A program made the translations under genes and the position numbers. From Lysobacter sp. cf310 (GTDB taxonomy: Bacteria; Pseudomonadota; Gammaproteobacteria; Xanthomonadales; Xanthomonadaceae): a stretch of DNA of 64,000 nt. This document shows, one piece after another, positions 1 through 64,000 of this stretch. The notes beneath the pieces are model-generated. The model worked only from the letters and a program-made list of their open reading frames with translations. It ran no database searches and was not told where the DNA came from. The stretch spans positions 307,215 to 371,214 of the forward strand of contig NZ_FOSS01000003.1 in assembly GCF_900114355.1 (NCBI RefSeq), read 5' to 3'. How positions within the stretch are numbered: the first letter of the stretch is position 1; each line of letters opens with the position of its first letter.

Positions 1-620
1 CCGTTGCTGGACTGCATGAAGGTCGTGGCCGAGCCGCGCCGGCCGCTGCCGACGTAGTTGGTGCTCACGCTCTCCAGCGGCACCCAGACCGGGCCGTCCT
101 GCAGCAGGTCGTAACCTTCGACCCAGGCGATGGGCTGGTCCGCGCGCGGCGCGCTGTCCTCGTAATGGCTCAGCCGTTCGTACTGCACGATGGGCGCCCT
201 GCGACGCAAGGACCAGGGCGAGTCCACGTACACCGGCCGTTCGATGGTTTCCGCGTGCCAGCACTCCACCGACTCCATCAGCGCCGAGGCCTTGGCCGCG
301 GCATGGGTCAGGCCCTTGCCCTGCGCGGTGGCCAGGCCACGCGAATTCGGCCGGATCGCCACCCAGACCGGCACCCCGATCACGTCCAGCCCGGTGACGT
401 TCGCCAACCGGGTCAGGCCGATACGCGGCGCCAGCGCCTGCAGCCGCCGCACCGTGTCCTCGGGATCGCAGGCGCGTTGGGTACCGTCCCAGAACGACTT
501 CATCAGCCGCAGCTCCTCGCCGAACACGCGGATCGGCGCGACCGCCGACTCGCCTGCGCCACGAGCTTCAGGATCGGTTGCGGTCGCCGGCAGTGCGGTC
601 TGGTCCATACGCTGTTCCAT
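1..620 (-). CDS. YcaO-family protein, partial (C-terminus beyond left edge), TfuA-partner type
   Basis: Reading frame of 206 codons from ATG at 620, still open at base 1. YcaO enzymes use ATP to activate backbone amides, giving azolines or, with TfuA, thioamides. Diagnostic stretches are TGLDVIGVPVWVAIRPNSR (about residues 77-95), then AQGKGLTHAAAKASALMESVE (about 99-119), and near the edge TFMQSSNG, the start of the nucleotide-binding SSNG.A.G block. The RPNSR...QGKG...AKASALMESVE pattern is the one I associate with TfuA-linked YcaO proteins rather than azole-forming ones; this is recall, not a search. It follows the ABC ATPase gene by 14 bp and is probably in the same operon. A start at 608 (second Met) is possible. 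A TfuA gene, if present, would lie to the left of the window. Confidence 0.85.
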   Translation of the reverse strand, partial: MEQRMDQTALPATATDPEARGAGESAVAPIRVFGEELRLMKSFWDGTQRACDPEDTVRRLQALAPRIGLTRLANVTGLDVIGVPVWVAIRPNSRGLATAQGKGLTHAAAKASALMESVECWHAETIERPVYVDSPWSLRRRAPIVQYERLSHYEDSAPRADQPIAWVEGYDLLQDGPVWVPLESVSTNYVGSGRRGSATTFMQSSN

Positions 621-634
621 GCGGACGGGAACCC

Positions 635-1333
635 TCAAGCCGCGGCCAAGGCCATATCGACGAAGCGCCCCTTGTCCAGCTGCATGCCCAGCGTGGCATA
701 GCCGGCCGCACGCTGATCGTGGGTGACCATGACCACGGTCTTGCCGAGTTCGCGGTTGAGGTCGCGCAGCAAGTCCAGCACTTCGCTGGCCACCGCGCGG
801 TCCAGGTTGCCGGTGGGCTCGTCGCACAGCAGCACCGGTGCGTCGCCAACGATCGCCCGCGCGATGGCCACGCGTTGCTGCTCACCGCCCGACAGCTGGC
901 TGGGCATGTGCCGGGCGCGATGCGACAGGCCGACCAGATCCAGCGCCGACGCGACCCGGCGCTTGCGCTCGGCCGAGGTCATGCGCATCAGCGACAGCGG
1001 CAGGGACACGTTTTGCTCGGCGCTGAGCATGGGCAGCAGGTTGTAGGACTGGAACACGAAGCCGACGTTGCGGGCGCGCCAACGCGCCATGCTGGCTTGC
1101 GGCATATCGTCGATGCGCTTCCCGTCGAACAGGACCTGACCGGATGACGGCCTGTCCACGCCCGCGAGCAGATTGAGCAAGGTGGTCTTTCCCGAACCGG
1201 AGGGCCCCATCAGCGCCAAGAACAATCCGGCCGGGATGTCCATGTTCAGATCGTCGAATATGGTCGTCGAATCGGCCCCGCGCTGGTAGATCTTCGATAC
1301 GGACACGAGTTTGAATCCATTGTTGTTGCCCAT
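635..1333 (-). CDS. ABC transporter ATP-binding protein, MacB/LolD type
   Basis: A 232-residue ATPase that would power a tripartite efflux or lipoprotein-type ABC system. Walker A is GPSGSGKTT (about residues 43-51), the Q-loop is [10 protein letters not shown], the signature is LSGGEQQR and Walker B with its D-loop is [12 protein letters not shown]; the H-loop is MVTHD. I chose ATG at 1333 because GGAG lies six bases before it; an upstream ATG at 1345 and TTG at 1348 are weaker. It follows the HlyD-like gene and two FtsX-like permease genes in the same direction. The four together resemble a split MacAB system, so export of the cluster product or self-protection is the likely job (inference). 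Confidence 0.9.
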
Positions 1334-1354
1334 GATCTGCTCCATCAAATCCGT

Positions 1355-2428
1355 TTACATGAAATCCACGTTCGCGCGCATGCCCGGCAACGCCCCCGGA
1401 TTCCGTCCGATAATGGCGACCTGCACCTGCAGCGTTCCCTTCGCCCGATCCGCGCTGGGCACGATCCGCTGCACGCGCCCCTTCATTTGGGTTCGTTCGT
1501 CCGAGTACAGCCGGAAGTTCACCGACTGTCCGACCTTCACATGCTGGATCTGCTGCTCGCCGACATCGACCACCAGGATCAGCGAATTCATATCGACGAT
1601 GGTGCAGATACCGGTTCGGGTGAAGCTGCCGCCAGCGCTCATCGGAGCGACCAGTTCGCCCACCTGCGAGTTCCTCTCGACCACGATTCCGGAGAACGGC
1701 GCCCGGATGGTGTAATTGCCCAGCAAGCTGCGCTGTTGCCGGACCCGGACCTCGCCCACATCGAGTTCGGCCATCGTGCTGGCCACCGCGGTGCGCGCAA
1801 CGATGCTCGCAGCGCTTTTCTCGTCGACGCGCGCGCGCGACGTGTAATTGCTTTTCTCCAGGAGCAACTCGCGCTGATACTCGCTTTCCGCCTGAGCCTG
1901 CCTGGCGCGATCGCGCGCCACCTGCGAGCGCAGCGACGACAACTCCTTCTCGGCGAGCTGCAGGTCCTGCTCGGCCAGATCCGAATTGAGCACGCCGACG
2001 ATCTGGCCACGCTCTACATAGTCGCCGACGTCCACCGGCACCTCGGTGACGATGCCGGCCACCCGCGTGGACACGGTGGCCTGGCGCATAGCGACCACGA
2101 AGCCCTGCGCCTGCAACTGCACGCCGCCATCGCCCGCCGCGACCACCGGCGCTGCGCCCGCCGATTTGGCTGCCGCGCCGGAAGCCGTCGCGCCGGCAGC
2201 AGCCGGCGCCGCGGTTTCCGGCTTCGCGCCGGCACCGAAGATCATGAAGTAGGCGAATAGCAGTGTCTGCGCCACCAGTACGCACAACAACACGAATACG
2301 ATTCGCGACGGTCGCCCGCTCCGCGCCGGCGCGGACTCCTCGCGAACCAGAGAAAGGCCGCGAATCTTCTCGATCCTGGCCTTCGCAGCGCCATCCATCT
2401 TTTCCATGTCGGATTCAGCTGTATTCAT
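1355..2428 (-). CDS. HlyD/MacA-type periplasmic adaptor subunit
   Basis: A 357-residue membrane-fusion protein that would link an inner-membrane ABC transporter to an outer-membrane channel. It has a cytoplasmic N-terminus, one membrane anchor (IVFVLLCVLVAQTLLFAYFMIF, about residues 44-65) and an Ala-rich linker. A biotinyl-lipoyl-like half follows (GIVTEVPVDVGDYVERGQIVGVL), then a coiled-coil hairpin rich in Glu/Arg and the returning lipoyl half (TIRAPFSGIVVERNSQVGELV). A beta-barrel region forms the C-terminus. It sits 5 bp after the permease gene, in the efflux operon of the RiPP cluster. The domain order is clear; the substrate is not shown by the sequence. Confidence 0.9.
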   Translation of the reverse strand: MNTAESDMEKMDGAAKARIEKIRGLSLVREESAPARSGRPSRIVFVLLCVLVAQTLLFAYFMIFGAGAKPETAAPAAAGATASGAAAKSAGAAPVVAAGDGGVQLQAQGFVVAMRQATVSTRVAGIVTEVPVDVGDYVERGQIVGVLNSDLAEQDLQLAEKELSSLRSQVARDRARQAQAESEYQRELLLEKSNYTSRARVDEKSAASIVARTAVASTMAELDVGEVRVRQQRSLLGNYTIRAPFSGIVVERNSQVGELVAPMSAGGSFTRTGICTIVDMNSLILVVDVGEQQIQHVKVGQSVNFRLYSDERTQMKGRVQRIVPSADRAKGTLQVQVAIIGRNPGALPGMRANVDFM

Positions 2429-2433
2429 GAGAT

Positions 2434-3666
2434 TCAGGCCGATTTGATCTTACGGTAACTGGGAATTGCCAGACTGGAGAGCGCGCCGCCGACCAGGCCC
2501 ACCGCTATGGCCAGCCCCATTGCATTGAGCAGCACGGTCCAATCGACCTGCAAGGTGTAATCGATGGTGGTGTAGTACTTGCCGACGATGGAGGCCGCGC
2601 GTCCGTCCAAGAACAGATACATCAGCAGCGTCCCCAGCAAGGCCCCCGTCATGGTCAGCAGCAAGGTTTCAAGCAGCACGGTCATTCGGATCGCGGCGGG
2701 CGAAAAACCCAGCATCAGCAGCACGCTCAGATTGCGTCGCCGGCCCTCGATAACCATCAGCATGGTATTAAGCACGCCGGCGAAGGTGCCGATTGACAAT
2801 ACGAATGCCAAGGGCCAGCCCAGATAACGGATGATCTTGCTGGTGTCCTCGACCTGATCCCGATACAGGTCGCGCTGAGTGAGCACATCGACCTGGAATC
2901 GCGGGTCCGCTTCTACGAAGGCGCGCAGGTCTTCCACTGAGTCGCCCGGCTTGAGCCAGGCGTAGATCGACTGGAACTGATTCTGACGGTCGAAGGCCGC
3001 TTGCACGGATTGAACGTCCGCGTAGTACTCGTTCTCCAACAGACTGTTGGACATCTTGAACACGCCCACGACCGTCCAGGTCTTCCCGCTCAACGCGATC
3101 TGGTGCCCCACCTCCAGCCCGATCACTCTCTGAGCGAGCTGGCGGCCCACGATAATCTCGTACATGCCGGAACGGAACGGGCGACCCTCGACCAGCTCGA
3201 ACCCTTGATGCTCCCGCAGCCGCAGCCCCTCAGGGCGCATTCCGCGCAAGGTCGAGTTGATTCGTTTGGTGAGATCCTTGGCTCTACGGCTGACCGAAAC
3301 AACCACTTCGGGCGACACCTTGGAGGTTTCGCTAAGCCGCGACAGTCCCGGCGCGCCCTCCAGCAGCACCGCCTCGGCCGGGTCGATGTCGCTTTCGACT
3401 TCGATGGGCGCCTGCCGCCCAAGCATGACGGCCATCCGATCAGAGCCGGCGCTCTCGCCAGCCGCGTAGAACCCGCGCGCCATGGCCAGAAACGTACTGA
3501 GAACGGCCACGGCCAGCACCACGCAGGCGATCGTCGTCGCGCTGGCCCAGCGCGCCCGGAACGCGTTGCCGATCGCGACCGGTATCAATGTGATGAACTG
3601 CGAGATCGTGCCGGCATGCTCGGCGCCCGCGCGCGCTGCGCCCGTGGACGGATGGATGTCGCTCAT
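2434..3666 (-). CDS. ABC transporter permease, FtsX/MacB-like (second of pair)
   Basis: A 410-residue permease with the FtsX/MacB layout: one N-terminal membrane helix (TTIACVVLAVAVLSTFLAMA, about residues 44-63), a large periplasmic domain, then three C-terminal helices. The helices include PLAFVLSIGTFAGVLNTMLMV and a segment near residue 325 onward. Its start codon overlaps the stop of the preceding permease in an ATGA, so the two are translated together and probably form a heterodimer. It belongs with the ATPase at 635-1333 and the adaptor at 1355-2428. Family assignment is firm; transport of the modified peptide is inferred from position only. Confidence 0.85.
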   Translation of the reverse strand: MSDIHPSTGAARAGAEHAGTISQFITLIPVAIGNAFRARWASATTIACVVLAVAVLSTFLAMARGFYAAGESAGSDRMAVMLGRQAPIEVESDIDPAEAVLLEGAPGLSRLSETSKVSPEVVVSVSRRAKDLTKRINSTLRGMRPEGLRLREHQGFELVEGRPFRSGMYEIIVGRQLAQRVIGLEVGHQIALSGKTWTVVGVFKMSNSLLENEYYADVQSVQAAFDRQNQFQSIYAWLKPGDSVEDLRAFVEADPRFQVDVLTQRDLYRDQVEDTSKIIRYLGWPLAFVLSIGTFAGVLNTMLMVIEGRRRNLSVLLMLGFSPAAIRMTVLLETLLLTMTGALLGTLLMYLFLDGRAASIVGKYYTTIDYTLQVDWTVLLNAMGLAIAVGLVGGALSSLAIPSYRKIKSA

Positions 3667-4826
3667 ATCGCCTCCTCCGCCATCGCCTCAACAGGCTTGG
3701 TGCGCAACGCGATGAACGCGGGAATGGCCGCGGCGGCCAAACTAAGGAGCACGCCGATTGCCAGCGCTTGCATCATCACCGGGATCGGCAGAGACATATG
3801 CGGAAGAATTTCGGGATACCTTGAGGTAATCGCCCAGTTGAATACGAAAGCGATGAGCATCCCCAGCGCGGCTCCGACCAGAACCACCATCATCGTCTGA
3901 CCTACTACGATGCGCAGGATCTTGGCGTTCGAATAGCCTATAACGCGCAGGATGCCCAGATCCCGTCTGCGTTGGCGTATGCCCAAAGCCATGCCGCTGC
4001 TGACTATGAGCATCAGGGTCCCGAACGTGACGGCGACCACCAGCTCTATCATGGACACGACATCGCCGAACTGAGCGAAGAATTCGTTATGAAACACCTG
4101 GTCCGAGCTGGTGTATGAAGGCCAAGCGCTGGTCTCCAGAGCCGCGTCGATGCGTTGCGACGCATCGTCGGCAGTCACTTTCGCGTCCAAGGTCACCACG
4201 AAGCTTCCGACGGTGTCCTTCCAGAAATTACGGTTCTCGTTGAGATAGTCGTAGTGAGTGACGGCATAATTCCGGCTGCCCGCGCCCTTTTCCGAACGAA
4301 ACACGCCGGCGACGATGTAGTTCCAGGCGGACTCCCCTTGCGGCGGCTTGAACAAGAGACTATGCAAGGGCACCGAATCGCCCTTCTTCCACCCGAACTT
4401 ATCGGCTATATCGGTGCTGACCAGTATCGCGCGGCGGTCTTTGAGAAACGCCTGCTTGGTCGACTCGTCCATCGCCATATCCGGATGCGTGTCGATCCAG
4501 GTCTTCGGGTCGACCGCGAAGCTCATGAACATGTTCGACTGTTCACGGTAGTACAGTCCGATCCAGGTGGCATAACTGACCGTCCGCAGCCCCTCGACCT
4601 TGCTGATCGCGTCCATCGAGGACAAGGGCAACACCTGCATCGCACCGGCAGCGCTGGTCACCATCAAGCGACGCGACGCGATGGATTGGTCGCCGCCGTT
4701 CATCGAGTACCTCAAGGCACCTAGGATACCGAAGGTACAAAACGCCAGGGCGACCGCCCCGGTGAGCAATAGGGAGCGCAACCGGAAAAACCGGTGGTAC
4801 CGCCAAATCAGATTCATATCGTTCAT
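3663..4826 (-). CDS. ABC transporter permease, FtsX/MacB-like (first of pair)
   Basis: A 387-residue permease with an N-terminal helix (SLLLTGAVALAFCTFGILGAL, about residues 16-36), a periplasmic domain of roughly 230 residues and three C-terminal helices. These include FGTLMLIVSSGMALGIRQRRRDLGILRVIGYS, where the Arg-rich loop after the helix is typical of FtsX-like permeases. The ATG at 4826 overlaps the stop of the upstream pyridine-synthase-like gene (ATGA), which ties the exporter to the RiPP enzymes. It is only distantly similar to the next permease, consistent with a heteromeric pair. Confidence 0.85.
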   Translation of the reverse strand: MNDMNLIWRYHRFFRLRSLLLTGAVALAFCTFGILGALRYSMNGGDQSIASRRLMVTSAAGAMQVLPLSSMDAISKVEGLRTVSYATWIGLYYREQSNMFMSFAVDPKTWIDTHPDMAMDESTKQAFLKDRRAILVSTDIADKFGWKKGDSVPLHSLLFKPPQGESAWNYIVAGVFRSEKGAGSRNYAVTHYDYLNENRNFWKDTVGSFVVTLDAKVTADDASQRIDAALETSAWPSYTSSDQVFHNEFFAQFGDVVSMIELVVAVTFGTLMLIVSSGMALGIRQRRRDLGILRVIGYSNAKILRIVVGQTMMVVLVGAALGMLIAFVFNWAITSRYPEILPHMSLPIPVMMQALAIGVLLSLAAAAIPAFIALRTKPVEAMAEEAI

Positions 4827-5794
4827 GCCATGGCCCCCTGTCGCTTCAAAGCATTCGCGGCGCCTGCCAGGATCCGGGCCAGAAGGAATTCGCCCGCGGG
4901 AGGGATGCCCAATCGGTTGTTCAGCATGTGGATCTGCGACCCGACGATCGCCAGCACCGCGTTCTTGCACATGTCGTCGCCAACAGTCCTACCCCCTTCG
5001 TAAGGTGCGCTCAACCGCCCCTGCTGGTGCAACGACCTCAGGCGTTGGGCCAACTGCCGGACGCCGGCGGCCCAAACGGCATGGGCGCTGCGCTCGTTCC
5101 AGCCAGCCAGCGCCTCCTGCTCCAGCCGGAGCAGCAGCTTGAGCTGGTCTTCGCTCGGCTGCGGAAGCTCCGTACCCAGGGCCTCGTGACCGGTCATCGA
5201 GGCCCATAGCGAACCGTATCGCCTGAAGTAGTTGGCAAGGCCGGGCAGGTCCTCGTCGCAGGCGAGAATCGCCGCTGCCATCAGCGCGAATGCCGACGAC
5301 AGACGACCGCTTCCGTTTCCCTGCGTCGCTTTGCACAGACTCAGCGCCAACCGCGACGACAGCTCGAACAGTTGCTCGTTGAACTCTATGGCGTCCTCTC
5401 CGCCGTAACGCAGGATCTCCGGCTCGTAGCCGATCTTGGCCACGGTGCCCTCTGTGTACCAGGGCAAATCCTCGACCACGACCGGAGCGCCATCGAAGGC
5501 ATGCGAGCGGTAATACTCCTCCCGTGTTGGCGGCTTGTCCGAGCGGAATTCCGCGATGCGCTCGGACAACACCTGTATCGCCCGTTCTTCGTCCTGGACG
5601 ATACGGCCGCACAGGCGGATGCGTAGGTGCGGCCCACCCTCCCAGTAGCGAATGAAGAACCAGCGGTCCAAGTCCCCGTTCGCGCGCCATTTCTGGATCG
5701 CCGAATCCAAAGATTCGCGCACGTAGCGCTCGACCCGCTCCGGATCGGAGAGGAATACGTGTATCGAAAGCCAATCATGGCGCGGGTGACTCAT
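4823..5794 (-). CDS. Stand-alone SpaB_C-type protein; probable thiopeptide [4+2] cycloaddition enzyme (pyridine synthase)
   Basis: A 323-residue protein of the thiopeptide-type bacteriocin biosynthesis domain family. The N-terminus WLSIHVFLSDPERVERYVRE and the stretch RWFFIRYWEGGPHLRIRL (about residues 44-61) are typical of this fold. Homologues such as TclM, TbtD and LazC join two dehydroalanines into the central pyridine and expel the leader. Because this cluster also has a LanB with its own C-terminal SpaB_C domain for glutamate elimination, the separate copy is best read as the pyridine synthase. Its ATG at 5794 shares one base with the stop of the dehydrogenase gene (TGATG). The alternative is a second elimination domain, as in goadsporin-like pathways. 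Confidence 0.75.
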   Translation of the reverse strand: MSHPRHDWLSIHVFLSDPERVERYVRESLDSAIQKWRANGDLDRWFFIRYWEGGPHLRIRLCGRIVQDEERAIQVLSERIAEFRSDKPPTREEYYRSHAFDGAPVVVEDLPWYTEGTVAKIGYEPEILRYGGEDAIEFNEQLFELSSRLALSLCKATQGNGSGRLSSAFALMAAAILACDEDLPGLANYFRRYGSLWASMTGHEALGTELPQPSEDQLKLLLRLEQEALAGWNERSAHAVWAAGVRQLAQRLRSLHQQGRLSAPYEGGRTVGDDMCKNAVLAIVGSQIHMLNNRLGIPPAGEFLLARILAGAANALKRQGAMA

Positions 5795-7272
5795 CAACAC
5801 AGCTCCATGGTCGGATTGGCCGATCGCGCGAAACCGCAGAGCACGAGATAAACAACCTGGCCGCGCAGGGACAGCTCGGACTCCAAGCGGGCCTCGCGCA
5901 TCATCTTCGCGGGGCGAGCGAACATGTCGTGCGCCGTCGCCGCGATCGAGAAGTCCTGCGCCGCCGCGCCTGCTGCGATGTAGATCTCGCGAAGCGCCGC
6001 GTCGCCCAGAGCTTCGATAGCCGATTGCAGATCGGCCTGAATGATGAGCACGGCCGTCAGCGCCGAGAGGTTGTACTTGGTATTCGCATACGGAAGCATC
6101 TTTGCGATCGCATCGTGCAGATCGCCCCGCCACGAACGCGCGACCAGGGACTCACCGTCGATGTCGTGGATGTTCGGCGCCTTGCCCGCCTCGTGCGCCA
6201 GCCAGACCAAAGACAGTCCCAGAGCACTTCCCGCGGCATTGGCAGGACGGCTTTTCCGGATAGCGCCCCAGGTCGCTACGATGGAAGCGAAGCTGCCTGC
6301 TGGAAGCTCCGACAACACCGAGGACGCCAGCCCGCGATCGTTTCCGGACGTGCGCCGGCGCATGAGATCCAGCACTCCGCGGCCTCCGACGTCGCGCCGG
6401 CGGGCAAACCCGTCCGCGCACGATGCTGTGGGCGCAACGGCGCGCGCGGGCGAGCTGCCTGCATCAAAGCAACGCTGAAACAGATCCAGCTTCGGAAAGC
6501 GCAGCTCCATCTCCGGAAAAGGCCGAGGCGTGGCGAGCTTGGCTGCACTCGACGGCAAACCGGCCGCGTCGAAGCGCGGCCGCAAACCGACGCAATGAAG
6601 CGGGATCTCCAGCGGCAATGCGCAGAACGATCGACCCAGCTCCCGGTCGGGATCGGCGACGTCGTCGATCTCCAGCAACCTGGCCAGATGATGGGCCTGC
6701 GATTGCGCGTGCCCGGATTCGAGTACGCAGGGCACATGCGCGAACTCACCGTACTCTTCGGCGTAGCGCCAGGCCCTGCCTATGCACACAAGGGCCGCCG
6801 CTCCGTCCTGCAATGCCGGCGACACCAGTTCCGGCAGCTCCTGCAAGCCATGGAATTCCGGAATGTAGGCGTACACACGCGACTCGCCTCCGATCGACTG
6901 GACGAAGAAGTATCTGAGCGGGTATCTGCCGCGCGAGGATGGAACGGCCTTGTGTATCGCCGACTCGCTGTACGGCTCATAGCGGACTGGACACGCGAGA
7001 TACCTGAAGAACAGCGACAGCCTGACGCTGGGATCCAGCGTCGACGGGGCCTCCGGCGCGCCGGACAGCCATGCATCCAGATCGCAAAGTTCGCGCGGAA
7101 GCCCTACCAGCGGCAACCTCCGTACCGTCGCCGGCTCGACCTCGGACGGCTGGCGCCTGTACTCCTTCTTTCCGGCGCCGAACGCAGGAACGATCAGACG
7201 CTCCAGGCGTTGGTGGCCCGCGAGCACCCATGCTTCCAAACGATCAGCGCTCGCGGCGTCGGTCAGCGTCAT
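5794..7272 (-). CDS. Azoline dehydrogenase, SagB/nitroreductase-like, of the thiopeptide cluster
   Basis: A 492-residue protein in the slot where thiopeptide clusters encode the FMN-dependent enzyme that oxidises thiazolines to thiazoles. The C-terminal part shows the nitroreductase-like pattern of SagB proteins (IYIAAGAAAQDFSIAATAHDM, then a long hydrophobic strand near the end, VVYLVLCGFA). The N-terminal half (RLSLFFRYLACPVRYEPY, HHLARLLEI) matches the dimerised domain of long SagB variants less clearly. It overlaps the YcaO gene by four bases (ATGA) and the pyridine-synthase-like gene by one. The role rests on weak sequence similarity plus strong context. Confidence 0.65.
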   Translation of the reverse strand: MTLTDAASADRLEAWVLAGHQRLERLIVPAFGAGKKEYRRQPSEVEPATVRRLPLVGLPRELCDLDAWLSGAPEAPSTLDPSVRLSLFFRYLACPVRYEPYSESAIHKAVPSSRGRYPLRYFFVQSIGGESRVYAYIPEFHGLQELPELVSPALQDGAAALVCIGRAWRYAEEYGEFAHVPCVLESGHAQSQAHHLARLLEIDDVADPDRELGRSFCALPLEIPLHCVGLRPRFDAAGLPSSAAKLATPRPFPEMELRFPKLDLFQRCFDAGSSPARAVAPTASCADGFARRRDVGGRGVLDLMRRRTSGNDRGLASSVLSELPAGSFASIVATWGAIRKSRPANAAGSALGLSLVWLAHEAGKAPNIHDIDGESLVARSWRGDLHDAIAKMLPYANTKYNLSALTAVLIIQADLQSAIEALGDAALREIYIAAGAAAQDFSIAATAHDMFARPAKMMREARLESELSLRGQVVYLVLCGFARSANPTMELC

Positions 7273-9266
7273 GGGAAGTTATGCGGGTAAGGGTTCACGT
7301 TCGCGGGCGTGAACTTAGCGTCCGGCAGGCCCCTGAAGCGGGCAAACCGATCCAGTCGGTCCATGTCGATACGCCTGTACTGGTGCCCGAACGTCACTGG
7401 CATCATGCCCGGCACTAGGACCTTGGCCGCGCCCAACCCCAGCTCCCGCAGTTCGGAGAAGGTCTGATCCACCACGATGATGTCGACCGCGACTTCAAGC
7501 ACCTTGGCGCAATCGGCTTGCAACTCCTGCGTGAGGTCGACCTGCAAGGCGTCGGGCACTCGCTCCCGGCACTCCTGCAAGGTTCGCATGTCGCCATCCA
7601 GCAGGAAACGCAGACGTTCGAAGGACTCGTTGAGGCTGTAGAGCAGAACATGATCGAACATGTCCTTGACCAACGCATGATCCTCCAACATCGCACGTGC
7701 GCGGTCGAAATCCAGGGTCTCGTTCTTTCGATACACCCCCATCGAGGTCGTAACTTCCGCCAGTGCCGAGAAGATCGCCCCACCCCAACGCCCTTCGCAA
7801 GCGGACGCGCAGTAAGACTTGATCCTGGCATCCGCGGACGGGTCCACGATCATCGCCCCGACCACGGGGATCCGCGCTTCGCTCGTCATGTCGAACAGAT
7901 GGACTTCGAAGCCTGCGGCTTCGGATCGGGCGATCAGCGCGGCGCTACGCCGATCGTCGATGCTCTGCTTATCGATCCGGACCGGCGCGATCCGCGAGTA
8001 CCAAGTCGAGAAATAGGCGTCGCGCTCGACGACCTCATGCAAGCCGCCCAGCACCGCTTCCTCGAGGCTGCCGCCGAGCGAACCACCGTTGGACGAATCG
8101 TAGATGAAGCGGTTCGTCGGCGCGCCCGGACGACTCTTGATGTTGTAGTAAGCCAACTGCTCCGGAACCAGAATCGGCTCGGCGCGCCGGATCGAATGCC
8201 CCCAAATCCAGCCGCACTCGAGATCCTCGGTATAGGCTTCGAACCTGAACAGTGGATCGGCTTGCTGTTCTGGCGTATGCATGATGAATGCGGCCGGATC
8301 GACCACCCGATCCCCGAACCTCGAGACCATTTGCGAGCGGCTTCCACGCAAGGCGATCAAGCCGTCGCGCGGTTCGTTGCCGGCATAGCGCTCTACCCCT
8401 TCCAGGATCGCGATCAGCTCGGAGGTCTGGTAATTGAACGCACGACCGTGGTTGTAGTCGGTGCTCCCACCTCCCGCGAAAGCGCGCTCCGAGGTGAATA
8501 AGGGCATGAGGTCGGACTGCATGTTTTGGAACACATGCTTGATCAATCCGCAATGCCTATCCACGAACATGCGCCTTGCGCCAAGCAAGGACAGCTTTTC
8601 GTTCGGCGGACGCTTATCCCAAGGGCTACGTTTGATCCTGGGCTCGAACCGCAAGGGTTCGGGGCTGGTGGGCGTCGGCGCGACATCGCAAGAAGGACAG
8701 TGAGTCACCTGTATGAAGCGGTGACGGACGATCTCCAAGCTGTCTATCCGTACCGTGTAGTAACTGCCTACGGGAAGCGCGCTCCATTCCCGGCCCAGAG
8801 CGCCCTCGAGCAAGGTCGACATCAATCCGACGATGGCGGTGCGAGAAGCCGGAGACAATGGCTTGTACGGCAACGGACGGGATCGCACGACATCCTCGAC
8901 GTACGCCTTCCCGATCGGATGATTGGATTGGATCCGCTGCCCCAAACAATCGAGGCATCGACCTTCGCCTGGCATGACCACCGGCCCGATCCGAACCGTT
9001 CCGGGTTCGACGCCAACGAAGACAACCGTGGCGCCAGCGTTGACCAGAGTCTTCTGGACCTCCAGCGCACGTTGCATGTCCAAGCGCAGATCGAACAGCA
9101 CCAGGCATTCGTCTCCCCCGCCGATCTGATACCGCTCGACGTGTGCGAGATCCGCGAAGGCACTAGGCTTCGCGCGCGAGATCGCGGCGACTACGCCTAC
9201 TCCCCCCAGAAAGTCCAGGCTGGACGGATGGGCGAAGACGTAGCGACGGATATGATGATCGGTCAT
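7269..9266 (-). CDS. Azole-forming YcaO cyclodehydratase of the thiopeptide cluster
   Basis: A 665-residue TOMM YcaO that would phosphorylate Cys/Ser amides of the precursor to form azolines. The N-terminal ~200 residues carry two Cys pairs (CLDC at about 104-107, CPSC at about 190-193), a zinc-binding feature of the cyclodehydratase partner fold. The YcaO domain shows SSNGGSLGGSLEEAV (about 391-405) and HEVVERDAYFSTWY, the ATP/Mg-binding elements. It ends in the proline-rich tail NVNPYPHNFP, as expected for azoline-forming YcaO enzymes. The ATG at 9266 shares one base with the upstream stop (TGATG), so I reject the longer frame. It works with the protein at 9266-11077. Confidence 0.93.
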   Translation of the reverse strand: MTDHHIRRYVFAHPSSLDFLGGVGVVAAISRAKPSAFADLAHVERYQIGGGDECLVLFDLRLDMQRALEVQKTLVNAGATVVFVGVEPGTVRIGPVVMPGEGRCLDCLGQRIQSNHPIGKAYVEDVVRSRPLPYKPLSPASRTAIVGLMSTLLEGALGREWSALPVGSYYTVRIDSLEIVRHRFIQVTHCPSCDVAPTPTSPEPLRFEPRIKRSPWDKRPPNEKLSLLGARRMFVDRHCGLIKHVFQNMQSDLMPLFTSERAFAGGGSTDYNHGRAFNYQTSELIAILEGVERYAGNEPRDGLIALRGSRSQMVSRFGDRVVDPAAFIMHTPEQQADPLFRFEAYTEDLECGWIWGHSIRRAEPILVPEQLAYYNIKSRPGAPTNRFIYDSSNGGSLGGSLEEAVLGGLHEVVERDAYFSTWYSRIAPVRIDKQSIDDRRSAALIARSEAAGFEVHLFDMTSEARIPVVGAMIVDPSADARIKSYCASACEGRWGGAIFSALAEVTTSMGVYRKNETLDFDRARAMLEDHALVKDMFDHVLLYSLNESFERLRFLLDGDMRTLQECRERVPDALQVDLTQELQADCAKVLEVAVDIIVVDQTFSELRELGLGAAKVLVPGMMPVTFGHQYRRIDMDRLDRFARFRGLPDAKFTPANVNPYPHNFP

Positions 9267-11077
9267 CACGAAGCGCTCGCCATCGCTTTCAAGCTGGCAT
9301 AGCCGCAGTACACCGAAGGGGGTAGTCCGGGCGCCGTCAGCAAGTGGTACTCGACTTCCCGGCTTGTGGCCGCTTGCGCGGCGATCAAGGCTTGGTGCCA
9401 ATCCTCGGCCTGTGCCGCGTCATCCGGCTCAGGCAGAGCCAGACCCGTGTCGAACCGAATCCCGTTCAGCTCCTGAAGTTGGAACATGCTGCAAGCTCTA
9501 CCCAAGCCCTCGGTCAACGCCTCGACAGGATCCGAGGCGACGACGCTGCAGAGCGTGGCCCCCGCACGCGACACGCGCACTATGAAGGCATCACCGGCGT
9601 CGCCCCATTGGATCTGGGCGCGAATGCCGTCAGGCGAGTGGAATCGCAATAGCGCGTGCAGGACGCGAGCCGGACCCGGCGGCAATCGATCTAGGTCGAC
9701 CCATGCCCAATGGTGGCGCTGCCTCATTTCGTTCGAGCCCGCCACGGCATAGGCGAGCGCCCGCCGTTTCCAGACCTCTTCGTCGAACGCGCATACGACA
9801 GCGGCGTCATCCTTGCGGAAACTGCGCGCCAGAATCCCGATCGCCTGTGACAGGCCGTCGACTACAGCCTCAGCGTGCTCCAATCCCCAGCCGACGACGA
9901 TCTCTTCCTTTCCGGCTTCGGACGCCGATCTGATCCCTACTGGATACTGCAACAAAGGCACCTGCTCGATCTGATCGTCCGCGACGATGCTGAAAGGCCC
10001 CAGCAGCGGATCGAACCACGGCTCCAACGCGTACTTGATCCGTTCGAACGGCAGCAGGACCCGCCCTTCCGGCATCTGGTACTTGGAAGGGTGCACGAAC
10101 GGCACCGGCGCGCCCTCGCCTCTGGCCGAGGCGACCAGCATGCGGTACTCGACTTCCAGTTCCGGCGAAACCACCGCCACCTGACCTCCCGACGTTGCCG
10201 CTTCCACGCCGAAGAATCTGCAAATTGCGGCTTGCGCCGCGACGCAACCCAGCAGCGCCATCGCTATCGGCCCGAGCGAGGCAGCGTCGGCGCCCCGCCC
10301 GGGCAGCCAATGCAGCAGGTCCGCGACGGCTGGATGCCCAGGCCTCGAGGCCGGCAGGACGCAGGCGTAGCCTTCGAGGACGGCACCGATCGAACCCGCG
10401 ATGGCGTGCTCCCGCATGGCCTTCTCGACCCGAACGATCGATGCCAAGTCCGCGCTATCGCTCGCGTAGACCAGCATTCCCGCCGTGTCGATGGGCACCT
10501 CATCGCCCAATCCCCGCCGAAGGGCGAATCGCACCGCATGTTCGGCCTCCACTTCAGTCCGAAGTTCATTCAACCCTTCGGTTTCGGCGCCATCGAGTAT
10601 CACCGTAAGCTTCGCGCATCCGCTGTCGGTCAATGCCCTCAACGCCGACAACAGCGACTGCCCGGACCCGATCACGATGACTTGTGCGTCGTGCCAACGG
10701 CGCAGTTCCGCCTCGACGGACCTACCATCGAGCCTGTCCTCAAGGAACTTGCGCAACTCGTTGGCGCCGGTATGCGCAACCAAGCCCTGCGCCGGCGGCG
10801 CATCCGCGTCCACCGCCAACAGCATGCCGTGCTCGGTTAGCGATGCGATAACCTTGCGGAAGAACTCGGCGAGCTTATCCGGGGCACGCTCAAGAATGCT
10901 TTCCACCGGGTTTCCGGCATCGATCAACGCGATCAGCTTCTGAACTATCGGGTACGCCGATTTGTCCTTCAGCACGAAGGAAGTGTCCCCGGCGTCGAAC
11001 AATATGCCGTCAGAAACGACACCGAAGTAGACGTGATTCTTGAGCTTGACACGGCTTCCGGCAATCGTCGCGTTCAT
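9266..11077 (-). CDS. E1-like (ocin-ThiF) leader-peptide-binding partner of the cyclodehydratase
   Basis: A 603-residue protein of the F/C-protein class that binds the precursor leader through an N-terminal RRE and delivers it to YcaO. The N-terminus (HVYFGVVSDGILFDAGDTSF then a helical stretch to about residue 85) looks like the winged-helix RRE. A Rossmann strand follows at about residues 132-165 (VIVIGSGQSLLSALRAL, TVILDGAE). The adenylation and Cys zinc motifs of true E1 enzymes are absent, as is normal for this class. The ATG at 11077 overlaps the LanB stop (ATGA), which fixes the start against a longer frame. It is the main specificity determinant for the leader at 16636-16821 (inference). 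Confidence 0.85.
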   Translation of the reverse strand: MNATIAGSRVKLKNHVYFGVVSDGILFDAGDTSFVLKDKSAYPIVQKLIALIDAGNPVESILERAPDKLAEFFRKVIASLTEHGMLLAVDADAPPAQGLVAHTGANELRKFLEDRLDGRSVEAELRRWHDAQVIVIGSGQSLLSALRALTDSGCAKLTVILDGAETEGLNELRTEVEAEHAVRFALRRGLGDEVPIDTAGMLVYASDSADLASIVRVEKAMREHAIAGSIGAVLEGYACVLPASRPGHPAVADLLHWLPGRGADAASLGPIAMALLGCVAAQAAICRFFGVEAATSGGQVAVVSPELEVEYRMLVASARGEGAPVPFVHPSKYQMPEGRVLLPFERIKYALEPWFDPLLGPFSIVADDQIEQVPLLQYPVGIRSASEAGKEEIVVGWGLEHAEAVVDGLSQAIGILARSFRKDDAAVVCAFDEEVWKRRALAYAVAGSNEMRQRHHWAWVDLDRLPPGPARVLHALLRFHSPDGIRAQIQWGDAGDAFIVRVSRAGATLCSVVASDPVEALTEGLGRACSMFQLQELNGIRFDTGLALPEPDDAAQAEDWHQALIAAQAATSREVEYHLLTAPGLPPSVYCGYASLKAMASAS

Positions 11078-14000
11078 TGCCCGGACTCCTCCATGGCACG
11101 GATGCGCGCGACTTTCTCTCGCGAGTCCTGCCCGTACACTCGTTCCACCGAGTTCGACAATAGATGGCAAAGCAGGAACTTCTGGATGGGAGCAATCTCC
11201 AGCAACGGAAGCAATGCATAGAAGAAATTGACATTGATCCGATACGCCAGGAATCCCGGCCTCCGCAGCACTTCGCCCCCCGACTTCGTATTGATGAAAG
11301 CCGCGCCGATCTCGGATATCTGACGCTTTTCGGCCCTTTCGAAGAACTCGTCGGGCACGTCCTGACGCATCTGCGTCGCCATTTCGATGAACTGGTCGCC
11401 CTGACCGACCACCTCGTCGTACCGCAGCTCGACGATGCGCTTGCTCCGAATATCCACATCGGCCAGCACCTTCGTCCACCGCTCTAGAATCTCGACGAAA
11501 GGCCCCGGCAGACCGGTGTCGGCGTATCTGCCGTCCACCACGGCGCGAGTGGCTTTATCGAGCTTCTCCTTGTTCTTTTCATCGACTTTGTCGAACCTGT
11601 CGCGCAGGGCATTGTCGGAGTCGTAAGCGGCGAAGAAGTAGTCGGCATGCGAACGCATCGACATGTACCCTTCCTGGAGCCCCGATTTCTGCGTGTGCGC
11701 AGTTGCCGCCAGCATCGCGTGAAGGGTGATGAAGAAAGATTCGCGATCCACATCGTTGAGGCGATTAAGCTCAAGAATAAGATCGCAGCAATCGCTCAGC
11801 ATGAGCTCCTTACTTTCGGCAACCTCCGGAATCAGCAAGGTCTTGGGCCTCAGGTACGGGACCGGAGCGACCGAGTTGTCCTTGAGCAGCGGCAGGTAGG
11901 GACCGCTATCTATTTCGGATGTGCCTATCCATTGCGAGGTCTTCTCGTACTCCAATGGATCCAATTGCGCACGACTCGGATTCTCAGCGATCCACTTCTC
12001 TATGATCGCCTGCACCGCAGGCAAGACGCGCAGCGCATAGGACTCGGAATCGCATTGCAACAACAGATCGATATGCGGGCCGAATTTCCAGTGCGGGAGG
12101 AAGAACGCTCGCTCGACTCCGAAGTCGCGCTTCGCCGTTTCGATCGCCTCCGCAATGGGACCGAGAATCAGTTGGCGGCGATCGTCGAAGTACGCGACCC
12201 GGAGCGCATACCACCGCAGATCCGCCGACTGAAGCCGGTCAGACTTACTGGTGAGCTCGAAGTGCAGCTCGGATACGTGAGTCTCGTCGTCGACGGACGA
12301 CGCATGATCTTCGAAATCGGGAAGCAATTCGGAGATCTGCAGCGCAAGATCGTGCCGCTTTAGCATGTTCTGCAGCAGCCGGACAAACCTGGGATTGCGC
12401 AGGTCAACGTAAAACGGCTTGAGATCCTTGAAATTGAGTCCTTTCATCGCGGAAAAACGCGAAATACGCGTCTTCTCCCCCGACCCGCCAAGAATCGCGC
12501 GAACAAAGAAGCGCTCCGGCAACCCGTGCGCCTTCTGCCAGTCTCTTATGGCCAAATAGAACTGCGCCGGAGGCAGCGACGCGTCCGGGCAGGTTGAGTG
12601 CGCCACGGTCCAGGAGCGTCGCGAAACGACGATATTTCCGAGCGTGAGCCGCGGCGTGTACTGCACATCGCTTCCGCCCGAATCCGCCACTCGGGCCATA
12701 GCGTTCGCCACAAGAAAGCACGGCCCCTCGCTGAAGGCCAATGCGATCGTGCGCTGCACCGCTGGCAACATCACAGGGGTAAGCAACCCGTGATACCAAA
12801 TGTCGACGATCTTGCCGTCGCCACCGCGAAACACGAGACGGTGTTCGTTCGGAACGTATACCAAACTCAGCTCCGCCAGAGAAACCTTGCGCGTCTGATC
12901 GTAAGACGGCCCGAAAGGCGGTACGACGACTTCCACGTCTGACATGGACGGGTGCCGATTCGCATTGAATCCGAAAACGCCGCCCAACTCAGCATTGTGG
13001 CCGGCCTCGGAGCCCTTCTGCAGGTATGCACGTACCTGCGCCATGCCGTCCTGGTCGAGAACTTCGCAAAACCTGGAGAGAATCCCCGAGCGACCGCCGT
13101 AGATCTGGTTCAACACCAGACCCTCGGCGTCGTCGCTCTTGAACGGCTGGACGAGGTAGCTGTAGGAGAGGCTTCGGCTCCGCATGCCCTGCGGCAGCAT
13201 CGCGACGATTCCGCGTAAGGCTTCCGGATCCAACTGGATGTCGCGTCCTTGGCCGAGCTGCTGCTTTAGGTAATCCTCGAACGCGCGTTTGGCGCGGAGC
13301 AGCGCGAGAGTGCGCGGAGAATTCTCGGCAACGCCCTCCGCGTCGGCCTTTCCTTCCGAAACCAGCGGAGCGTAGGCGAGATCGAACTCCTCGATGAGCG
13401 TGGCGATATCGGTACAAACGCCATCCTCGCCAAATCTGGAAACGAAGTAATCGCACAGACTGGTATGGACCAGCCGATTGGCGTCGATGATGCCGTTGAC
13501 CTGCTGAATAAGGTCGAACTCTTCTCGATGCGCGTCGATCAAACCCAGCGAGAGATCTTGATCGTCGCCGGTGTAGTAGCAGTTTTCGTAGTATGGCGTG
13601 CGATAAAGGTAACCACCGATTCTCGCACCGGCTGCCGCAGCCATATCGAAGATCGTCGAATCCAGATTCGAACTCGCCACGATTCTTTGATCTACGTCGT
13701 TACCTCTCATCACCTCAAGACCAGCTCGCATACGCGAAACGGCCGCGCGGAAATCGCCGTCGATCTCGTCACCGAGTTCGGCCCCGATATCGGCCATCCA
13801 CTCCAGCGTGTCGGTTTGCTCGACGTATCCCGTCTGCGCCAACAAGTAGCCGATCTCGTACAGCTTCTTTACATAGGCTTCGACGGCCACTTGGGGCAAC
13901 TTGGGCGCCAGTGCGCATATCCGATCGACCAAACTCTCGATCGGCAGCGACGCATCGGGCGCGTCTTCCAGGGCGCGCCGGACACAGGCGAACATCGGGC

Positions 14001-14928
14001 TCGCATCGACACTAGAAACATCGACGCCGGTCCCCCAGATGCGCCCGATGAAGTCGCGTCCTGCGGACACCACCTGCAATTTCAGCTTGCCATCGGCCTC
14101 CAGAACCGTCGGATTCAGCTTGAGCGGAAAAACCCTGCTCACCGTTTCGTAGTTGCGCATCCAACCGTCAAGAATATGTCGCATCAACGCGGCTTTGGCC
14201 TCGACGCGTCTTTCCACCCGGTTCGTGAGCCGGCTGACCCTTGCGCCATCGTCGTCTTGCCAATGCCCGACGCGCATCAGCGTAAACGACGACAAAGGAC
14301 TGGTCTTGGTAGACGCCCGGCCGAAGAACTGCAGCAGAGAATCCTCCAGATTCCGCACGGTTTTGCTGTCTGACGACGGAGCGGCCTGGCCGTAATGACT
14401 CTTCAGCTGCGCCAGCAGCCGATGATTGTTGTAGCTCAAGGCCAACTGCAGATTCTTCGAATCCAGCAATGCATGAATGGACCGAGCCCCTTCGGCCATC
14501 TCGTGACCGAAGACGTCCGGGAACTCCCTCAGTGCGGCCGCATAGGCCACGTGGACTTGATCCAATTCGAGGATGCGCCCGGTTAGCGCCGCATCCGCAC
14601 AGGTTCGAAGCGCTTCGAGTTCCGCGGCCTTCGCCGGGCGTCCGTTATGCAACGCGCGCCTAAGGTCCAGTAGGCGCCGGCGGCCGGCGACATCAAGGAC
14701 CTGGGGCACCCTTTGAGCCAGCTCATCGCACAACTGCGTGGATAAGGACGAGGAGAGCTCGCGCAATTCGACTAGACGTCGCCACATCTCATCGGATTTG
14801 CCGGTCCATATAGCCGACAGCTTCGATGCGGGCTCGCCGGCCACCCGCAGCACATAGTGCGGGTGCACCAACATCGAGGCCGCGTCCGCGGTCGGTCCGC
14901 CGATTGAAACCAATACTCTTTCGTCCAT
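11074..14928 (-). CDS. Full-length LanB-type dehydratase: tRNA-Glu glutamylation plus elimination domains
   Basis: A 1284-residue class I dehydratase that would glutamylate Ser residues of the precursor with Glu-tRNA and then eliminate glutamate to leave dehydroalanine. The N-terminal domain contains the LanB hallmark TKTSPLSSF (about residues 207-215), later SRRSW and FYVDLRNP. From about residue 915 a SpaB_C elimination domain begins (RWYALRVAYFDDRRQLI, FFLPHWKFGPHIDLLL). Most thiopeptide clusters split these two activities between proteins; here they are fused as in lanthipeptide LanB enzymes, and the protein is longer than NisB (~1000 residues). It lies 8 bp after the ABC-2 permease and is coupled to the E1-like gene downstream. 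Confidence 0.92.
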   Translation of the reverse strand: MDERVLVSIGGPTADAASMLVHPHYVLRVAGEPASKLSAIWTGKSDEMWRRLVELRELSSSLSTQLCDELAQRVPQVLDVAGRRRLLDLRRALHNGRPAKAAELEALRTCADAALTGRILELDQVHVAYAAALREFPDVFGHEMAEGARSIHALLDSKNLQLALSYNNHRLLAQLKSHYGQAAPSSDSKTVRNLEDSLLQFFGRASTKTSPLSSFTLMRVGHWQDDDGARVSRLTNRVERRVEAKAALMRHILDGWMRNYETVSRVFPLKLNPTVLEADGKLKLQVVSAGRDFIGRIWGTGVDVSSVDASPMFACVRRALEDAPDASLPIESLVDRICALAPKLPQVAVEAYVKKLYEIGYLLAQTGYVEQTDTLEWMADIGAELGDEIDGDFRAAVSRMRAGLEVMRGNDVDQRIVASSNLDSTIFDMAAAAGARIGGYLYRTPYYENCYYTGDDQDLSLGLIDAHREEFDLIQQVNGIIDANRLVHTSLCDYFVSRFGEDGVCTDIATLIEEFDLAYAPLVSEGKADAEGVAENSPRTLALLRAKRAFEDYLKQQLGQGRDIQLDPEALRGIVAMLPQGMRSRSLSYSYLVQPFKSDDAEGLVLNQIYGGRSGILSRFCEVLDQDGMAQVRAYLQKGSEAGHNAELGGVFGFNANRHPSMSDVEVVVPPFGPSYDQTRKVSLAELSLVYVPNEHRLVFRGGDGKIVDIWYHGLLTPVMLPAVQRTIALAFSEGPCFLVANAMARVADSGGSDVQYTPRLTLGNIVVSRRSWTVAHSTCPDASLPPAQFYLAIRDWQKAHGLPERFFVRAILGGSGEKTRISRFSAMKGLNFKDLKPFYVDLRNPRFVRLLQNMLKRHDLALQISELLPDFEDHASSVDDETHVSELHFELTSKSDRLQSADLRWYALRVAYFDDRRQLILGPIAEAIETAKRDFGVERAFFLPHWKFGPHIDLLLQCDSESYALRVLPAVQAIIEKWIAENPSRAQLDPLEYEKTSQWIGTSEIDSGPYLPLLKDNSVAPVPYLRPKTLLIPEVAESKELMLSDCCDLILELNRLNDVDRESFFITLHAMLAATAHTQKSGLQEGYMSMRSHADYFFAAYDSDNALRDRFDKVDEKNKEKLDKATRAVVDGRYADTGLPGPFVEILERWTKVLADVDIRSKRIVELRYDEVVGQGDQFIEMATQMRQDVPDEFFERAEKRQISEIGAAFINTKSGGEVLRRPGFLAYRINVNFFYALLPLLEIAPIQKFLLCHLLSNSVERVYGQDSREKVARIRAMEESGQ

Positions 14929-14936
14929 ATCGATCG

Positions 14937-15692
14937 TCAGCGATAGCTATTGCGGAAGATCACGGCGGACGCGAAAGCGCAAGCCGCTCCGAAGACCAGC
15001 AGTACCGCCGTCGGAAAAACTGCTGCCCGCGTAAAATACGCGTTGTCCCATGCAAGATGGGATATCTGCACCGCGTAGGTAGTAGGCACGAAGTCGGAGA
15101 TCGCTTGAGCCCATTCGGGGAAACTTTCGCGCGGCATGCCGCCCCCTGAAAGAATCAGCATGGGCTGCATGAAGAACATCCCGGCGGAGAATGCCCTCTG
15201 CGGCACGGGAAACAAAACCCCTATCAGTATCCCTGCCGGCAGCATCGCGAAACCGGTCACGAGCATCGGAAGAATCAGTTGGATCGGATTGGCGGCAGGC
15301 AGGTAGCCGAAGAGCATGAAGCCGGCCACGAGCATTACGGCATAGCCGACAGCGAACAGCACCATGGCGCGCAGGCAGAAGCTGACCCAAAGCTCATAGA
15401 CTTTGACCGGAGTCACCATCAGGCGATTCAAGAAGCCCATGTGCTTCGCCATCGCGACCGTAGGCGCGACGTTCAGGAATGAGATCATCAGGATGAGCAC
15501 CGCCGTGAAATTCGGAGTGTGCGTGTTGTAGTACTTCAACGATGCCGCTTCCGACGCCGTCGCGCCGGCGAAGGATGCGAAGAAGATGTAGAAGCCGACC
15601 GGAAACACCAGCAGGAAGAATATCGCGGTCTTGTCCCGCGACGTGTTCTTGAAGTCGAGCGCCGTCAGCGCATACACGTTCGCGGCCTTCAT
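14937..15692 (-). CDS. ABC-2 type transporter permease
   Basis: A 251-residue integral membrane protein with about six hydrophobic segments, starting with TAIFFLLVFPVGFYIFFASFA (about residues 22-42) and ending near SAVIFRNSYR. The arrangement and the short GGGMPRESFPEWAQAISDFVPTTYAV stretch before the last helices are typical of ABC-2 drug or antibiotic exporters. Its ATG overlaps the stop of the ATPase gene (ATGA), giving a two-gene exporter placed directly after the precursor gene. Export of the mature peptide or immunity is the likely role. It is a different family from the MacB-like exporter at 635-4826. Confidence 0.88.
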   Translation of the reverse strand: MKAANVYALTALDFKNTSRDKTAIFFLLVFPVGFYIFFASFAGATASEAASLKYYNTHTPNFTAVLILMISFLNVAPTVAMAKHMGFLNRLMVTPVKVYELWVSFCLRAMVLFAVGYAVMLVAGFMLFGYLPAANPIQLILPMLVTGFAMLPAGILIGVLFPVPQRAFSAGMFFMQPMLILSGGGMPRESFPEWAQAISDFVPTTYAVQISHLAWDNAYFTRAAVFPTAVLLVFGAACAFASAVIFRNSYR

Positions 15693-16495
15693 GCGCCACC
15701 TCCAACGGACTTGCTCACAATGATGTTGTAGGCGTCGTCCAGATTCCTCGCGTCGCCGCCCGCCATGGACACCAACTGCGCGACGCCGCCTTGCGCAACG
15801 ATACGACCGCCCGAAAGCATGACCACTCGCGACGCTAGCGCTTCCGCCTCCTCCATGTGGTGCGTACTGAACAACAGCGTTTTACGCCCATTGGCGTGAG
15901 CCTTACGGATGATGTTCCAGAACTCGCGCCGCATGATCGGGTCCAGCCCAACGGTCGGTTCGTCGAGAATGACGAACTCCGGGTCGTTGATCATCGCCAA
16001 GGCGAGCGCGATTCTTTGCCGCTCACCGCCGGAGATCTTGCTCAGAGGCCTGTCTACGAACTTCTTAAGTTCGAACTCCTCCAGCATCACATCGATGCTT
16101 AGGCAATTCGGATAGACGCGCTCAAAAAAACGGATGTAGTCGCGACCGGTCAAGCTTCCGAAGAACTTGGTTTGTTGAATCTGGACGCCTATGCGCGAAA
16201 CGTAGCTACGATCGAACGCCGGGTCGCAGTTCAGCACCGAGACCGAACCCTCGTCGGCCCGACGCAAGCCCATCATGATTTCGAGCATGGTGGTCTTTCC
16301 GGCCCCATTAGGACCGACCAGCGCGACGATCTCGCCGACCGGTATCTCGAACGAGACCCGATCCAACGCTTTCCGGTGCGCATACATCTTCGTTACGCCG
16401 CCGAACGCGACGATCGCACCACGGCTCGGAGAACCGTCCGCCATTTCGGTCGTTGCGGCACCGATATCAGCCGCAATTGAATACTCGGTTTGCAT
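15689..16495 (-). CDS. ABC-2 type transporter ATP-binding protein
   Basis: A 268-residue ATPase with Walker A GPNGAGKTT, signature ISGGERQR, Walker B and D-loop FVILDEPTVGLDP and H-loop LLFSTHHMEEAE. The EEAEALASRVVMLSGGRI tail is usual for drug-export ATPases of the CcmA/DrrA group. I prefer ATG at 16495 because GGAG lies six bases upstream; an in-frame ATG at 16624 would add 43 residues of low-complexity sequence and lacks a convincing ribosome site. It pairs with the permease at 14937-15692 and follows the precursor gene by about 140 bp. Confidence 0.9.
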   Translation of the reverse strand: MQTEYSIAADIGAATTEMADGSPSRGAIVAFGGVTKMYAHRKALDRVSFEIPVGEIVALVGPNGAGKTTMLEIMMGLRRADEGSVSVLNCDPAFDRSYVSRIGVQIQQTKFFGSLTGRDYIRFFERVYPNCLSIDVMLEEFELKKFVDRPLSKISGGERQRIALALAMINDPEFVILDEPTVGLDPIMRREFWNIIRKAHANGRKTLLFSTHHMEEAEALASRVVMLSGGRIVAQGGVAQLVSMAGGDARNLDDAYNIIVSKSVGGGA

Positions 16496-16635
16496 TGATG
16501 GCTCCAGAATTCCGGACGACTCGAGATCGGACACACCGGCGCAGAACGCCGATGTGTCCAATCGTCTGATCGATGCCGCGCTGCACCCCGATTCGCGAAC
16601 TAGCCGGACTATCAGCGACGACATCTATCCGACTT

Positions 16636-16821
16636 TTACTCCGCGATATTGTCGTTAGCGCACGACGAAGAACCGCAGCTCGAACACGAGTTGCTGGAGC
16701 TGACGACGCTGGACGCGCCGGTTTCCGGCAGAGCCATCGCTTCCTTGAGCGTCACGACTTCCATGCCTTCGATGTTCAGGCTGGCCAGATCCAACGAGTC
16801 GAAATCGAAATCGCTATTCAT
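16636..16821 (-). CDS. Thiopeptide/pyritide precursor peptide
   Basis: A 61-residue peptide with an acidic leader (MNSDFDFDSLDLASLNIEG, then MEVVTLKEAMALPETGA ending at residue 36) and a Ser/Cys-rich core from Ser37. The ALPETGA|S junction and the repeated D-L spacing closely resemble thiopeptide leaders such as that of lactazole (ALPENGA|S). The core has eleven Ser, three Cys (46, 49, 54), two Val, one Gly and a polar tail ANDNIAE. Ser53-Cys54 fits the Dha-thiazole unit required for pyridine formation. The start at 16821 is fixed by AAGGAG eight bases upstream; the stop is TAA. It lies immediately before the exporter and LanB genes. It is short and easily missed; a longer frame starting at 16899 is not supported. 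Confidence 0.88.
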   Translation of the reverse strand: MNSDFDFDSLDLASLNIEGMEVVTLKEAMALPETGASSVVSSSNSCSSCGSSSCANDNIAE

Positions 16822-16989
16822 GACTACATCTCCTTGCGAAATATCCACTACCTTGTGGACCAACATTGGGTGGAGTGGAGGCACCCAATTCCTTGACATG
16901 GCTCCTTGCGTTGTCGGCGCTTTCTATCTGTTTGAAGCCGTCTGCCTGCGGGCGCGCGTGGCGCGGCGGCGTCGCATGCCGGCGGCTTC
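16822..16989 (-). promoter_or_regulatory. Leader region of the precursor gene
   Basis: A 168-bp gap between the DUF2141 gene and the precursor gene. It holds the strong AAGGAG ribosome site at about 16830-16835. The rest of the gap is where a promoter for the precursor would sit, but I cannot name a convincing -35/-10 pair. A separate promoter would allow the precursor to be made in excess over the enzymes. Confidence 0.3.
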
Positions 16990-17514
16990 TTAGATCGAGT
17001 AGCGTATTCGGACGCGAATCCGGGTCGCGCCGTTCACCTTGATGCGAGATGCGTCGAACTGGGGTGCAGTCTTCGCCAGGTTGGCGTTGTTGCTGAAGCC
17101 GACGCCTTCCGTGCCCAACTCGAGCTGGGAGTTGCCGTTCTCGTCGTGATAGAGCGCCACCGCGTAGTCGCCTTGCGCCAGGCCCTTGAAGTCCAAAGAC
17201 ACCACGCCGTCAGCCGCCTTCGCGCGCGCCCGGCGCGTGCAGCCGGAAGGGAACGCTTCACCTTCCTTGCACAAGGTACCGATGATGTATCCGTGATCGC
17301 CGCGCACGCCGCTGACGTCGACGCGCAGCGCGCCGCTCTGCCCCGGCTGCGCCGCGACCGACGCCGGCTTTCCGGGGTCGCGCGCGTTCCGCATGCCGTC
17401 GCCGGCCCCGCCCTTCGATATTTGCCACGCCCCCCAGAGCAACGCGACTGCGATCACCGAGCCGATCGCGACCCGCGCGACCTGCGACCTCACATACGAT
17501 CTTCCAGTTTCCAA
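16990..17514 (-). CDS. DUF2141 family exported protein
   Basis: A 174-residue protein with an N-terminal membrane or signal segment (VAIGSVIAVALLWGAWQI, about residues 15-32) and a DUF2141 beta-sandwich. Recognisable parts are GYIIGTLCKEGEAFPSGC, GLAQGDYAVALYHDENGN and ELGTEGVGFSNNA. The biochemical role of DUF2141 is unknown. The best start is TTG at 17514 with AGGGAAG about six bases upstream; GTG at 17493 is an alternative. A 20-bp tandem duplication covers this ribosome site and start. It sits between a SagB-type dehydrogenase gene and the precursor gene; whether it takes part in the pathway is open. Confidence 0.75.
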   Translation of the reverse strand: METGRSYVRSQVARVAIGSVIAVALLWGAWQISKGGAGDGMRNARDPGKPASVAAQPGQSGALRVDVSGVRGDHGYIIGTLCKEGEAFPSGCTRRARAKAADGVVSLDFKGLAQGDYAVALYHDENGNSQLELGTEGVGFSNNANLAKTAPQFDASRIKVNGATRIRVRIRYSI

Positions 17515-17551
17515 GACACTTCCCTATCTGACAAGACACTTCCCTATCTGA
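17512..17551. repeat. Perfect 20-bp tandem duplication over a translation start
   Basis: Two adjacent identical copies of a 20-bp unit (17512-17531 and 17532-17551). Read on the minus strand each copy contains AGGGAAGTGTCTTG, that is, a ribosome site and a TTG. The second TTG (17514) opens the DUF2141 gene; the first (17534) is in another frame. Confidence 0.9.
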
Positions 17552-17586
17552 CCGGACGGGCTTCAGCTCGTCGCATTCCCGTTCGA

Positions 17587-18480
17587 CTAGCGCTTACCCA
17601 CTACAAAACCGAGCACCACGATCTCCCTGGCGCCGTCCGCCCCCACGTATGCCGCAACCTCTTCATCGCAGAATCCGCCCCACACGCAGCCGGGCAGGCC
17701 GCGCGCCAACGAGGTCAGATGCAGGTTCTGGGTCAGCGCCCCGGCTTCATTCATCACGAAGCGATAGCCGCGATCCAGGTACTTCGCCATCGAACGCAGC
17801 AGCACCGCCGTCACGACGAACACGACGCTGGCTTGCGCTTTGAATTCGGGTTGCAGATCGAAACCGGGCATCGCCGTGCGCGCGTCTTCGCGGCGCAGGC
17901 ACGACAGCGCGTGCCCGATCGCATCGTAGTGATAGACGCCCGGCGCTAGGCCGGCCACGTCCATCACCACCGGATAGATTTCCAACGGGTACAGCGCACC
18001 CGCGGAGGGACAAGCGCGCAGCCGCTGCGTGGGCCCGGCGGCGCCGAGACGGCGTTCGCCCAGCACGCCGTACGAATACTTGAGGATCGCAGCCAGATCG
18101 CCGAGGCCGATCGCGCGCTCGCGCGCCGCGGCGTCGCTGGCCAGCGAACGTCGGCGCAACAGCGCCTGTTCCAGCGTCAGCTCGCCCAGGCCGGCATCCG
18201 GTAAGGCGATCGATTCGGCATCGCGATGCTCGTTGCGGCTCCTGGATACGATCTCGCGCAGCGCGGGCTCGCTGAGGAAGGCGCGGATGCGCACCGACAA
18301 GCGGCGCTCCAACGTCCGTCCCCAGACCGTCCGGGCATGGAAGGCATCCACGGCCGAGGTGTCGTCGCCGGCGAACAGCAGTTCGGTTTTGACGCGGTCG
18401 TGCGCGGCCGTCGCGCGGGTCTCGCCCACGTGGCCGTCCGCCGGCGCCACCGAGCTGGCCTCAGTAGAGCGCATCGGCAT
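17587..18480 (-). CDS. SagB-type FMN dehydrogenase (nitroreductase fold)
   Basis: A 297-residue SagB/McbC-like oxidoreductase. The family signature ACPSAGALYPLEIYPVV followed by LAPGVYHYDAIGHALSCL is present in the middle, and the C-terminal half shows FVMNEAGALTQNLHLTSLA and an IVVLGFVVGK end, as in azoline dehydrogenases. Such enzymes oxidise thiazoline or oxazoline rings to the aromatic azole using FMN. The start is ATG at 18480 or 18474, overlapping the E1-rhodanese gene by 14-20 bases. It is a second candidate dehydrogenase besides the 492-residue one at 5794-7272, and could serve either the thiopeptide or a separate small system with its sulfur-carrier neighbours. Confidence 0.85.
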   Translation of the reverse strand: MPMRSTEASSVAPADGHVGETRATAAHDRVKTELLFAGDDTSAVDAFHARTVWGRTLERRLSVRIRAFLSEPALREIVSRSRNEHRDAESIALPDAGLGELTLEQALLRRRSLASDAAARERAIGLGDLAAILKYSYGVLGERRLGAAGPTQRLRACPSAGALYPLEIYPVVMDVAGLAPGVYHYDAIGHALSCLRREDARTAMPGFDLQPEFKAQASVVFVVTAVLLRSMAKYLDRGYRFVMNEAGALTQNLHLTSLARGLPGCVWGGFCDEEVAAYVGADGAREIVVLGFVVGKR

Positions 18481-19648
18481 GCTCGATATCGCGGGTCCAG
18501 GCTTCGATACCGCCGTCCAGGCTGGCGACGTCACGGAAGCCGCGTTCGGCCAGGAAGGCAGCGGCCCGAAGCGAGCGCACGCCCGACTTGCAGTAGCACA
18601 CCACCGGCAGATCCCGGTCCAAGGTGTGGAAATACTCTTCGATCTCGTCCACCGGCATCAGCAGCGAGCCTTCTATGCGCACGATCTGGTGCTCGTTGAG
18701 CGTGCGCACATCCACCAGTTGCAAGGCCGCCTGCTGCCCCAGACGCCGCTGCAGCCATTGCGGGCTGACCCGCTCGATCGGCGCGGCATCCGCATCGCCG
18801 CTGGCTTCGCCCAGGCCGGTGCCGCACAACACGGCATAGTCGGCCAACTCGGTCTGGCTGGGGTGGTCGCCGCATATGCAACACGCCGGATCGCGCTGCA
18901 GTTCGAGCTCGCGGAAGCTCATCTCGGTCGCATCGAACCGCAGCAACCTGCCCGCCATGGGCCGGCCGATCCCAGTGATCAGCTTGATCGTCTCCACCGC
19001 CTGCAACAGGCCCATGGTGCCGGGCAGCACCCCGAACACGCCGCCCTCGGCGCACGAAGGCGCGAAGCCCGGCGGCGGAGGCTCCGGATACAGGCAGCGG
19101 TAACAGGGCCCGTCGCCCAGGTTGAACACCGACAGCATGCCTTCGAAGCGGAACACCGAAGCGTAGACGTTGGGCTTGCCGCTCAGCACGCAGGCGTCGT
19201 TGATCAGATAGCGGGTAGCGAAGTTGTCGGTGCCGTCGACGACGATGTCGTAATCGACCAGCAGGGCCATGGCGTTGTCCGCTACGATGCGGCAGCGGTG
19301 CTCGACGATCTTGATGTGGGGATTCATCGCCGCCAGACGCGCGGCCGCGGCTTCGAGCTTGGGCCGGCCCACATCCTGCATCGTGTACAGCACCTGGCGC
19401 TGCAGGTTGCTCACGTCGACCGTGTCGTCCTCGACGATGCCGATCGTGCCCACGCCCGATGCCGCCAGGTACTGCGCGGTCGGAGAACCCAGGCCGCCGG
19501 CACCCACCAGCAACACGCGCGCGGCTTTCAGCCTGCGCTGACCTTCGCTGCCGATCTCCGGAATGATGATGTGCCGGCTGTAGTGGCGAATCTCTTCGCG
19601 CGACAGCTCGGGTCCTGGCGTAATTTCGGGAGTCCGTTCCCTGTTCAT
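18461..19648 (-). CDS. E1-like adenylyltransferase/sulfurtransferase with rhodanese domain (MoeB/MoeZ/ThiF type)
   Basis: A 395-residue protein that would adenylate the C-terminal Gly-Gly of a sulfur carrier and load it with sulfur. The E1 domain has the nucleotide motif LLVGAGGLGSPTAQYLAASG (about residues 46-65) and two zinc Cys pairs (CYRC, CCIC). The C-terminal rhodanese domain carries the active-site loop VVCYCKSGVRS. The length and layout match MoeZ/UBA4-like proteins. The partner carrier is encoded directly upstream (2-bp gap) and ends in Gly-Gly. It could be a general cofactor or cysteine enzyme, but its place upstream of RiPP genes suggests a sulfur-delivery role there. Confidence 0.92.
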   Translation of the reverse strand: MNRERTPEITPGPELSREEIRHYSRHIIIPEIGSEGQRRLKAARVLLVGAGGLGSPTAQYLAASGVGTIGIVEDDTVDVSNLQRQVLYTMQDVGRPKLEAAAARLAAMNPHIKIVEHRCRIVADNAMALLVDYDIVVDGTDNFATRYLINDACVLSGKPNVYASVFRFEGMLSVFNLGDGPCYRCLYPEPPPPGFAPSCAEGGVFGVLPGTMGLLQAVETIKLITGIGRPMAGRLLRFDATEMSFRELELQRDPACCICGDHPSQTELADYAVLCGTGLGEASGDADAAPIERVSPQWLQRRLGQQAALQLVDVRTLNEHQIVRIEGSLLMPVDEIEEYFHTLDRDLPVVCYCKSGVRSLRAAAFLAERGFRDVASLDGGIEAWTRDIEHADALY

Positions 19649-19650
19649 CG

Positions 19651-19971
19651 TCAGCCCCCGGCGATCGCGGGAAGGATGGTGATCACGTCCTGTGAGCGCA
19701 GCGGCGTGTGCTCCTGTTGCAGGAAGCGAATGTCCTTGGAATTGAGGAAGACGTTGATGAAGCGCCGCAGTTGCTGATCGCCGGCGAACATTTGCGTGCG
19801 TAGCAGCGGGTACTTGTCCGAGATCAGCCGAAGCGCCTGTCCAACCGTTTCCGCTTGCACATCCACCGAGCCGGCCTGGCCGGTGAAGCGTCGTAATCCC
19901 GAAGGGATCAGTACGACCACATCCACGATCGCAGGCGCGCTAGTGGCCGCGCCATCATCCATGCGATTCAT
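19651..19971 (-). CDS. MoaD/ThiS-family sulfur carrier protein
   Basis: A 106-residue ubiquitin-like protein ending in ILPAIAGG. The C-terminal Gly-Gly is the site that becomes a thiocarboxylate. The core pattern includes VVVLIPSGLRRFTG, QALRLISDKYPLL and RFINVFLNSKDIRFL followed by DVITILPA, typical of CysO/MoaD-like carriers. ATG at 19971 has AAGGA about nine bases upstream. It is the first gene of the minus-strand block that runs into the thiopeptide genes. In TfuA-type thioamidation a ThiS-thiocarboxylate is a known sulfur source, so this pair could feed the YcaO at the left edge (inference). Confidence 0.9.
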   Translation of the reverse strand: MNRMDDGAATSAPAIVDVVVLIPSGLRRFTGQAGSVDVQAETVGQALRLISDKYPLLRTQMFAGDQQLRRFINVFLNSKDIRFLQQEHTPLRSQDVITILPAIAGG

Positions 19972-20393
19972 CCCTATTCATCCTTGATGTGCATCCCCTT
20001 TTTTCACGATTGCATACCCCAAAAGGAATAGCAATAGCCCAAAATCAGTCATACGAACGGACAAGATATGACGAACGTTTCAGCGCAAAGTCGTGTATCG
20101 ATTTCGCCGTGACGGCCCAAGCCCGTCGGTGCGCTCGCAGCCTGCGAATAGCGGAAAATCCGCATATTTCTGCTGCGGTACGCGCCGTTGGGCGATGAGC
20201 GCCAACCGCTTCGGCGCACACTCAGTACACTTGTTGGCACTCTCTATACGCCGCAGTACATGGCCGCGCATCCACCAACGCGTTCACGAATGAGAGGCAC
20301 TCGATCGCCGCCGCTGCTGCGCCCTCGCGACTTGTATTTTACTGCTGCACTGCAACAGTGCGAACGATCGGAATCTCGACTCCAGGAAGGACC
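19972..20393. other. 422-bp intergenic region between divergent genes
   Basis: No gene is supported here. It separates the minus-strand sulfur-carrier block from a plus-strand membrane protein, so both promoters should lie within it. The stretch nearest 19990-20060 is more AT-rich than its surroundings, but I cannot define boxes with confidence. Confidence 0.5.
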
Positions 20394-20939
20394 ATGACAC
20401 TGTCTATCGCCTCTACGCACCAGCTCGAGATGCGCCACGCCTATTACGAAGGCGCACCCGGCGCGTTGGTATCCGGTTTGGTTTGGTTGGCGGCGGCAGC
20501 GGCCTGCTATCGGCTCGGCATCGACAAGGCGGCGTGGACCTTGCTGGTGGGCGGCGCCTTGATCCATCCGCTGAGCACGATCGTCGCCAAGCTGATCGGA
20601 CGGCCGGCGAAAACCGGCAAGGACAACGCGCTGAACGCCTTGGCCATGGCATCGACGATCTGGCTGATCGTGTGTTGCGCGATGGCGTACGGCTTGTTCC
20701 TGCTGAAACCCGCGCTGTTTTTTCCCGCAATGATGGCGGTGATAGGCAGCCGCTACCTGGTGTTCGCGAGCGTGTATGGCCGGGCGATGTTCTGGGGCCT
20801 GGGGATCGCGTTGATCGTGGCGGCGAATGCGTCGCTATGGGTGAGCGTGTCGCCTGCCGTCGTGGCAGGCGTCGGCGGCGTTATCGAAATCGTGTTCGCT
20901 TGCTTGTTGTTTTCCAAGGCTGCGAAAACCGCAGCTTGA
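20394..20939 (+). CDS. Uncharacterised multi-pass membrane protein (DUF7010-like)
   Basis: A 181-residue protein with about five hydrophobic helices. The N-terminus is HAYYEGAPGALVSGLVWLAA, followed by LLVGGALIHPLSTIVAKLIGR and helices near IWLIVCCAMAYGLFLL and FWGLGIALIVAANA. The EGAPG...GxxWL...LLxGGxxIHPL pattern resembles a family of bacterial membrane proteins of unknown function (DUF7010 as I recall it). ATG at 20394 has AGGAAGG four bases upstream. It is monocistronic and divergent from the RiPP block; no role can be assigned. Confidence 0.75.
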   Translation: MTLSIASTHQLEMRHAYYEGAPGALVSGLVWLAAAAACYRLGIDKAAWTLLVGGALIHPLSTIVAKLIGRPAKTGKDNALNALAMASTIWLIVCCAMAYGLFLLKPALFFPAMMAVIGSRYLVFASVYGRAMFWGLGIALIVAANASLWVSVSPAVVAGVGGVIEIVFACLLFSKAAKTAA

Positions 20940-21064
20940 TTTGGTAGCGGGAGCGGTTGTTGCGAAGCCGCATGTGGGCCGTAAATCCGCCTCCTGCTTT
21001 CCCTATAGGCAAATGCGGGATCGCGAGCGATCGCACGCGCGCTTGATCGATATCGACTGCCGGC

Positions 21065-21510
21065 TTAGCGGCCGCCGGAGAACTGCGCGGCGAGCGCGAT
21101 CCGCAAAGGATTACCCGGGTCCGCCAGCAGCTTCACCGTCAACGCCAGACAGATCACCACCGGCACCGGCCGCAGCGCGCGCGCGCCGAAGCGCATGGCC
21201 GCGTGCGCGCCGACCTGGCCGCCCGCGACGCTGGCCACGGCCATCGCCAAGCCGACCATCCACAGCACCTGCCCGCCGGCGATCATCACCGCCAGCGCCG
21301 CCAGATTGCTGGCCAGGTTGAAGAACTTGGTCTGCGCGGTCGCGCGCACCACGCCAGCCCGCCCAACGCGACCAACACGGTCGCCATGAACGAACCGGTG
21401 CCGGGCCCGAAGAAACCGTCGTACGCGCCGATCAACGCGATCAGCACCGCGAGCGCGTGGGGCCCGATGCGCTGGTGGCTGTCCTCGTCGCTCATGCGCA
21501 TCGGCACACC
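21065..21510 (-). pseudogene. Decayed TSUP (TauE/SafE) permease fragment
   Basis: This stretch encodes the C-terminal half of a TSUP permease nearly identical to the intact copy at 29158-29961. The first part reads MSDEDSHQRIGPHALAVLIA and GPGTGSFMATVLVALGG. A single C is missing at about 21353 (ACGCCAGCCC here against ACGCCCAGCCC in the intact gene), and the second part continues in another frame (RATAQTKFFNLASNLAALAV) to a TAA at 21065. The first four helices are absent. The fragment therefore has both a 5' truncation and a frameshift and cannot make a functional transporter. Confidence 0.9.
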
Positions 21511-21699
21511 CGCCCCCGGCTGTGGATTTCGGGCGTCGCGGATGCCTGCGCTTAAATTGGGATTTGAATCACATTTAATGAGTATTTACCCCTGCGCCCA
21601 GCCCCCTGGCGCGCGTCGAGGCTCCGCCATGATCCCTGCAGCCCCGCCACCGCGAGGGCCGGACGATCACTTCAATCAGCACACTTGGAGCCAGACGCA

Positions 21700-23085
21700 A
21701 TGACACGTAAAGGCATGCTTCGCTACGCGCTGTTGGCCGCTATTTCCGCCACGACCGCCACGGCCTCGGCGGCGGAAATGAGCGCCGCGCCGGTCACCGC
21801 CAAGCCCATGGCCAGCGCCTTGGGTGGCGCCGATTTCGCCACCGGCCTGAAGGTCCGATCGCAGCGCGCAGTCGACCTGGGCCTGCCCGATGCGGCTAGC
21901 CTGAAGGCCTTGCGTACCCGCCGCGCCGATCAGTACAAGCACGGCCAGCCGCTGGAAATCGGCTACGCCCGCAACGTCGGCCGCAGCCGCGTCGATCTGA
22001 CCAGCCTGGACTGGGAAGCCCTGCCCGACGGTTCCCACGGCGCCCGCTTCACCCTGACCTCGACCCAAGCCGTCGCCCTGCGCGCTGGCCTGCTGCTGCG
22101 CCCCACGCGCAAGAACGGCGGCGATCCCGCCGCGGTGACCCTGCGCTTCGCCGGCAGCGACGGCCGCGTGTTCACCGACAACGGCCGCAACTATAGCGGC
22201 GACGAAGCCGGCTGGTCGCCGACCGTGGCCGGCGACACGCTGACCGTCGAAATCGTGCTCGCCCCGGGCCAGCGCCCGGACGGCTTCGACCTGAACGTGC
22301 CGCAGTTGTCGCACCTGGACGTGGACCCGGCGTCGAACACGCGCGATTTGTCCAAGGCCAGCGGCGTCGGCGCCAGCGGCGCCTGCGAAAAAGACATCGT
22401 CTGCCGGGTCAACCCGACCCCGGGCTTCCTGGCGGCCAGCAAGTCGGTGGCGCGCATGGTCTACACCGCCAAAGGCAAGTCCTACCTGTGCACGGGCACC
22501 CTGCTCAACAACAACAACTCGCCCAAGCGCCAGCTGTTCTGGACCGCGGCCCACTGCATCAGCACCCAGAAGGTCGCCGACACGCTGCAGACCTATTGGT
22601 TCTTCGACGCCACCGCCTGCAACAACGATACCGCCAACCCCGGCGCGGTGACCCTGACCGGCGGCGCCTACCTGCGTCACGCCAACACCACCCGCGATAC
22701 CTCCCTGCTCGAGCTGAAGACCGCGCCGCCCACCGGCGCCTACTACGCCGCCTGGAACAGCAGCGCCATCACCGTCAACGGCACTGCGATCGAAGGCATC
22801 CACCACCCGGCCGGCGATCTGAAGAAGTACTCGCTGGGTTCGGTGACCAGCCTGTCGTACACGCTGGACGGCAAGTCGCCGCTGACCCGCGTCGCCTGGA
22901 ACACCGGCGTCACCGAAGGCGGCTCCTCGGGCTCGGCGCTGTTCACCGTCGCCGCCTCCGGCGACTACCAGTTGCGCGGCGGCCTGTACGGCGGCACCTC
23001 GTTCTGCTCGGCGCCCAACGACCCGGACGGCTACTCCCAGCTCAGCGGCGTGTGGTCCAGCATCTCGACCTACTTCGGCCCCTGA
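21700..23085 (+). CDS. Secreted trypsin-like serine protease of the lysyl endopeptidase (Lys-C) family
   Basis: A 461-residue exported protease. A signal peptide (MTRKGMLRYALLAAISATTA, cut near ASA-A) is followed by a propeptide of roughly 190 residues and a catalytic domain. The triad is visible as His in FWTAAHCI, Asp in RDTSLLEL and Ser in TEGGSSGSAL. The strings CTGTLLNNN, GIHHPAGDLKKYS and LYGGTSFC parallel the Achromobacter/Lysobacter lysyl endopeptidase. ATG at 21700 has GGAG nine bases upstream. The C-terminal secretion or PPC domains seen on some homologues are missing. Likely an extracellular predatory or nutritional protease; Lys specificity is not proven by the sequence. Confidence 0.9.
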   Translation: MTRKGMLRYALLAAISATTATASAAEMSAAPVTAKPMASALGGADFATGLKVRSQRAVDLGLPDAASLKALRTRRADQYKHGQPLEIGYARNVGRSRVDLTSLDWEALPDGSHGARFTLTSTQAVALRAGLLLRPTRKNGGDPAAVTLRFAGSDGRVFTDNGRNYSGDEAGWSPTVAGDTLTVEIVLAPGQRPDGFDLNVPQLSHLDVDPASNTRDLSKASGVGASGACEKDIVCRVNPTPGFLAASKSVARMVYTAKGKSYLCTGTLLNNNNSPKRQLFWTAAHCISTQKVADTLQTYWFFDATACNNDTANPGAVTLTGGAYLRHANTTRDTSLLELKTAPPTGAYYAAWNSSAITVNGTAIEGIHHPAGDLKKYSLGSVTSLSYTLDGKSPLTRVAWNTGVTEGGSSGSALFTVAASGDYQLRGGLYGGTSFCSAPNDPDGYSQLSGVWSSISTYFGP

Positions 23086-23105
23086 TCGCAACACGCACCG
23101 ACGGC

Positions 23106-23136
23106 CCGCCTCTCCCGCCCTGCGCGGGAGAGGCGG
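23106..23136. terminator. 13-bp stem hairpin between convergent genes
   Basis: CCGCCTCTCCCGC (23106-23118) pairs perfectly with GCGGGAGAGGCGG (23124-23136) around a 5-base loop. It sits between the plus-strand protease gene and the minus-strand reductase gene and probably blocks transcription both ways. There is no T-run, so it may instead be a REP-like element. Confidence 0.5.
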
Positions 23137-23155
23137 CGCCGCCGCTTCGCGGCGC

Positions 23156-24991
23156 TCAGATCTTGAAATCGTCGAACGCGATGCGTTCCTCCGCCACGCC
23201 CAACTTGCGCAACAGCTGCCGCGTCGCGGCCAGCATCGCCGGCGGGCCGCACAGGTAGAACTCGCACGCGGCCAGGTCCGGATGCGCGCTCAGCAGATGC
23301 GCGTGAGTGGCCTCGTGGACCAGTCCGCGCACCAGGCCATCGCCCTGCTCGGCCTCTTCGGACAGCACCAGGTGCCAGCTGAAATTGGCGTGGCGCCGCG
23401 CGAGTTCGGCCATCTCCTGCACGTAGGGCGCTTCGCGCAGGCGTCGCGCGCCGTACCAGTAGTGGATGCGCTCGCGTCCGCCCTGCCCCAGCCGCGCGCG
23501 GATCATCGCCCGCAGCGGCGCCATGCCCGCGCCGCCGCCGATGAAGATCTTTTCGCGCTCGCCGGGTTGCAAGGCGAAATCGCCGAACGCACCGCTGAAA
23601 TCGACCGCGTCGCCGGGCTTGAGCGCGTACAGATAGGTCGAGCCCTTGCCGAACAGCGTGCGTTTCTTGTGCTGGCCGCCGGGACTGAACCGCGCCAGCA
23701 GGGTCAGGCGCCCGTCGGCCTGGTCCACCGGCAAGGCCAGCGAGTACGAACGGCGCACCGCTTCCTTGTTGTGCAGGCTGGCCGGCAGTTCCAGCGCCTC
23801 CCAATCCTCGCGGTGGTGCTCGGGATAAACGATGTCCTCGCGTCCCAAGCGGTAGTCGGGCACGTGCAGTTGCAGATAGGCGCCGGGCTGGAATTCCGGC
23901 CCCGGCGGCGCCTGTGGCCGCAGCACGATCTCGCGCAGGAACGGCGTGACCGCGTGCACCGACTCGACCGTGGCCTGGCGTTGCGTCCACAGCGCCGCCC
24001 CGCCCGCGACTTCGATCTGCAGGTCGCCGTCCAGGGCCAGGTTGCAGGCCAGGCGATGCCCGAGGCGCAGCTTGCTGTCGGCCAGATGGGCGCGGTCGGC
24101 GCTGCTGGGCGGCGGCGCGGCGCCGCGCACGCGCACCTCGCACAGCCCGCAGCTCTGGCCGCCACCGCAGTTCGACGGTAGTTGCAGGCCGCTGCGGCCC
24201 ATCGCCAGATAGACCGTGTCGCCGCGATGCGATTGCAGCGAGCGCAGCTTGTCGCCGGCCTGATCGAACACCGTCAGCGCGCGCCGCGGCCGCCAGCGCG
24301 CGGGCACGAACTCGCCCAGGCGGAAGCTCGCCACCAGCAGCCACGCGCCCGACAGCGCGATCCACAAACCGCCGGCCGCGGCCATGATCACCAGCGGATT
24401 GTTGAAATCCTGGCGGCCGGTGTAATCCATGATGTGCAGCATCCAGAACAGGTCGAACAGGCGCCAGGTGTCGTTGCGCCGTTCCAGGATGCGGCCGTCC
24501 TGCGCCGACAGATACAGGCTGGTGCCGTCGGCATCGCCGAAGTCCACGCGCCAGATCGGCCCGGCATGACCGCGCGCCTCCAGGGTCGCGCGCTCCATCC
24601 GCTGCGGCGTGCCGGCGCGTCCCTCGCCCACGTAATCCGCCGTGGCCAGACGCGCGGCCAGCGCGGCGTCGATCTTCAGCGCCGTGCCGTCGCGCGCATC
24701 GACCAGCCAGACCGCGGCCTTGTGGCTGAGGCGATACACCGGCCGATCCAGCAACCAGGCCGCATCGATGCTCTGCACCGGCTGGCCGGCCTGCGCCAGC
24801 AGTTGCGCCGGCGCCAGCGTGTTCGCGGGCCAGGCCCGATGCAGGGTCTCGGCGTGGGCGCGATGGCGATGGCCCTGGACGGTGTCGTGGTCGAGCACGC
24901 TCATCAGCAGGCCGCTCGCGGTCCACAGCACGAATTGCAGGGCGACGATCAGGCCCACCCACTTGTGCAGCTTGCGCATCCAGGGCGTCAT
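23156..24991 (-). CDS. PepSY membrane domain fused to a 2Fe-2S/flavin ferredoxin reductase (NqrF-like)
   Basis: A 611-residue electron-transfer fusion. The N-terminal third is a PepSY_TM module: WVGLIVALQFVLWTASGLLM, a periplasmic part, then FWMLHIMDYTGRQDFNNPL and IMAAAGGLWIALSGAWLLV. It is followed by a plant-type 2Fe-2S domain with Cys in SNCGGGQSCGLCEVRV and LACN. An FAD/NAD reductase follows with RRSYSLA and the NAD motif FIGGGAGMAPLRAMI, close to NqrF. It would pass electrons from NAD(P)H across the membrane, plausibly to reduce ferric complexes brought in by the neighbouring TonB receptor. ATG at 24991 overlaps the upstream PepSY gene (ATGA). Confidence 0.9.
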   Translation of the reverse strand: MTPWMRKLHKWVGLIVALQFVLWTASGLLMSVLDHDTVQGHRHRAHAETLHRAWPANTLAPAQLLAQAGQPVQSIDAAWLLDRPVYRLSHKAAVWLVDARDGTALKIDAALAARLATADYVGEGRAGTPQRMERATLEARGHAGPIWRVDFGDADGTSLYLSAQDGRILERRNDTWRLFDLFWMLHIMDYTGRQDFNNPLVIMAAAGGLWIALSGAWLLVASFRLGEFVPARWRPRRALTVFDQAGDKLRSLQSHRGDTVYLAMGRSGLQLPSNCGGGQSCGLCEVRVRGAAPPPSSADRAHLADSKLRLGHRLACNLALDGDLQIEVAGGAALWTQRQATVESVHAVTPFLREIVLRPQAPPGPEFQPGAYLQLHVPDYRLGREDIVYPEHHREDWEALELPASLHNKEAVRRSYSLALPVDQADGRLTLLARFSPGGQHKKRTLFGKGSTYLYALKPGDAVDFSGAFGDFALQPGEREKIFIGGGAGMAPLRAMIRARLGQGGRERIHYWYGARRLREAPYVQEMAELARRHANFSWHLVLSEEAEQGDGLVRGLVHEATHAHLLSAHPDLAACEFYLCGPPAMLAATRQLLRKLGVAEERIAFDDFKI

Positions 24992-25680
24992 GCGGGCCGC
25001 CTCCTGCTGAAGCTGTACAGCAGCAGCCAGACGCCGCTGAGCGCGAAGATCAGACCCAGCCCGGATGCGATCCGCAGCAGGTTGTTGTTGACGTCGCTGC
25101 GCTCCTGGTAATCCATGATGTGGAACATCCACAGGAAGTCGAACCAGCGCCACAGGTCGTGGCGCTTGGCCAACAGTTCGCCGGTCTGCGGCGACAGATA
25201 CAGCGCGGTTTCGTTGTCGTCGGCGAACGCGACCCGCCACAGCGGCACCGGCCGGGTTTTGACCTCGCTGGGCGCCTCATGCAACAGCTCGACCGAGGCG
25301 ATCGGCGCCTTGCCCTGATACAGCGACACCGCCAGCGCGCTGGCGGTGGCCTCGTCCAAGGGGCTGATCGGATCGCCGCTGATCGCATCGACCAGGCTCA
25401 GGCGTTCGCCCTGGCGCAGTTCGTAAACCTCGCGCTGCATGAAGCGCTTGAGCCGGAATTCGCTCAGCTGCGGGTAGCGCGCACGCAGTTGGTCGGGGCT
25501 CAGAAACGCGCTGGCCGCCGACAGCGGCTTGGCCCGGGTATGCGCCAGGTGATCGCCGTGGATGATGTCGATCGAGATCGAGGTCATGTAGAGGCCGCTG
25601 ATCATCCACAGCAGGGCCTGGACGCCCACCACCAGGGCGATCCACTTATGGGCGCGACGCGCCCAGAATGCAGGTTTCAT
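24988..25680 (-). CDS. PepSY-domain membrane protein
   Basis: A 230-residue protein with two membrane helices: WIALVVGVQALLWMISGLYM (about residues 13-32) and IASGLGLIFALSGVWLLLYS near the C-terminus. Between them is a periplasmic domain and the conserved FDFLWMFHIMDYQERSDVNN stretch. The same HIMDY...NN pattern occurs in the fused reductase encoded next, so the two are paralogous modules and likely form one complex. Conserved His residues may bind haem, as suggested for PepSY_TM reductases. It follows the TonB receptor gene by about 80 bp. Confidence 0.88.
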   Translation of the reverse strand: MKPAFWARRAHKWIALVVGVQALLWMISGLYMTSISIDIIHGDHLAHTRAKPLSAASAFLSPDQLRARYPQLSEFRLKRFMQREVYELRQGERLSLVDAISGDPISPLDEATASALAVSLYQGKAPIASVELLHEAPSEVKTRPVPLWRVAFADDNETALYLSPQTGELLAKRHDLWRWFDFLWMFHIMDYQERSDVNNNLLRIASGLGLIFALSGVWLLLYSFSRRRPA

Positions 25681-25757
25681 AGCGTCACCTATCGGAGTTC
25701 ATGTAGTCGGCGAGTCCGCGTTCCTGCCGGCGCGCGGCCGGCAGGAACGATCGGGTC

Positions 25758-28493
25758 TCACCAGCGGTAGGTGGCTTTGAGGTTCCAGCGCCGGCCCAAC
25801 AGGTCGTAGGTCATGGTGTCGGTGTTGGCGTCGGTCCAGCTCTGAATGAACGGCGGCGACTTGTCGAACAGATTGTCGACGCCGACCGAAAGATCCAGCG
25901 ACTCGCTGAAGGCGTACTTCACCTGGGCGTTGTGGTAACTCACGCTGGGCGCGCGATCGCCGATGTCGCCGCGTTCGGCGTTGATGTCGTCGGCCGAACC
26001 GATGTACTGCACGCTGTAGGAGCCCGACCAGGGACCGCGCGCCAGGGTCAGCGAGCCGAACGAACGCCACTGCGTGTAGCTGCCGCGGCCGCCGGTGATC
26101 TTGCCGGCATAGCGGATCTCGTCGGCGCCCAGGAACGGCCGCACGTCGTAGTTCTTCAGATAGGACAGGTCCCAGTTCACGGTCGCGTCCCAACCGGCCA
26201 GCTCGAACTGGTACAGCAGGCCCAGATCGATGCCCGACACCCGCTCGCTGGCCGCGTTGACCGGCTGCGCCGACAGGAAGTCGATCTCGCCGGTGAGCGG
26301 ATTGCGGGTGAAATTGGCGTTGCTGCAGAACGGGTGGCTCAGGCCCGGCGTGTTGTAGCAGACCGAGAGTTTGGTCGAGCCGTCGATGCGCTGGATCGCG
26401 TTGTCGATCTTGATGTTGTAGTAATCCAGGGTCAGGGTCAGGTCCGGCGCGAACGTCGGCGTCCAGACCGCGCCGACGGTCAGCGTCTTGGCGTCCTCCG
26501 GTTTGAGGTCCGCGTTGCCGCCCACCGTGGTCAGCACGGTGTTGCCCAATTGGGTGTAGCCCACCGGCACGCCCGAGGCCTGGCAGTTCTGGTAGATCGT
26601 CGACGACGCCGGCTGGCCGCTCCAGCCGCTGCAGGGATCGGTGGTGGTGAGGTTGCCCTCGGACACGCCGCCGAACAGCTCGGGCACGTTGGGGATGCGG
26701 AACGCGGTCGCGTAGTTCGCGCGCAGCTTCAGCGACGGCACCACCTGCCAATCCAGCCCGACCTTGTAGTTGGTGTCGGCGCCGAACAGGTCGTAGTCGG
26801 AATAGCGCACTGCGGCGTTGAGGGTCAGCGATTCGGCCAGGGCCTTGCCCTGCAGCAAGGGCACCGCGACTTCGGCGAACACTTCCTTGGCGGTGTACTC
26901 GCCGGCGATGCGCTGCTGCTGGTTGGTGTTGGCGATGCCCAGCACGGTCAGCGGATCGGGATCGCGCCAGCCGCGCTCCTTGCGCACTTCCACGCCGGTC
27001 GCCAAGCCGACCCAGCCGGCCGGCAGCTCGAACAGCTGGCCGCTGATATTGGCGGTGAAGCTCTTCTGTTCGTTGCCGCCGCTATCGCGGGTGGTGAACA
27101 TGATGTAGTCCAGCACCTGCTGGGTGACGTCGCCGTAGCCCAGATAATCGGCGCAGGGAATCGCCGCGCCCGGCGCGTTGCTGCACAAGGCGGTGTTCAA
27201 GGTCTGATCGACGCGGTCCAGGTTGGCGACGTTGTTGGAGCCGTCGATGCCGGTGTTGCGCCCCCAGTTCAGCGCCGCCGACCAGTCCCAGCCCACGCCG
27301 AGCTTGCCGTCCAGGCCCAGCACCACGCGGAAGGTGTCGGTCTCCTGATAGAACTCGCGCACGCCGGCCTCCTGCAAACGACGGCGCTGCAGCAGCAGGT
27401 TCTGTCCGGTCGGATTGGTCGGATGGTTGGCGGCGATGTTGATCGGCCGGTACTGCCCGATCGCGCCCGGCGTCGCCAACTGGTTGGAGCGCCGGTTGGT
27501 GTACATCAGCTCGGTGAACAGGCGCAGGTCGTCGTTGAGGTTGAGATTACCGAAGCTGCTGAAGCTCAGGCGCTTGATCGGGTTGACCGCGTTGAGATAC
27601 GGATTGCTGTTGTAGTTGTGCTTGGCCGGCGAATAGGTCTCGTAGAAATCGCCGTCGCCGTTGGGGTCCTGGTTGAAGTTCACCCGGCGCCCGTCGGCGA
27701 GCACGGCGCGGCCGCCGATGGTGGTCGAACTGCCCACGCAGACCAGCTGGCCGTTGGATTCGCCCAGGCCGCAGGGCGCGCGATCGGCCATGTTGACCGA
27801 GCCGCCTTCGGTGTAATTGACCGCGGCCATGATCGAACCGCTGTCGCCGCTCATGCCCCAGGTCAGATCGACCGCGGTCTCGTCGCCGTCGCCCTGGAAG
27901 GTCTGGCCGTAGCGCACCGAGGCTTCGACGCCGTCGAACTTCTTCTTGGTGATGATGTTGACCACGCCGGCCACCGCGTCGGCGCCGTAGATGGCCGAGG
28001 CGCCGTCCTTGAGCACTTCCACGCGTTCGATCAGGGCGATCGGGATCACGTTGAGATCGACCGAGCTGTTGGCGCCGGTGCCGCCGTTGACGATGCGGCG
28101 GCCGTTCAACAGCACCAGGGTGCGGTTGATGCCCAGGCCGCGCAGATTGACCTGGGTGGTGCCGTAGCCGTTGTCGGCCCAGTAGGCGTTGGTCTGGTTG
28201 CCGGCGAAACCCGCGGCGGCGGGCAGGCGCTGCAACAAGGTGTCGACCGAGATCGCGCCAGAGCGCTGGATCGCTTCGCGGTCGATCACGGTGACCGGGC
28301 CGACGCCGGAAATCTGGGCGCGTTTGATATGGCTGCCGGTGACGGTGACCGTATCGATGGTGGTCGCTTCCTGCGCCGTGCTGTCGTCCGTGGGGGTGAT
28401 CGGTGCGGCGGTTTGAGCGTTGACGGCCTGGCATAGACCCGCGGACAGCATCAGGCCTATCGCGGCGGCGAGGTGGTTGCGCTTGCAGTACAT
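25758..28493 (-). CDS. TonB-dependent outer-membrane receptor
   Basis: A 911-residue receptor. A signal peptide (AAIGLMLSAGLCQAVNA, about residues 10-26) precedes a TonB-box-like TIDTVTVTGSHIK. The plug domain shows VDTLLQRLPAAAGFAG, QVNLRGLGINRTLVLLNGRR and VEVLKDGASAIYGADAVAGV. A 22-strand barrel is expected after that, ending in KATYRW with an aromatic terminal residue. Length and signature are typical of xanthomonad receptors. Linkage to PepSY reductases and a Cys-rich small protein suggests a metal complex or siderophore substrate; the sequence does not name it. ATG at 28493 is chosen because residues before it do not form a signal peptide. Confidence 0.93.
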   Translation of the reverse strand: MYCKRNHLAAAIGLMLSAGLCQAVNAQTAAPITPTDDSTAQEATTIDTVTVTGSHIKRAQISGVGPVTVIDREAIQRSGAISVDTLLQRLPAAAGFAGNQTNAYWADNGYGTTQVNLRGLGINRTLVLLNGRRIVNGGTGANSSVDLNVIPIALIERVEVLKDGASAIYGADAVAGVVNIITKKKFDGVEASVRYGQTFQGDGDETAVDLTWGMSGDSGSIMAAVNYTEGGSVNMADRAPCGLGESNGQLVCVGSSTTIGGRAVLADGRRVNFNQDPNGDGDFYETYSPAKHNYNSNPYLNAVNPIKRLSFSSFGNLNLNDDLRLFTELMYTNRRSNQLATPGAIGQYRPINIAANHPTNPTGQNLLLQRRRLQEAGVREFYQETDTFRVVLGLDGKLGVGWDWSAALNWGRNTGIDGSNNVANLDRVDQTLNTALCSNAPGAAIPCADYLGYGDVTQQVLDYIMFTTRDSGGNEQKSFTANISGQLFELPAGWVGLATGVEVRKERGWRDPDPLTVLGIANTNQQQRIAGEYTAKEVFAEVAVPLLQGKALAESLTLNAAVRYSDYDLFGADTNYKVGLDWQVVPSLKLRANYATAFRIPNVPELFGGVSEGNLTTTDPCSGWSGQPASSTIYQNCQASGVPVGYTQLGNTVLTTVGGNADLKPEDAKTLTVGAVWTPTFAPDLTLTLDYYNIKIDNAIQRIDGSTKLSVCYNTPGLSHPFCSNANFTRNPLTGEIDFLSAQPVNAASERVSGIDLGLLYQFELAGWDATVNWDLSYLKNYDVRPFLGADEIRYAGKITGGRGSYTQWRSFGSLTLARGPWSGSYSVQYIGSADDINAERGDIGDRAPSVSYHNAQVKYAFSESLDLSVGVDNLFDKSPPFIQSWTDANTDTMTYDLLGRRWNLKATYRW

Positions 28494-28609
28494 GGCATTC
28501 CCCGAACGGTTCTTGATCTGGGTAGCGAACGCCCACGGCGATGCCTGCGCGGATGCGCGCACGCGAAGCTGGAGGCGACGGAGACCACCACGCAGGTGGT
28601 CGGACCGGA

Positions 28610-28987
28610 TCAGGCGATCGGAGGTCGGAATACGCCGGTGGCGGCAGCGGGCGCGGCGGATACCGGCGCCAGGGCCGCGGGCTGATCGGCCAGGCGATGC
28701 TGGGCCGCGAACGGCACGCTGTGGATCACGGCCAGCACCGGGAAGGCGCAGGCGCAGCAACCCGCGCCCGTACCGCAGTCGCAATCGCGGTGCGGCGCGC
28801 CGCCTTCGCGATGCGGGGCCTGCTCTTCGCAGTCTTCGTCCGCCAGCACGGCGGCGGCAGCTTCGCTGGACACCGCGGCGACGACGCCCTCGGTGGCCAT
28901 GGCGCTGGAACTCCACAGCGACAGCGTGCCTTCGAGGCAGAACGCCACGATGAGCAGGCAACGCAGCAGTGTGCCGTAGGAGAGCAT
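28610..28987 (-). CDS. Small Cys/His-rich exported protein (CopL-like)
   Basis: A 125-residue protein with a hydrophobic N-terminus (LRCLLIVAFCLEGTLSLW) and a central metal-binding-like stretch, EDCEEQAPHREGGAPHRDCD followed by CGTGAGCCACA. The C-terminus is Ala-rich and ends in GVFRPPIA, which resembles CopL/DUF2946-type proteins that respond to copper in Xanthomonas. It lies between the TonB receptor and a TSUP permease, all on the minus strand. The composition supports metal binding; the family assignment is tentative. Confidence 0.6.
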   Translation of the reverse strand: MLSYGTLLRCLLIVAFCLEGTLSLWSSSAMATEGVVAAVSSEAAAAVLADEDCEEQAPHREGGAPHRDCDCGTGAGCCACAFPVLAVIHSVPFAAQHRLADQPAALAPVSAAPAAATGVFRPPIA

Positions 28988-29157
28988 AGGTTCGCAGCGA
29001 CGAGGATCCCGCCATCAAATAACATGTGGAAAAAGCGTGTGTCAACCGCGTGTCACGCGCGCTGCTCGCGCACGATTTGCCGAGCTGGGCGACTCGTCTC
29101 GGCGCCTGCGTCGCAACGACGGATCGACCTCGCAGGATCGATGCGCGCGCCGCCTGT

Positions 29158-29961
29158 TCAGCCGCCGCTTGCGCCGGAAAAATGCGCTGCCCATGCCAGA
29201 CGCAAGGGATTGCTGGGATCCGACAACAGTTTCACCGTGAGCGCCAGACAGATCACCACCAGCACCGGCCGCACCGCGCGTGCGCCGAAACGCATCGCCG
29301 CGTGCGCGCCGATCTGACCGCCGGCGACGCTGGCCAGCGCCATCGCCAATCCGAGCATCCACAGCACGTGCCCGCCGGCGATCATCACCACCAGCGCGGC
29401 CAGGTTGCTGGCCAGGTTGAAGAACTTGGTCTGCGCGGTCGCGCGCACCACGCCCAGCCCGCCCAGCGCGACCAGCACGGTCGCCATGAACGAACCGGTA
29501 CCCGGCCCGAAGAAGCCGTCGTAGGCGCCGATCAAGGCGATCAGCGCGGCCAGCGCATAGGGGCCGATGCGCTGATGGCTGTCCTGATCGCTCATGCGCG
29601 GCGCGAGCAGGAAGTAGGCCGCCATCGCGATCAGCAACAAGGGAATCACGCCACTGAGAAACGACGGATCCATGCGCTGCAACAGCCAAGCGCCGCCGGC
29701 CGAGCCCACGAACGCGCCCAGCGCGGGCAAGGCGTAACGGCGGAAATCGATATGGCCCTTGCGCGCGAACGCGAACACCGCGCTGGAGGTGCCGATCGCG
29801 CTTTGCAGCTTGTTGGTGGCGATGGCCGCCACCGGCGGAATGCCCACCGCCATCAGCGCCGGAATCGTCAGCAGCCCGCCGCCGCCGGCCAGCGCGTCGA
29901 TGGCGCCCGCGACGAAGGCCACGGCCATGAGGAAGGCGATGACCTCGAGCGAGAACTCCAT
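29158..29961 (-). CDS. TSUP family (TauE/SafE) membrane transporter
   Basis: A 267-residue permease with about eight helices. The two repeat halves are visible: FLMAVAFVAGAIDALAGGGG with IPALMAVGIPPVAAIATNKL, then LIALIGAYDGFFGPGTGSFM with KFFNLASNLAALVVMIAGGH. These paired motifs are the family signature. TSUP proteins export or import small organic sulfur compounds and anions such as sulfite or taurine; the substrate here is unknown. A truncated, frameshifted copy of the same gene lies at 21065-21510. Confidence 0.92.
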   Translation of the reverse strand: MEFSLEVIAFLMAVAFVAGAIDALAGGGGLLTIPALMAVGIPPVAAIATNKLQSAIGTSSAVFAFARKGHIDFRRYALPALGAFVGSAGGAWLLQRMDPSFLSGVIPLLLIAMAAYFLLAPRMSDQDSHQRIGPYALAALIALIGAYDGFFGPGTGSFMATVLVALGGLGVVRATAQTKFFNLASNLAALVVMIAGGHVLWMLGLAMALASVAGGQIGAHAAMRFGARAVRPVLVVICLALTVKLLSDPSNPLRLAWAAHFSGASGG

Positions 29962-30045
29962 CGGTGGCGCACCTGGATCAGGGAGCGCGCATTGTCTCCG
30001 CTGCGGCTCGTGCTGGAAAGCGCGCCGCGGCGCGGCTGCCGTCGG

Positions 30046-30330
30046 TCAGGCGGGCTCGCGATGCACGACCACCAACTGGATCGCATCGCCGCCGCGGTAG
30101 TCGTCCGGTTCCAGCCGATAGGCGATGCGCACGCGCGCCGACGGCGGATCGCCGTGCCAGCCGCCGAACTCGATCGCGTTCAAGCGCCGGCCCTGATGGC
30201 CCAGCTCGAGCTTGAGATGGCGCTCGCCGACCACGCGACAGCCCAGCACCGGAAACTCGCCGTCGAACTGCGGCTCGGGAAAGACGGACACCCTTGGCCC
30301 CAAGGCCCGCCAAAAGGGGCCAGATCGCAA
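30046..30330 (-). pseudogene. Orphaned recJ C-terminal fragment
   Basis: The frame encodes VFPEPQFDGEFPVLGCRVVG, then HLKLEL, LEPDDYRGGDAIQLVVVHRE and a stop at 30046. This is the OB-fold end of RecJ, aligning with the C-terminus of the intact recJ at 31476-33242 (LEPDDYRGGDAIQLNIVYRE). Homology starts in the sequence for GGPWGQG at about 30310-30330, but about 8 extra bases there shift the frame relative to what follows. It lies about 1.15 kb downstream of the working recJ and points the same way. It is most simply the original recJ 3' end, displaced by an insertion. Confidence 0.85.
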
Positions 30331-30485
30331 AAAATGCCGACCGGTGTGTAAACGGGCGCCTGAGATGCTCGGCGCGGGCGATTGGTTTGCTCACATCGGC
30401 AAACGGGGGTTGACGACTGCAACCGACTTCCGTCACGTCAGCGATCGAACAGCGTCACTTGCAGGAGGAGTCCATACATGAATTG

Positions 30486-30884
30486 TTAGGTGCCGCCCAT
30501 CTCACCCGGGGTAAGGTCCCGAACAAGCAAGGTGGCCCCGCGCGAATTTACCCACACATGACAGCGCTCAAGAAGGTCCTTGACGACGCTGGAGGATTCC
30601 GGGTGGAGAAGTACAGTAATAGTCGTATTTTGAGGAGTAGGAGGGGCGCCCGAATCACGCGCAAACTCCTCCGACTGAATGTGTCCGAGATAGCCCTGAA
30701 TCTTGTCTAGAAGTCGGGTCTGTGATCGCTCGTCCGACGCAAGAGGCGATGCCACCACAATTGTGAGGTTTGCGCCTCCATCCTTCCGGTAGCCGGATAC
30801 GTCGATGACGTTCAAGTGGGGGATTGGATGATCCGGATCGCTTCTAAGATCATCTGGAATATCGTGATTAGTAACAGTTGCCAT
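30486..30884 (-). CDS. Integron cassette gene 1, hypothetical protein
   Basis: A 132-residue protein of unknown function. It begins MATVTNHDIPDDL and contains HLNVIDVSGYRKDGGANLTI and RLLDKIQGYLGHIQSEEF, reminiscent of small DUF6572-like cassette proteins (tentative). The ATG at 30884 lies five bases inside the preceding attC site, and the TAA at 30486-30488 is part of the downstream core sequence CACCTAAC, as is usual when an ORF fills its cassette. No ribosome site of the AGGA type is visible; cassette genes often lack one. GC content is clearly below that of the flanking chromosome. Confidence 0.75.
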   Translation of the reverse strand: MATVTNHDIPDDLRSDPDHPIPHLNVIDVSGYRKDGGANLTIVVASPLASDERSQTRLLDKIQGYLGHIQSEEFARDSGAPPTPQNTTITVLLHPESSSVVKDLLERCHVWVNSRGATLLVRDLTPGEMGGT

Positions 30885-30889
30885 GCGGC

Positions 30890-30949
30890 ACCTAACGCCT
30901 GAATTAAGCCGAGCCGCGAAGCGGCTTCGGCTTGAATGAATTGTTAGGC
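30890..30949 (-). repeat. Integron attC recombination site (complete)
   Basis: Reading the minus strand, a 60-bp element runs from GCCTAAC (30949-30943) to GTTAGGT (30896-30890). Inside are AATTCATTCAAGCCGAAGCC, CGCTTCGCGGCTCGGCTTAA and TTCAGGC, an imperfect palindrome that folds into the classic attC hairpin. The first core contains the stop of cassette gene 2 and the last core precedes the start of cassette gene 1. Confidence 0.92.
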
Positions 30950-31240
30950 CGCAACGCCGCGTAAGGCAAACCACGCGATGTAGAAGCCCGCCAAAACTGC
31001 AATTGTTGATGCAATCCGAGTCGCCTTTGCCTTGTTGCCGAGAATAGCGACAACGGCCTCAAAGTAGATCTCTAGCAACAGCCAGAGGGGGGCAACCGCA
31101 AGGCCTGCCCAAGAGAATTTGTCCGAAGGCGCAATCCAAGCCATAAGGGCCCCGGAGCCGAAGCCGAGCACAGTTGCCACTACGGTCACGCCAATGGCAT
31201 GGGCTAGCGATAGATTGTTTGGCGAGCTGGTTTGTTGCAT
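30944..31240 (-). CDS. Integron cassette gene 2, small membrane protein
   Basis: A 98-residue protein with three predicted helices: HAIGVTVVATVLGFGSGALM, AGLAVAPLWLLLEIYFEAVV and IASTIAVLAGFYIAWFAL. No family is recognised. ATG at 31240 follows a GTTAGGC core (31252-31246) by five bases and the TAA at 30944-30946 lies inside the next attC core. The gene therefore fills a cassette from boundary to boundary. Membrane proteins of this size are common in cassettes; function is unknown. Confidence 0.75.
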   Translation of the reverse strand: MQQTSSPNNLSLAHAIGVTVVATVLGFGSGALMAWIAPSDKFSWAGLAVAPLWLLLEIYFEAVVAILGNKAKATRIASTIAVLAGFYIAWFALRGVAA

Positions 31241-31245
31241 CTGCG

Positions 31246-31286
31246 GCCTAACTACCTAATAGACGGACCCCGGGGTCCGGTTATAC
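31246..31286 (-). repeat. Upstream cassette boundary, short degenerate attC-like site
   Basis: On the minus strand it starts GTATAAC (31286-31280) and ends GTTAGGC (31252-31246). Between them is the perfect 16-bp palindrome CGGACCCCGGGGTCCG (31264-31279). The second core is clear because it complements the core at the end of cassette 2; the first core departs from consensus, so the site may be vestigial. Confidence 0.5.
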
Positions 31287-31383
31287 ATCCGTGGCAGCGC
31301 AACAACCGACCCGCGCAACCTCTTGATCCGGCGGCAGATTAGCGGCGCGGCATCCGGCTAACAAGCCGACGTATAACCGGACC
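31274..31383. repeat. 13-bp perfect inverted repeat, GGTCCGGTTATAC / GTATAACCGGACC
   Basis: The arms lie at 31274-31286 and 31371-31383, separated by 84 bp. Each arm contains a GTTATAC/GTATAAC heptamer like the cores of some attC sites such as those of Vibrio. No transposase is nearby. It may be a further, longer attC or an ORF-less cassette. Confidence 0.7.
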
Positions 31384-31451
31384 GAGCGCGTCGGCACGAA
31401 CGGCAGGCCGGATCGCCCTTGGAATGAAAGCACCACCCACGAACACGAATG

Positions 31452-31477
31452 AGCCCCCGGACCTCCGGGGCTTTTTT
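31452..31477 (+). terminator. Rho-independent terminator reading plus strand, abutting the recJ stop
   Basis: GCCCCCGGA / TCCGGGGC forms a strong stem with one bulged C and is followed on the plus strand by six T. The T-run runs into the recJ TAA (31476-31478). No plus-strand gene precedes it here, so it would stop antisense transcription into recJ or act as a plain hairpin for recJ. Confidence 0.65.
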
Positions 31478-33242
31478 AGGGCGTTTGGCCCGTTGCCATC
31501 AAGGCGTTATACCTCTCGGGGTCGTATGCCTCGCGGTAGACGATGTTGAGCTGGATCGCGTCCCCGCCCCGGTAGTCGTCCGGCTCTAGCTTGAACACCA
31601 CCAAGATGCGCCCGACGGGGGGCTCCCCATCCCAGCCGTTGAAATGGATGGCATTCAGGGGCTCCGCCCTCCCCTCCACCCGCAGCACTAGCTTCAGGTG
31701 CTTCCCGCCCAGCACGCGAAAGCTCAGAACGTCGGCAATCACATTCCAATTCGGGCAGGGGAAGCCCTGCCCCCACGGCCCGCCGTCGCGCAACGATTCG
31801 GCGCTGGCGCGATCGAACTCGCCCGCGCCTAGCTCGCCGTCGCTAAGCACGTCGGCCTGCAGCAGTTCCGGTGTGAGCGACGCGCCCGCGCAGCGTTCGA
31901 ATGCGGCGCGGAACGCGTCCAGGGCGTCGCGGCGCAGCGACAGCCCCGCGGCCATGGCGTGGCCGCCGAAGCGTTCGATCAGCTCGGGGTGCTGAGCGGC
32001 CACGTCGGCCAGCGCGTCGCGGATATGGAAGCCGGGGATGGAGCGCGCCGAACCGCGCAGCGCGTCGCTGCCGGGCTCGGCCGGAGCGAACGCGATCACC
32101 GGCCGGTGCAGGCGCTCTTTCATCTTGGACGCGACCAGGCCGACCACGCCCGGGTGCCAGTCTTCGTCGAACAGGCAGACCGCCAGGGGCGCGCGCGTCG
32201 CATCCAGCGCGACCTTGGCGAACGCGGCCGCGGCCTCGTCGGTCATCTGCTGCTGCACCGCGCGGCGTTCGGCGTTGATCTCGTTGAGGCTGTAGGCGAT
32301 CTCGCGCGCCTGCGCCTCGTTCTCGGTGAGCAGGCACTCGATGCCCAGCGCCATATCCTCCAGGCGTCCGGCCGCGTTGAGGCGCGGCGCCAGCGCATAG
32401 CCGATGTCGGCCGCGGTGAGGCGGCGCGCATCGCGCTGCGACACCTCGATGAGGGCGCGCAAGCCCGCCCCGCCCTGCCCGGCGCGCAGCCGGCGCAGGC
32501 CGGCCGCGACCAGGGCGCGATTGTTGGCGTCCAGCGGCACCAGGTCGGCGACGGTGCCGACCGCGACCATATCCAGCAGCACCTGCAGATCGGGCCCGTT
32601 GCCTTCGCAGCGGCCCTGCGCGCGCAGTACGCGGCGCAGCGCCAGCAGCACGTAGAACATCACCCCGACGCCGGCCAGGGCCTTGCTGGGGAACGCGTCG
32701 CCGGGCAGGTTGGGATCGACGATCGCATCGGCGGGCGGCAGGCGGTCGCCGGGCAGATGGTGGTCGGTGACCAGCACCTGCCAGCCGCGCGCCTTGGCCG
32801 CGGCGATGCCGGCATGACAGGCGATGCCGTGATCGACGGTGACCAGCAGATCGGGCTGCAGCGCGGCCAGTTCCTCGACCAGCGCCGGCGACAGGCCGTA
32901 GCCGTGCACCATGCGGTTGGGCACCGCGTGCGAGACCCGGCGCGCACCGAGCATGCGCAGCCCGCGCACGCCGACCGCGCAGGCGGTGGCGCCGTCGCAG
33001 TCGAAGTCGCCGACCACGACGATGTGGCGATCCTGGGCGATCGCATCGGCGAGCAAGGCGGTGGCCGCGTCCAGGCCGCCGAGTCCGTCGGGCGGCAGCA
33101 GTTGGGCCAGGCGCGGCTGCGCCTGGTCGATCGCGATCGCGCCGCGCGCCGCGTACACGCGCTGCAGCAAGGGCGACACGCTGTCGGGCCAGGCGCCGGG
33201 GTCGGCGATCTGGCGTCGGCGCAGGCGGGCGGGTTCGGTCAT
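31476..33242 (-). CDS. recJ: Single-stranded-DNA-specific 5'-3' exonuclease RecJ
   Basis: A 588-residue RecJ acting in RecF-pathway and mismatch repair. DHH-family motifs are visible: VVVGDFDCDGATACA (about residues 75-89), LLVTVDHGI, VLVTDHHLPGD and AIVDPN for metal binding. The DHHA1 region shows SARSIPGFHIRDAL and GGHAMAAGLSL, followed by the OB domain. The C-terminus after GGPWGQGFP reads CPNWNVIADVLSFRVLGGKH and ends in YNALMATGQTP, which differs markedly from the displaced fragment at 30046-30330. The 3' end was probably replaced by the insertion. It is 10 bp after the rpfE-like gene in the greA-rpfE-recJ order of xanthomonads. Confidence 0.95.
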   Translation of the reverse strand: MTEPARLRRRQIADPGAWPDSVSPLLQRVYAARGAIAIDQAQPRLAQLLPPDGLGGLDAATALLADAIAQDRHIVVVGDFDCDGATACAVGVRGLRMLGARRVSHAVPNRMVHGYGLSPALVEELAALQPDLLVTVDHGIACHAGIAAAKARGWQVLVTDHHLPGDRLPPADAIVDPNLPGDAFPSKALAGVGVMFYVLLALRRVLRAQGRCEGNGPDLQVLLDMVAVGTVADLVPLDANNRALVAAGLRRLRAGQGGAGLRALIEVSQRDARRLTAADIGYALAPRLNAAGRLEDMALGIECLLTENEAQAREIAYSLNEINAERRAVQQQMTDEAAAAFAKVALDATRAPLAVCLFDEDWHPGVVGLVASKMKERLHRPVIAFAPAEPGSDALRGSARSIPGFHIRDALADVAAQHPELIERFGGHAMAAGLSLRRDALDAFRAAFERCAGASLTPELLQADVLSDGELGAGEFDRASAESLRDGGPWGQGFPCPNWNVIADVLSFRVLGGKHLKLVLRVEGRAEPLNAIHFNGWDGEPPVGRILVVFKLEPDDYRGGDAIQLNIVYREAYDPERYNALMATGQTP

Positions 33243-33252
33243 GCGCGCGCGG

Positions 33253-34200
33253 TCATGGTTGCAGCGACCGCAGCGGTTTGCGCCAGAAGCGCCAGCGCTG
33301 CGAGCGCGCGAGTTCGTAGGCTTCGTTGTCGCCGAATTCCAGGGCGATCCGGCTCACCCGCCCGGCGTCGAGCTCGGCGCTCAACGGCGTCAGCCAGTCG
33401 CGCTCCAGCGCCTGCAGGTCGCGCGCGCGGCGCAGATCGACCGCGAGGTCGCCCTCGCCCGCGCTCCAACGCGGCGGCAGCGCCGTGGCCTGGACGCCGG
33501 CCAGCGCGCCCAGCGCGGTCAGGGCCTCGTCGTCGCTGCAGATGCGCGCATAGGCGCTGCGCACGTGATCGGGCAGCACGCCCGCGCCCCAGAACCACAG
33601 CGAGTTCACCGGCGCCTGGCCGGCGGCGATGCGCTGGGCGTTGCGCGGATGGTTGTGCAAGGTCACCTGGGCTTCGCTCAGCAGCGAGCGCCAACGCCGG
33701 CCTTCGGGGCTCTGGTCGGCCGCGTCCGGCAGATGTTCGAACAGATCGGCGCCGAGCACGGTCTCCGGGCTGGCGAAGCTCGGCAGCCTGGCGCCCTGCG
33801 GCAGGCGCAGGTACCAGCGCGACGGGCGCGGCGCGTCGATCGGAAAGCCTGCGTCGCCGAACAGCGGCTTGAGCGTGCGCAGGAAGTCGGCGGCCTCGGC
33901 CTCGTCCAGGCCCAGGGCCTGGCCGTAGGCGAGCAGGCGCGCGCCGTTGAGGTCGGGCCGCACGTAGGCCGGATCGGCGCGCATCCAGGCCGCATGGGCG
34001 GCGTCGCGGGCGTCGCGCTGGCGGGTGGCCGCCGCCACCGGCCAACCGCGCGGCAGCACGTCGAGCACGCGCGCGAGCGGATCGCCGCTGCGCTCGCGGC
34101 GATCGGCGCGCGCGAGCCGGCGGCCCAGGTCCTCGGACAGGCGCTGCCCGCCGAAGCGCTCGCGCTCGGGCAGCAGCAGGGTCGCGGTGGTCGGAGTCAT
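33253..34200 (-). CDS. rpfE: RpfE-like protein, phosphoglycerate-mutase-related regulator
   Basis: A 315-residue protein matching the rpfE position between greA and recJ in Xanthomonadaceae. The parts RWYLRLP, HNHPRNAQRIAAGQAPVNSL and WFWGAGVLP belong to the family often labelled 2,3-bisphosphoglycerate-independent phosphoglycerate mutase-related. The full set of metal-binding residues of that enzyme is not evident, so catalysis is doubtful. In Xanthomonas, rpfE lies near the diffusible-signal cluster and affects exopolysaccharide and enzyme production. Naming relies on position plus the NSLWFWG motif. Confidence 0.65.
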   Translation of the reverse strand: MTPTTATLLLPERERFGGQRLSEDLGRRLARADRRERSGDPLARVLDVLPRGWPVAAATRQRDARDAAHAAWMRADPAYVRPDLNGARLLAYGQALGLDEAEAADFLRTLKPLFGDAGFPIDAPRPSRWYLRLPQGARLPSFASPETVLGADLFEHLPDAADQSPEGRRWRSLLSEAQVTLHNHPRNAQRIAAGQAPVNSLWFWGAGVLPDHVRSAYARICSDDEALTALGALAGVQATALPPRWSAGEGDLAVDLRRARDLQALERDWLTPLSAELDAGRVSRIALEFGDNEAYELARSQRWRFWRKPLRSLQP

Positions 34201-34225
34201 GCGCGGCCTCGCGGTCGCGGCCTGC

Positions 34226-34702
34226 TCAGCCGGCGTAGCTGACGCCGACGATTTCGTACTCGTGGGTGCCGCCCGGCGCCTCGATGACGACGCTGTCGCC
34301 CTCGTGCTTGCCGATCAGGGCGCGCGCGACCGGCGAGGAAATCGCGATCAGGCCCTGCTTGATGTCGGCTTCCAGGTCGCCCACGATCTGATAGGTGCGC
34401 TCTTCGTCGGTGTCGACGTCGGCCAGCTCCACGGTGGCGCCGAACACGATCTTGGAACCGGCGTTGAGGATGGATACGTCGATCAGCTGGGCGTGCGAGA
34501 GCTCGGACTCGAGCTGCTTGATGCGGCCCTCGATGAAGCTCTGCTGTTCGCGCGCGGCGTGGTACTCGGCGTTCTCCTTGAGGTCGCCGTGCGCGCGCGC
34601 TTCCGCGATCGCGTTGATCACGGCCGGTCGCTTGACCGACTTCAACTCTTCCAGTTCCGCGCGCAGGCGCTGGGCGCCCTTCACCGTGATCGGTGCTCTC
34701 AT
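34226..34702 (-). CDS. greA: Transcription elongation factor GreA
   Basis: A 158-residue GreA that rescues backtracked RNA polymerase by stimulating transcript cleavage. The N-terminal coiled coil contains [20 protein letters not shown] and [20 protein letters not shown]; the acidic pair in the DLKENAEY tip is the functional site. The C-terminal FKBP-like domain reads [20 protein letters not shown]. The length is standard. ATG at 34702 is chosen because upstream residues do not match the family. It is followed after 25 bp by the rpfE-like gene. Confidence 0.97.
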
Positions 34703-34825
34703 CTCGTCGTTCCTCGTGCCGGCCGGGGGCCGGTGGCTTCCGTTTGCAAAGTTCGATTGTGCCGCGAACGCGGCCGCTTGGCACCCCATCGGGCGCCAGC
34801 GGGAAAATCCCTGAAAATCAGGCGC

Positions 34826-34847
34826 AAAACCCGCGCGGGCGCGCGGG
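34826..34847 (-). terminator. Probable terminator after carB
   Basis: On the minus strand CCCGCGC / GCGCGGG (34847-34830, loop GCCC) is followed by TTTT. A second strong stem, GGGACGCGGA / TCCGCGTCCC, lies just upstream (about 34852-34876). It separates carB from greA. Confidence 0.5.
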
Positions 34848-34885
34848 TCGGCGGGACGCGGAGCGGTTCCGCGTCCCGTGCCGGC

Positions 34886-38134
<3,249 letters not shown>

Positions 38135-38138
38135 TGGG

Positions 38139-38789
38139 TCACTCGAGGATCGTGGAAGGCGGTACGTCGCAAGTCGTCATCGCGCCGAGCATCAGCTTCA
38201 GCACCAGACGGGTGCCGACGCCTTTGCCGGCATCGCTGTTCTGCTGCGGCGTCTTGGTGGGATCGAAGGCTTCGCCGATGCCGACCAGCTCGCGCAGCGG
38301 CGCGTGCTTGGGCTCGGTGATGAAATCGATGAAGGACAGCATCTGCTCGGCCTTCATCTGCTTCATCACCTCGGTCGTCTCGACCTTCTTGCCGGTCTGG
38401 GCTTCGTTGACCCCGGCGTTGATGAAATCGGAGAACACGCTGGCGGCGCCGCCGTTGAGCAGGGCCAGGTCGGCGTCGACGCGGTCCGGGTGGGCCTTGA
38501 CGTATTCCAGGGCCTGGGCGCGCTTGCTGCGGCGATAGCCGTCGGTGGACAGCTCGCTGCGCAGGCAGCTCAACTTGGCCGGCTCGACCTTGTCGGCCTT
38601 GCCTTGCAACGGCCACTCGGGGTTGGCGGCGGCGGCATCGTCCAGGATCTTGCCGAACGGCAGCATCCGCATCATCACCTCGGCCAGCTTGTCGGCCTGG
38701 ACCTGCGCGTTCTGGGCGCTGGCGACGAGCGGAAGCAGCGCCAGCAAGGCGGCGGCGACAGCGGCATTGCAGCGAGCTTGCAGGGTCAT
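38139..38789 (-). CDS. Secreted hypothetical protein, DUF2059-like
   Basis: A 216-residue protein with a signal peptide ([18 protein letters not shown]). The rest is mostly helical, with a late motif [21 protein letters not shown]. That spacing (helix, acidic turn, F-x-x-x-P, helix) matches the protein at 39297-39875 ([14 protein letters not shown]) and DUF2059-type proteins, so the two are probably paralogues. AAGGA precedes the ATG at 38789. It ends 4 bp before carB. Function is unknown; a periplasmic location is likely. Confidence 0.7.
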
Positions 38790-38838
38790 TCCTTGTCTCC
38801 GTCGGGTGCGCGTCGCGCGGTGGATGGCATGTCGCATG

Positions 38839-39297
38839 TCAGTACAAACGGTCCCGCCAGTCGGCGGGCGGCAACCAGGTGACCTGCTGCGCGCCCTGGG
38901 CGTCGATCGCGCCGGTACGCACGGCCTCGCGCACCGTCCGGTTCATCGCCTGCCAGCTGTCGGCGTCGCGGCCGATGCGCGCGCCGATGCGGTTGTTGTG
39001 CGCGTCCATGGCGCGGCTGCGGTTGCCCTGCCCGTCGTGCTCCATGACCCGGGTGACCCAGTCCACGATGCGCGGCGAGGCGGTGTAGGCGACCACGGCG
39101 CTGGCCAGCGTGTGCCGGTAGGCGTCGGCGGGGCCGTTGCGTCCGCCCGGCAGGCCGGCGGCGAAGAACTGCGCATACACCGCGATCAGGACGAAGGCCG
39201 GATACGCCGCGAGCGCGGCGCCCGCGATCAGCCAGCGACGCCAGCGGCGCGCGGGCTTGCGCGCGGCGGTCGCGGCCTGGATCGTGGCGGCGCTCAT
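38839..39297 (-). CDS. Hypothetical membrane-anchored protein
   Basis: A 152-residue protein with one N-terminal helix (LIAGAALAAYPAFVLIAVYA, about residues 23-42) and a His/Asn-rich domain: GPADAYRHTLASAVVAY, VMEHDGQGNRSRAMDAHNNR and IGARIGRD. The HxNxxG-type stretch resembles DUF6973-like domains, without certainty. Its ATG shares one base with the stop of the preceding gene (TGATG), so the two are coupled. The conserved His and Asn residues suggest a metal or catalytic site, but nothing more can be said. Confidence 0.65.
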   Translation of the reverse strand: MSAATIQAATAARKPARRWRRWLIAGAALAAYPAFVLIAVYAQFFAAGLPGGRNGPADAYRHTLASAVVAYTASPRIVDWVTRVMEHDGQGNRSRAMDAHNNRIGARIGRDADSWQAMNRTVREAVRTGAIDAQGAQQVTWLPPADWRDRLY

Positions 39298-39871
39298 CAG
39301 GCCTTGGGCATCTCGATGCCGCAGCGCTGGGACACGCGCTCGCTGAGCTTCTGCAGCTGTTCCGGGCTGACGTCGGTGTCGGGGAATTCGCGCTCCAGCA
39401 CCTTGGCGGCCGGGCTTTGCATGAATTCCATCACTTCCATCAGCTCGTCGGCCTGCATGCCCTTGAAGAACTCGACCGCCTCGGCCTTGGGCGCGCCGTC
39501 GACGGCGTTGTCGATGTTGCCCTTGACCTGCTCGCGCATGCCGGCGACGAACTTGGCGCCGCCCTTGGTCTGGCCGAAGCGGGTCCAGGCGGCGATGGTC
39601 TCGCCGTCGCCGAACAGCTGACGGAAGGCGTCGACCATGCTGCTGCGGAACTCCGGCAGCAGCTCGCCCTTGATGCAGCCGCGCTGGCTGGCGTTGAACA
39701 CCTTGAACTCTTCGGCGTTGTCGATCTTGCCGGCGATCACCCGCTCGATCGCGATGTCGAAGCCCAACAGCTGCTGGATCTGCGCGACCTCGGCATCGGT
39801 GGGCACGGCCGCCGCGGCCGGGGCCGACCAGGCCAGGCCCGCGGCCAGGACGGCGGCGAAAGCGAGGGATT

Positions 39872-39875
<4 letters not shown>
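39297..39875 (-). CDS. Secreted hypothetical protein, DUF2059-like
   Basis: A 192-residue exported protein with signal peptide [20 protein letters not shown] cut near AAA-V. The mature part is helical and contains [20 protein letters not shown] and [20 protein letters not shown], the pattern of DUF2059-like proteins. A second Cys lies near the C-terminus ([11 protein letters not shown]) and may pair with the first. ATG at 39875 overlaps the carA stop (ATGA), so it is translated with carA. Its likely paralogue sits two genes downstream. Confidence 0.7.
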
Positions 39876-40999
<1,124 letters not shown>

Positions 41000-41344
41000 G
41001 GGGGTCGCCTTGGCTGCCGAGGATACTGACCCCGTCCAGCGCGCACCGGCAAAACCGGCTTGCAGCAAAACACGGACGCGGTGCGGGACCGGTCCGGCGG
41101 GCGGGGTTCAGGCGAGCGGGAATTGTACCGACGCGGGCCGGCGAACGCCAGCCGCGCGAGCCCATTCCAGCGCCGCCCGCGCGTCCGGAAACCGGCTGTT
41201 CACCTTCGCGCCAGCGGTGTGGCGGTTACGGCCCGGATCGGCAAACCGGCGCGGTGCCCGCTCCGCGGCGCCTGCCTCGCCCTGTCGGGCCGGCGAACCA
41301 AGGGGCGCGCTGCCGGCAGGGGCCCGAGCCCGCCACGACGCGCC
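41000..41344. other. 345-bp gap between dapB and carA
   Basis: No gene is supported. It should hold the carA promoter on the minus strand. I see GC-rich dyads but no recognisable PyrR, ArgR or riboswitch element. Confidence 0.4.
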
Positions 41345-42070
41345 CTACAGATTCGGGAACATCAGCTCGGCCAGGCCGTAGCGGCCCGGGGCCTGGCGCA
41401 CCACTTTCAGCGCCGCCTCCAGCGCGCCGCGCGCGAAGATGTCGCGGTTGGTCGCACGGTGGATCAGCTCCAGGCGCTCGCCGGCGCTGGCGAACTGCAC
41501 CGTGTGCTCGCCGACGATGTCGCCCGCGCGCAGGCTGGCGTAGTGCGGGTCGCGGCCGCTGCCGATCGCGACCGCCTGGCCCAGGTGCAGGGCCGTGCCC
41601 GAAGGCGCGTCCAGTTTGCGGGTGTGGTGGGCCTCGACGATGTCGCAGTCCCAGCTGGGCAAGGCGGCCGAGGCGCGCCGCACCAGTTCGGTCAGCACCG
41701 CCACGCCCAGGCTGTAATTGGCGGCCCACACGATCGCGATGCGCGCCGAGGCGGCCTCGATCGCGCGGTTCTGTTCCGACGACAGGCCGGTGGTGCCCGA
41801 CACCAGGGCGCGGCCGCGTTCGGCGCACAGCGCCAGCACCGGGTCGAAACCCTCCGGCAGGCTGAAATCGATGGCGACGTCGAACTCGGGCACACCGCTC
41901 AATTCGCTGGCGGCGAACTGCGGCACGCCGTCGATCACGCGCTGCGCCGGCGATTTGCGCGAGACCGCGGCCACCACGCTGAGATCGTCGCGGGCCGCGG
42001 CCAGGCGCAGCAGCGCCAGGCCCATGCGCCCGGAGGCGCCGTGGATCAGGAGTCGGGGGATGTCGTTCAT
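41345..42070 (-). CDS. dapB: 4-hydroxy-tetrahydrodipicolinate reductase
   Basis: A 241-residue NAD(P)H-dependent enzyme of lysine and diaminopimelate synthesis. The N-terminal nucleotide motif is LLIHGASGRMGLALLRLA. The catalytic region has EAHHTRKLDAPSGTALHLG, where the second His and the Lys are active-site residues, and the C-terminus shows IHRATNRDIFARGALEAALK. FSLPEGFDPVLALCAERG and VSGTTGLSSEQ also match the family. It lies upstream of carA in the order typical of xanthomonads. Confidence 0.96.
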   Translation of the reverse strand: MNDIPRLLIHGASGRMGLALLRLAAARDDLSVVAAVSRKSPAQRVIDGVPQFAASELSGVPEFDVAIDFSLPEGFDPVLALCAERGRALVSGTTGLSSEQNRAIEAASARIAIVWAANYSLGVAVLTELVRRASAALPSWDCDIVEAHHTRKLDAPSGTALHLGQAVAIGSGRDPHYASLRAGDIVGEHTVQFASAGERLELIHRATNRDIFARGALEAALKVVRQAPGRYGLAELMFPNL

Positions 42071-42125
42071 GCCGGCAGGCTAACGGCTGGGCCGGAGGTT
42101 CGACAAGCGGCGGCGGCGCGCCGCC

Positions 42126-42587
42126 CTATTGGCCGTGGTACGCGGCCAGGGCTTGCGACAGCGAACGGCCGTCGGGACCGATCAGGTCGGCCGCGCGCCA
42201 ACAACGACCGGCGCCGCTGAAGCGCAGACGCAGCTCGCGCGTCTGCGCCGGCGCGCGCTCGTCCAGCACGAAGCGGTAGCGCAGCCGCACCGAATCCCTG
42301 CCCTCGCTGAAGAACTCCGGATCGCGCGCCTCGCCGTCCTGCGCATCCAGCCAGGGATCGGCGTCGATCGCGCACACCCCTTCGACGGTGCAGGCCTGTT
42401 CGCGCTCCAGCAGCCGCAGCAAGGGCGGCGCGAAGGCGTCGCGCAGGGCCGCCGGCGGCTCGTTCCAGAACGTGTAGTGCTGCCGAAACCAGGCCTGCGC
42501 GGCGGCCAGCGGCGTCTCACCCAGGCAGGCCGAGTGCGCGGGCGCGGCGAGCGCGCAGGCGGCGATGAGCGCCAGTGTCCGTTTCAT
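42126..42587 (-). CDS. Secreted hypothetical protein, DUF3828-like
   Basis: A 153-residue protein with signal peptide MKRTLALIAACALAAPAHSA. The mature part has QAWFRQHYTFWNE, LLRLLEREQACTVEGVC and DADPWLDAQDGE; the DADPWLDAQD motif is close to the DFDPFLNAQD pattern of DUF3828 proteins. Three Cys in the mature part could form a disulfide. Start at 42587 is chosen because an upstream frame extension lacks signal-peptide character. No function is known. Confidence 0.7.
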   Translation of the reverse strand: MKRTLALIAACALAAPAHSACLGETPLAAAQAWFRQHYTFWNEPPAALRDAFAPPLLRLLEREQACTVEGVCAIDADPWLDAQDGEARDPEFFSEGRDSVRLRYRFVLDERAPAQTRELRLRFSGAGRCWRAADLIGPDGRSLSQALAAYHGQ

Positions 42588-42668
42588 AAGCGTCCTGGTT
42601 GGGGTAACGAGGGCCACGCGGACACGCGGCCTGGCCTGGATGCCCGCGGCGCGAACGACCGCGCACGC

Positions 42669-43271
42669 TCATTCATACCAGCGCCACGCATGCAGCAGCG
42701 CATCGGCTTGGGCGGGCCCCTGCCCCAGGAACTCGGCCAGCGCGTCGCGCACGCTCGCGCGCGCCTGCGGCCGCAACTCGTAATCCTCGTCCAGCGCCGA
42801 CTCGCCCAGCGCGGCGTAGGTGTTGGCCACGGTCGCCAGCGCGCCGAACGCGGTGGCCAGATCGTCGGCGATCGGGCGCGGGTTCCAGTCGCCGCCGGCC
42901 AGGTCGAACGACACCGCACCGCTGATCAGGTCGTAGATGAAGGGATGGCTGCCCTCCATCGCCACCACCAGCCATTCGTCCTTCCAGCCGCGCAGGCGCT
43001 CGCCGCTGAGCCCATGCCAGCGATAGCCGGCCTGGCGCGCCCATAGGTTCTGCAGCGGCGGGATCGACACCGGATTGCCGCCGCAGGCCAGATCCAGACC
43101 GAGCGGGCCGACCGACGCGTGGCGGACGCCGCCCCAGGGGCCGACCTCGCGATAGAAGTCCAGCAAGGCCGGCGGCAGCGCGAACTCGCCCTGCCAGTCC
43201 GATGCCGGCTGCGCGCGCAACTCGCCCCAGGGCGCCAGCAAGGGCCGGATCGCGGCATAGCTAGGCGGCAT
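42669..43271 (-). CDS. SMI1/KNR4-like protein
   Basis: A 200-residue protein with the SUKH/SMI1-KNR4 pattern: PPALLDFYREVGPWGGVR near the N-terminus, then ISIPPLQNL-like packing, EWLVVAMEGSHPFIYDL (the usual position for D/E-hydrophobic repeats) and FDLAGGDWNPRPIAD. Such proteins often neutralise polymorphic toxins, but many are general cellular proteins. No toxin gene is adjacent, so an orphan immunity role cannot be shown. ATG at 43271 is preferred over an upstream start that adds Cys/Pro-rich sequence. Confidence 0.6.
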   Translation of the reverse strand: MPPSYAAIRPLLAPWGELRAQPASDWQGEFALPPALLDFYREVGPWGGVRHASVGPLGLDLACGGNPVSIPPLQNLWARQAGYRWHGLSGERLRGWKDEWLVVAMEGSHPFIYDLISGAVSFDLAGGDWNPRPIADDLATAFGALATVANTYAALGESALDEDYELRPQARASVRDALAEFLGQGPAQADALLHAWRWYE

Positions 43272-43322
43272 GCGGCCTCCCGGCGACGCGATGGGCGCGC
43301 AGCGTGGGCAAGCCAATCCACC

Positions 43323-43661
43323 TCATGCGTCGGCGACCTCGGCCGAACTCCAGCCCTGCTGGGCCGCGTACTCGCGCAGGCGCTCCAGCATCGCCGCAGC
43401 CGCGGCGGCCCGGCTGAGTTCGACGTGGAAGCGGGTCTGCGGCAGTTGCGGATCCCACTCGCTGCCGCGCACCCGGCAGACCACGCCGTCGCGCTGGCCT
43501 TCCCAGTAGAAGTCGTAGGACTGGTTGGGCCCGTGGCGCTCGACCAGGCGCTGCCGGCCGATCCCCAGCGCGTTGAAGATCCGGCTCGCGCCCGCCTGCA
43601 GGCTGCAGGCGTGGCGGCCGAGCGCGAACACGACTTCGAGCGGACGCGCCTGCATGCCCAT
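43323..43661 (-). CDS. Hypothetical cytoplasmic protein
   Basis: A 112-residue protein, MGMQARPLEVVFALGRHACS at the N-terminus and RFHVELSRAAAAAAMLERLR later. It has Trp/Tyr-rich middle parts (YDFYWEGQRDGVVCRV) and no signal or membrane segment. It follows the transglutaminase-like gene by 5 bp, so they are probably co-transcribed. No family is recognised. The start could be the second Met, six bases on. Confidence 0.6.
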   Translation of the reverse strand: MGMQARPLEVVFALGRHACSLQAGASRIFNALGIGRQRLVERHGPNQSYDFYWEGQRDGVVCRVRGSEWDPQLPQTRFHVELSRAAAAAAMLERLREYAAQQGWSSAEVADA

Positions 43662-43666
43662 CCCGC

Positions 43667-45562
43667 TTACTGGTACACCACCTGCGCCTTCAGGTTCGGC
43701 AGCACCTTCTTGGCGAAGGCCTGGAAGGCGCGGTTGTATTCGGGCGTGCACAAGGGGCCCGGCGTGCCGTCCTCGAACACGCGACTGGCCTCGAGCACGT
43801 TGCCCTTGAGTTGGTAGCTGGCGTGGTAACGCAGGCCGTCGGATTCGACCGTCAGATTGCTGGGCACCGCGATCACTTTCATGCTGGCCGGGAACTCGAT
43901 GCGGTAGATCTCCTCGGAGCGACCGCCGGTGCACGCGGTTTCGCCTTCCGCGCTGAGGTCTTCGTTGGCGCTGGAGACGAAGGCGGCGACCGGCTGCGGA
44001 TTCATGAACATCGGCCGCAGCGGGATCGCACCCGGCACCGGCAGCATCTGCGCGACCTCGAACTGAGCGTCGTAGGTCTGATGATCGAGCAAAGGCTTGG
44101 GATCGTCCTGGCGGAACGTGCCTTGCGCGACCAGGCCGCTGGCCTGGAAGTAGTTCTTGACCAGGTCCTTGGATTGTTCCTCGGTCATCTCGCGTAGCGC
44201 GCCGCGCAAGGAGACCGCCGGGAAACCCGACACCTCCACCGCGACCTTGCCCTTGACCGAGCCGTCCTCGCCCACGGTCAGATGGGTGGTCATGCGCTGG
44301 CGGTTGCGCTCGGAACGATAGGCCGGCGTGTGCGCCTTCAATTCGGGCTGGTCGACGCGCAGCACCGGCTTGCCGGCCACGTTCGGCGGCAGGTCGCCGA
44401 ACGGGATGCCCTTGGCGGTGGCGTCCAGGTACAAGTCCAGTCCGGGCAGGTAATTGATCACGTGGTTGACGCTGGAGGCGACCGGAATCTCCGGCAGGCG
44501 GTAGACGTTGCCGGCGTTGACCAGGGCCTGGCTGGCCTCGATGCCCTTGGCCGCCAGCAGCGCCTGCAACAGGGTGGCGTGGTCCTTGCAGTCGCCCAGG
44601 CGGTTGTCGAGCACGAAGTCCTGGTCGCGCGGCACCACCGCGCCCAGGCCGATGCAGTTGCCGCCGTAATGGATATTGGTCGACACCCATTCGTACAGCG
44701 CGCGCGCAACCTCGCGCGGCTCGCGCTTGCCGGCCGCGATCTCGTCGGCCAGCTTGCGCACGCGCGCGGTCGGCACCGCCTTGGGCAGCGCGCGCTCGCC
44801 GTAGACGCGGGCGATGTCGCCGTAGCTGCGAAAGGTCGAGTAGGCGAAGCCGGGCGCGTCCTCGACCTGGTAGACCGAGTAGTTCTGGCGCTTGCTCTTG
44901 TTCGGCGTGCGGTTCTGGTAGCTCCATTCGACGATGCGGCGGTCGCCGACGGTGTCGTCTCGCACCTGCTTGAGCGCGCCCCAGGCCTTGTGCTGGGCCC
45001 ACATCGCCGCGGGCGCGTCGATCTTGATGCGCACGTCGCCCGCGTACCGGTGGCTGCTGAAGCTGTCGAGTTCGGAGAACTGGCGGTCGAACATCGGCTG
45101 CTTGCCGATCAGGCGATAGGACAGCACCACGGTGTCGCCGGCGGCGACGTCGGGGAAGATCAGGCTGGTGGTGGCGATGTCGGAGAACGCCGGACCGCCG
45201 CCTTCGCGGCCGTCGTTGGTCTCGACCTGATAGTTGGACTTGGGCACCTCGATGCGGCGGCCGTCGGCCTTGCGCGTGTAGGCCTCGATCACCTCGATCG
45301 TCTGGATGCTGGCGCTGTAGCTGATCGATTCGCGCTTGGCGTATTCGATCGCGCGCTCGTCCAGCACCTTGAGCTCGGTCTCGCGCTGCTGAATGTAACT
45401 GCCGTCGGGCCGCACGGTGTAGCTCAGGTACGCGCGTTCGCTGCGCACCGGATCCTCGGATGCGGCCGGCGCGGCCGCGGGCGTCGCATTCTGAGCGGCG
45501 ACGGTCGTAACCGTCAGCGCAAGGCCGATCGCGGCGCACAGCCGCAGTGTTGCGATACGCAT
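43667..45562 (-). CDS. Periplasmic DUF3857/transglutaminase-like protein
   Basis: A 631-residue exported protein. After signal peptide LRLCAAIGLALTVTTVAAQ comes a DUF3857 domain (RSERAYLSYTVRPDGSYIQQ, TSLIFPDVAAGDTVVLSYRL). A transglutaminase-like fold follows: the catalytic Cys lies in LGDCKDHATLLQALLAAKGI, His in VNHVINYLPG and Asp in LYLDATAKG. The C-terminal part is beta-rich. The triad is intact, so peptidase or cross-linking activity on cell-envelope material is possible. Homologues are common in Xanthomonadaceae and Bacteroidetes. It is downstream of the dnaJ terminator and probably has its own promoter. Confidence 0.88.
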   Translation of the reverse strand: MRIATLRLCAAIGLALTVTTVAAQNATPAAAPAASEDPVRSERAYLSYTVRPDGSYIQQRETELKVLDERAIEYAKRESISYSASIQTIEVIEAYTRKADGRRIEVPKSNYQVETNDGREGGGPAFSDIATTSLIFPDVAAGDTVVLSYRLIGKQPMFDRQFSELDSFSSHRYAGDVRIKIDAPAAMWAQHKAWGALKQVRDDTVGDRRIVEWSYQNRTPNKSKRQNYSVYQVEDAPGFAYSTFRSYGDIARVYGERALPKAVPTARVRKLADEIAAGKREPREVARALYEWVSTNIHYGGNCIGLGAVVPRDQDFVLDNRLGDCKDHATLLQALLAAKGIEASQALVNAGNVYRLPEIPVASSVNHVINYLPGLDLYLDATAKGIPFGDLPPNVAGKPVLRVDQPELKAHTPAYRSERNRQRMTTHLTVGEDGSVKGKVAVEVSGFPAVSLRGALREMTEEQSKDLVKNYFQASGLVAQGTFRQDDPKPLLDHQTYDAQFEVAQMLPVPGAIPLRPMFMNPQPVAAFVSSANEDLSAEGETACTGGRSEEIYRIEFPASMKVIAVPSNLTVESDGLRYHASYQLKGNVLEASRVFEDGTPGPLCTPEYNRAFQAFAKKVLPNLKAQVVYQ

Positions 45563-45722
45563 CCCTTCCCCCTGTCGCTACGTTGGCGACGAACTCCGCG
45601 GGCGTGGCCGCGAGGCGTCGTCCTGAACCGGTCGCACGCCGGATGCGAGACGTTCTATCACATCGAACGCGCGCCGCTAAGACCGTTCCGGCGCAAGTCC
45701 GGCGCGGCACGTTTCGGGCACG

Positions 45723-45745
45723 AAAAAGGGGGCCGCAGCCCCCTT
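45723..45745 (-). terminator. Rho-independent terminator after dnaJ
   Basis: On the minus strand AAGGGGGC / GCCCCCTT with a TGCG loop is followed by a T-run. It lies about 23 bp past the dnaJ stop and ends the dnaK-dnaJ transcript. Confidence 0.85.
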
Positions 45746-45767
45746 CGGATTTCGCTAAGCGCAGGCC

Positions 45768-46898
45768 TCAGGACGTCATCCGGTCCCAGAAGCCCTTGAC
45801 CCCGTCCAGGAAGGTCGAGGAGCGCGGCGAGTGCTTGCGCGCGCCGTCGCCGATGAAGGTCGCTTCGAACTTCTCCAACAGCTCACGCTGTTCGACGGTC
45901 AGGTTGACCGGCGTTTCCACCACCACCCGGCAATACAGGTCGCCGGGCTTGCGGCTGCGCACCGACTTCACGCCCTTGTCGCGCAGACGGAACAGCTTGC
46001 CGCTCTGGGTTTCGAACGGAATCCGCAGCTCGACCTCGCCGCCCAGCGTGGGCACGCGGATCGTATCGCCGAGCGCGGCCTGCGAAATGCGGATCGGCAC
46101 TTCGCAATGCAGGTCGTCGCCGTCGCGCTGGAAGATCTCGTGCTCGCGCACGCGCACTTCCACGTACAGATCGCCCGGCGGCGAACCGGCCGGGCCGGCC
46201 TCGCCTTCGCCGGTCAGGCGGATGCGGTCGCCGTTGTCGACGCCGGCCGGAATCTTGACCTGCAGGGTCTTGGTGCGTTCCACCCGGCCCTGGCCGTGGC
46301 AGTCCTTGCAAGGGTCGGCGATGGTCTGGCCGCGGCCGCCGCAATGCGGGCAGGCCTGCTGCATCGAGAAGATGCCGCGCTGGAAGCGGACCTGGCCGCG
46401 ACCGCTGCAGGTGGTGCAGGTTTCGAGCTTGCCGTCGGCCGAACCCGAGCCGTTGCAGGTGTCGCATTCGTCCAGGGTCGGGATTTCGATCTGCTTGTCG
46501 AGGCCGCCGACCGCCTCTTCCAGCGACAGCTCCATCACGTAGCCGATGTCTGCGCCGCGGCGCGGTCCGCGCTGGCCGCCACCGCCGCCGAAGATGTTGC
46601 CGAAGATGTCGCCGAAGATATCGCCCATGTCGGCGTAGCCGGCTCCACCGCCGCCGCCACCGCCCATGCCGTGCTCGAACGCGGCGTGGCCATGCTGGTC
46701 GTAGGCGCGCCGACGGTTGGCGTCGGACAGCACCTCGTAGGCCTCCTTGCACTCCTTGAACGCGGCCTCGGCGGCGTTGTCGCCGGGATTGCGGTCGGGG
46801 TGGTGCTTCATCGCGCAGCGCCGATAGGCCTTCTTCAGGTCTTCGTCGCTGGCGTTGCGGGCCACGCCCAGCACTTCGTAGTAGTCGCGTTTGCTCAT
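45768..46898 (-). CDS. dnaJ: Chaperone protein DnaJ
   Basis: A 376-residue class I J-protein that stimulates DnaK ATPase and delivers clients. The J-domain has the HPD tripeptide in [12 protein letters not shown] (about residue 33). A Gly/Phe-rich linker precedes four zinc repeats, [27 protein letters not shown] and CKDCHGQGR. The C-terminal beta-domains end in [23 protein letters not shown] at 46898 matches the canonical [10 protein letters not shown] start. It follows dnaK after a hairpin-containing gap. Confidence 0.98.
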
Positions 46899-46976
46899 GG
46901 GCCGGGATTCGTGATTCGGGATTCGTGATTCGCTACAGCGCAAAACTCAGGGACGGAACCGGAGGGAGAATAGCGA

Positions 46977-47000
46977 AAGGAGCGGGAAAACCCGCTCCTT
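46977..47000. terminator. 10-bp stem hairpin between dnaK and dnaJ
   Basis: AAGGAGCGGG (46977-46986) pairs with CCCGCTCCTT (46991-47000) around AAAA. It sits 26 bp after the dnaK stop and could attenuate read-through into dnaJ or stabilise the dnaK mRNA. ATTCGGGATTCG-type extragenic sequence flanks it on both sides. Confidence 0.55.
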
Positions 47001-47025
47001 CGTTTCGCTCATTCCCGATCCCGAA

Positions 47026-48939
<1,914 letters not shown>

Positions 48940-49079
48940 GGTGTTGCTCCCTCTCGAATGCTTTAGATGTTGCGGCTGCCGTTGAGGCGCCGATGTGCGT
49001 TATTTGGGGTCCGGTCGCGGGCGGTTCAAGCGCCCCCGCCTTCGCCCGTGCGCGCCGGCGCGCTCGCGCCGGCCACGGT

Positions 49080-49595
49080 TCAGGCGTCCTGGGCGACCAC
49101 GACCAGGGCCGGGCGCAGCAGCCGCTCATTCAGCAGCCAGCCCTTCTGGTAGACCTGGACCACGTGGTTGGGGGCGACGCCCGGCGCCGGGACCATGCTC
49201 ATGGCCTGGTGCTGCTCGGGATTGAACGGCTGGCCGGTCGGGTCGACCGCGACCAGGCCGTTGTCGCCGGCGACCTTGAGCAGCTGGCGCAGGGTCAGTT
49301 CCATGCCCTCGCGCAGCGCGCCGGCGTCGCCGCTGGCGGCGGCCAGGCCGGCTTCCAGGCTGTCGATCACCGGCAGCAGCTCGCCGAGCAGGCGCTCGTT
49401 GGCGAACTTGCGCGCCATGTCGATGTCGCGCGCCAGGCGCTTGCGTTGGTTGTCGAGTTCGGCGCGCTCGCGCAGCGCGTCCTCGCGGACCTGGGCCAGT
49501 TCGGCGCGCAGGGTCTCGACCTCGTTCGGCGCGGCGGCGGAAGCCGGGTCCTGCGCGTCGGGGTGGAGTTCGGTATTCGGATCGTGGTGGCTCAT
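49080..49595 (-). CDS. grpE: Nucleotide exchange factor GrpE
   Basis: A 171-residue GrpE that releases ADP from DnaK. A long coiled-coil ([20 protein letters not shown] then [20 protein letters not shown]) is followed by the C-terminal beta domain with [20 protein letters not shown] and [20 protein letters not shown], the family signature. ATG at 49595 begins [15 protein letters not shown]. It precedes dnaK by 140 bp on the same strand. Confidence 0.97.
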
Positions 49596-49793
49596 GCTGG
49601 GCTGGGTCCTGGCGGTACATCCGCGACAGGGGCAGCTATTGGGGCCAAGCCCGGACCGTTCAAGTGCGCAGCCCGCAGAAGTGCCGCGATCTGCGGCGAT
49701 CGTGCGGCAACGGCGGCGAGCGCGGCGGTTCGACGCCGTTTTTAGGACGATGGCCATAACCGCAGGGCTATCGCGCCGCCATCGGCACCATTG

Positions 49794-50072
49794 AGCCGGA
49801 GCGCCGCAAGCCGCGACCGCACCTCCCCAACAACAACGACACCCCACCCACCCCCTGTAGGAGCGGCGCAAGCCGCGACCGCACCTCCCCAGCAACGACG
49901 ACCCCCCACCCGCCCCCTATAGGAGCGGCGCAAGCCGCGACCGCACCTCCCCAACAACGACGACACCCCGCCCGCCCTTTGTAGGAGCGGCGCAAGCCGC
50001 GACCACGCCTCCCCAGCAACGACGACACCCCGCCCACCCCCTGTAGGAGCGGCGCAAGCCGCGACCACGGGA
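49794..50072. repeat. 62-bp tandem repeat array, about 4.5 units
   Basis: Units begin TGTAGGAGCGGCGCAAGCCG at about 49856, 49918, 49980 and 50042, with a more diverged unit from about 49794. The period is 62 bp each time. Each unit includes the palindrome GCGGCGCAAGCCGC followed by CGACC and a C-rich spacer (CCTCCCCARCAACGACGAC). The spacers are themselves nearly identical. Confidence 0.9.
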
Positions 50073-50138
50073 GTCGGCGACCGGCGCGCGCCCGGCTTCG
50101 ACCGAAACCTCGGTGATCGGCGCCCTTCGGCTTCGGGC

Positions 50139-50385
50139 ATCGCGGCTCACGCCGCTCCTACCCCAAAGCGACTGATCGGCGGCGGCGACAGCCTTGAGGC
50201 AGGAGCGACGCGAGTCGCGACCATAGCCACCGCTGGCGACGCCCACCCCGCCTCGCCCGCTTCCTGTGGGAGCGGCGTGAGCCGCGATGCCGAAGCGGCA
50301 GCGCACCGCGGGCGATAGACAACCCCGAAGCCAATACCCGCAGCACGACGGTGTTCGCGATCGCGGCTCACGCCGCTCCCACACA
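50139..50385. repeat. Dispersed REP-like elements (GGGAGCGGCGTGAGCCGCGA type)
   Basis: Copies occur in both orientations: ATCGCGGCTCACGCCGCTCC at about 50138-50158 and 50360-50380, and GGGAGCGGCGTGAGCCGCGA at about 50269-50289, with a diverged AGGAGCGACGCGAGTCGCGA near 50202. Inverted pairs are typical of REP/REPIN elements. Confidence 0.75.
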
Positions 50386-50433
50386 AGGCCAAGGCCCGCA
50401 GACAGAAGGCCAAGCCCCTAGACGCACGCCCGC

Positions 50434-51483
50434 TCAAGCCTCGGGCTTGAACGCATCCCCCAAGGCATCCGCCGCCGCCTGCACCACCGGGATCACCCGG
50501 TCGTAGGCCATGCGGGTCGGCCCGATCACGCCCAGCACGCCCAGCACCTGGCCGCCGGCGGTGTACGGCGCGGTCACCAGCGACACGCCTTCCAGCGGCG
50601 CCAGGCCGGTTTCCTCGCCGATGAAGATGCGCACGCCAGGAGCGTGGATGGTGCGCTCCAGCAGTTGCAGGATCTCGCGCTTGCGCGCGAAGGCCTCGAA
50701 CAGTTCGCGCAGGCGATCGACGTCGGACAACTCCTGCACGCCCATCAGCCGGGTCTGCCCGGCCAGCACCATGTCGTCGTCGCGATCCGGCGCCAACGCC
50801 TGCTCGGCCAGCTCCACCGACTGCGCCAACAGCGCGGCCATTTCCGACTGCGCGCTGCGCAGCTCGTGCAGCAGGGTGGCGCGGATGTCGGCGACCGGGC
50901 GCCCGGCGAAATGGCTGTTGAGGTAGTTGGCGACCCGCTCCAGCTCGCCGCCGTCGTAGGGCCGCTTGGTTTGGATGATGCGGTTCTGCACGTCGTGATC
51001 GGCGAACACCAGGATCGCGAGCACGCGCTGCGCGTCCAGCGGAACGAAATCGATGCGCCGGAACGCGAACTGCTCGCGCTTGGGCACGCTGACCACGCCG
51101 ACGAAATGGGTCATCGCCGACAGCAGCTCCGAGGCGCTGCCGAGCAGGGCCTGGGTGCCCGAGCCGGTCGGCAGTTCGCTGCGCAGGCGCGCCAGGTCGC
51201 CCTCGGGCAGCGGCCGCACCTGCAGCAGCGAATCCACGAACAGGCGGTAGCCCTGCGCGGTCGGTATGCGCCCGGCCGAGGTATGCGGCGCGCTGAGCAG
51301 GCCGGCGTCCTCCAGGTCGGACAGTATGTTGCGGATGGTCGCCGCGCTCACGTCCAGGCCGGCATGGCGCGCCAGCGTCTGCGAGCCGACCGGCTCGCCG
51401 CTGTGGATGTAGCGCCCGATCAGCGTGCGCAACAACTGGCGCGCGCGCGGGTCCAGGCTGAGGTCGGAAGAACGGCGATTCAT
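50434..51483 (-). CDS. hrcA: Heat-inducible transcription repressor HrcA
   Basis: A 349-residue repressor of class I heat-shock genes that binds CIRCE operators. The N-terminal winged helix has RQLLRTLIGRYIHSGEPVGS and DVSAATIRNILSDLEDAGLL followed by HTSAGRIPTAQGYRLFVD. The C-terminal part includes GVRIFIGEETGLAPLEGVSL and GVLGVIGPTRMAYDRVIPVV. ATG at 51483 starts MNRRSSDLSLDPRARQLLRT. It stands at the head of the hrcA-grpE-dnaK-dnaJ order. GroESL, its usual main target, is outside the window. Confidence 0.97.
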   Translation of the reverse strand: MNRRSSDLSLDPRARQLLRTLIGRYIHSGEPVGSQTLARHAGLDVSAATIRNILSDLEDAGLLSAPHTSAGRIPTAQGYRLFVDSLLQVRPLPEGDLARLRSELPTGSGTQALLGSASELLSAMTHFVGVVSVPKREQFAFRRIDFVPLDAQRVLAILVFADHDVQNRIIQTKRPYDGGELERVANYLNSHFAGRPVADIRATLLHELRSAQSEMAALLAQSVELAEQALAPDRDDDMVLAGQTRLMGVQELSDVDRLRELFEAFARKREILQLLERTIHAPGVRIFIGEETGLAPLEGVSLVTAPYTAGGQVLGVLGVIGPTRMAYDRVIPVVQAAADALGDAFKPEA

Positions 51484-51970
51484 CGCTGTCGATATAAGCG
51501 CGCCGGGCGGCGGGCGCAAGCGCGGCGATGCGGGCGCGCCGTTCCTGCGGCGGGAAGGCCGCGTCAGAGGGGGCTGGCCTTGCGGCGCCTGGCAGCCAGG
51601 TAATCGCGGCTTATACCGCTCCTACAGTAAGCATTCCTGCACGCGCGCCATTCGACCCGCCCGCTTTGGGGCAGGCGCGACGTAGGTCGCGACCGCGCCA
51701 CCTAGCAAAGACGCCAACTAACCAGTCCGGCACCTCAATGCCTACGCACCCTGAGGGGCGACGCCCCACAGGGATGTCCGTCGGCCACAAGCCGCGATTG
51801 CGCCCCGACCTTCGCGCCCCGCACAACCACCCGCCCCTCAACGCCCGAAACCCGCCCCTTTCACCCCAATCTCAACCCCGGAGACAAATCCGACACAGAT
51901 TGGCGGCATTCCCTGCTAGCCCGGTCACCCCCGACCCGGCACAATCGCCGCTCCACAACGCCGCCAGCGC
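51484..51970. other. 487-bp gap between divergent hrcA and recN
   Basis: No gene is supported. It contains further REP-like remnants (AATCGCGGCTTATACCGCTC near 51604 and a diverged copy near 51668). Promoters of hrcA and recN should lie at its ends; I found no clear LexA box before recN or CIRCE before hrcA. Confidence 0.5.
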
Positions 51971-53638
51971 ATGCTCACCCACCTTTCCCTCAAGCATTTC
52001 GTCGTGGTCAGCGCGGCCGAACTCTCGTTCGGCCCGGGTTTGACCGTGATCTCCGGCGAGACCGGCGCCGGCAAGTCGCTGCTGGTCGACGCCCTGGGTC
52101 TGATCAGCGGCCTGCGCGCCGACAGCGGCGTGGTCCGCCACGGCGCCGACCGCGCCGAGCTGGTCGCCGACTTCTCGCTGGAAGACGCCGCGCCGGCGGC
52201 GGCCTGGCTGCGCGACAACGAACTCGACGAGGACGACAGCTGCCAGGTCCGGCGCGTGATCCGCGCCGACGGCGGTTCGCGCGCCTGGATCAACGGCCGC
52301 CCGGCCACCCTGGGCCAGCTCGCCGATCTGTCCTCGCGCCTGGTCGAGATCCACGGCCAGCACGAACACCAGGCCCTGCTGTCCAAGGCCAGCCAACTCG
52401 CCCTGCTCGACGCCTACGCGCGCAACGACGCCGCGCGCGCCGCGGTCGAAACCGCCGCGCGCGACTGGAGCGCCCTGCTGCGCGAACGCGACGCCCTGAT
52501 CGCCAAGGGCGACGTGTCCGAACGCATCGGCTGGCTGGAACATCAGCACGCCGAACTCGAACGCGAAACCCTGGAACCCGAGGCGATCGCGCGCCTGAAC
52601 GCCGATCACAAGCGCCACGCCCACGCCGCCGGCCTGATCGCCGCCTGCGACGACGCCTTCGCCCGTCTCGGCGGCGAGGACGGCCCCTCGCTGTCGCGCA
52701 ATCTGCAGCAGGTGCGCGCAGAACTGCAGCGCGTGGTCGAGCACGAGGCGCGCCTGAGCGACGTCGACGCCATGCTCGACGCCGCCGCGATCCAGGTCGA
52801 CGAAGCCCTGGCCCTGCTCGGCCGCGTGCGCGACGACCTCGACCTGGACCCGTCCGCGTTCGACACCCTGGAACAACGCCTGGGTCGTCTGCACGAACTC
52901 GCGCGCAAGCACCGCGTCGCCCCCGAACAGCTGGCCGCGCACCGCGACGGCATGGGCGCCGAACTCGAAGTCCTGCGCGGCGCCGGCGAACGCCTGGCGC
53001 GCCTGGACGGCGAAATCGCCGGCGCGCGCAAGGCCTGGCGCGGCAGCGCCGACGCCCTGACCGCCTCGCGCCGCAGCGCCGCCCACACCCTGTCGGCCGC
53101 CACCACCGGCCTGATCGGCGAGCTCGGCATGGGCGGCGGCCGTTTCGAGATCGCCCTGGAGCCCCTGGACGAAGACCGCCCCGACCCGCAGGGCGGCGAG
53201 CGCGTCGAGTTCCTGGTCGCGGCCAACCCCGGCCAGCCCGCGCGCGCCCTGCGCAAGGTCGCTTCCGGCGGCGAGCTCTCGCGCGTGTCGCTGGCGATCG
53301 AAGTCGCCGCGCTGGGCCTGGACACGGTCCCCAGCATGGTCTTCGACGAGGTCGATTCCGGCATCGGCGGCGCGGTGGCCGAGATCGTCGGCCAGAAGCT
53401 GCGCGCGCTGGGCGCCAGCCGCCAGGTCCTGTGCGTGACCCACCTGCCCCAGGTCGCGGCCCAGGGCCACGCCCATTACCGGGTCAGCAAGTCGGCCAGC
53501 GAAGGCGTCACCCAGAGCGCGGTTCAGCGCCTGGACGCCAAGCAGCGCGAGGAGGAACTGGCGCGCATGCTCGGCGGCGTCGAGCTGACCAAGGAAGTGC
53601 GCGCGGCGGCCAAGCGGTTGCTCGCGGATGTGGTTTGA
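51971..53638 (+). CDS. recN: DNA repair protein RecN
   Basis: A 555-residue SMC-like ATPase for double-strand-break repair. Start MLTHLSLKHFVVVSAAELSF is typical, followed by Walker A VISGETGAGKSLLVDALGL and IHGQHEHQALLSKASQLALL. The middle is coiled coil. The C-terminal half has signature KVASGGELSRVSLAIEVAAL, Walker B SMVFDEVDSGIGGAVAEIVG and CVTHLPQVAAQG. The length is as expected. It is usually part of the SOS regulon. Confidence 0.98.
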   Translation: MLTHLSLKHFVVVSAAELSFGPGLTVISGETGAGKSLLVDALGLISGLRADSGVVRHGADRAELVADFSLEDAAPAAAWLRDNELDEDDSCQVRRVIRADGGSRAWINGRPATLGQLADLSSRLVEIHGQHEHQALLSKASQLALLDAYARNDAARAAVETAARDWSALLRERDALIAKGDVSERIGWLEHQHAELERETLEPEAIARLNADHKRHAHAAGLIAACDDAFARLGGEDGPSLSRNLQQVRAELQRVVEHEARLSDVDAMLDAAAIQVDEALALLGRVRDDLDLDPSAFDTLEQRLGRLHELARKHRVAPEQLAAHRDGMGAELEVLRGAGERLARLDGEIAGARKAWRGSADALTASRRSAAHTLSAATTGLIGELGMGGGRFEIALEPLDEDRPDPQGGERVEFLVAANPGQPARALRKVASGGELSRVSLAIEVAALGLDTVPSMVFDEVDSGIGGAVAEIVGQKLRALGASRQVLCVTHLPQVAAQGHAHYRVSKSASEGVTQSAVQRLDAKQREEELARMLGGVELTKEVRAAAKRLLADVV

Positions 53639-53714
53639 TCGATCCGTGTAGCGCTGCGACCGGTGTGTCGTTCAAGCACTCGTGGCGCAGCTCACTCCGT
53701 GGCAGCTGCCGAGT

Positions 53715-53861
53715 TCAATTTTTTAGTACTTGCTCGACGCGCGCCAGGCTCTGTGCGCGCGTCTCCGGCGTATGAATTCCAGAGTTTTCGATCGCAACTC
53801 GTGCGGATCCGAGGACTTCCCTCAGATACGCCACATCGTCGGAACTCAGTTCGACCTTCAT
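53715..53861 (-). CDS. Small protein of 48 residues immediately downstream of fur
   Basis: A short open frame from ATG at 53861 to TGA at 53715. It begins MKVELSSDDVAYLREVLGSA and ends TRAQSLARVEQVLKN, which would form two amphipathic helices. GAGG lies six bases before the ATG, and the ATG is only 7 bp after the fur stop, so it is probably co-transcribed and translated with fur. Codon use follows the chromosome. No family is recognised; the coding call rests on the ribosome site, spacing and sensible composition. Confidence 0.65.
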   Translation of the reverse strand: MKVELSSDDVAYLREVLGSARVAIENSGIHTPETRAQSLARVEQVLKN

Positions 53862-53868
53862 ATCAGCC

Positions 53869-54270
53869 TCAGCGCTTCTTGCGCACGTACAGCACCAGCG
53901 AGTGCTCTTCGATCTCGTAGCCGTGCTTGGCCGCGATCTTGCGCTGCAGCTCTTCGATCTCGGCGCTTTCGAACTCGATGATCTTGCCGGTCTCGATGTC
54001 GACCATGTGGTCGTGATGATGGCCGCGGTCGAGCTCGTACACCGACTGCCCGGCCTCGAAGTTGTGCTTGAGCACCAGGCCCGCGGATTCGAACTGGGTC
54101 AGCACGCGGTAGACCGTGGCCAGGCCGATGTCCTCGCCCTTTTCCAGCAGCAGCCGGTAGATGTCCTCGGCGGTCATGTGGCGCGGCTTGGACTGCTCCA
54201 ACAGCTCCAGGATCCGCATGCGCGGATGGGTGACCTTGAGTCCGGCGTTGCGCAGGTCCTGCGATTCCAT
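53869..54270 (-). CDS. fur: Ferric uptake regulator Fur
   Basis: A 133-residue iron-responsive repressor. The winged helix has KVTHPRMRILELLEQSKPRH and DIGLATVYRVLTQFESAGLV. Metal ligands are in RGHHHDHMVDIETGKIIEFE and the C-terminal HGYEIEEHSLVLYVRKKR. The CxxC pair of E. coli Fur is replaced by residues without Cys, which also occurs in Fur proteins of xanthomonads. It is divergent from bamE, an arrangement known for fur-omlA in Xanthomonas. It may control the TonB and PepSY genes at 23156-28493 (inference). Confidence 0.97.
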   Translation of the reverse strand: MESQDLRNAGLKVTHPRMRILELLEQSKPRHMTAEDIYRLLLEKGEDIGLATVYRVLTQFESAGLVLKHNFEAGQSVYELDRGHHHDHMVDIETGKIIEFESAEIEELQRKIAAKHGYEIEEHSLVLYVRKKR

Positions 54271-54460
54271 CTGATCGTCCCTCTTTAATCGTGCTGACCG
54301 GCGGCCCGGGCCGGCGTTCGCGCGCCGGCGGCGCGGCGGCCGCGGCCGGAACGGCGGATGAACGCGTCTCGGCGCGCCCCGGTCCAGCCCTTGTGGATGC
54401 GGCCTTCAGTGTATCATCGGCGCGTTACCCGCCCGTCGCAGACATAGGTCCCAGCACACG
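54271..54460. promoter_or_regulatory. Divergent promoter region of fur and bamE
   Basis: A 190-bp spacer between fur (minus) and bamE (plus). Overlapping promoters and OmlA/Fur co-regulation are known for this pair in Xanthomonas. Here the strand context fits, and a TGTATCATCGG stretch near 54411 could be part of a bamE promoter, but boxes are not certain. Confidence 0.4.
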
Positions 54461-54856
54461 ATGCGCAAGCTCCTGCTCGTCCTTTCGATCGCCTTGATCA
54501 CCTCCGGTTGCGGCATTCTCTATAAGCAGCCGATCTACCAGGGCAACCTGCTCGAGAAGACCGCGGTCGACCAGCTGCAGACCGGCATGACCAAGCAGCA
54601 GGTGCAATTGCTGCTGGGCAGCCCCTCGATCGAAGACCCGTTCCACCACGATCGCTGGGACTACACCGCGACCCAGCGCACCGGCCGCCTGGCGCGGACC
54701 GAGAAGAAGAACCTGGTCCTGTACTTCGAGAACGACGCCCTGGCCCGCTGGGACGGCGATTACTTCCCGGAGCAGGACGAGCAGATCGCCAAGGCCGCGC
54801 CGAAGCAGTTCGGCCGCAACCTGGCCAAGGAAAAGGACAAGAAGCGCCGCCGCTGA
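54461..54856 (+). CDS. bamE: Outer-membrane protein assembly lipoprotein BamE (OmlA/SmpA)
   Basis: A 131-residue lipoprotein of the BAM complex that assists outer-membrane beta-barrel insertion. The lipobox is ITSGC with Cys17 as lipid site. The BamE fold follows: LQTGMTKQQVQLLLGSPSIE, DPFHHDRWDYTATQRTG and LVLYFENDALARWDGD. The Lys/Arg-rich tail KEKDKKRRR is somewhat long. It is divergent from fur, as in Xanthomonas. Confidence 0.95.
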   Translation: MRKLLLVLSIALITSGCGILYKQPIYQGNLLEKTAVDQLQTGMTKQQVQLLLGSPSIEDPFHHDRWDYTATQRTGRLARTEKKNLVLYFENDALARWDGDYFPEQDEQIAKAAPKQFGRNLAKEKDKKRRR

Positions 54857-54911
54857 GGCCGCGCTTCCCCGATTCCCGGCGTTTCCGGCACCGCCGCGGC
54901 GGTGCCACCCC

Positions 54912-55193
54912 CTACTTGGACGACCCGCCCTTGAGCGGTCCGCGCGCCTGCGCGCGGCGCCGGCGTGCGTCCTTGGGATCGGCCAGCAAGGGCCGCAGCA
55001 GCTCGACCCGGTCGCCGTCGCGCAGGACCGCATCGGGCTCGGCGCGCACCCCGTACACCGCGTAGGCCACCGCCTCCTCGTCCTGCGCCCAGCCCGCCGC
55101 GGCCAGCGCATCGCGCAGGCGCGCGCCCTCGGGCAGGTCCAGCGAGCAGGCCTCGAACCGGCGCGGCCAGGCCCGGACCATCTCGATCTTCAC
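54912..55193 (-). CDS. rnfH: RnfH family ubiquitin-like protein
   Basis: A 93-residue beta-grasp protein. It begins [20 protein letters not shown] and continues GARLRDALAAAGW and GVRAEPDAVLRDGDRVELLR with RPLLADPKDARRRRA, the RnfH (UPF0125) pattern. The start is GTG at 55193, whose last bases overlap the ratA stop in GTGA; an ATG at 55181 is the alternative. The ratA-rnfH pair divergent from smpB is conserved in many gammaproteobacteria. The exact role of RnfH is unclear. Confidence 0.93.
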   Translation of the reverse strand: MKIEMVRAWPRRFEACSLDLPEGARLRDALAAAGWAQDEEAVAYAVYGVRAEPDAVLRDGDRVELLRPLLADPKDARRRRAQARGPLKGGSSK

Positions 55194-55624
55194 GCCTCGT
55201 CCCCGCGATCGGCGACCCGTACGAAGTCGTCGACCATGCGGTCGGCCAGGCTCTGGAAGCCGATCGCCATCGCCGGGCCCAGCAGCTTCACCGCCGGCTC
55301 GAACTCCAGGGTCAGGGTGACCTTGCAGGCCGACTCGTCCAGGGCGTGGAACTCCCAGCGCCCGCCTAGCTGGCGGAACGGGCCGTCGACCAGCTTGAGC
55401 TCGATATGGTGCGGCGGCGCCAGGGTATTGCGGGTGGTGAACCAGGTCCGCAGCGCCCCCAGGCCCAGGTCCAGCCGCGCCACCATGTGGCTGTCGCTGG
55501 CCTCCAGCACCTGCGCGTTCTCGCACCAGTCGAAGCGGCGCGGATAGGCCGCGACGTCGTTGACCAGCGCGTACATGCGCGCGGCGGAATGTTCGACTAG
55601 AGCGGATCGACGGATGGTCGGCAT
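55190..55624 (-). CDS. ratA: RatA-like START-domain protein (ubiquinone-binding/50S association family)
   Basis: A 144-residue polyketide-cyclase/START fold protein: [40 protein letters not shown], then [10 protein letters not shown] and [20 protein letters not shown]. In E. coli, RatA was reported to block 70S formation, while relatives such as COQ10 bind ubiquinone; either role may apply. ATG at 55624 is canonical ([13 protein letters not shown]). It is divergent from smpB by 42 bp and overlaps rnfH. Confidence 0.94.
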
Positions 55625-55666
55625 GGAATATTCGCTAGCGGCCGCGCAATCGGGGACAATGGCGCG

Positions 55667-56179
55667 ATGGCTAAAAATGCAAACAACAAGGCCGGCAAGG
55701 ATAAAGGAAAGGGCGGCGCCGGCGGCACCATTGCCCTGAACAAGCGCTCGCGCCACGACTACCACCTCGAGGAACGCTTCGAGGCGGGTCTGGCCCTGCA
55801 GGGCTGGGAGCTCAAGTCGATCCGTGCCGGGCGCGCCAACATCACCGACGCCTACGCGGTCATCCGCGAGGGCGAGATGTTCCTGTACGGCTCCCAGATC
55901 AACCCGCTGATCTCGGCCTCGACCCACGTCGTGGCCGAGGAACGCCGCACCCGCAAACTGCTGCTGCACCGGCGCGAAATCGACAACCTGATCGGCCGGG
56001 TCCAGCGCGACGGCTACACCGTGGTGCTCACCGCGCTGTACTGGAAGGGCAACAAGGTCAAGGCCGAGATCGCCCTGGCCAAGGGCAAGCAGAGCCACGA
56101 CAAGCGCGAAGTCAGCAAGGAACGCGACTGGGCGCGCGAGAAGCAGCGCGTGATGCGGCGCCATAACCGCGACGCTTGA
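55667..56179 (+). CDS. smpB: SsrA-binding protein SmpB
   Basis: A 170-residue partner of tmRNA for trans-translation of stalled ribosomes. Core motifs are [40 protein letters not shown] and [20 protein letters not shown], with the positively charged tail [20 protein letters not shown]. The N-terminal ~20 residues are Lys/Gly-rich. The tmRNA gene (ssrA) was not recognised in the window. Confidence 0.97.
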
Positions 56180-56531
56180 GGGCGGGATTCGGGATTCGAG
56201 CAGAGCTTGGACCGCTAAGTCACTCCCGCTCCGTCATGCCCACGAAAGCGGGGATCCAGTGACTTCAGCGCCATGCCGCGATGCAGGCCCGTACTCATCA
56301 AAGCGACGCAAGCCGGCCGCCGACACTTCGACTGGCTCACCGAGACCTACTCGGAGAGCATTGTCGCGATAGCGCTTCCTCCCCCTTTGAAAAAGGGGGA
56401 TTGAGGGGGATTTGCTTTTGGAACGACGCAAACCCGCGCAGGGTCCCACGAGCTCACCTGGAACGATTCCGCACACATTAGCGACGCGGCAAACCGCAAA
56501 CGATGCGCAGCATCGCTAAACGTTCAAGCCC
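56180..56531. other. 352-bp gap after smpB with common extragenic repeats
   Basis: No gene is supported. It holds GGGATTCGGGATTCGAG at about 56183-56200, a CGAAAGCGGGGATCCAGTGA element at about 56243-56262 and a CCCCCTTTGAAAAAGGGGG palindrome near 56381. These look like genome-wide extragenic elements. Confidence 0.6.
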
Positions 56532-58721
<2,190 letters not shown>

Positions 58722-58777
58722 GCCGCGAGCATACAAGCCGAGCCAGCGCGCAGGCACGTTTCTGGCACGCCCGTCGG

Positions 58778-59236
58778 CTAGGGCCCCGCCGGCTCGCGCC
58801 GGGACGGCGATGGCGCCTCGCGGCGCAGCTCCTCCAGCATCAGGGCGTTCACGCATTCCAGGTGTTCGCCGGCGATACGCCGGCACAGGCGCGCCCAGCG
58901 CCGCTGCTCGCCGGCGTTGCGCCCGGCTCGCTCCAACTGCGCGACCTGCAGCTCGATCTCGCGCGCCAGCCACAGCAGGCTGTCGCCGTTGCGGCTTTCG
59001 CGTTCGGCCAGTTCCGGCAACGAGGGTGGACGCCGCATCGACACCGCCAGCACGCAGGCCGCGGCCGCGACCAGCAGCGCCAGCGCCGCGGCCAGACCGG
59101 CCGCCACGTCCGCGGCATCCGCCCATTCCCCGCGCAGCGGCGACGCCGGTTCGGCGGCCGCGATCGCGACCCGGGCAGTGGTGTCGGATTCGCGCAGCGG
59201 CGCGGCGACGACGAGATCAGGTGCGCGCATCGGCAT
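58778..59236 (-). CDS. Hypothetical membrane protein
   Basis: A 152-residue protein with one central helix (AGLAAALALLVAAAACVLAV, about residues 46-65) and a charged C-terminal region (AREIELQVAQLERAGR, RRIAGEHLECVNALMLEELR). No family is recognised. Its ATG shares one base with the stop of the HTH gene (TGATG), so it is in the same transcript. The high Ala/Arg content is ordinary for this genome; coding status is supported mainly by the coupling. Confidence 0.55.
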   Translation of the reverse strand: MPMRAPDLVVAAPLRESDTTARVAIAAAEPASPLRGEWADAADVAAGLAAALALLVAAAACVLAVSMRRPPSLPELAERESRNGDSLLWLAREIELQVAQLERAGRNAGEQRRWARLCRRIAGEHLECVNALMLEELRREAPSPSRREPAGP

Positions 59237-59502
59237 CAGCCCCGCCCGCTCCGGCGCGGCAGCGCCATCAGCTCGATCGCGCTGACCCGCCCGGCGCAGG
59301 CCTCGGCCATGCGCAAAGCACGGTTGCGCGTAGAAACGAAGCCTCTAATGCGCATTTGACGCAGCATTTCTGTGGACACACCGGCGGCCTTGGCCGCCGA
59401 CCCGACTGTCGCGAAGCAGGCGACATAACGCTGGATCGGATTTTCGCGGGAATTTCCGCTCTCCGCGCGGGCGGCTACTGCTGCACGAGCTATATCGGCC
59501 AC
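59236..59502 (-). CDS. Cro/YdaS-like helix-turn-helix protein
   Basis: An 88-residue putative DNA-binding protein. The segment YVACFATVGSAAKAAGVSTE followed by MLRQMRIRGFVSTRNRALRM fits a Cro/YdaS-type HTH, where the recognition helix lies in STEMLRQMRIRG. It ends VSAIELMALPRRS, a tail seen in such proteins. I chose GTG at 59502 with AGGG six bases upstream; longer extensions have no HTH-like sequence. It is divergent from another HTH regulator at 59688, resembling a phage immunity switch. Confidence 0.65.
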   Translation of the reverse strand: MADIARAAVAARAESGNSRENPIQRYVACFATVGSAAKAAGVSTEMLRQMRIRGFVSTRNRALRMAEACAGRVSAIELMALPRRSGRG

Positions 59503-59687
59503 GACATCCCTATCGTCGTCTATGCGATTCCAACATACAACTTGAAGTAGCGAAATACAACACCTAAAAAGTGTGATTCGTTTCCACAAGATGCGCAAGA
59601 ATGAGTTGCGCTCTCCCGCGCAAGAACGAGTGGACACCCGGTGACGGACAACCGATCGAGCCTGGCAGGACGCACAGGCGGTACCGC
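59503..59687. promoter_or_regulatory. Divergent control region of the HTH pair
   Basis: A 185-bp spacer. Around 59550-59580 it is much more AT-rich than the genome and holds an ACAC-CTAAAAA-GTGT dyad (59560-59574), a candidate operator or promoter for one or both regulators. Confidence 0.45.
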
Positions 59688-60059
59688 ATGAGCACTACAC
59701 CTCACGACGAATTCGCCCGCCGCCTGCATCAGGCGCTGGATTTTTCCGGCTTCGCCAAAGGCCGCGCCCGCACCGGCGCACTCGCGTCGTACTACGGCGT
59801 GAGCCGCGAGACCGCGCGCAAATGGCTGATCGGCCTGGCCCTGCCCGAGCTGGAGCGCATGCTCTCGATCGCGGTCCAGCAGCACGTTAGCTTCGAATGG
59901 CTGGCCACCGGCCGCGGCACCATCGAAGGCAAGTCGCTGTCGGTGCGCGATCAGACCACCAAGTACAGCGACCCCGACGAGCTGCGCCTGATGGGCCTGA
60001 TGCGCAAGCTGTCGCGCAAGAAGCGGCGCGCCCTGATCGAGTTGCTGGACGGTCACTGA
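59688..60059 (+). CDS. Phage CI-like helix-turn-helix regulator
   Basis: A 123-residue protein with an HTH: GFAKGRARTGALASYYGVSR then ETARKWLIGLALPELERMLS. The pattern (gene for a small regulator that reads SYYGVSRETARKW, then AVQQHVSFEWLATGRG) is that of prophage repressors such as those near YdaS. A C-terminal basic helical part has LMRKLSRKKRRALIELLDGH. ATG at 59688 is the likely start. No S24 peptidase domain is present, so SOS cleavage is not expected. No other phage gene is seen nearby. Confidence 0.75.
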   Translation: MSTTPHDEFARRLHQALDFSGFAKGRARTGALASYYGVSRETARKWLIGLALPELERMLSIAVQQHVSFEWLATGRGTIEGKSLSVRDQTTKYSDPDELRLMGLMRKLSRKKRRALIELLDGH

Positions 60060-60540
60060 GCCGGCGCGGGCACTGCCCGCCGCGGATCGCAGTTCCTCCT
60101 CGTTCGGCACGACGGCCGTCGCGTCGAGCCTGCGCCGTGGGCGTCGCATCGGGCGAGATCGTGCGGACGTGTCGCGCGCGCCGGGCCCGGGGCGATGGAC
60201 GCTCGCATCGCCGTCGCGTCGAGCCGGACCCGACGCGACGGGAACAGGCGCGGCTGTTTGCGTGTTGCGCCCCTGCCGTCGGACCCGCCCCGCGCGCCGC
60301 GCCGCCGCGATCCCGGCGTCAACCATCCGTAGTGCCCGGCCTCCACCTGAGGCCACATTTCGCCCGGATTTAACGCGCCCGGATCGACGCTGTGCGAGCT
60401 CGCACCGCTCGACCGCCATCGCAACGGCCATCGCACGGATCCGCTCCCCGCCGCCCCGGCTCGACCGATGTCCGCCCGTCCAGGCCGCGCCGACCGGCCT
60501 TGCCGGCCCGCCGTCGGCGCATCCCCACAGGAGAGCGGTC
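60060..60540. other. 481-bp gene-free region
   Basis: Only very GC-rich frames with Arg/Pro/Ala composition on both strands, none credible. AGGAGAG just before 60541 is the ribosome site of the hydrolase. Nothing else is recognised. Confidence 0.5.
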
Positions 60541-61233
60541 ATGAGCGACAAATCCACGGTAGTGCTGGTGCACGGTTTCTGGGGCGGCGCGGCCCATTGG
60601 AGCAAGGTCATCCTCGAGCTCAAGCGCAAGGGCTACCCCTCGATCCGCGCGGTCGAACTGCCGCTGACGTCCTTGGCCGACGATGCCGAGCGCACCCGCA
60701 AGATGGTCGCCCAGGTCGACGGGCCGGTGGTGCTGGTCGGCCATTCCTACGGCGGCGCGGTGATCAGCCAGGCGGGCAATCTGCCCAATGTGGCGGCCCT
60801 GGTCTATATCGCCGCGTTCGCGCCCGACGCCGGCGAAAGCCCGGGCGGCATCACTCAAGAGCACCCGCCGATCGCGGCCGCGAACCTGGCGCCCGACAGC
60901 GACGGCTACCTGTGGGTGCAGGCCGACAAGTTCCACGAAAGCTTCTGCCAGGACCTCACGCCCGACGAGGGCTACATCATGGGCATCACCCAGAAGGCGC
61001 CGCTGGCCAGCACCTTCGGCGATGCGGTGAGTGCGCCGGCCTGGAAGCACAAGCCGTCCTGGTATCAGATTTCCAGCGAGGACCGCATGATCGCGCCGGA
61101 GAACCAACAGCGCATGTCGGCGCGACTGGGCGCGCGCAAGGTCATCGAACTGGCGGCCAGCCACGCCTCGCTGGCGTCCAGGCCGGCCGAAGTCGCCGCA
61201 CTGATCGACGAAGCGGCGCGGGCGACCGCCTGA
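60541..61233 (+). CDS. Alpha/beta-hydrolase fold protein
   Basis: A 230-residue hydrolase. The oxyanion-hole motif is VLVHGFWGGAAHWSKVI (about residues 8-24) and the nucleophile elbow is GHSYGG with Ser at about residue 69. A catalytic acid is probable in ISSEDRMIAPENQQRM and the His in ELAASHASLASRPAEV. The pattern matches the family of small esterases related to salicylate or hydroxynitrile hydrolases and common in soil bacteria. Substrate is unknown. AGGAGAG precedes the ATG at 60541. It is monocistronic. Confidence 0.88.
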   Translation: MSDKSTVVLVHGFWGGAAHWSKVILELKRKGYPSIRAVELPLTSLADDAERTRKMVAQVDGPVVLVGHSYGGAVISQAGNLPNVAALVYIAAFAPDAGESPGGITQEHPPIAAANLAPDSDGYLWVQADKFHESFCQDLTPDEGYIMGITQKAPLASTFGDAVSAPAWKHKPSWYQISSEDRMIAPENQQRMSARLGARKVIELAASHASLASRPAEVAALIDEAARATA

Positions 61234-61290
61234 GCTGCGCGCACGCCGCGCGATCTCGCGATCGCGCGGCGTCCCGGGCTCGCGTTCGGC

Positions 61291-61857
61291 TTAGAGCTTG
61301 CCTTCCGAACCGGTGTAGCTGACGTTCCAGACCTTGCCCTTGTCGTCGACCATGCAGGCCCAGGGCGCGTCCGCGCCCGGTACCTTCACCTTGACCCCGG
61401 TGCCGGCCTGGCTCCACTCGGCGCTGATCACCGACAACGTGTTCGCCTGGACGCTGGTGGTCTTGGCGACCGCGGCCAGACAGGCCTTCTCGGCGGCCGG
61501 ATGCGATTCGCGCGCGCCGGTCTTGGGCGCGGCTGCGGGCTTCGCGGCGGCAGCGGCGGCGCCGAGCTGGCACACACCGTTCGCGCGGTTCTTGCCGGTG
61601 TAGGACAGGCTGGGCGAGCCGTCGGGATTGATGGTGATCGACAAGGTCACGCCGGTCGCGGCGTCCTTGGCTTCGTAGTAGTTGTCGTTGAAGCGCTTGA
61701 GCTTGGTTTCCTTACCGTTGACGTACACCGGACCGCCTTCGTCGGCGTGCACCGACAGATTGCCCGGACAGGTGCCGTTGAGCTGCGGGATGCCCGCGTA
61801 GGCGTTGCAGGCGAACAGGGACGCGGCGGCCGCGGTGGAGACGAGGATCCATTTCAT
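61291..61857 (-). CDS. Secreted hypothetical protein
   Basis: A 188-residue exported protein. Signal peptide: MKWILVSTAAAASLFACNAY followed by AGIPQLNGTCPGN. Mature parts include VYVNGKETKLKRFNDNYYEA, TINPDGSPSLSYTGKNRANG and, after an Ala/Lys-rich linker, ESHPAAEKACLAAVAKTTS and PWACMVDDKGKVWNVSYTG. Two similar-looking beta units flank the linker. Paired Cys suggest disulfides. No family is recognised. Confidence 0.75.
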   Translation of the reverse strand: MKWILVSTAAAASLFACNAYAGIPQLNGTCPGNLSVHADEGGPVYVNGKETKLKRFNDNYYEAKDAATGVTLSITINPDGSPSLSYTGKNRANGVCQLGAAAAAAKPAAAPKTGARESHPAAEKACLAAVAKTTSVQANTLSVISAEWSQAGTGVKVKVPGADAPWACMVDDKGKVWNVSYTGSEGKL

Positions 61858-62025
61858 GGCAAGAACTCCGTAGTTGGGGGAAACGCGCTGCGGTGGTGAG
61901 GCGCGGGGCCTGATGTTGCCTGTGCGCCCGTCAATGAAACCCGAACGACGGTGACGTCGCCGGCGATGCACGTATTTTCGTCACTTTGCGTACCTCGATC
62001 TTGTGCAGGCCCCGTCGGCGCAGCC

Positions 62026-62796
62026 TTACCCAGCGCCCGCGCTTGCTCCCATCAGCCCGATGCCGAACAGCGACCAGTCGTTGATCACGTGCGCGCCGAA
62101 CGACACCCACGTATTTTTAGTCTTGAGATAGGCCAAGCTCAGCACCAGGCGCGCGCTGCCGATCACGACCAGGCACTGCAGCAGGTTCCAGCCGTAGGTG
62201 GGCAGATGCATCGCGCCGAACATGAGGGCGGTCGCCACCCACGCCAGCAGCAAGGCGCGCGAGCGCGACCAGCCCAGCCTGGTGTGCAGGTACCAGGTCA
62301 GCGCCAGCAAGGGCAGCAAGGTCAGCACTTCCTCGCCCAGCAGCTGCGGCAGGGTCTTGAGAAAGAACAGCGAGCGCTCGCCCATGCCTTGCTGGGCCAG
62401 AATCGCGAAGGCCGGATTGCTGGCCGCGCCGGTCCCTTTCATGACCAGCAGACCGACCGCCAGGCTGACCAGCAGATTGAGCGCGGCGAAGGCCAGCATC
62501 CACAGCAACTCGCGCCAGCCGACGCGACGGAACAGCGCCGTCCAGTGATGCGGCGCGACGATGGCCAGGCCCAGCAAGGGAATGGCGAAGAACGCGACCG
62601 CGGGGATGAACTGGCCCCAGCCTTCGCGGAACAGCGGGACGGGCGCGACCAGCGCCGCGAAGCCGAGCGCGACCGTAAGCAACACGAACGCCCACTGCGC
62701 GCCCGAAATGGCGACCGGCTTTCCGTTGTAGTAGGGAAAGTCGTCGCTGGCATGGCCGCTGCGGTCGGGCGGCGTCGGCGTCGGCGTCGGCGTCAT
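62026..62796 (-). CDS. CPBP-family intramembrane protease-like protein
   Basis: A 256-residue membrane protein with about seven helices after a Thr-Pro repeat start. Family motifs: the first is LLGEEVLTLLPLLALTWYL (two Glu, but no Arg at the EExxxR position), then FGAMHLPTYGWNLLQ and WVSFGAHVINDW, with the His that bind metal. CPBP proteins process peptides or act as bacteriocin self-immunity proteins. Lack of the Arg makes activity uncertain. ATG at 62796 begins MTPTPTPTPPDRSGH. It is far from the RiPP cluster. Confidence 0.78.
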   Translation of the reverse strand: MTPTPTPTPPDRSGHASDDFPYYNGKPVAISGAQWAFVLLTVALGFAALVAPVPLFREGWGQFIPAVAFFAIPLLGLAIVAPHHWTALFRRVGWRELLWMLAFAALNLLVSLAVGLLVMKGTGAASNPAFAILAQQGMGERSLFFLKTLPQLLGEEVLTLLPLLALTWYLHTRLGWSRSRALLLAWVATALMFGAMHLPTYGWNLLQCLVVIGSARLVLSLAYLKTKNTWVSFGAHVINDWSLFGIGLMGASAGAG

Positions 62797-63270
62797 GAGC
62801 GGACTCCGGAATGCAACCATGTCGAACCGATGGCACCTATCGCCGCGCACGCACGCGCGTGCGGCTCGGGCGCAGGATCGGCCTGGGCAACCCGCGGACG
62901 CGGTGCGACATGCGCATGCCCGCAAGCGGGCTCCGCGGATGACGGCCGCCCTGCTCCCACCTTCGCGCCTTCATGGTCGAATCGACTGCGGGTCATGCGG
63001 ACGTCTCCGTGAGCTGGTGCGGTGGACTCCGTCTGCGGCGACACATCGGCGGGCCGGCTCCGGCCGCCCCCCCCCCGGACGGCTTTCGCGCGCCCGACCA
63101 TCGTCCAACGCAAGGCGCGATCGGAAACGGACAACGAACGCCTACGACCCTAGCGACGGGCAGCAGGCAAGTCCAAGGCCATCTTGGTTCATGGGCGGGC
63201 ACGATCCGTGACCCGGGTCCGGATTCGGCGTTGGCGCCGCGCGCACGCGAGTGCCATCGCCGCAGCCCTG
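62797..63270. other. 474-bp gene-free region
   Basis: No credible gene; frames on both strands have Arg/Pro-rich translations. A C-homopolymer (CCCCCCCC at about 63069-63077) is present. Nothing else is recognised. Confidence 0.45.
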
Positions 63271-63582
63271 CTAGGGCAGCGTGAACTTGCGCATCACGCG
63301 CAGCGGCCAGATCGAGGTGAAGCTGGCGCCGCCGACCAGGCGAAACGCGGCCGATACACCCTGCACCACGCCCAGCTTCTCCAGCACGCTGCGCGCGCGC
63401 CGGAAGGAATGGCGCGGATCGGCCGTGGTCATGAATACATTGATTTCTTTCGGGCTGACGTCGTAGCCCTCCAGCTCCACGGTGTCGCCCAAGGCCGCCT
63501 TCAGCTCGCTTTCCAGCGTGGTCAGAAAGGTCTCGTCTGTCAGCGACTTGCGCCACAGCTTGATGATGAGCTGGTAATCCAT
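63271..63582 (-). CDS. Hypothetical protein
   Basis: A 103-residue cytoplasmic protein: MDYQLIIKLWRKSLTDETFL, then LESELKAALGDTVELEGYDV and EINVFMTTADPRHSFRRARS. The alternating beta-alpha-beta pattern (DYQLIIKLW ... EINVFMTTAD ... VSAAFRLVG) suggests a ferredoxin-like fold. No family is recognised. ATG at 63582 has no in-frame upstream alternative with credible sequence. Confidence 0.65.
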   Translation of the reverse strand: MDYQLIIKLWRKSLTDETFLTTLESELKAALGDTVELEGYDVSPKEINVFMTTADPRHSFRRARSVLEKLGVVQGVSAAFRLVGGASFTSIWPLRVMRKFTLP

Positions 63583-63776
63583 GCGCGCATTATAAGCCTT
63601 ACCCGCGCGGCGGCCCGCGACTCGCCGCGGTGCCGGGTGGCGGACTCGCCGATCTGCGAACACGCAACTGCACGCGCCTTGCCGCAAGCGCTGCGGCGCT
63701 CGATTTCACCTCCCTGTACTGCCTTGGATGCCAGGATCGCGTTCTCGGCGACTGCTCGCCCCTGTTTAGGTCTCCG

Positions 63777-64000
63777 ATGCCTCAGTTATGGAGGATGTTC
63801 AGCCGTTGGTTGCGCCTGCGCAGGCGTTTGTGGCGCTGGCGGCGTTCAGCCACGCAGAGCACGCTGCAAGTCGAAGGGCCGTTGCGTTCGCAGTTGTTCA
63901 ATGCCGAACAGATGGAATTGCACGGCAAGGCGCTGGCGCGCCAGCACCACGTGCGCGCGCGCGCGGGACCGGAGCGGTTGCTGGACCGTCTGCAGGAGAA
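63777..64000 (+). CDS. Probable cyclic beta-1,2-glucan synthase (NdvB-like), 5' part only
   Basis: An open frame of 74 codons from ATG at 63777, running off the right edge. It begins MPQLWRMFSRWLRLRRRLWR and continues LQVEGPLRSQLFNAEQMELH and RLLDRLQEN. The GPLRSQLFNAEQMELHGKAL part resembles the start of very large glucan synthases with GT84 and GH94 domains (about 2800 residues), which make periplasmic cyclic glucans. A start at 63795 is possible. Only the N-terminus is visible, so this is a tentative call. Confidence 0.55.
   Translation, partial: MPQLWRMFSRWLRLRRRLWRWRRSATQSTLQVEGPLRSQLFNAEQMELHGKALARQHHVRARAGPERLLDRLQE

What the first reader, a model, noticed from the sequence alone, without database searches (positions are those of the whole stretch)
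1..16821. Apparent thiopeptide/pyritide gene cluster in a Lysobacter-like gammaproteobacterium
The minus-strand block holds a precursor with an ALPETGA|S junction and a Ser/Cys core, an RRE/E1-like partner, an azole YcaO, a dehydrogenase, a LanB and a separate SpaB_C-type protein. These are the enzymes required for azole, dehydroalanine and central pyridine formation. Thiopeptides are characterised mainly from Actinobacteria and Firmicutes. A Gram-negative source would face an outer membrane for export, which fits the extra MacB-like four-gene exporter here.
Basis: partly seen in the sequence, partly recalled or inferred. Interest (0 to 1): 0.92.

Follow-up and report, generated by a model that had tools for sequence, protein, structure and literature searches.

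The report
Gram-negative thiopeptide cluster with fused enzyme
A Lysobacter-like bacterium carries genes that look able to make a thiopeptide, an antibiotic class known mostly from Gram-positive bacteria, with two of the key enzymes joined into one protein and an apparent supply line for adding an extra sulphur.

Summary
The 323-residue protein (4823-5794) looks like the glutamate-elimination enzyme: it keeps all five NisB elimination residues and groups with elimination domains. The pyridine synthase is the C-terminal ~390 residues of the 1284-residue LanB (11074-14928), fused to a TbtB-like glutamylation domain. It matches TbtD/PbtD by profile (2.6e-42), by predicted fold (top 12 Foldseek hits) and at the residue altered in PbtD variants (Tyr293, here Tyr1237). 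The same fusion occurs in five other genomes found (Massilia, Glaciecola, Bowmanella, Aquimonas, one congener); in Teredinibacter, Sphingomonas and the Gram-positive clusters where a D gene was recognised, the two are separate genes. Seven related clusters share a near-identical core, SSxxSxxxSCS[ST]CGS[ST]S. The cluster extends beyond the window: a second YcaO plus TfuA (thioamide formation) and a ThiS/MoaD-like sulphur carrier with an E1-rhodanese. In five genomes the carrier is fused in frame to its E1, with a JAMM protease; in two it is free and no JAMM was found nearby. Best reading: a thioamide-bearing, pyridine-type thiopeptide family of Gram-negative bacteria. No product is demonstrated.

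The parts
16636..16821 (-). Precursor peptide, 61 aa: leader ...EVVTLKEAMALPETGA, core SSVVSSSNSCSSCGSSSCANDNIAE
   Evidence: Pfam PF19409 48.0 bits over cut-off 23.5; NF033400 49.9 over 30; near-identical leader ends and cores in seven genomes
15689..16624 (-). ABC-2 type exporter ATPase
   Evidence: PF00005 3.5e-29; next to the precursor in relatives
14937..15692 (-). ABC-2 type exporter permease
   Evidence: PF01061 5.7e-19
12250..14928 (-). LanB residues 1-893: tRNA-Glu-dependent glutamylation domain (TbtB-like)
   Evidence: phmmer to PDB 6ec7 (deposited name: lantibiotic dehydratase domain protein; TbtB by recall) 4.4e-25 and to goadsporin biosynthetic protein 9jhq 1.1e-12
11074..12249 (-). 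LanB residues 894-1284: pyridine synthase ([4+2] aza-cyclase, TbtD/PbtD-like) fused in the same polypeptide
   Evidence: NF045556 2.6e-57, 194.6 bits, below the equivalog cut-off of 325; profile to TbtD 2.6e-42; Foldseek top 12 hits all TbtD/PbtD; Y1237 aligns with PbtD Y293
9266..11077 (-). E1-like/leader-binding partner of the azole cyclodehydratase
   Evidence: TIGR03693 6.8e-7, below cut-off; conserved in the relatives; no PDB match by profile
7269..9401 (-). Azole-forming YcaO with N-terminal TOMM leader-binding/E1-like region (start codon uncertain)
   Evidence: TIGR03604 268.5 bits over 219.25, TIGR03882 67.7 over 36.9
5794..7272 (-). Nitroreductase-type azoline dehydrogenase
   Evidence: PF00881 in 5 of 5 aligned homologues; profile to PDB 3eo7 9.4e-11
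4823..5794 (-). 323-aa stand-alone glutamate elimination enzyme, not a pyridine synthase
   Evidence: PF14028 5e-42, TIGR03891 106 bits over 48.45; all five NisB elimination residues conserved; groups with elimination domains
3663..4830 (-). FtsX/LolCE-type permease of the MacB-like exporter (start uncertain)
   Evidence: TIGR02212 5.1e-14, below cut-off
2434..3666 (-). FtsX/MacB_PCD permease
   Evidence: PF12704 3.7e-18, PF02687 1.7e-10
1355..2428 (-). Periplasmic adaptor (membrane fusion protein)
   Evidence: TIGR01730 109.3 bits over 94.9
635..1348 (-). MacB/LolD-type ATPase
   Evidence: PF00005 5.8e-37
1..638 (-). N-terminal part of the second, thioamide-type YcaO (start uncertain); the gene continues off the left edge and is followed by tfuA (G000:C3:305109-306491)
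   Evidence: TIGR03266 (McrA-glycine thioamidation YcaO) 238.9 bits, below its cut-off of 365; PF02624 2.3e-78; TfuA PF07812 152.6 bits over 30
16990..17514 (-). DUF2141 protein, conserved close to the precursor; role unknown
   Evidence: PF09912 2.5e-21; present in G015, Aquimonas, Massilia, Glaciecola, Bowmanella and Teredinibacter
17587..18534 (-). SagB-type dehydrogenase; membership of the cluster uncertain
   Evidence: TIGR03605 133 bits over 78.4; close orthologue (86%) only in G015 among the 19 other congeners, paralogues of 29-33% identity in 20 of 20
18461..19648 (-). MoeZ-like E1 (ThiF) with C-terminal rhodanese: would activate and sulphurate the carrier
   Evidence: PF00899 1.1e-81, PF00581 5.2e-18
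19651..19971 (-). ThiS/MoaD-like sulphur carrier, free C-terminal ...IAGG
   Evidence: PF02597 6.5e-12; in 7 of 7 cluster genomes and in the genus only in the 2 of 20 with the cluster

Best explanation
This is a thiopeptide (pyridine-macrocycle RiPP) cluster of a family found in Gram-negative bacteria. Proposed order of events: (1) the leader is bound by the E1-like partner and YcaO, and core Cys and some Ser become azolines, which the 492-residue dehydrogenase oxidises to azoles. (2) The N-terminal domain of the 1284-residue LanB glutamylates core Ser with Glu-tRNA. (3) The separate 323-residue enzyme eliminates glutamate to give dehydroalanines. (4) The C-terminal domain of the same LanB polypeptide performs the formal [4+2] cycloaddition between Dha1 (or Dha2) and a downstream Dha, most likely Dha11, the only invariant Ser preceded by Cys, closing the macrocycle and ejecting the leader. 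(5) The second YcaO with TfuA replaces one or more backbone carbonyl oxygens by sulphur. The sulphur would come from a dedicated ThiS-like carrier thiocarboxylated by the E1-rhodanese; where that carrier is fused to the E1, a JAMM protease would free its Gly-Gly end. (6) The product leaves through the ABC-2 pump and the MacB-like trans-envelope set. Shown here: gene content, homology, key residues, predicted fold of the D domain, conservation across genomes. Inferred: the chemistry, its order, which Ser pair forms the ring, the thioamide and its site, sulphur flow, transport.
For: Precursor over curated thiopeptide cut-offs. LanB C-domain: NF045556 2.6e-57; phmmer TbtD 1.2e-23 and PbtD 1.5e-17, only TbtD and PbtD chains listed at E up to 0.001; profile 2.6e-42 to TbtD; AlphaFold2 model pLDDT 84.3 with Foldseek ranks 1-12 all TbtD/PbtD, target TM 0.74-0.83, class I dehydratases far lower. 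PbtD residue 293, altered in PDB entries 8ejz and 8ejy, aligns with Y1237; 10 of 11 D-type domains have Tyr there (Phe in Clavibacter) and 12 of 12 elimination-type have His. Tree of 23 domains: the two types are separated by a 100/100 branch, the window LanB C-domain on the D side and the 323-residue protein on the elimination side. Separate D gene in Teredinibacter with its own start and a ribosome-binding-like sequence. TfuA in 6 of 6 related genomes searched; sulphur carrier in 7 of 7; JAMM with 5 of 5 fused carriers and none found in the fetched surroundings of 2 of 2 free carriers. Core residues S1, S2, S5, S9, C10, S11, C13, G14, S15, S17 invariant in 7 of 7.
Against: No product or activity is known. 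The D domain misses the NF045556 equivalog cut-off (194.6 against 325 bits). TfuA, second YcaO and carrier fall below the NCBIfam equivalog cut-offs, though over Pfam gathering scores. In Massilia the TfuA/carrier half lies on a different contig from the LanB half. In the window genome the carrier and MoeZ sit at the other end of the cluster from TfuA, beyond DUF2141 and SagB. The low GC of the cluster (62.3%) does not extend to the left end holding the second YcaO and TfuA (68.2%, as in the flanks). Position 2 is Ser and positions 3-4 are Gly or aliphatic, so the usual azole beside the first pyridine Ser is not obvious.
Confidence: 0.7

Rival explanations
1. One reading: a full LanB dehydratase (glutamylation plus elimination in one protein) with the 323-residue protein as the pyridine synthase.
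For: The 323-residue protein has a weak NF045556 match (1.8e-10), and its family profile also matches PbtD weakly (1.3e-4).
Against: The 323-residue protein has all five NisB elimination residues and groups with elimination domains; the window LanB C-domain lacks these residues and groups with TbtD/PbtD.
Confidence: 0.02
2. A linear azole- and dehydroalanine-containing peptide (goadsporin-like): the D domain is degenerate and no pyridine ring forms.
For: The LanB N-domain also resembles a goadsporin protein (9jhq 1.1e-12); the D domain is below the equivalog cut-off.
Against: The D domain keeps the fold and the key Tyr and is an intact domain or gene in the seven close relatives (window included), Sphingomonas and Metabacillus; the precursor is of the thiopeptide family.
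Confidence: 0.08
3. Pyridine macrocycle as proposed, but the carrier/E1/JAMM set serves cysteine or another sulphur metabolite, or the YcaO/TfuA pair acts on another peptide, so the product has no thioamide.
For: ThiS-like carriers with JAMM proteases are known in other sulphur pathways (recalled); in the window genome the carrier genes lie away from tfuA, and the tfuA end has the GC content of the flanks.
Against: The carrier occurs in 7 of 7 cluster genomes, and in the genus only in the two genomes with the cluster; in four relatives it lies, with the JAMM gene, between macB and the second YcaO; no second precursor was seen in the few hundred bases downstream of tfuA in G000 and G015 (by eye).
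Confidence: 0.2

Closest known systems
Thiomuracin (tbt) and GE2270 (pbt) clusters
   Same: TbtB-like glutamylation, TbtC-like elimination, TbtD/PbtD-like cyclase, azole YcaO, dehydrogenase...GA|S precursor (cluster content recalled; homology to TbtD/PbtD tested)
   Different: B and D are separate proteins there (6ec7 and 5wa3 are separate PDB chains); no second YcaO/TfuA/sulphur carrier in those clusters as recalled; Actinobacterial
Lactazole (laz) cluster, PMC7210931 (passages read)
   Same: Similar enzyme set; azole(n-1)-Dha(n) recognition around the diene; an enzyme fusion is present
   Different: LazF fuses elimination with dehydrogenase, whereas here glutamylation is fused with the cyclase and elimination is alone
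Pyritides (mro), PMC9247985 (passages read)
   Same: Same B, C, D enzyme logic with two Dha residues and leader-amide release
   Different: MroB/MroC act without prior azoles; this cluster has azole YcaO and dehydrogenase
Thioamide-forming YcaO-TfuA pairs (PMC8120280, passages read; TfuA/ThiS chemistry recalled, paper not held)
   Same: YcaO plus TfuA; that paper already reports many such clusters in Proteobacteria (70% of its 2,326 filtered clusters); here a ThiS-like carrier as well
   Different: Here the pair sits with a thiopeptide enzyme set, with carrier and E1-rhodanese (and in five relatives JAMM) alongside, in those five with carrier and E1 in one reading frame

Membership tests
Thiopeptide/pyritide RiPP class | Thiopeptide-type precursor | tested here: met
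   PF19409 and NF033400 over curated cut-offs; NF033399 and TIGR03892 below theirs (22.6 against 29, 22 against 25)
Thiopeptide/pyritide RiPP class | [4+2] pyridine synthase of the TbtD/PbtD type | tested here: met
   Profile, predicted fold, tree and key Tyr; but below the NF045556 equivalog cut-off
Thiopeptide/pyritide RiPP class | Split glutamylation/elimination dehydratase | tested here: met
   TbtB-like N-domain; NisB elimination residues in the separate 323-aa protein
Thiopeptide/pyritide RiPP class | Azole cyclodehydratase and dehydrogenase (thiopeptides, not pyritides) | tested here: met
   TIGR03604 over cut-off; nitroreductase match in 5 of 5 homologues, the window member itself below the gathering score
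Thiopeptide/pyritide RiPP class | Six-membered nitrogen heterocycle in the product | not testable with these tools
   No product data
NCBIfam NF045556 equivalog (TbtD/PbtD pyridine synthase) | Score over 325 bits | tested here: not met
   194.6 bits; filed as a homologue with a different domain setting, not as the equivalog
Thioamidated RiPP (YcaO-TfuA) | Adjacent YcaO and TfuA genes | tested here: met
   L003 15109-18041; TfuA in the window genome and in 6 of 6 related genomes searched
Thioamidated RiPP (YcaO-TfuA) | Thioamide in the product | not testable with these tools
   No product data
Class I lanthipeptide (full LanB) | Elimination residues in the LanB C-domain | tested here: not met
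   Positions equivalent to NisB R784, R786, E823, R826, H961 are D, L, P, L, Y in the window LanB

The most novel reading that the evidence does not exclude
A family of Gram-negative thioamidated thiopeptides made by a bifunctional glutamylase-cyclase, in which one protein both primes and closes the ring while elimination happens on a separate enzyme in between. It is fed by a dedicated ubiquitin-like sulphur carrier that in five of seven clusters is made as a domain in front of its own activating enzyme and must be cut free after Gly-Gly by a cluster-encoded JAMM protease.
Probability: 0.55. Interest if true: 0.85.

Novelty: new variant of a known kind. Interest (0 to 1): 0.74.

Why it matters
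It gives a concrete, conserved candidate for thiopeptides from Gram-negative bacteria, which must export past an outer membrane. The natural glutamylase-cyclase fusion, with split relatives for comparison, offers a way to ask how the order of dehydration and ring closure is enforced. The carrier/E1/JAMM set tied to YcaO-TfuA makes the sulphur source for peptide thioamides directly testable in a bacterium. The near-invariant core in distantly related genera suggests a single conserved target or function.

Tried and rejected
I first suspected that carrier, MoeZ and SagB were housekeeping neighbours; the carrier turned out to be confined to the two cluster-bearing congeners, and the close SagB orthologue likewise, with distant paralogues in 20 of 20; MoeZ was not surveyed in the genus. 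A single-protein scan of genome contigs found nothing; the three-sequence alignment found eight loci. That scan used two short peptide patterns and can miss members, so the family may be larger than counted. One search matched 4 of 198 family genomes; one (G176, 23% identity, LanB residues 189-893 only) is a different cluster at a contig end and was dropped from the family. Loci L028 and L029 (Bacillota) and L027 (Sphingomonas, 6.7 kb contig) are more distant relatives; TfuA, carrier and JAMM were not sought in their genomes. JAMM was sought only in the window and fetched stretches, not genome-wide. A second precursor downstream of tfuA was looked for by eye over a few hundred bases in G000 and G015 only. 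Alignment A3 had wrong coordinates for one row and was replaced by A4. The structure of the 323-residue protein was never obtained. A profile of the E1-like partner found no PDB match. Literature: ten searches of an open-licence library; no listing or passage I saw describes a proteobacterial pyridine synthase or a glutamylase-cyclase fusion, but most listed papers were not opened. I saw passages of PMC7210931, PMC9247985, PMC8120280, PMC7136475 and PMC9576775 and the abstract and outline of PMC10676384. Key papers (thiopeptide genome mining 2018, TbtD/PbtD structures 2017, TfuA function 2021) are not held, so absence from print is not established.


Full report
WHAT IS THERE. The window is G000:C3:307215-371214 of a 4.7 Mb genome. 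Aquimonas voraii, whose locus contains the very sequences fetched from genome G067, lies in the same family. All genes of interest are on the minus strand. In order from the precursor: precursor (16639-16821), ABC-2 ATPase and permease, a 1284-residue LanB, an E1-like protein, an azole YcaO, a nitroreductase-like protein, a 323-residue Lant_dehydr_C protein, two FtsX-type permeases, an adaptor and a MacB/LolD-type ATPase, then a second YcaO that crosses the window's left edge and a TfuA gene outside it. On the other side of the precursor lie a DUF2141 protein, a SagB-type dehydrogenase, a MoeZ-like E1-rhodanese and a ThiS/MoaD-like carrier ending in Gly-Gly. GC content is 62.3% over window 1-20000 against 68.4% over 20001-64000, which suggests acquisition by transfer; but the TfuA/second-YcaO end (L003 15101-19000) has 68.2%, like the flank, so the whole need not have come as one piece.

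THE TWO DEHYDRATASE-TYPE PROTEINS ARE SWAPPED. NCBIfam gives the 323-residue protein TIGR03891 (106 bits, cut-off 48.45) and only a weak pyridine-synthase match (1.8e-10), while LanB residues 905-1273 match the TbtD/PbtD model at 2.6e-57 (194.6 bits, below its equivalog cut-off of 325). By phmmer against PDB sequences, LanB residues 564-874 match 6ec7 (TbtB by recall; deposited as lantibiotic dehydratase domain protein) and residues 901-1274 match TbtD and PbtD, while the 323-residue protein matches 5ehk (MibB) and, weakly, 7cww and NisB. A profile of eight D-type domains finds TbtD (2.6e-42) and PbtD and no elimination domain; its one other hit up to E 0.1 is an unrelated chain at 0.055. A profile of seven elimination-type proteins finds NisB, 5ehk, 9g04 (MadB) and 7cww first, and PbtD/TbtD more weakly at 1.3e-4 to 8e-4.

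RESIDUES AND FOLD. In one search the NisB residues at chain positions 784, 786, 823, 826 and 961 (the elimination residues by recall) align with R58, R60, E126, R129 and H289 of the 323-residue protein. In the 23-domain alignment 12 of 12 elimination-type rows keep R58, R60, E126 and H289, and 10 of 12 keep R129 (Lys in Lactobacillus and one Streptomyces). The fused window domain has D, L, P, L, Y there. D-type rows are not free of such residues at every site: one Streptomyces D gene has Arg at the first and Bowmanella at the second. The His column of elimination domains is the Tyr column of D domains: Tyr in 10 of 11 D rows, Phe in Clavibacter, His in 12 of 12 elimination rows. That Tyr is PbtD residue 293: the alignments to wild type and to the two variant chains, whose entry titles say Y293F and F293A, differ exactly there. 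A maximum-likelihood tree separates 11 D-type from 12 elimination-type domains by a 100/100 branch; several end branches are long, and the fused rows as a group have modest support (76/52), so one origin of the fusion is not shown. The labels of reference rows rest on NCBI annotation for one Streptomyces D gene and on my reading of tblastn results for the rest. The predicted D domain (pLDDT 84.3) has TbtD/PbtD as its 12 best PDB matches, 7cww next, and MadB, MibB and NisB behind. The fold of the 323-residue protein could not be predicted.

DISTRIBUTION OF THE FUSION. LanB relatives: 4 of 198 family genomes, three of them true members; 2 of 20 in the genus. A pattern scan of the species-genome collection gave eight loci with a LanB relative out of 71 pattern matches. 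Fused in one frame (1276-1285 residues): Massilia arenosa, Glaciecola sp. MH2013, Bowmanella dokdonensis and Aquimonas voraii; with the window genome and G015 that makes six genomes. Separate genes: Teredinibacter waterburyi (902 residues, stop, then a D gene with its own start) and Sphingomonas oligophenolica; in the Bacillota locus L028 glutamylation, elimination and D are three frames; L029 is a 3 kb contig in which no D was recognised. Of five plasmid records opened, Clavibacter and Streptomyces NBC_01471 have a separate D gene; in Streptomyces NBC_00316 and Lactobacillus glutamylation and elimination are separate and no D gene was recognised; the fifth has no annotation and was not analysed. 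In an order of Bacillota 6 of 397 genomes (the starting one included) match the D profile, in frames of 146-393 residues, two of them with stops inside and one (298 residues, matching profile positions 8-101 only) perhaps an elimination protein. The D domain is rare in Pseudomonadota: 1 of 398 genomes in the phylum sample, 1 of 369 in the class sample and 1 of 295 in the order of Glaciecola, each time only the genome the search was centred on.

THE CORE. Seven precursors (window, G015, Massilia, Glaciecola, Bowmanella, Aquimonas, Teredinibacter) share 81.5% mean identity over core positions 1-18 (21 pairs, lowest 61%), although their LanB proteins are 32-73% identical to the window's. Invariant in 7 of 7: S1, S2, S5, S9, C10, S11, C13, G14, S15, S17. 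Lactazole work suggests that the cyclase's minimal motif may be an azole directly before the diene Dha (PMC7210931, passages). The only invariant Ser preceded by Cys is S11; S12 is Thr in Aquimonas. I therefore predict S1 (or S2) with S11, which by recalled ring-size rules gives a 29-membered ring for S1. This is inference. Sphingomonas has a different core and was left out of these counts.

THE SULPHUR BRANCH. TfuA is found once in each of six related genomes searched (G015, Aquimonas, Massilia, Glaciecola, Bowmanella, Teredinibacter) and in the window genome. In Massilia it lies on a separate 13 kb contig that also carries adaptor, ATPase, JAMM, carrier and second YcaO; the LanB locus ends inside the dehydrogenase gene, so one cluster cut by assembly is likely but not shown. 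The carrier is present in 7 of 7 cluster genomes and in only 2 of 20 congeners, the same two that have LanB. In five genomes the ThiS domain is followed in frame, after ...GG, by rhodanese and ThiF domains, with a JAMM-type protease gene beside it in four and a JAMM domain in the same frame in Teredinibacter. In the window genome and G015 the carrier is free with Gly-Gly at its end, and no JAMM relative was found by tblastn in the window or in L003, L009, L010 and L041; the rest of those genomes was not searched for it. This co-variation suggests that the JAMM enzyme frees the carrier. That TfuA takes sulphur from thiocarboxylated ThiS in a methanogen is recalled; the paper is not held. YcaO-TfuA clusters as such are already reported to be common in Proteobacteria (PMC8120280, passages), so that part is not new.

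VERDICT. What is new, within what I could search, is the glutamylase-cyclase fusion, the coherent Gram-negative family with a near-invariant core, and the linked sulphur-carrier set. Whether any of this is already in print could not be settled, because the main thiopeptide mining paper is not held.

Noticed in passing
L040:12416-14401 (Teredinibacter waterburyi): One 661-residue frame holds JAMM, ThiS-like carrier, rhodanese and ThiF (E1) domains in a row: protease, carrier and activating enzyme apparently in a single polypeptide.
   Followed up: partly
window 16990-17514: A DUF2141 protein lies close to the precursor in the window genome and the six relatives examined; it could be a periplasmic binding or immunity protein (guess).
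   Followed up: partly
L014 (G176 contig end, 1-11049): A different cluster in another family member: YcaO, SagB-type and LanB-like genes at a contig end, 24-32% identical to the window proteins.
   Followed up: no
window 21685-23085 +: Trypsin-like peptidase gene to the right of the cluster; the end of a very similar gene lies just beyond tfuA, on the other side, in G015 (L009 1579-1773), so the surroundings of the cluster differ between the two genomes.
   Followed up: no
L015:8095-9798 (Clavibacter plasmid): A frame matching both the elimination protein and the SagB-type dehydrogenase, a LazF-like fusion in a plasmid-borne thiopeptide-type cluster.
   Followed up: no
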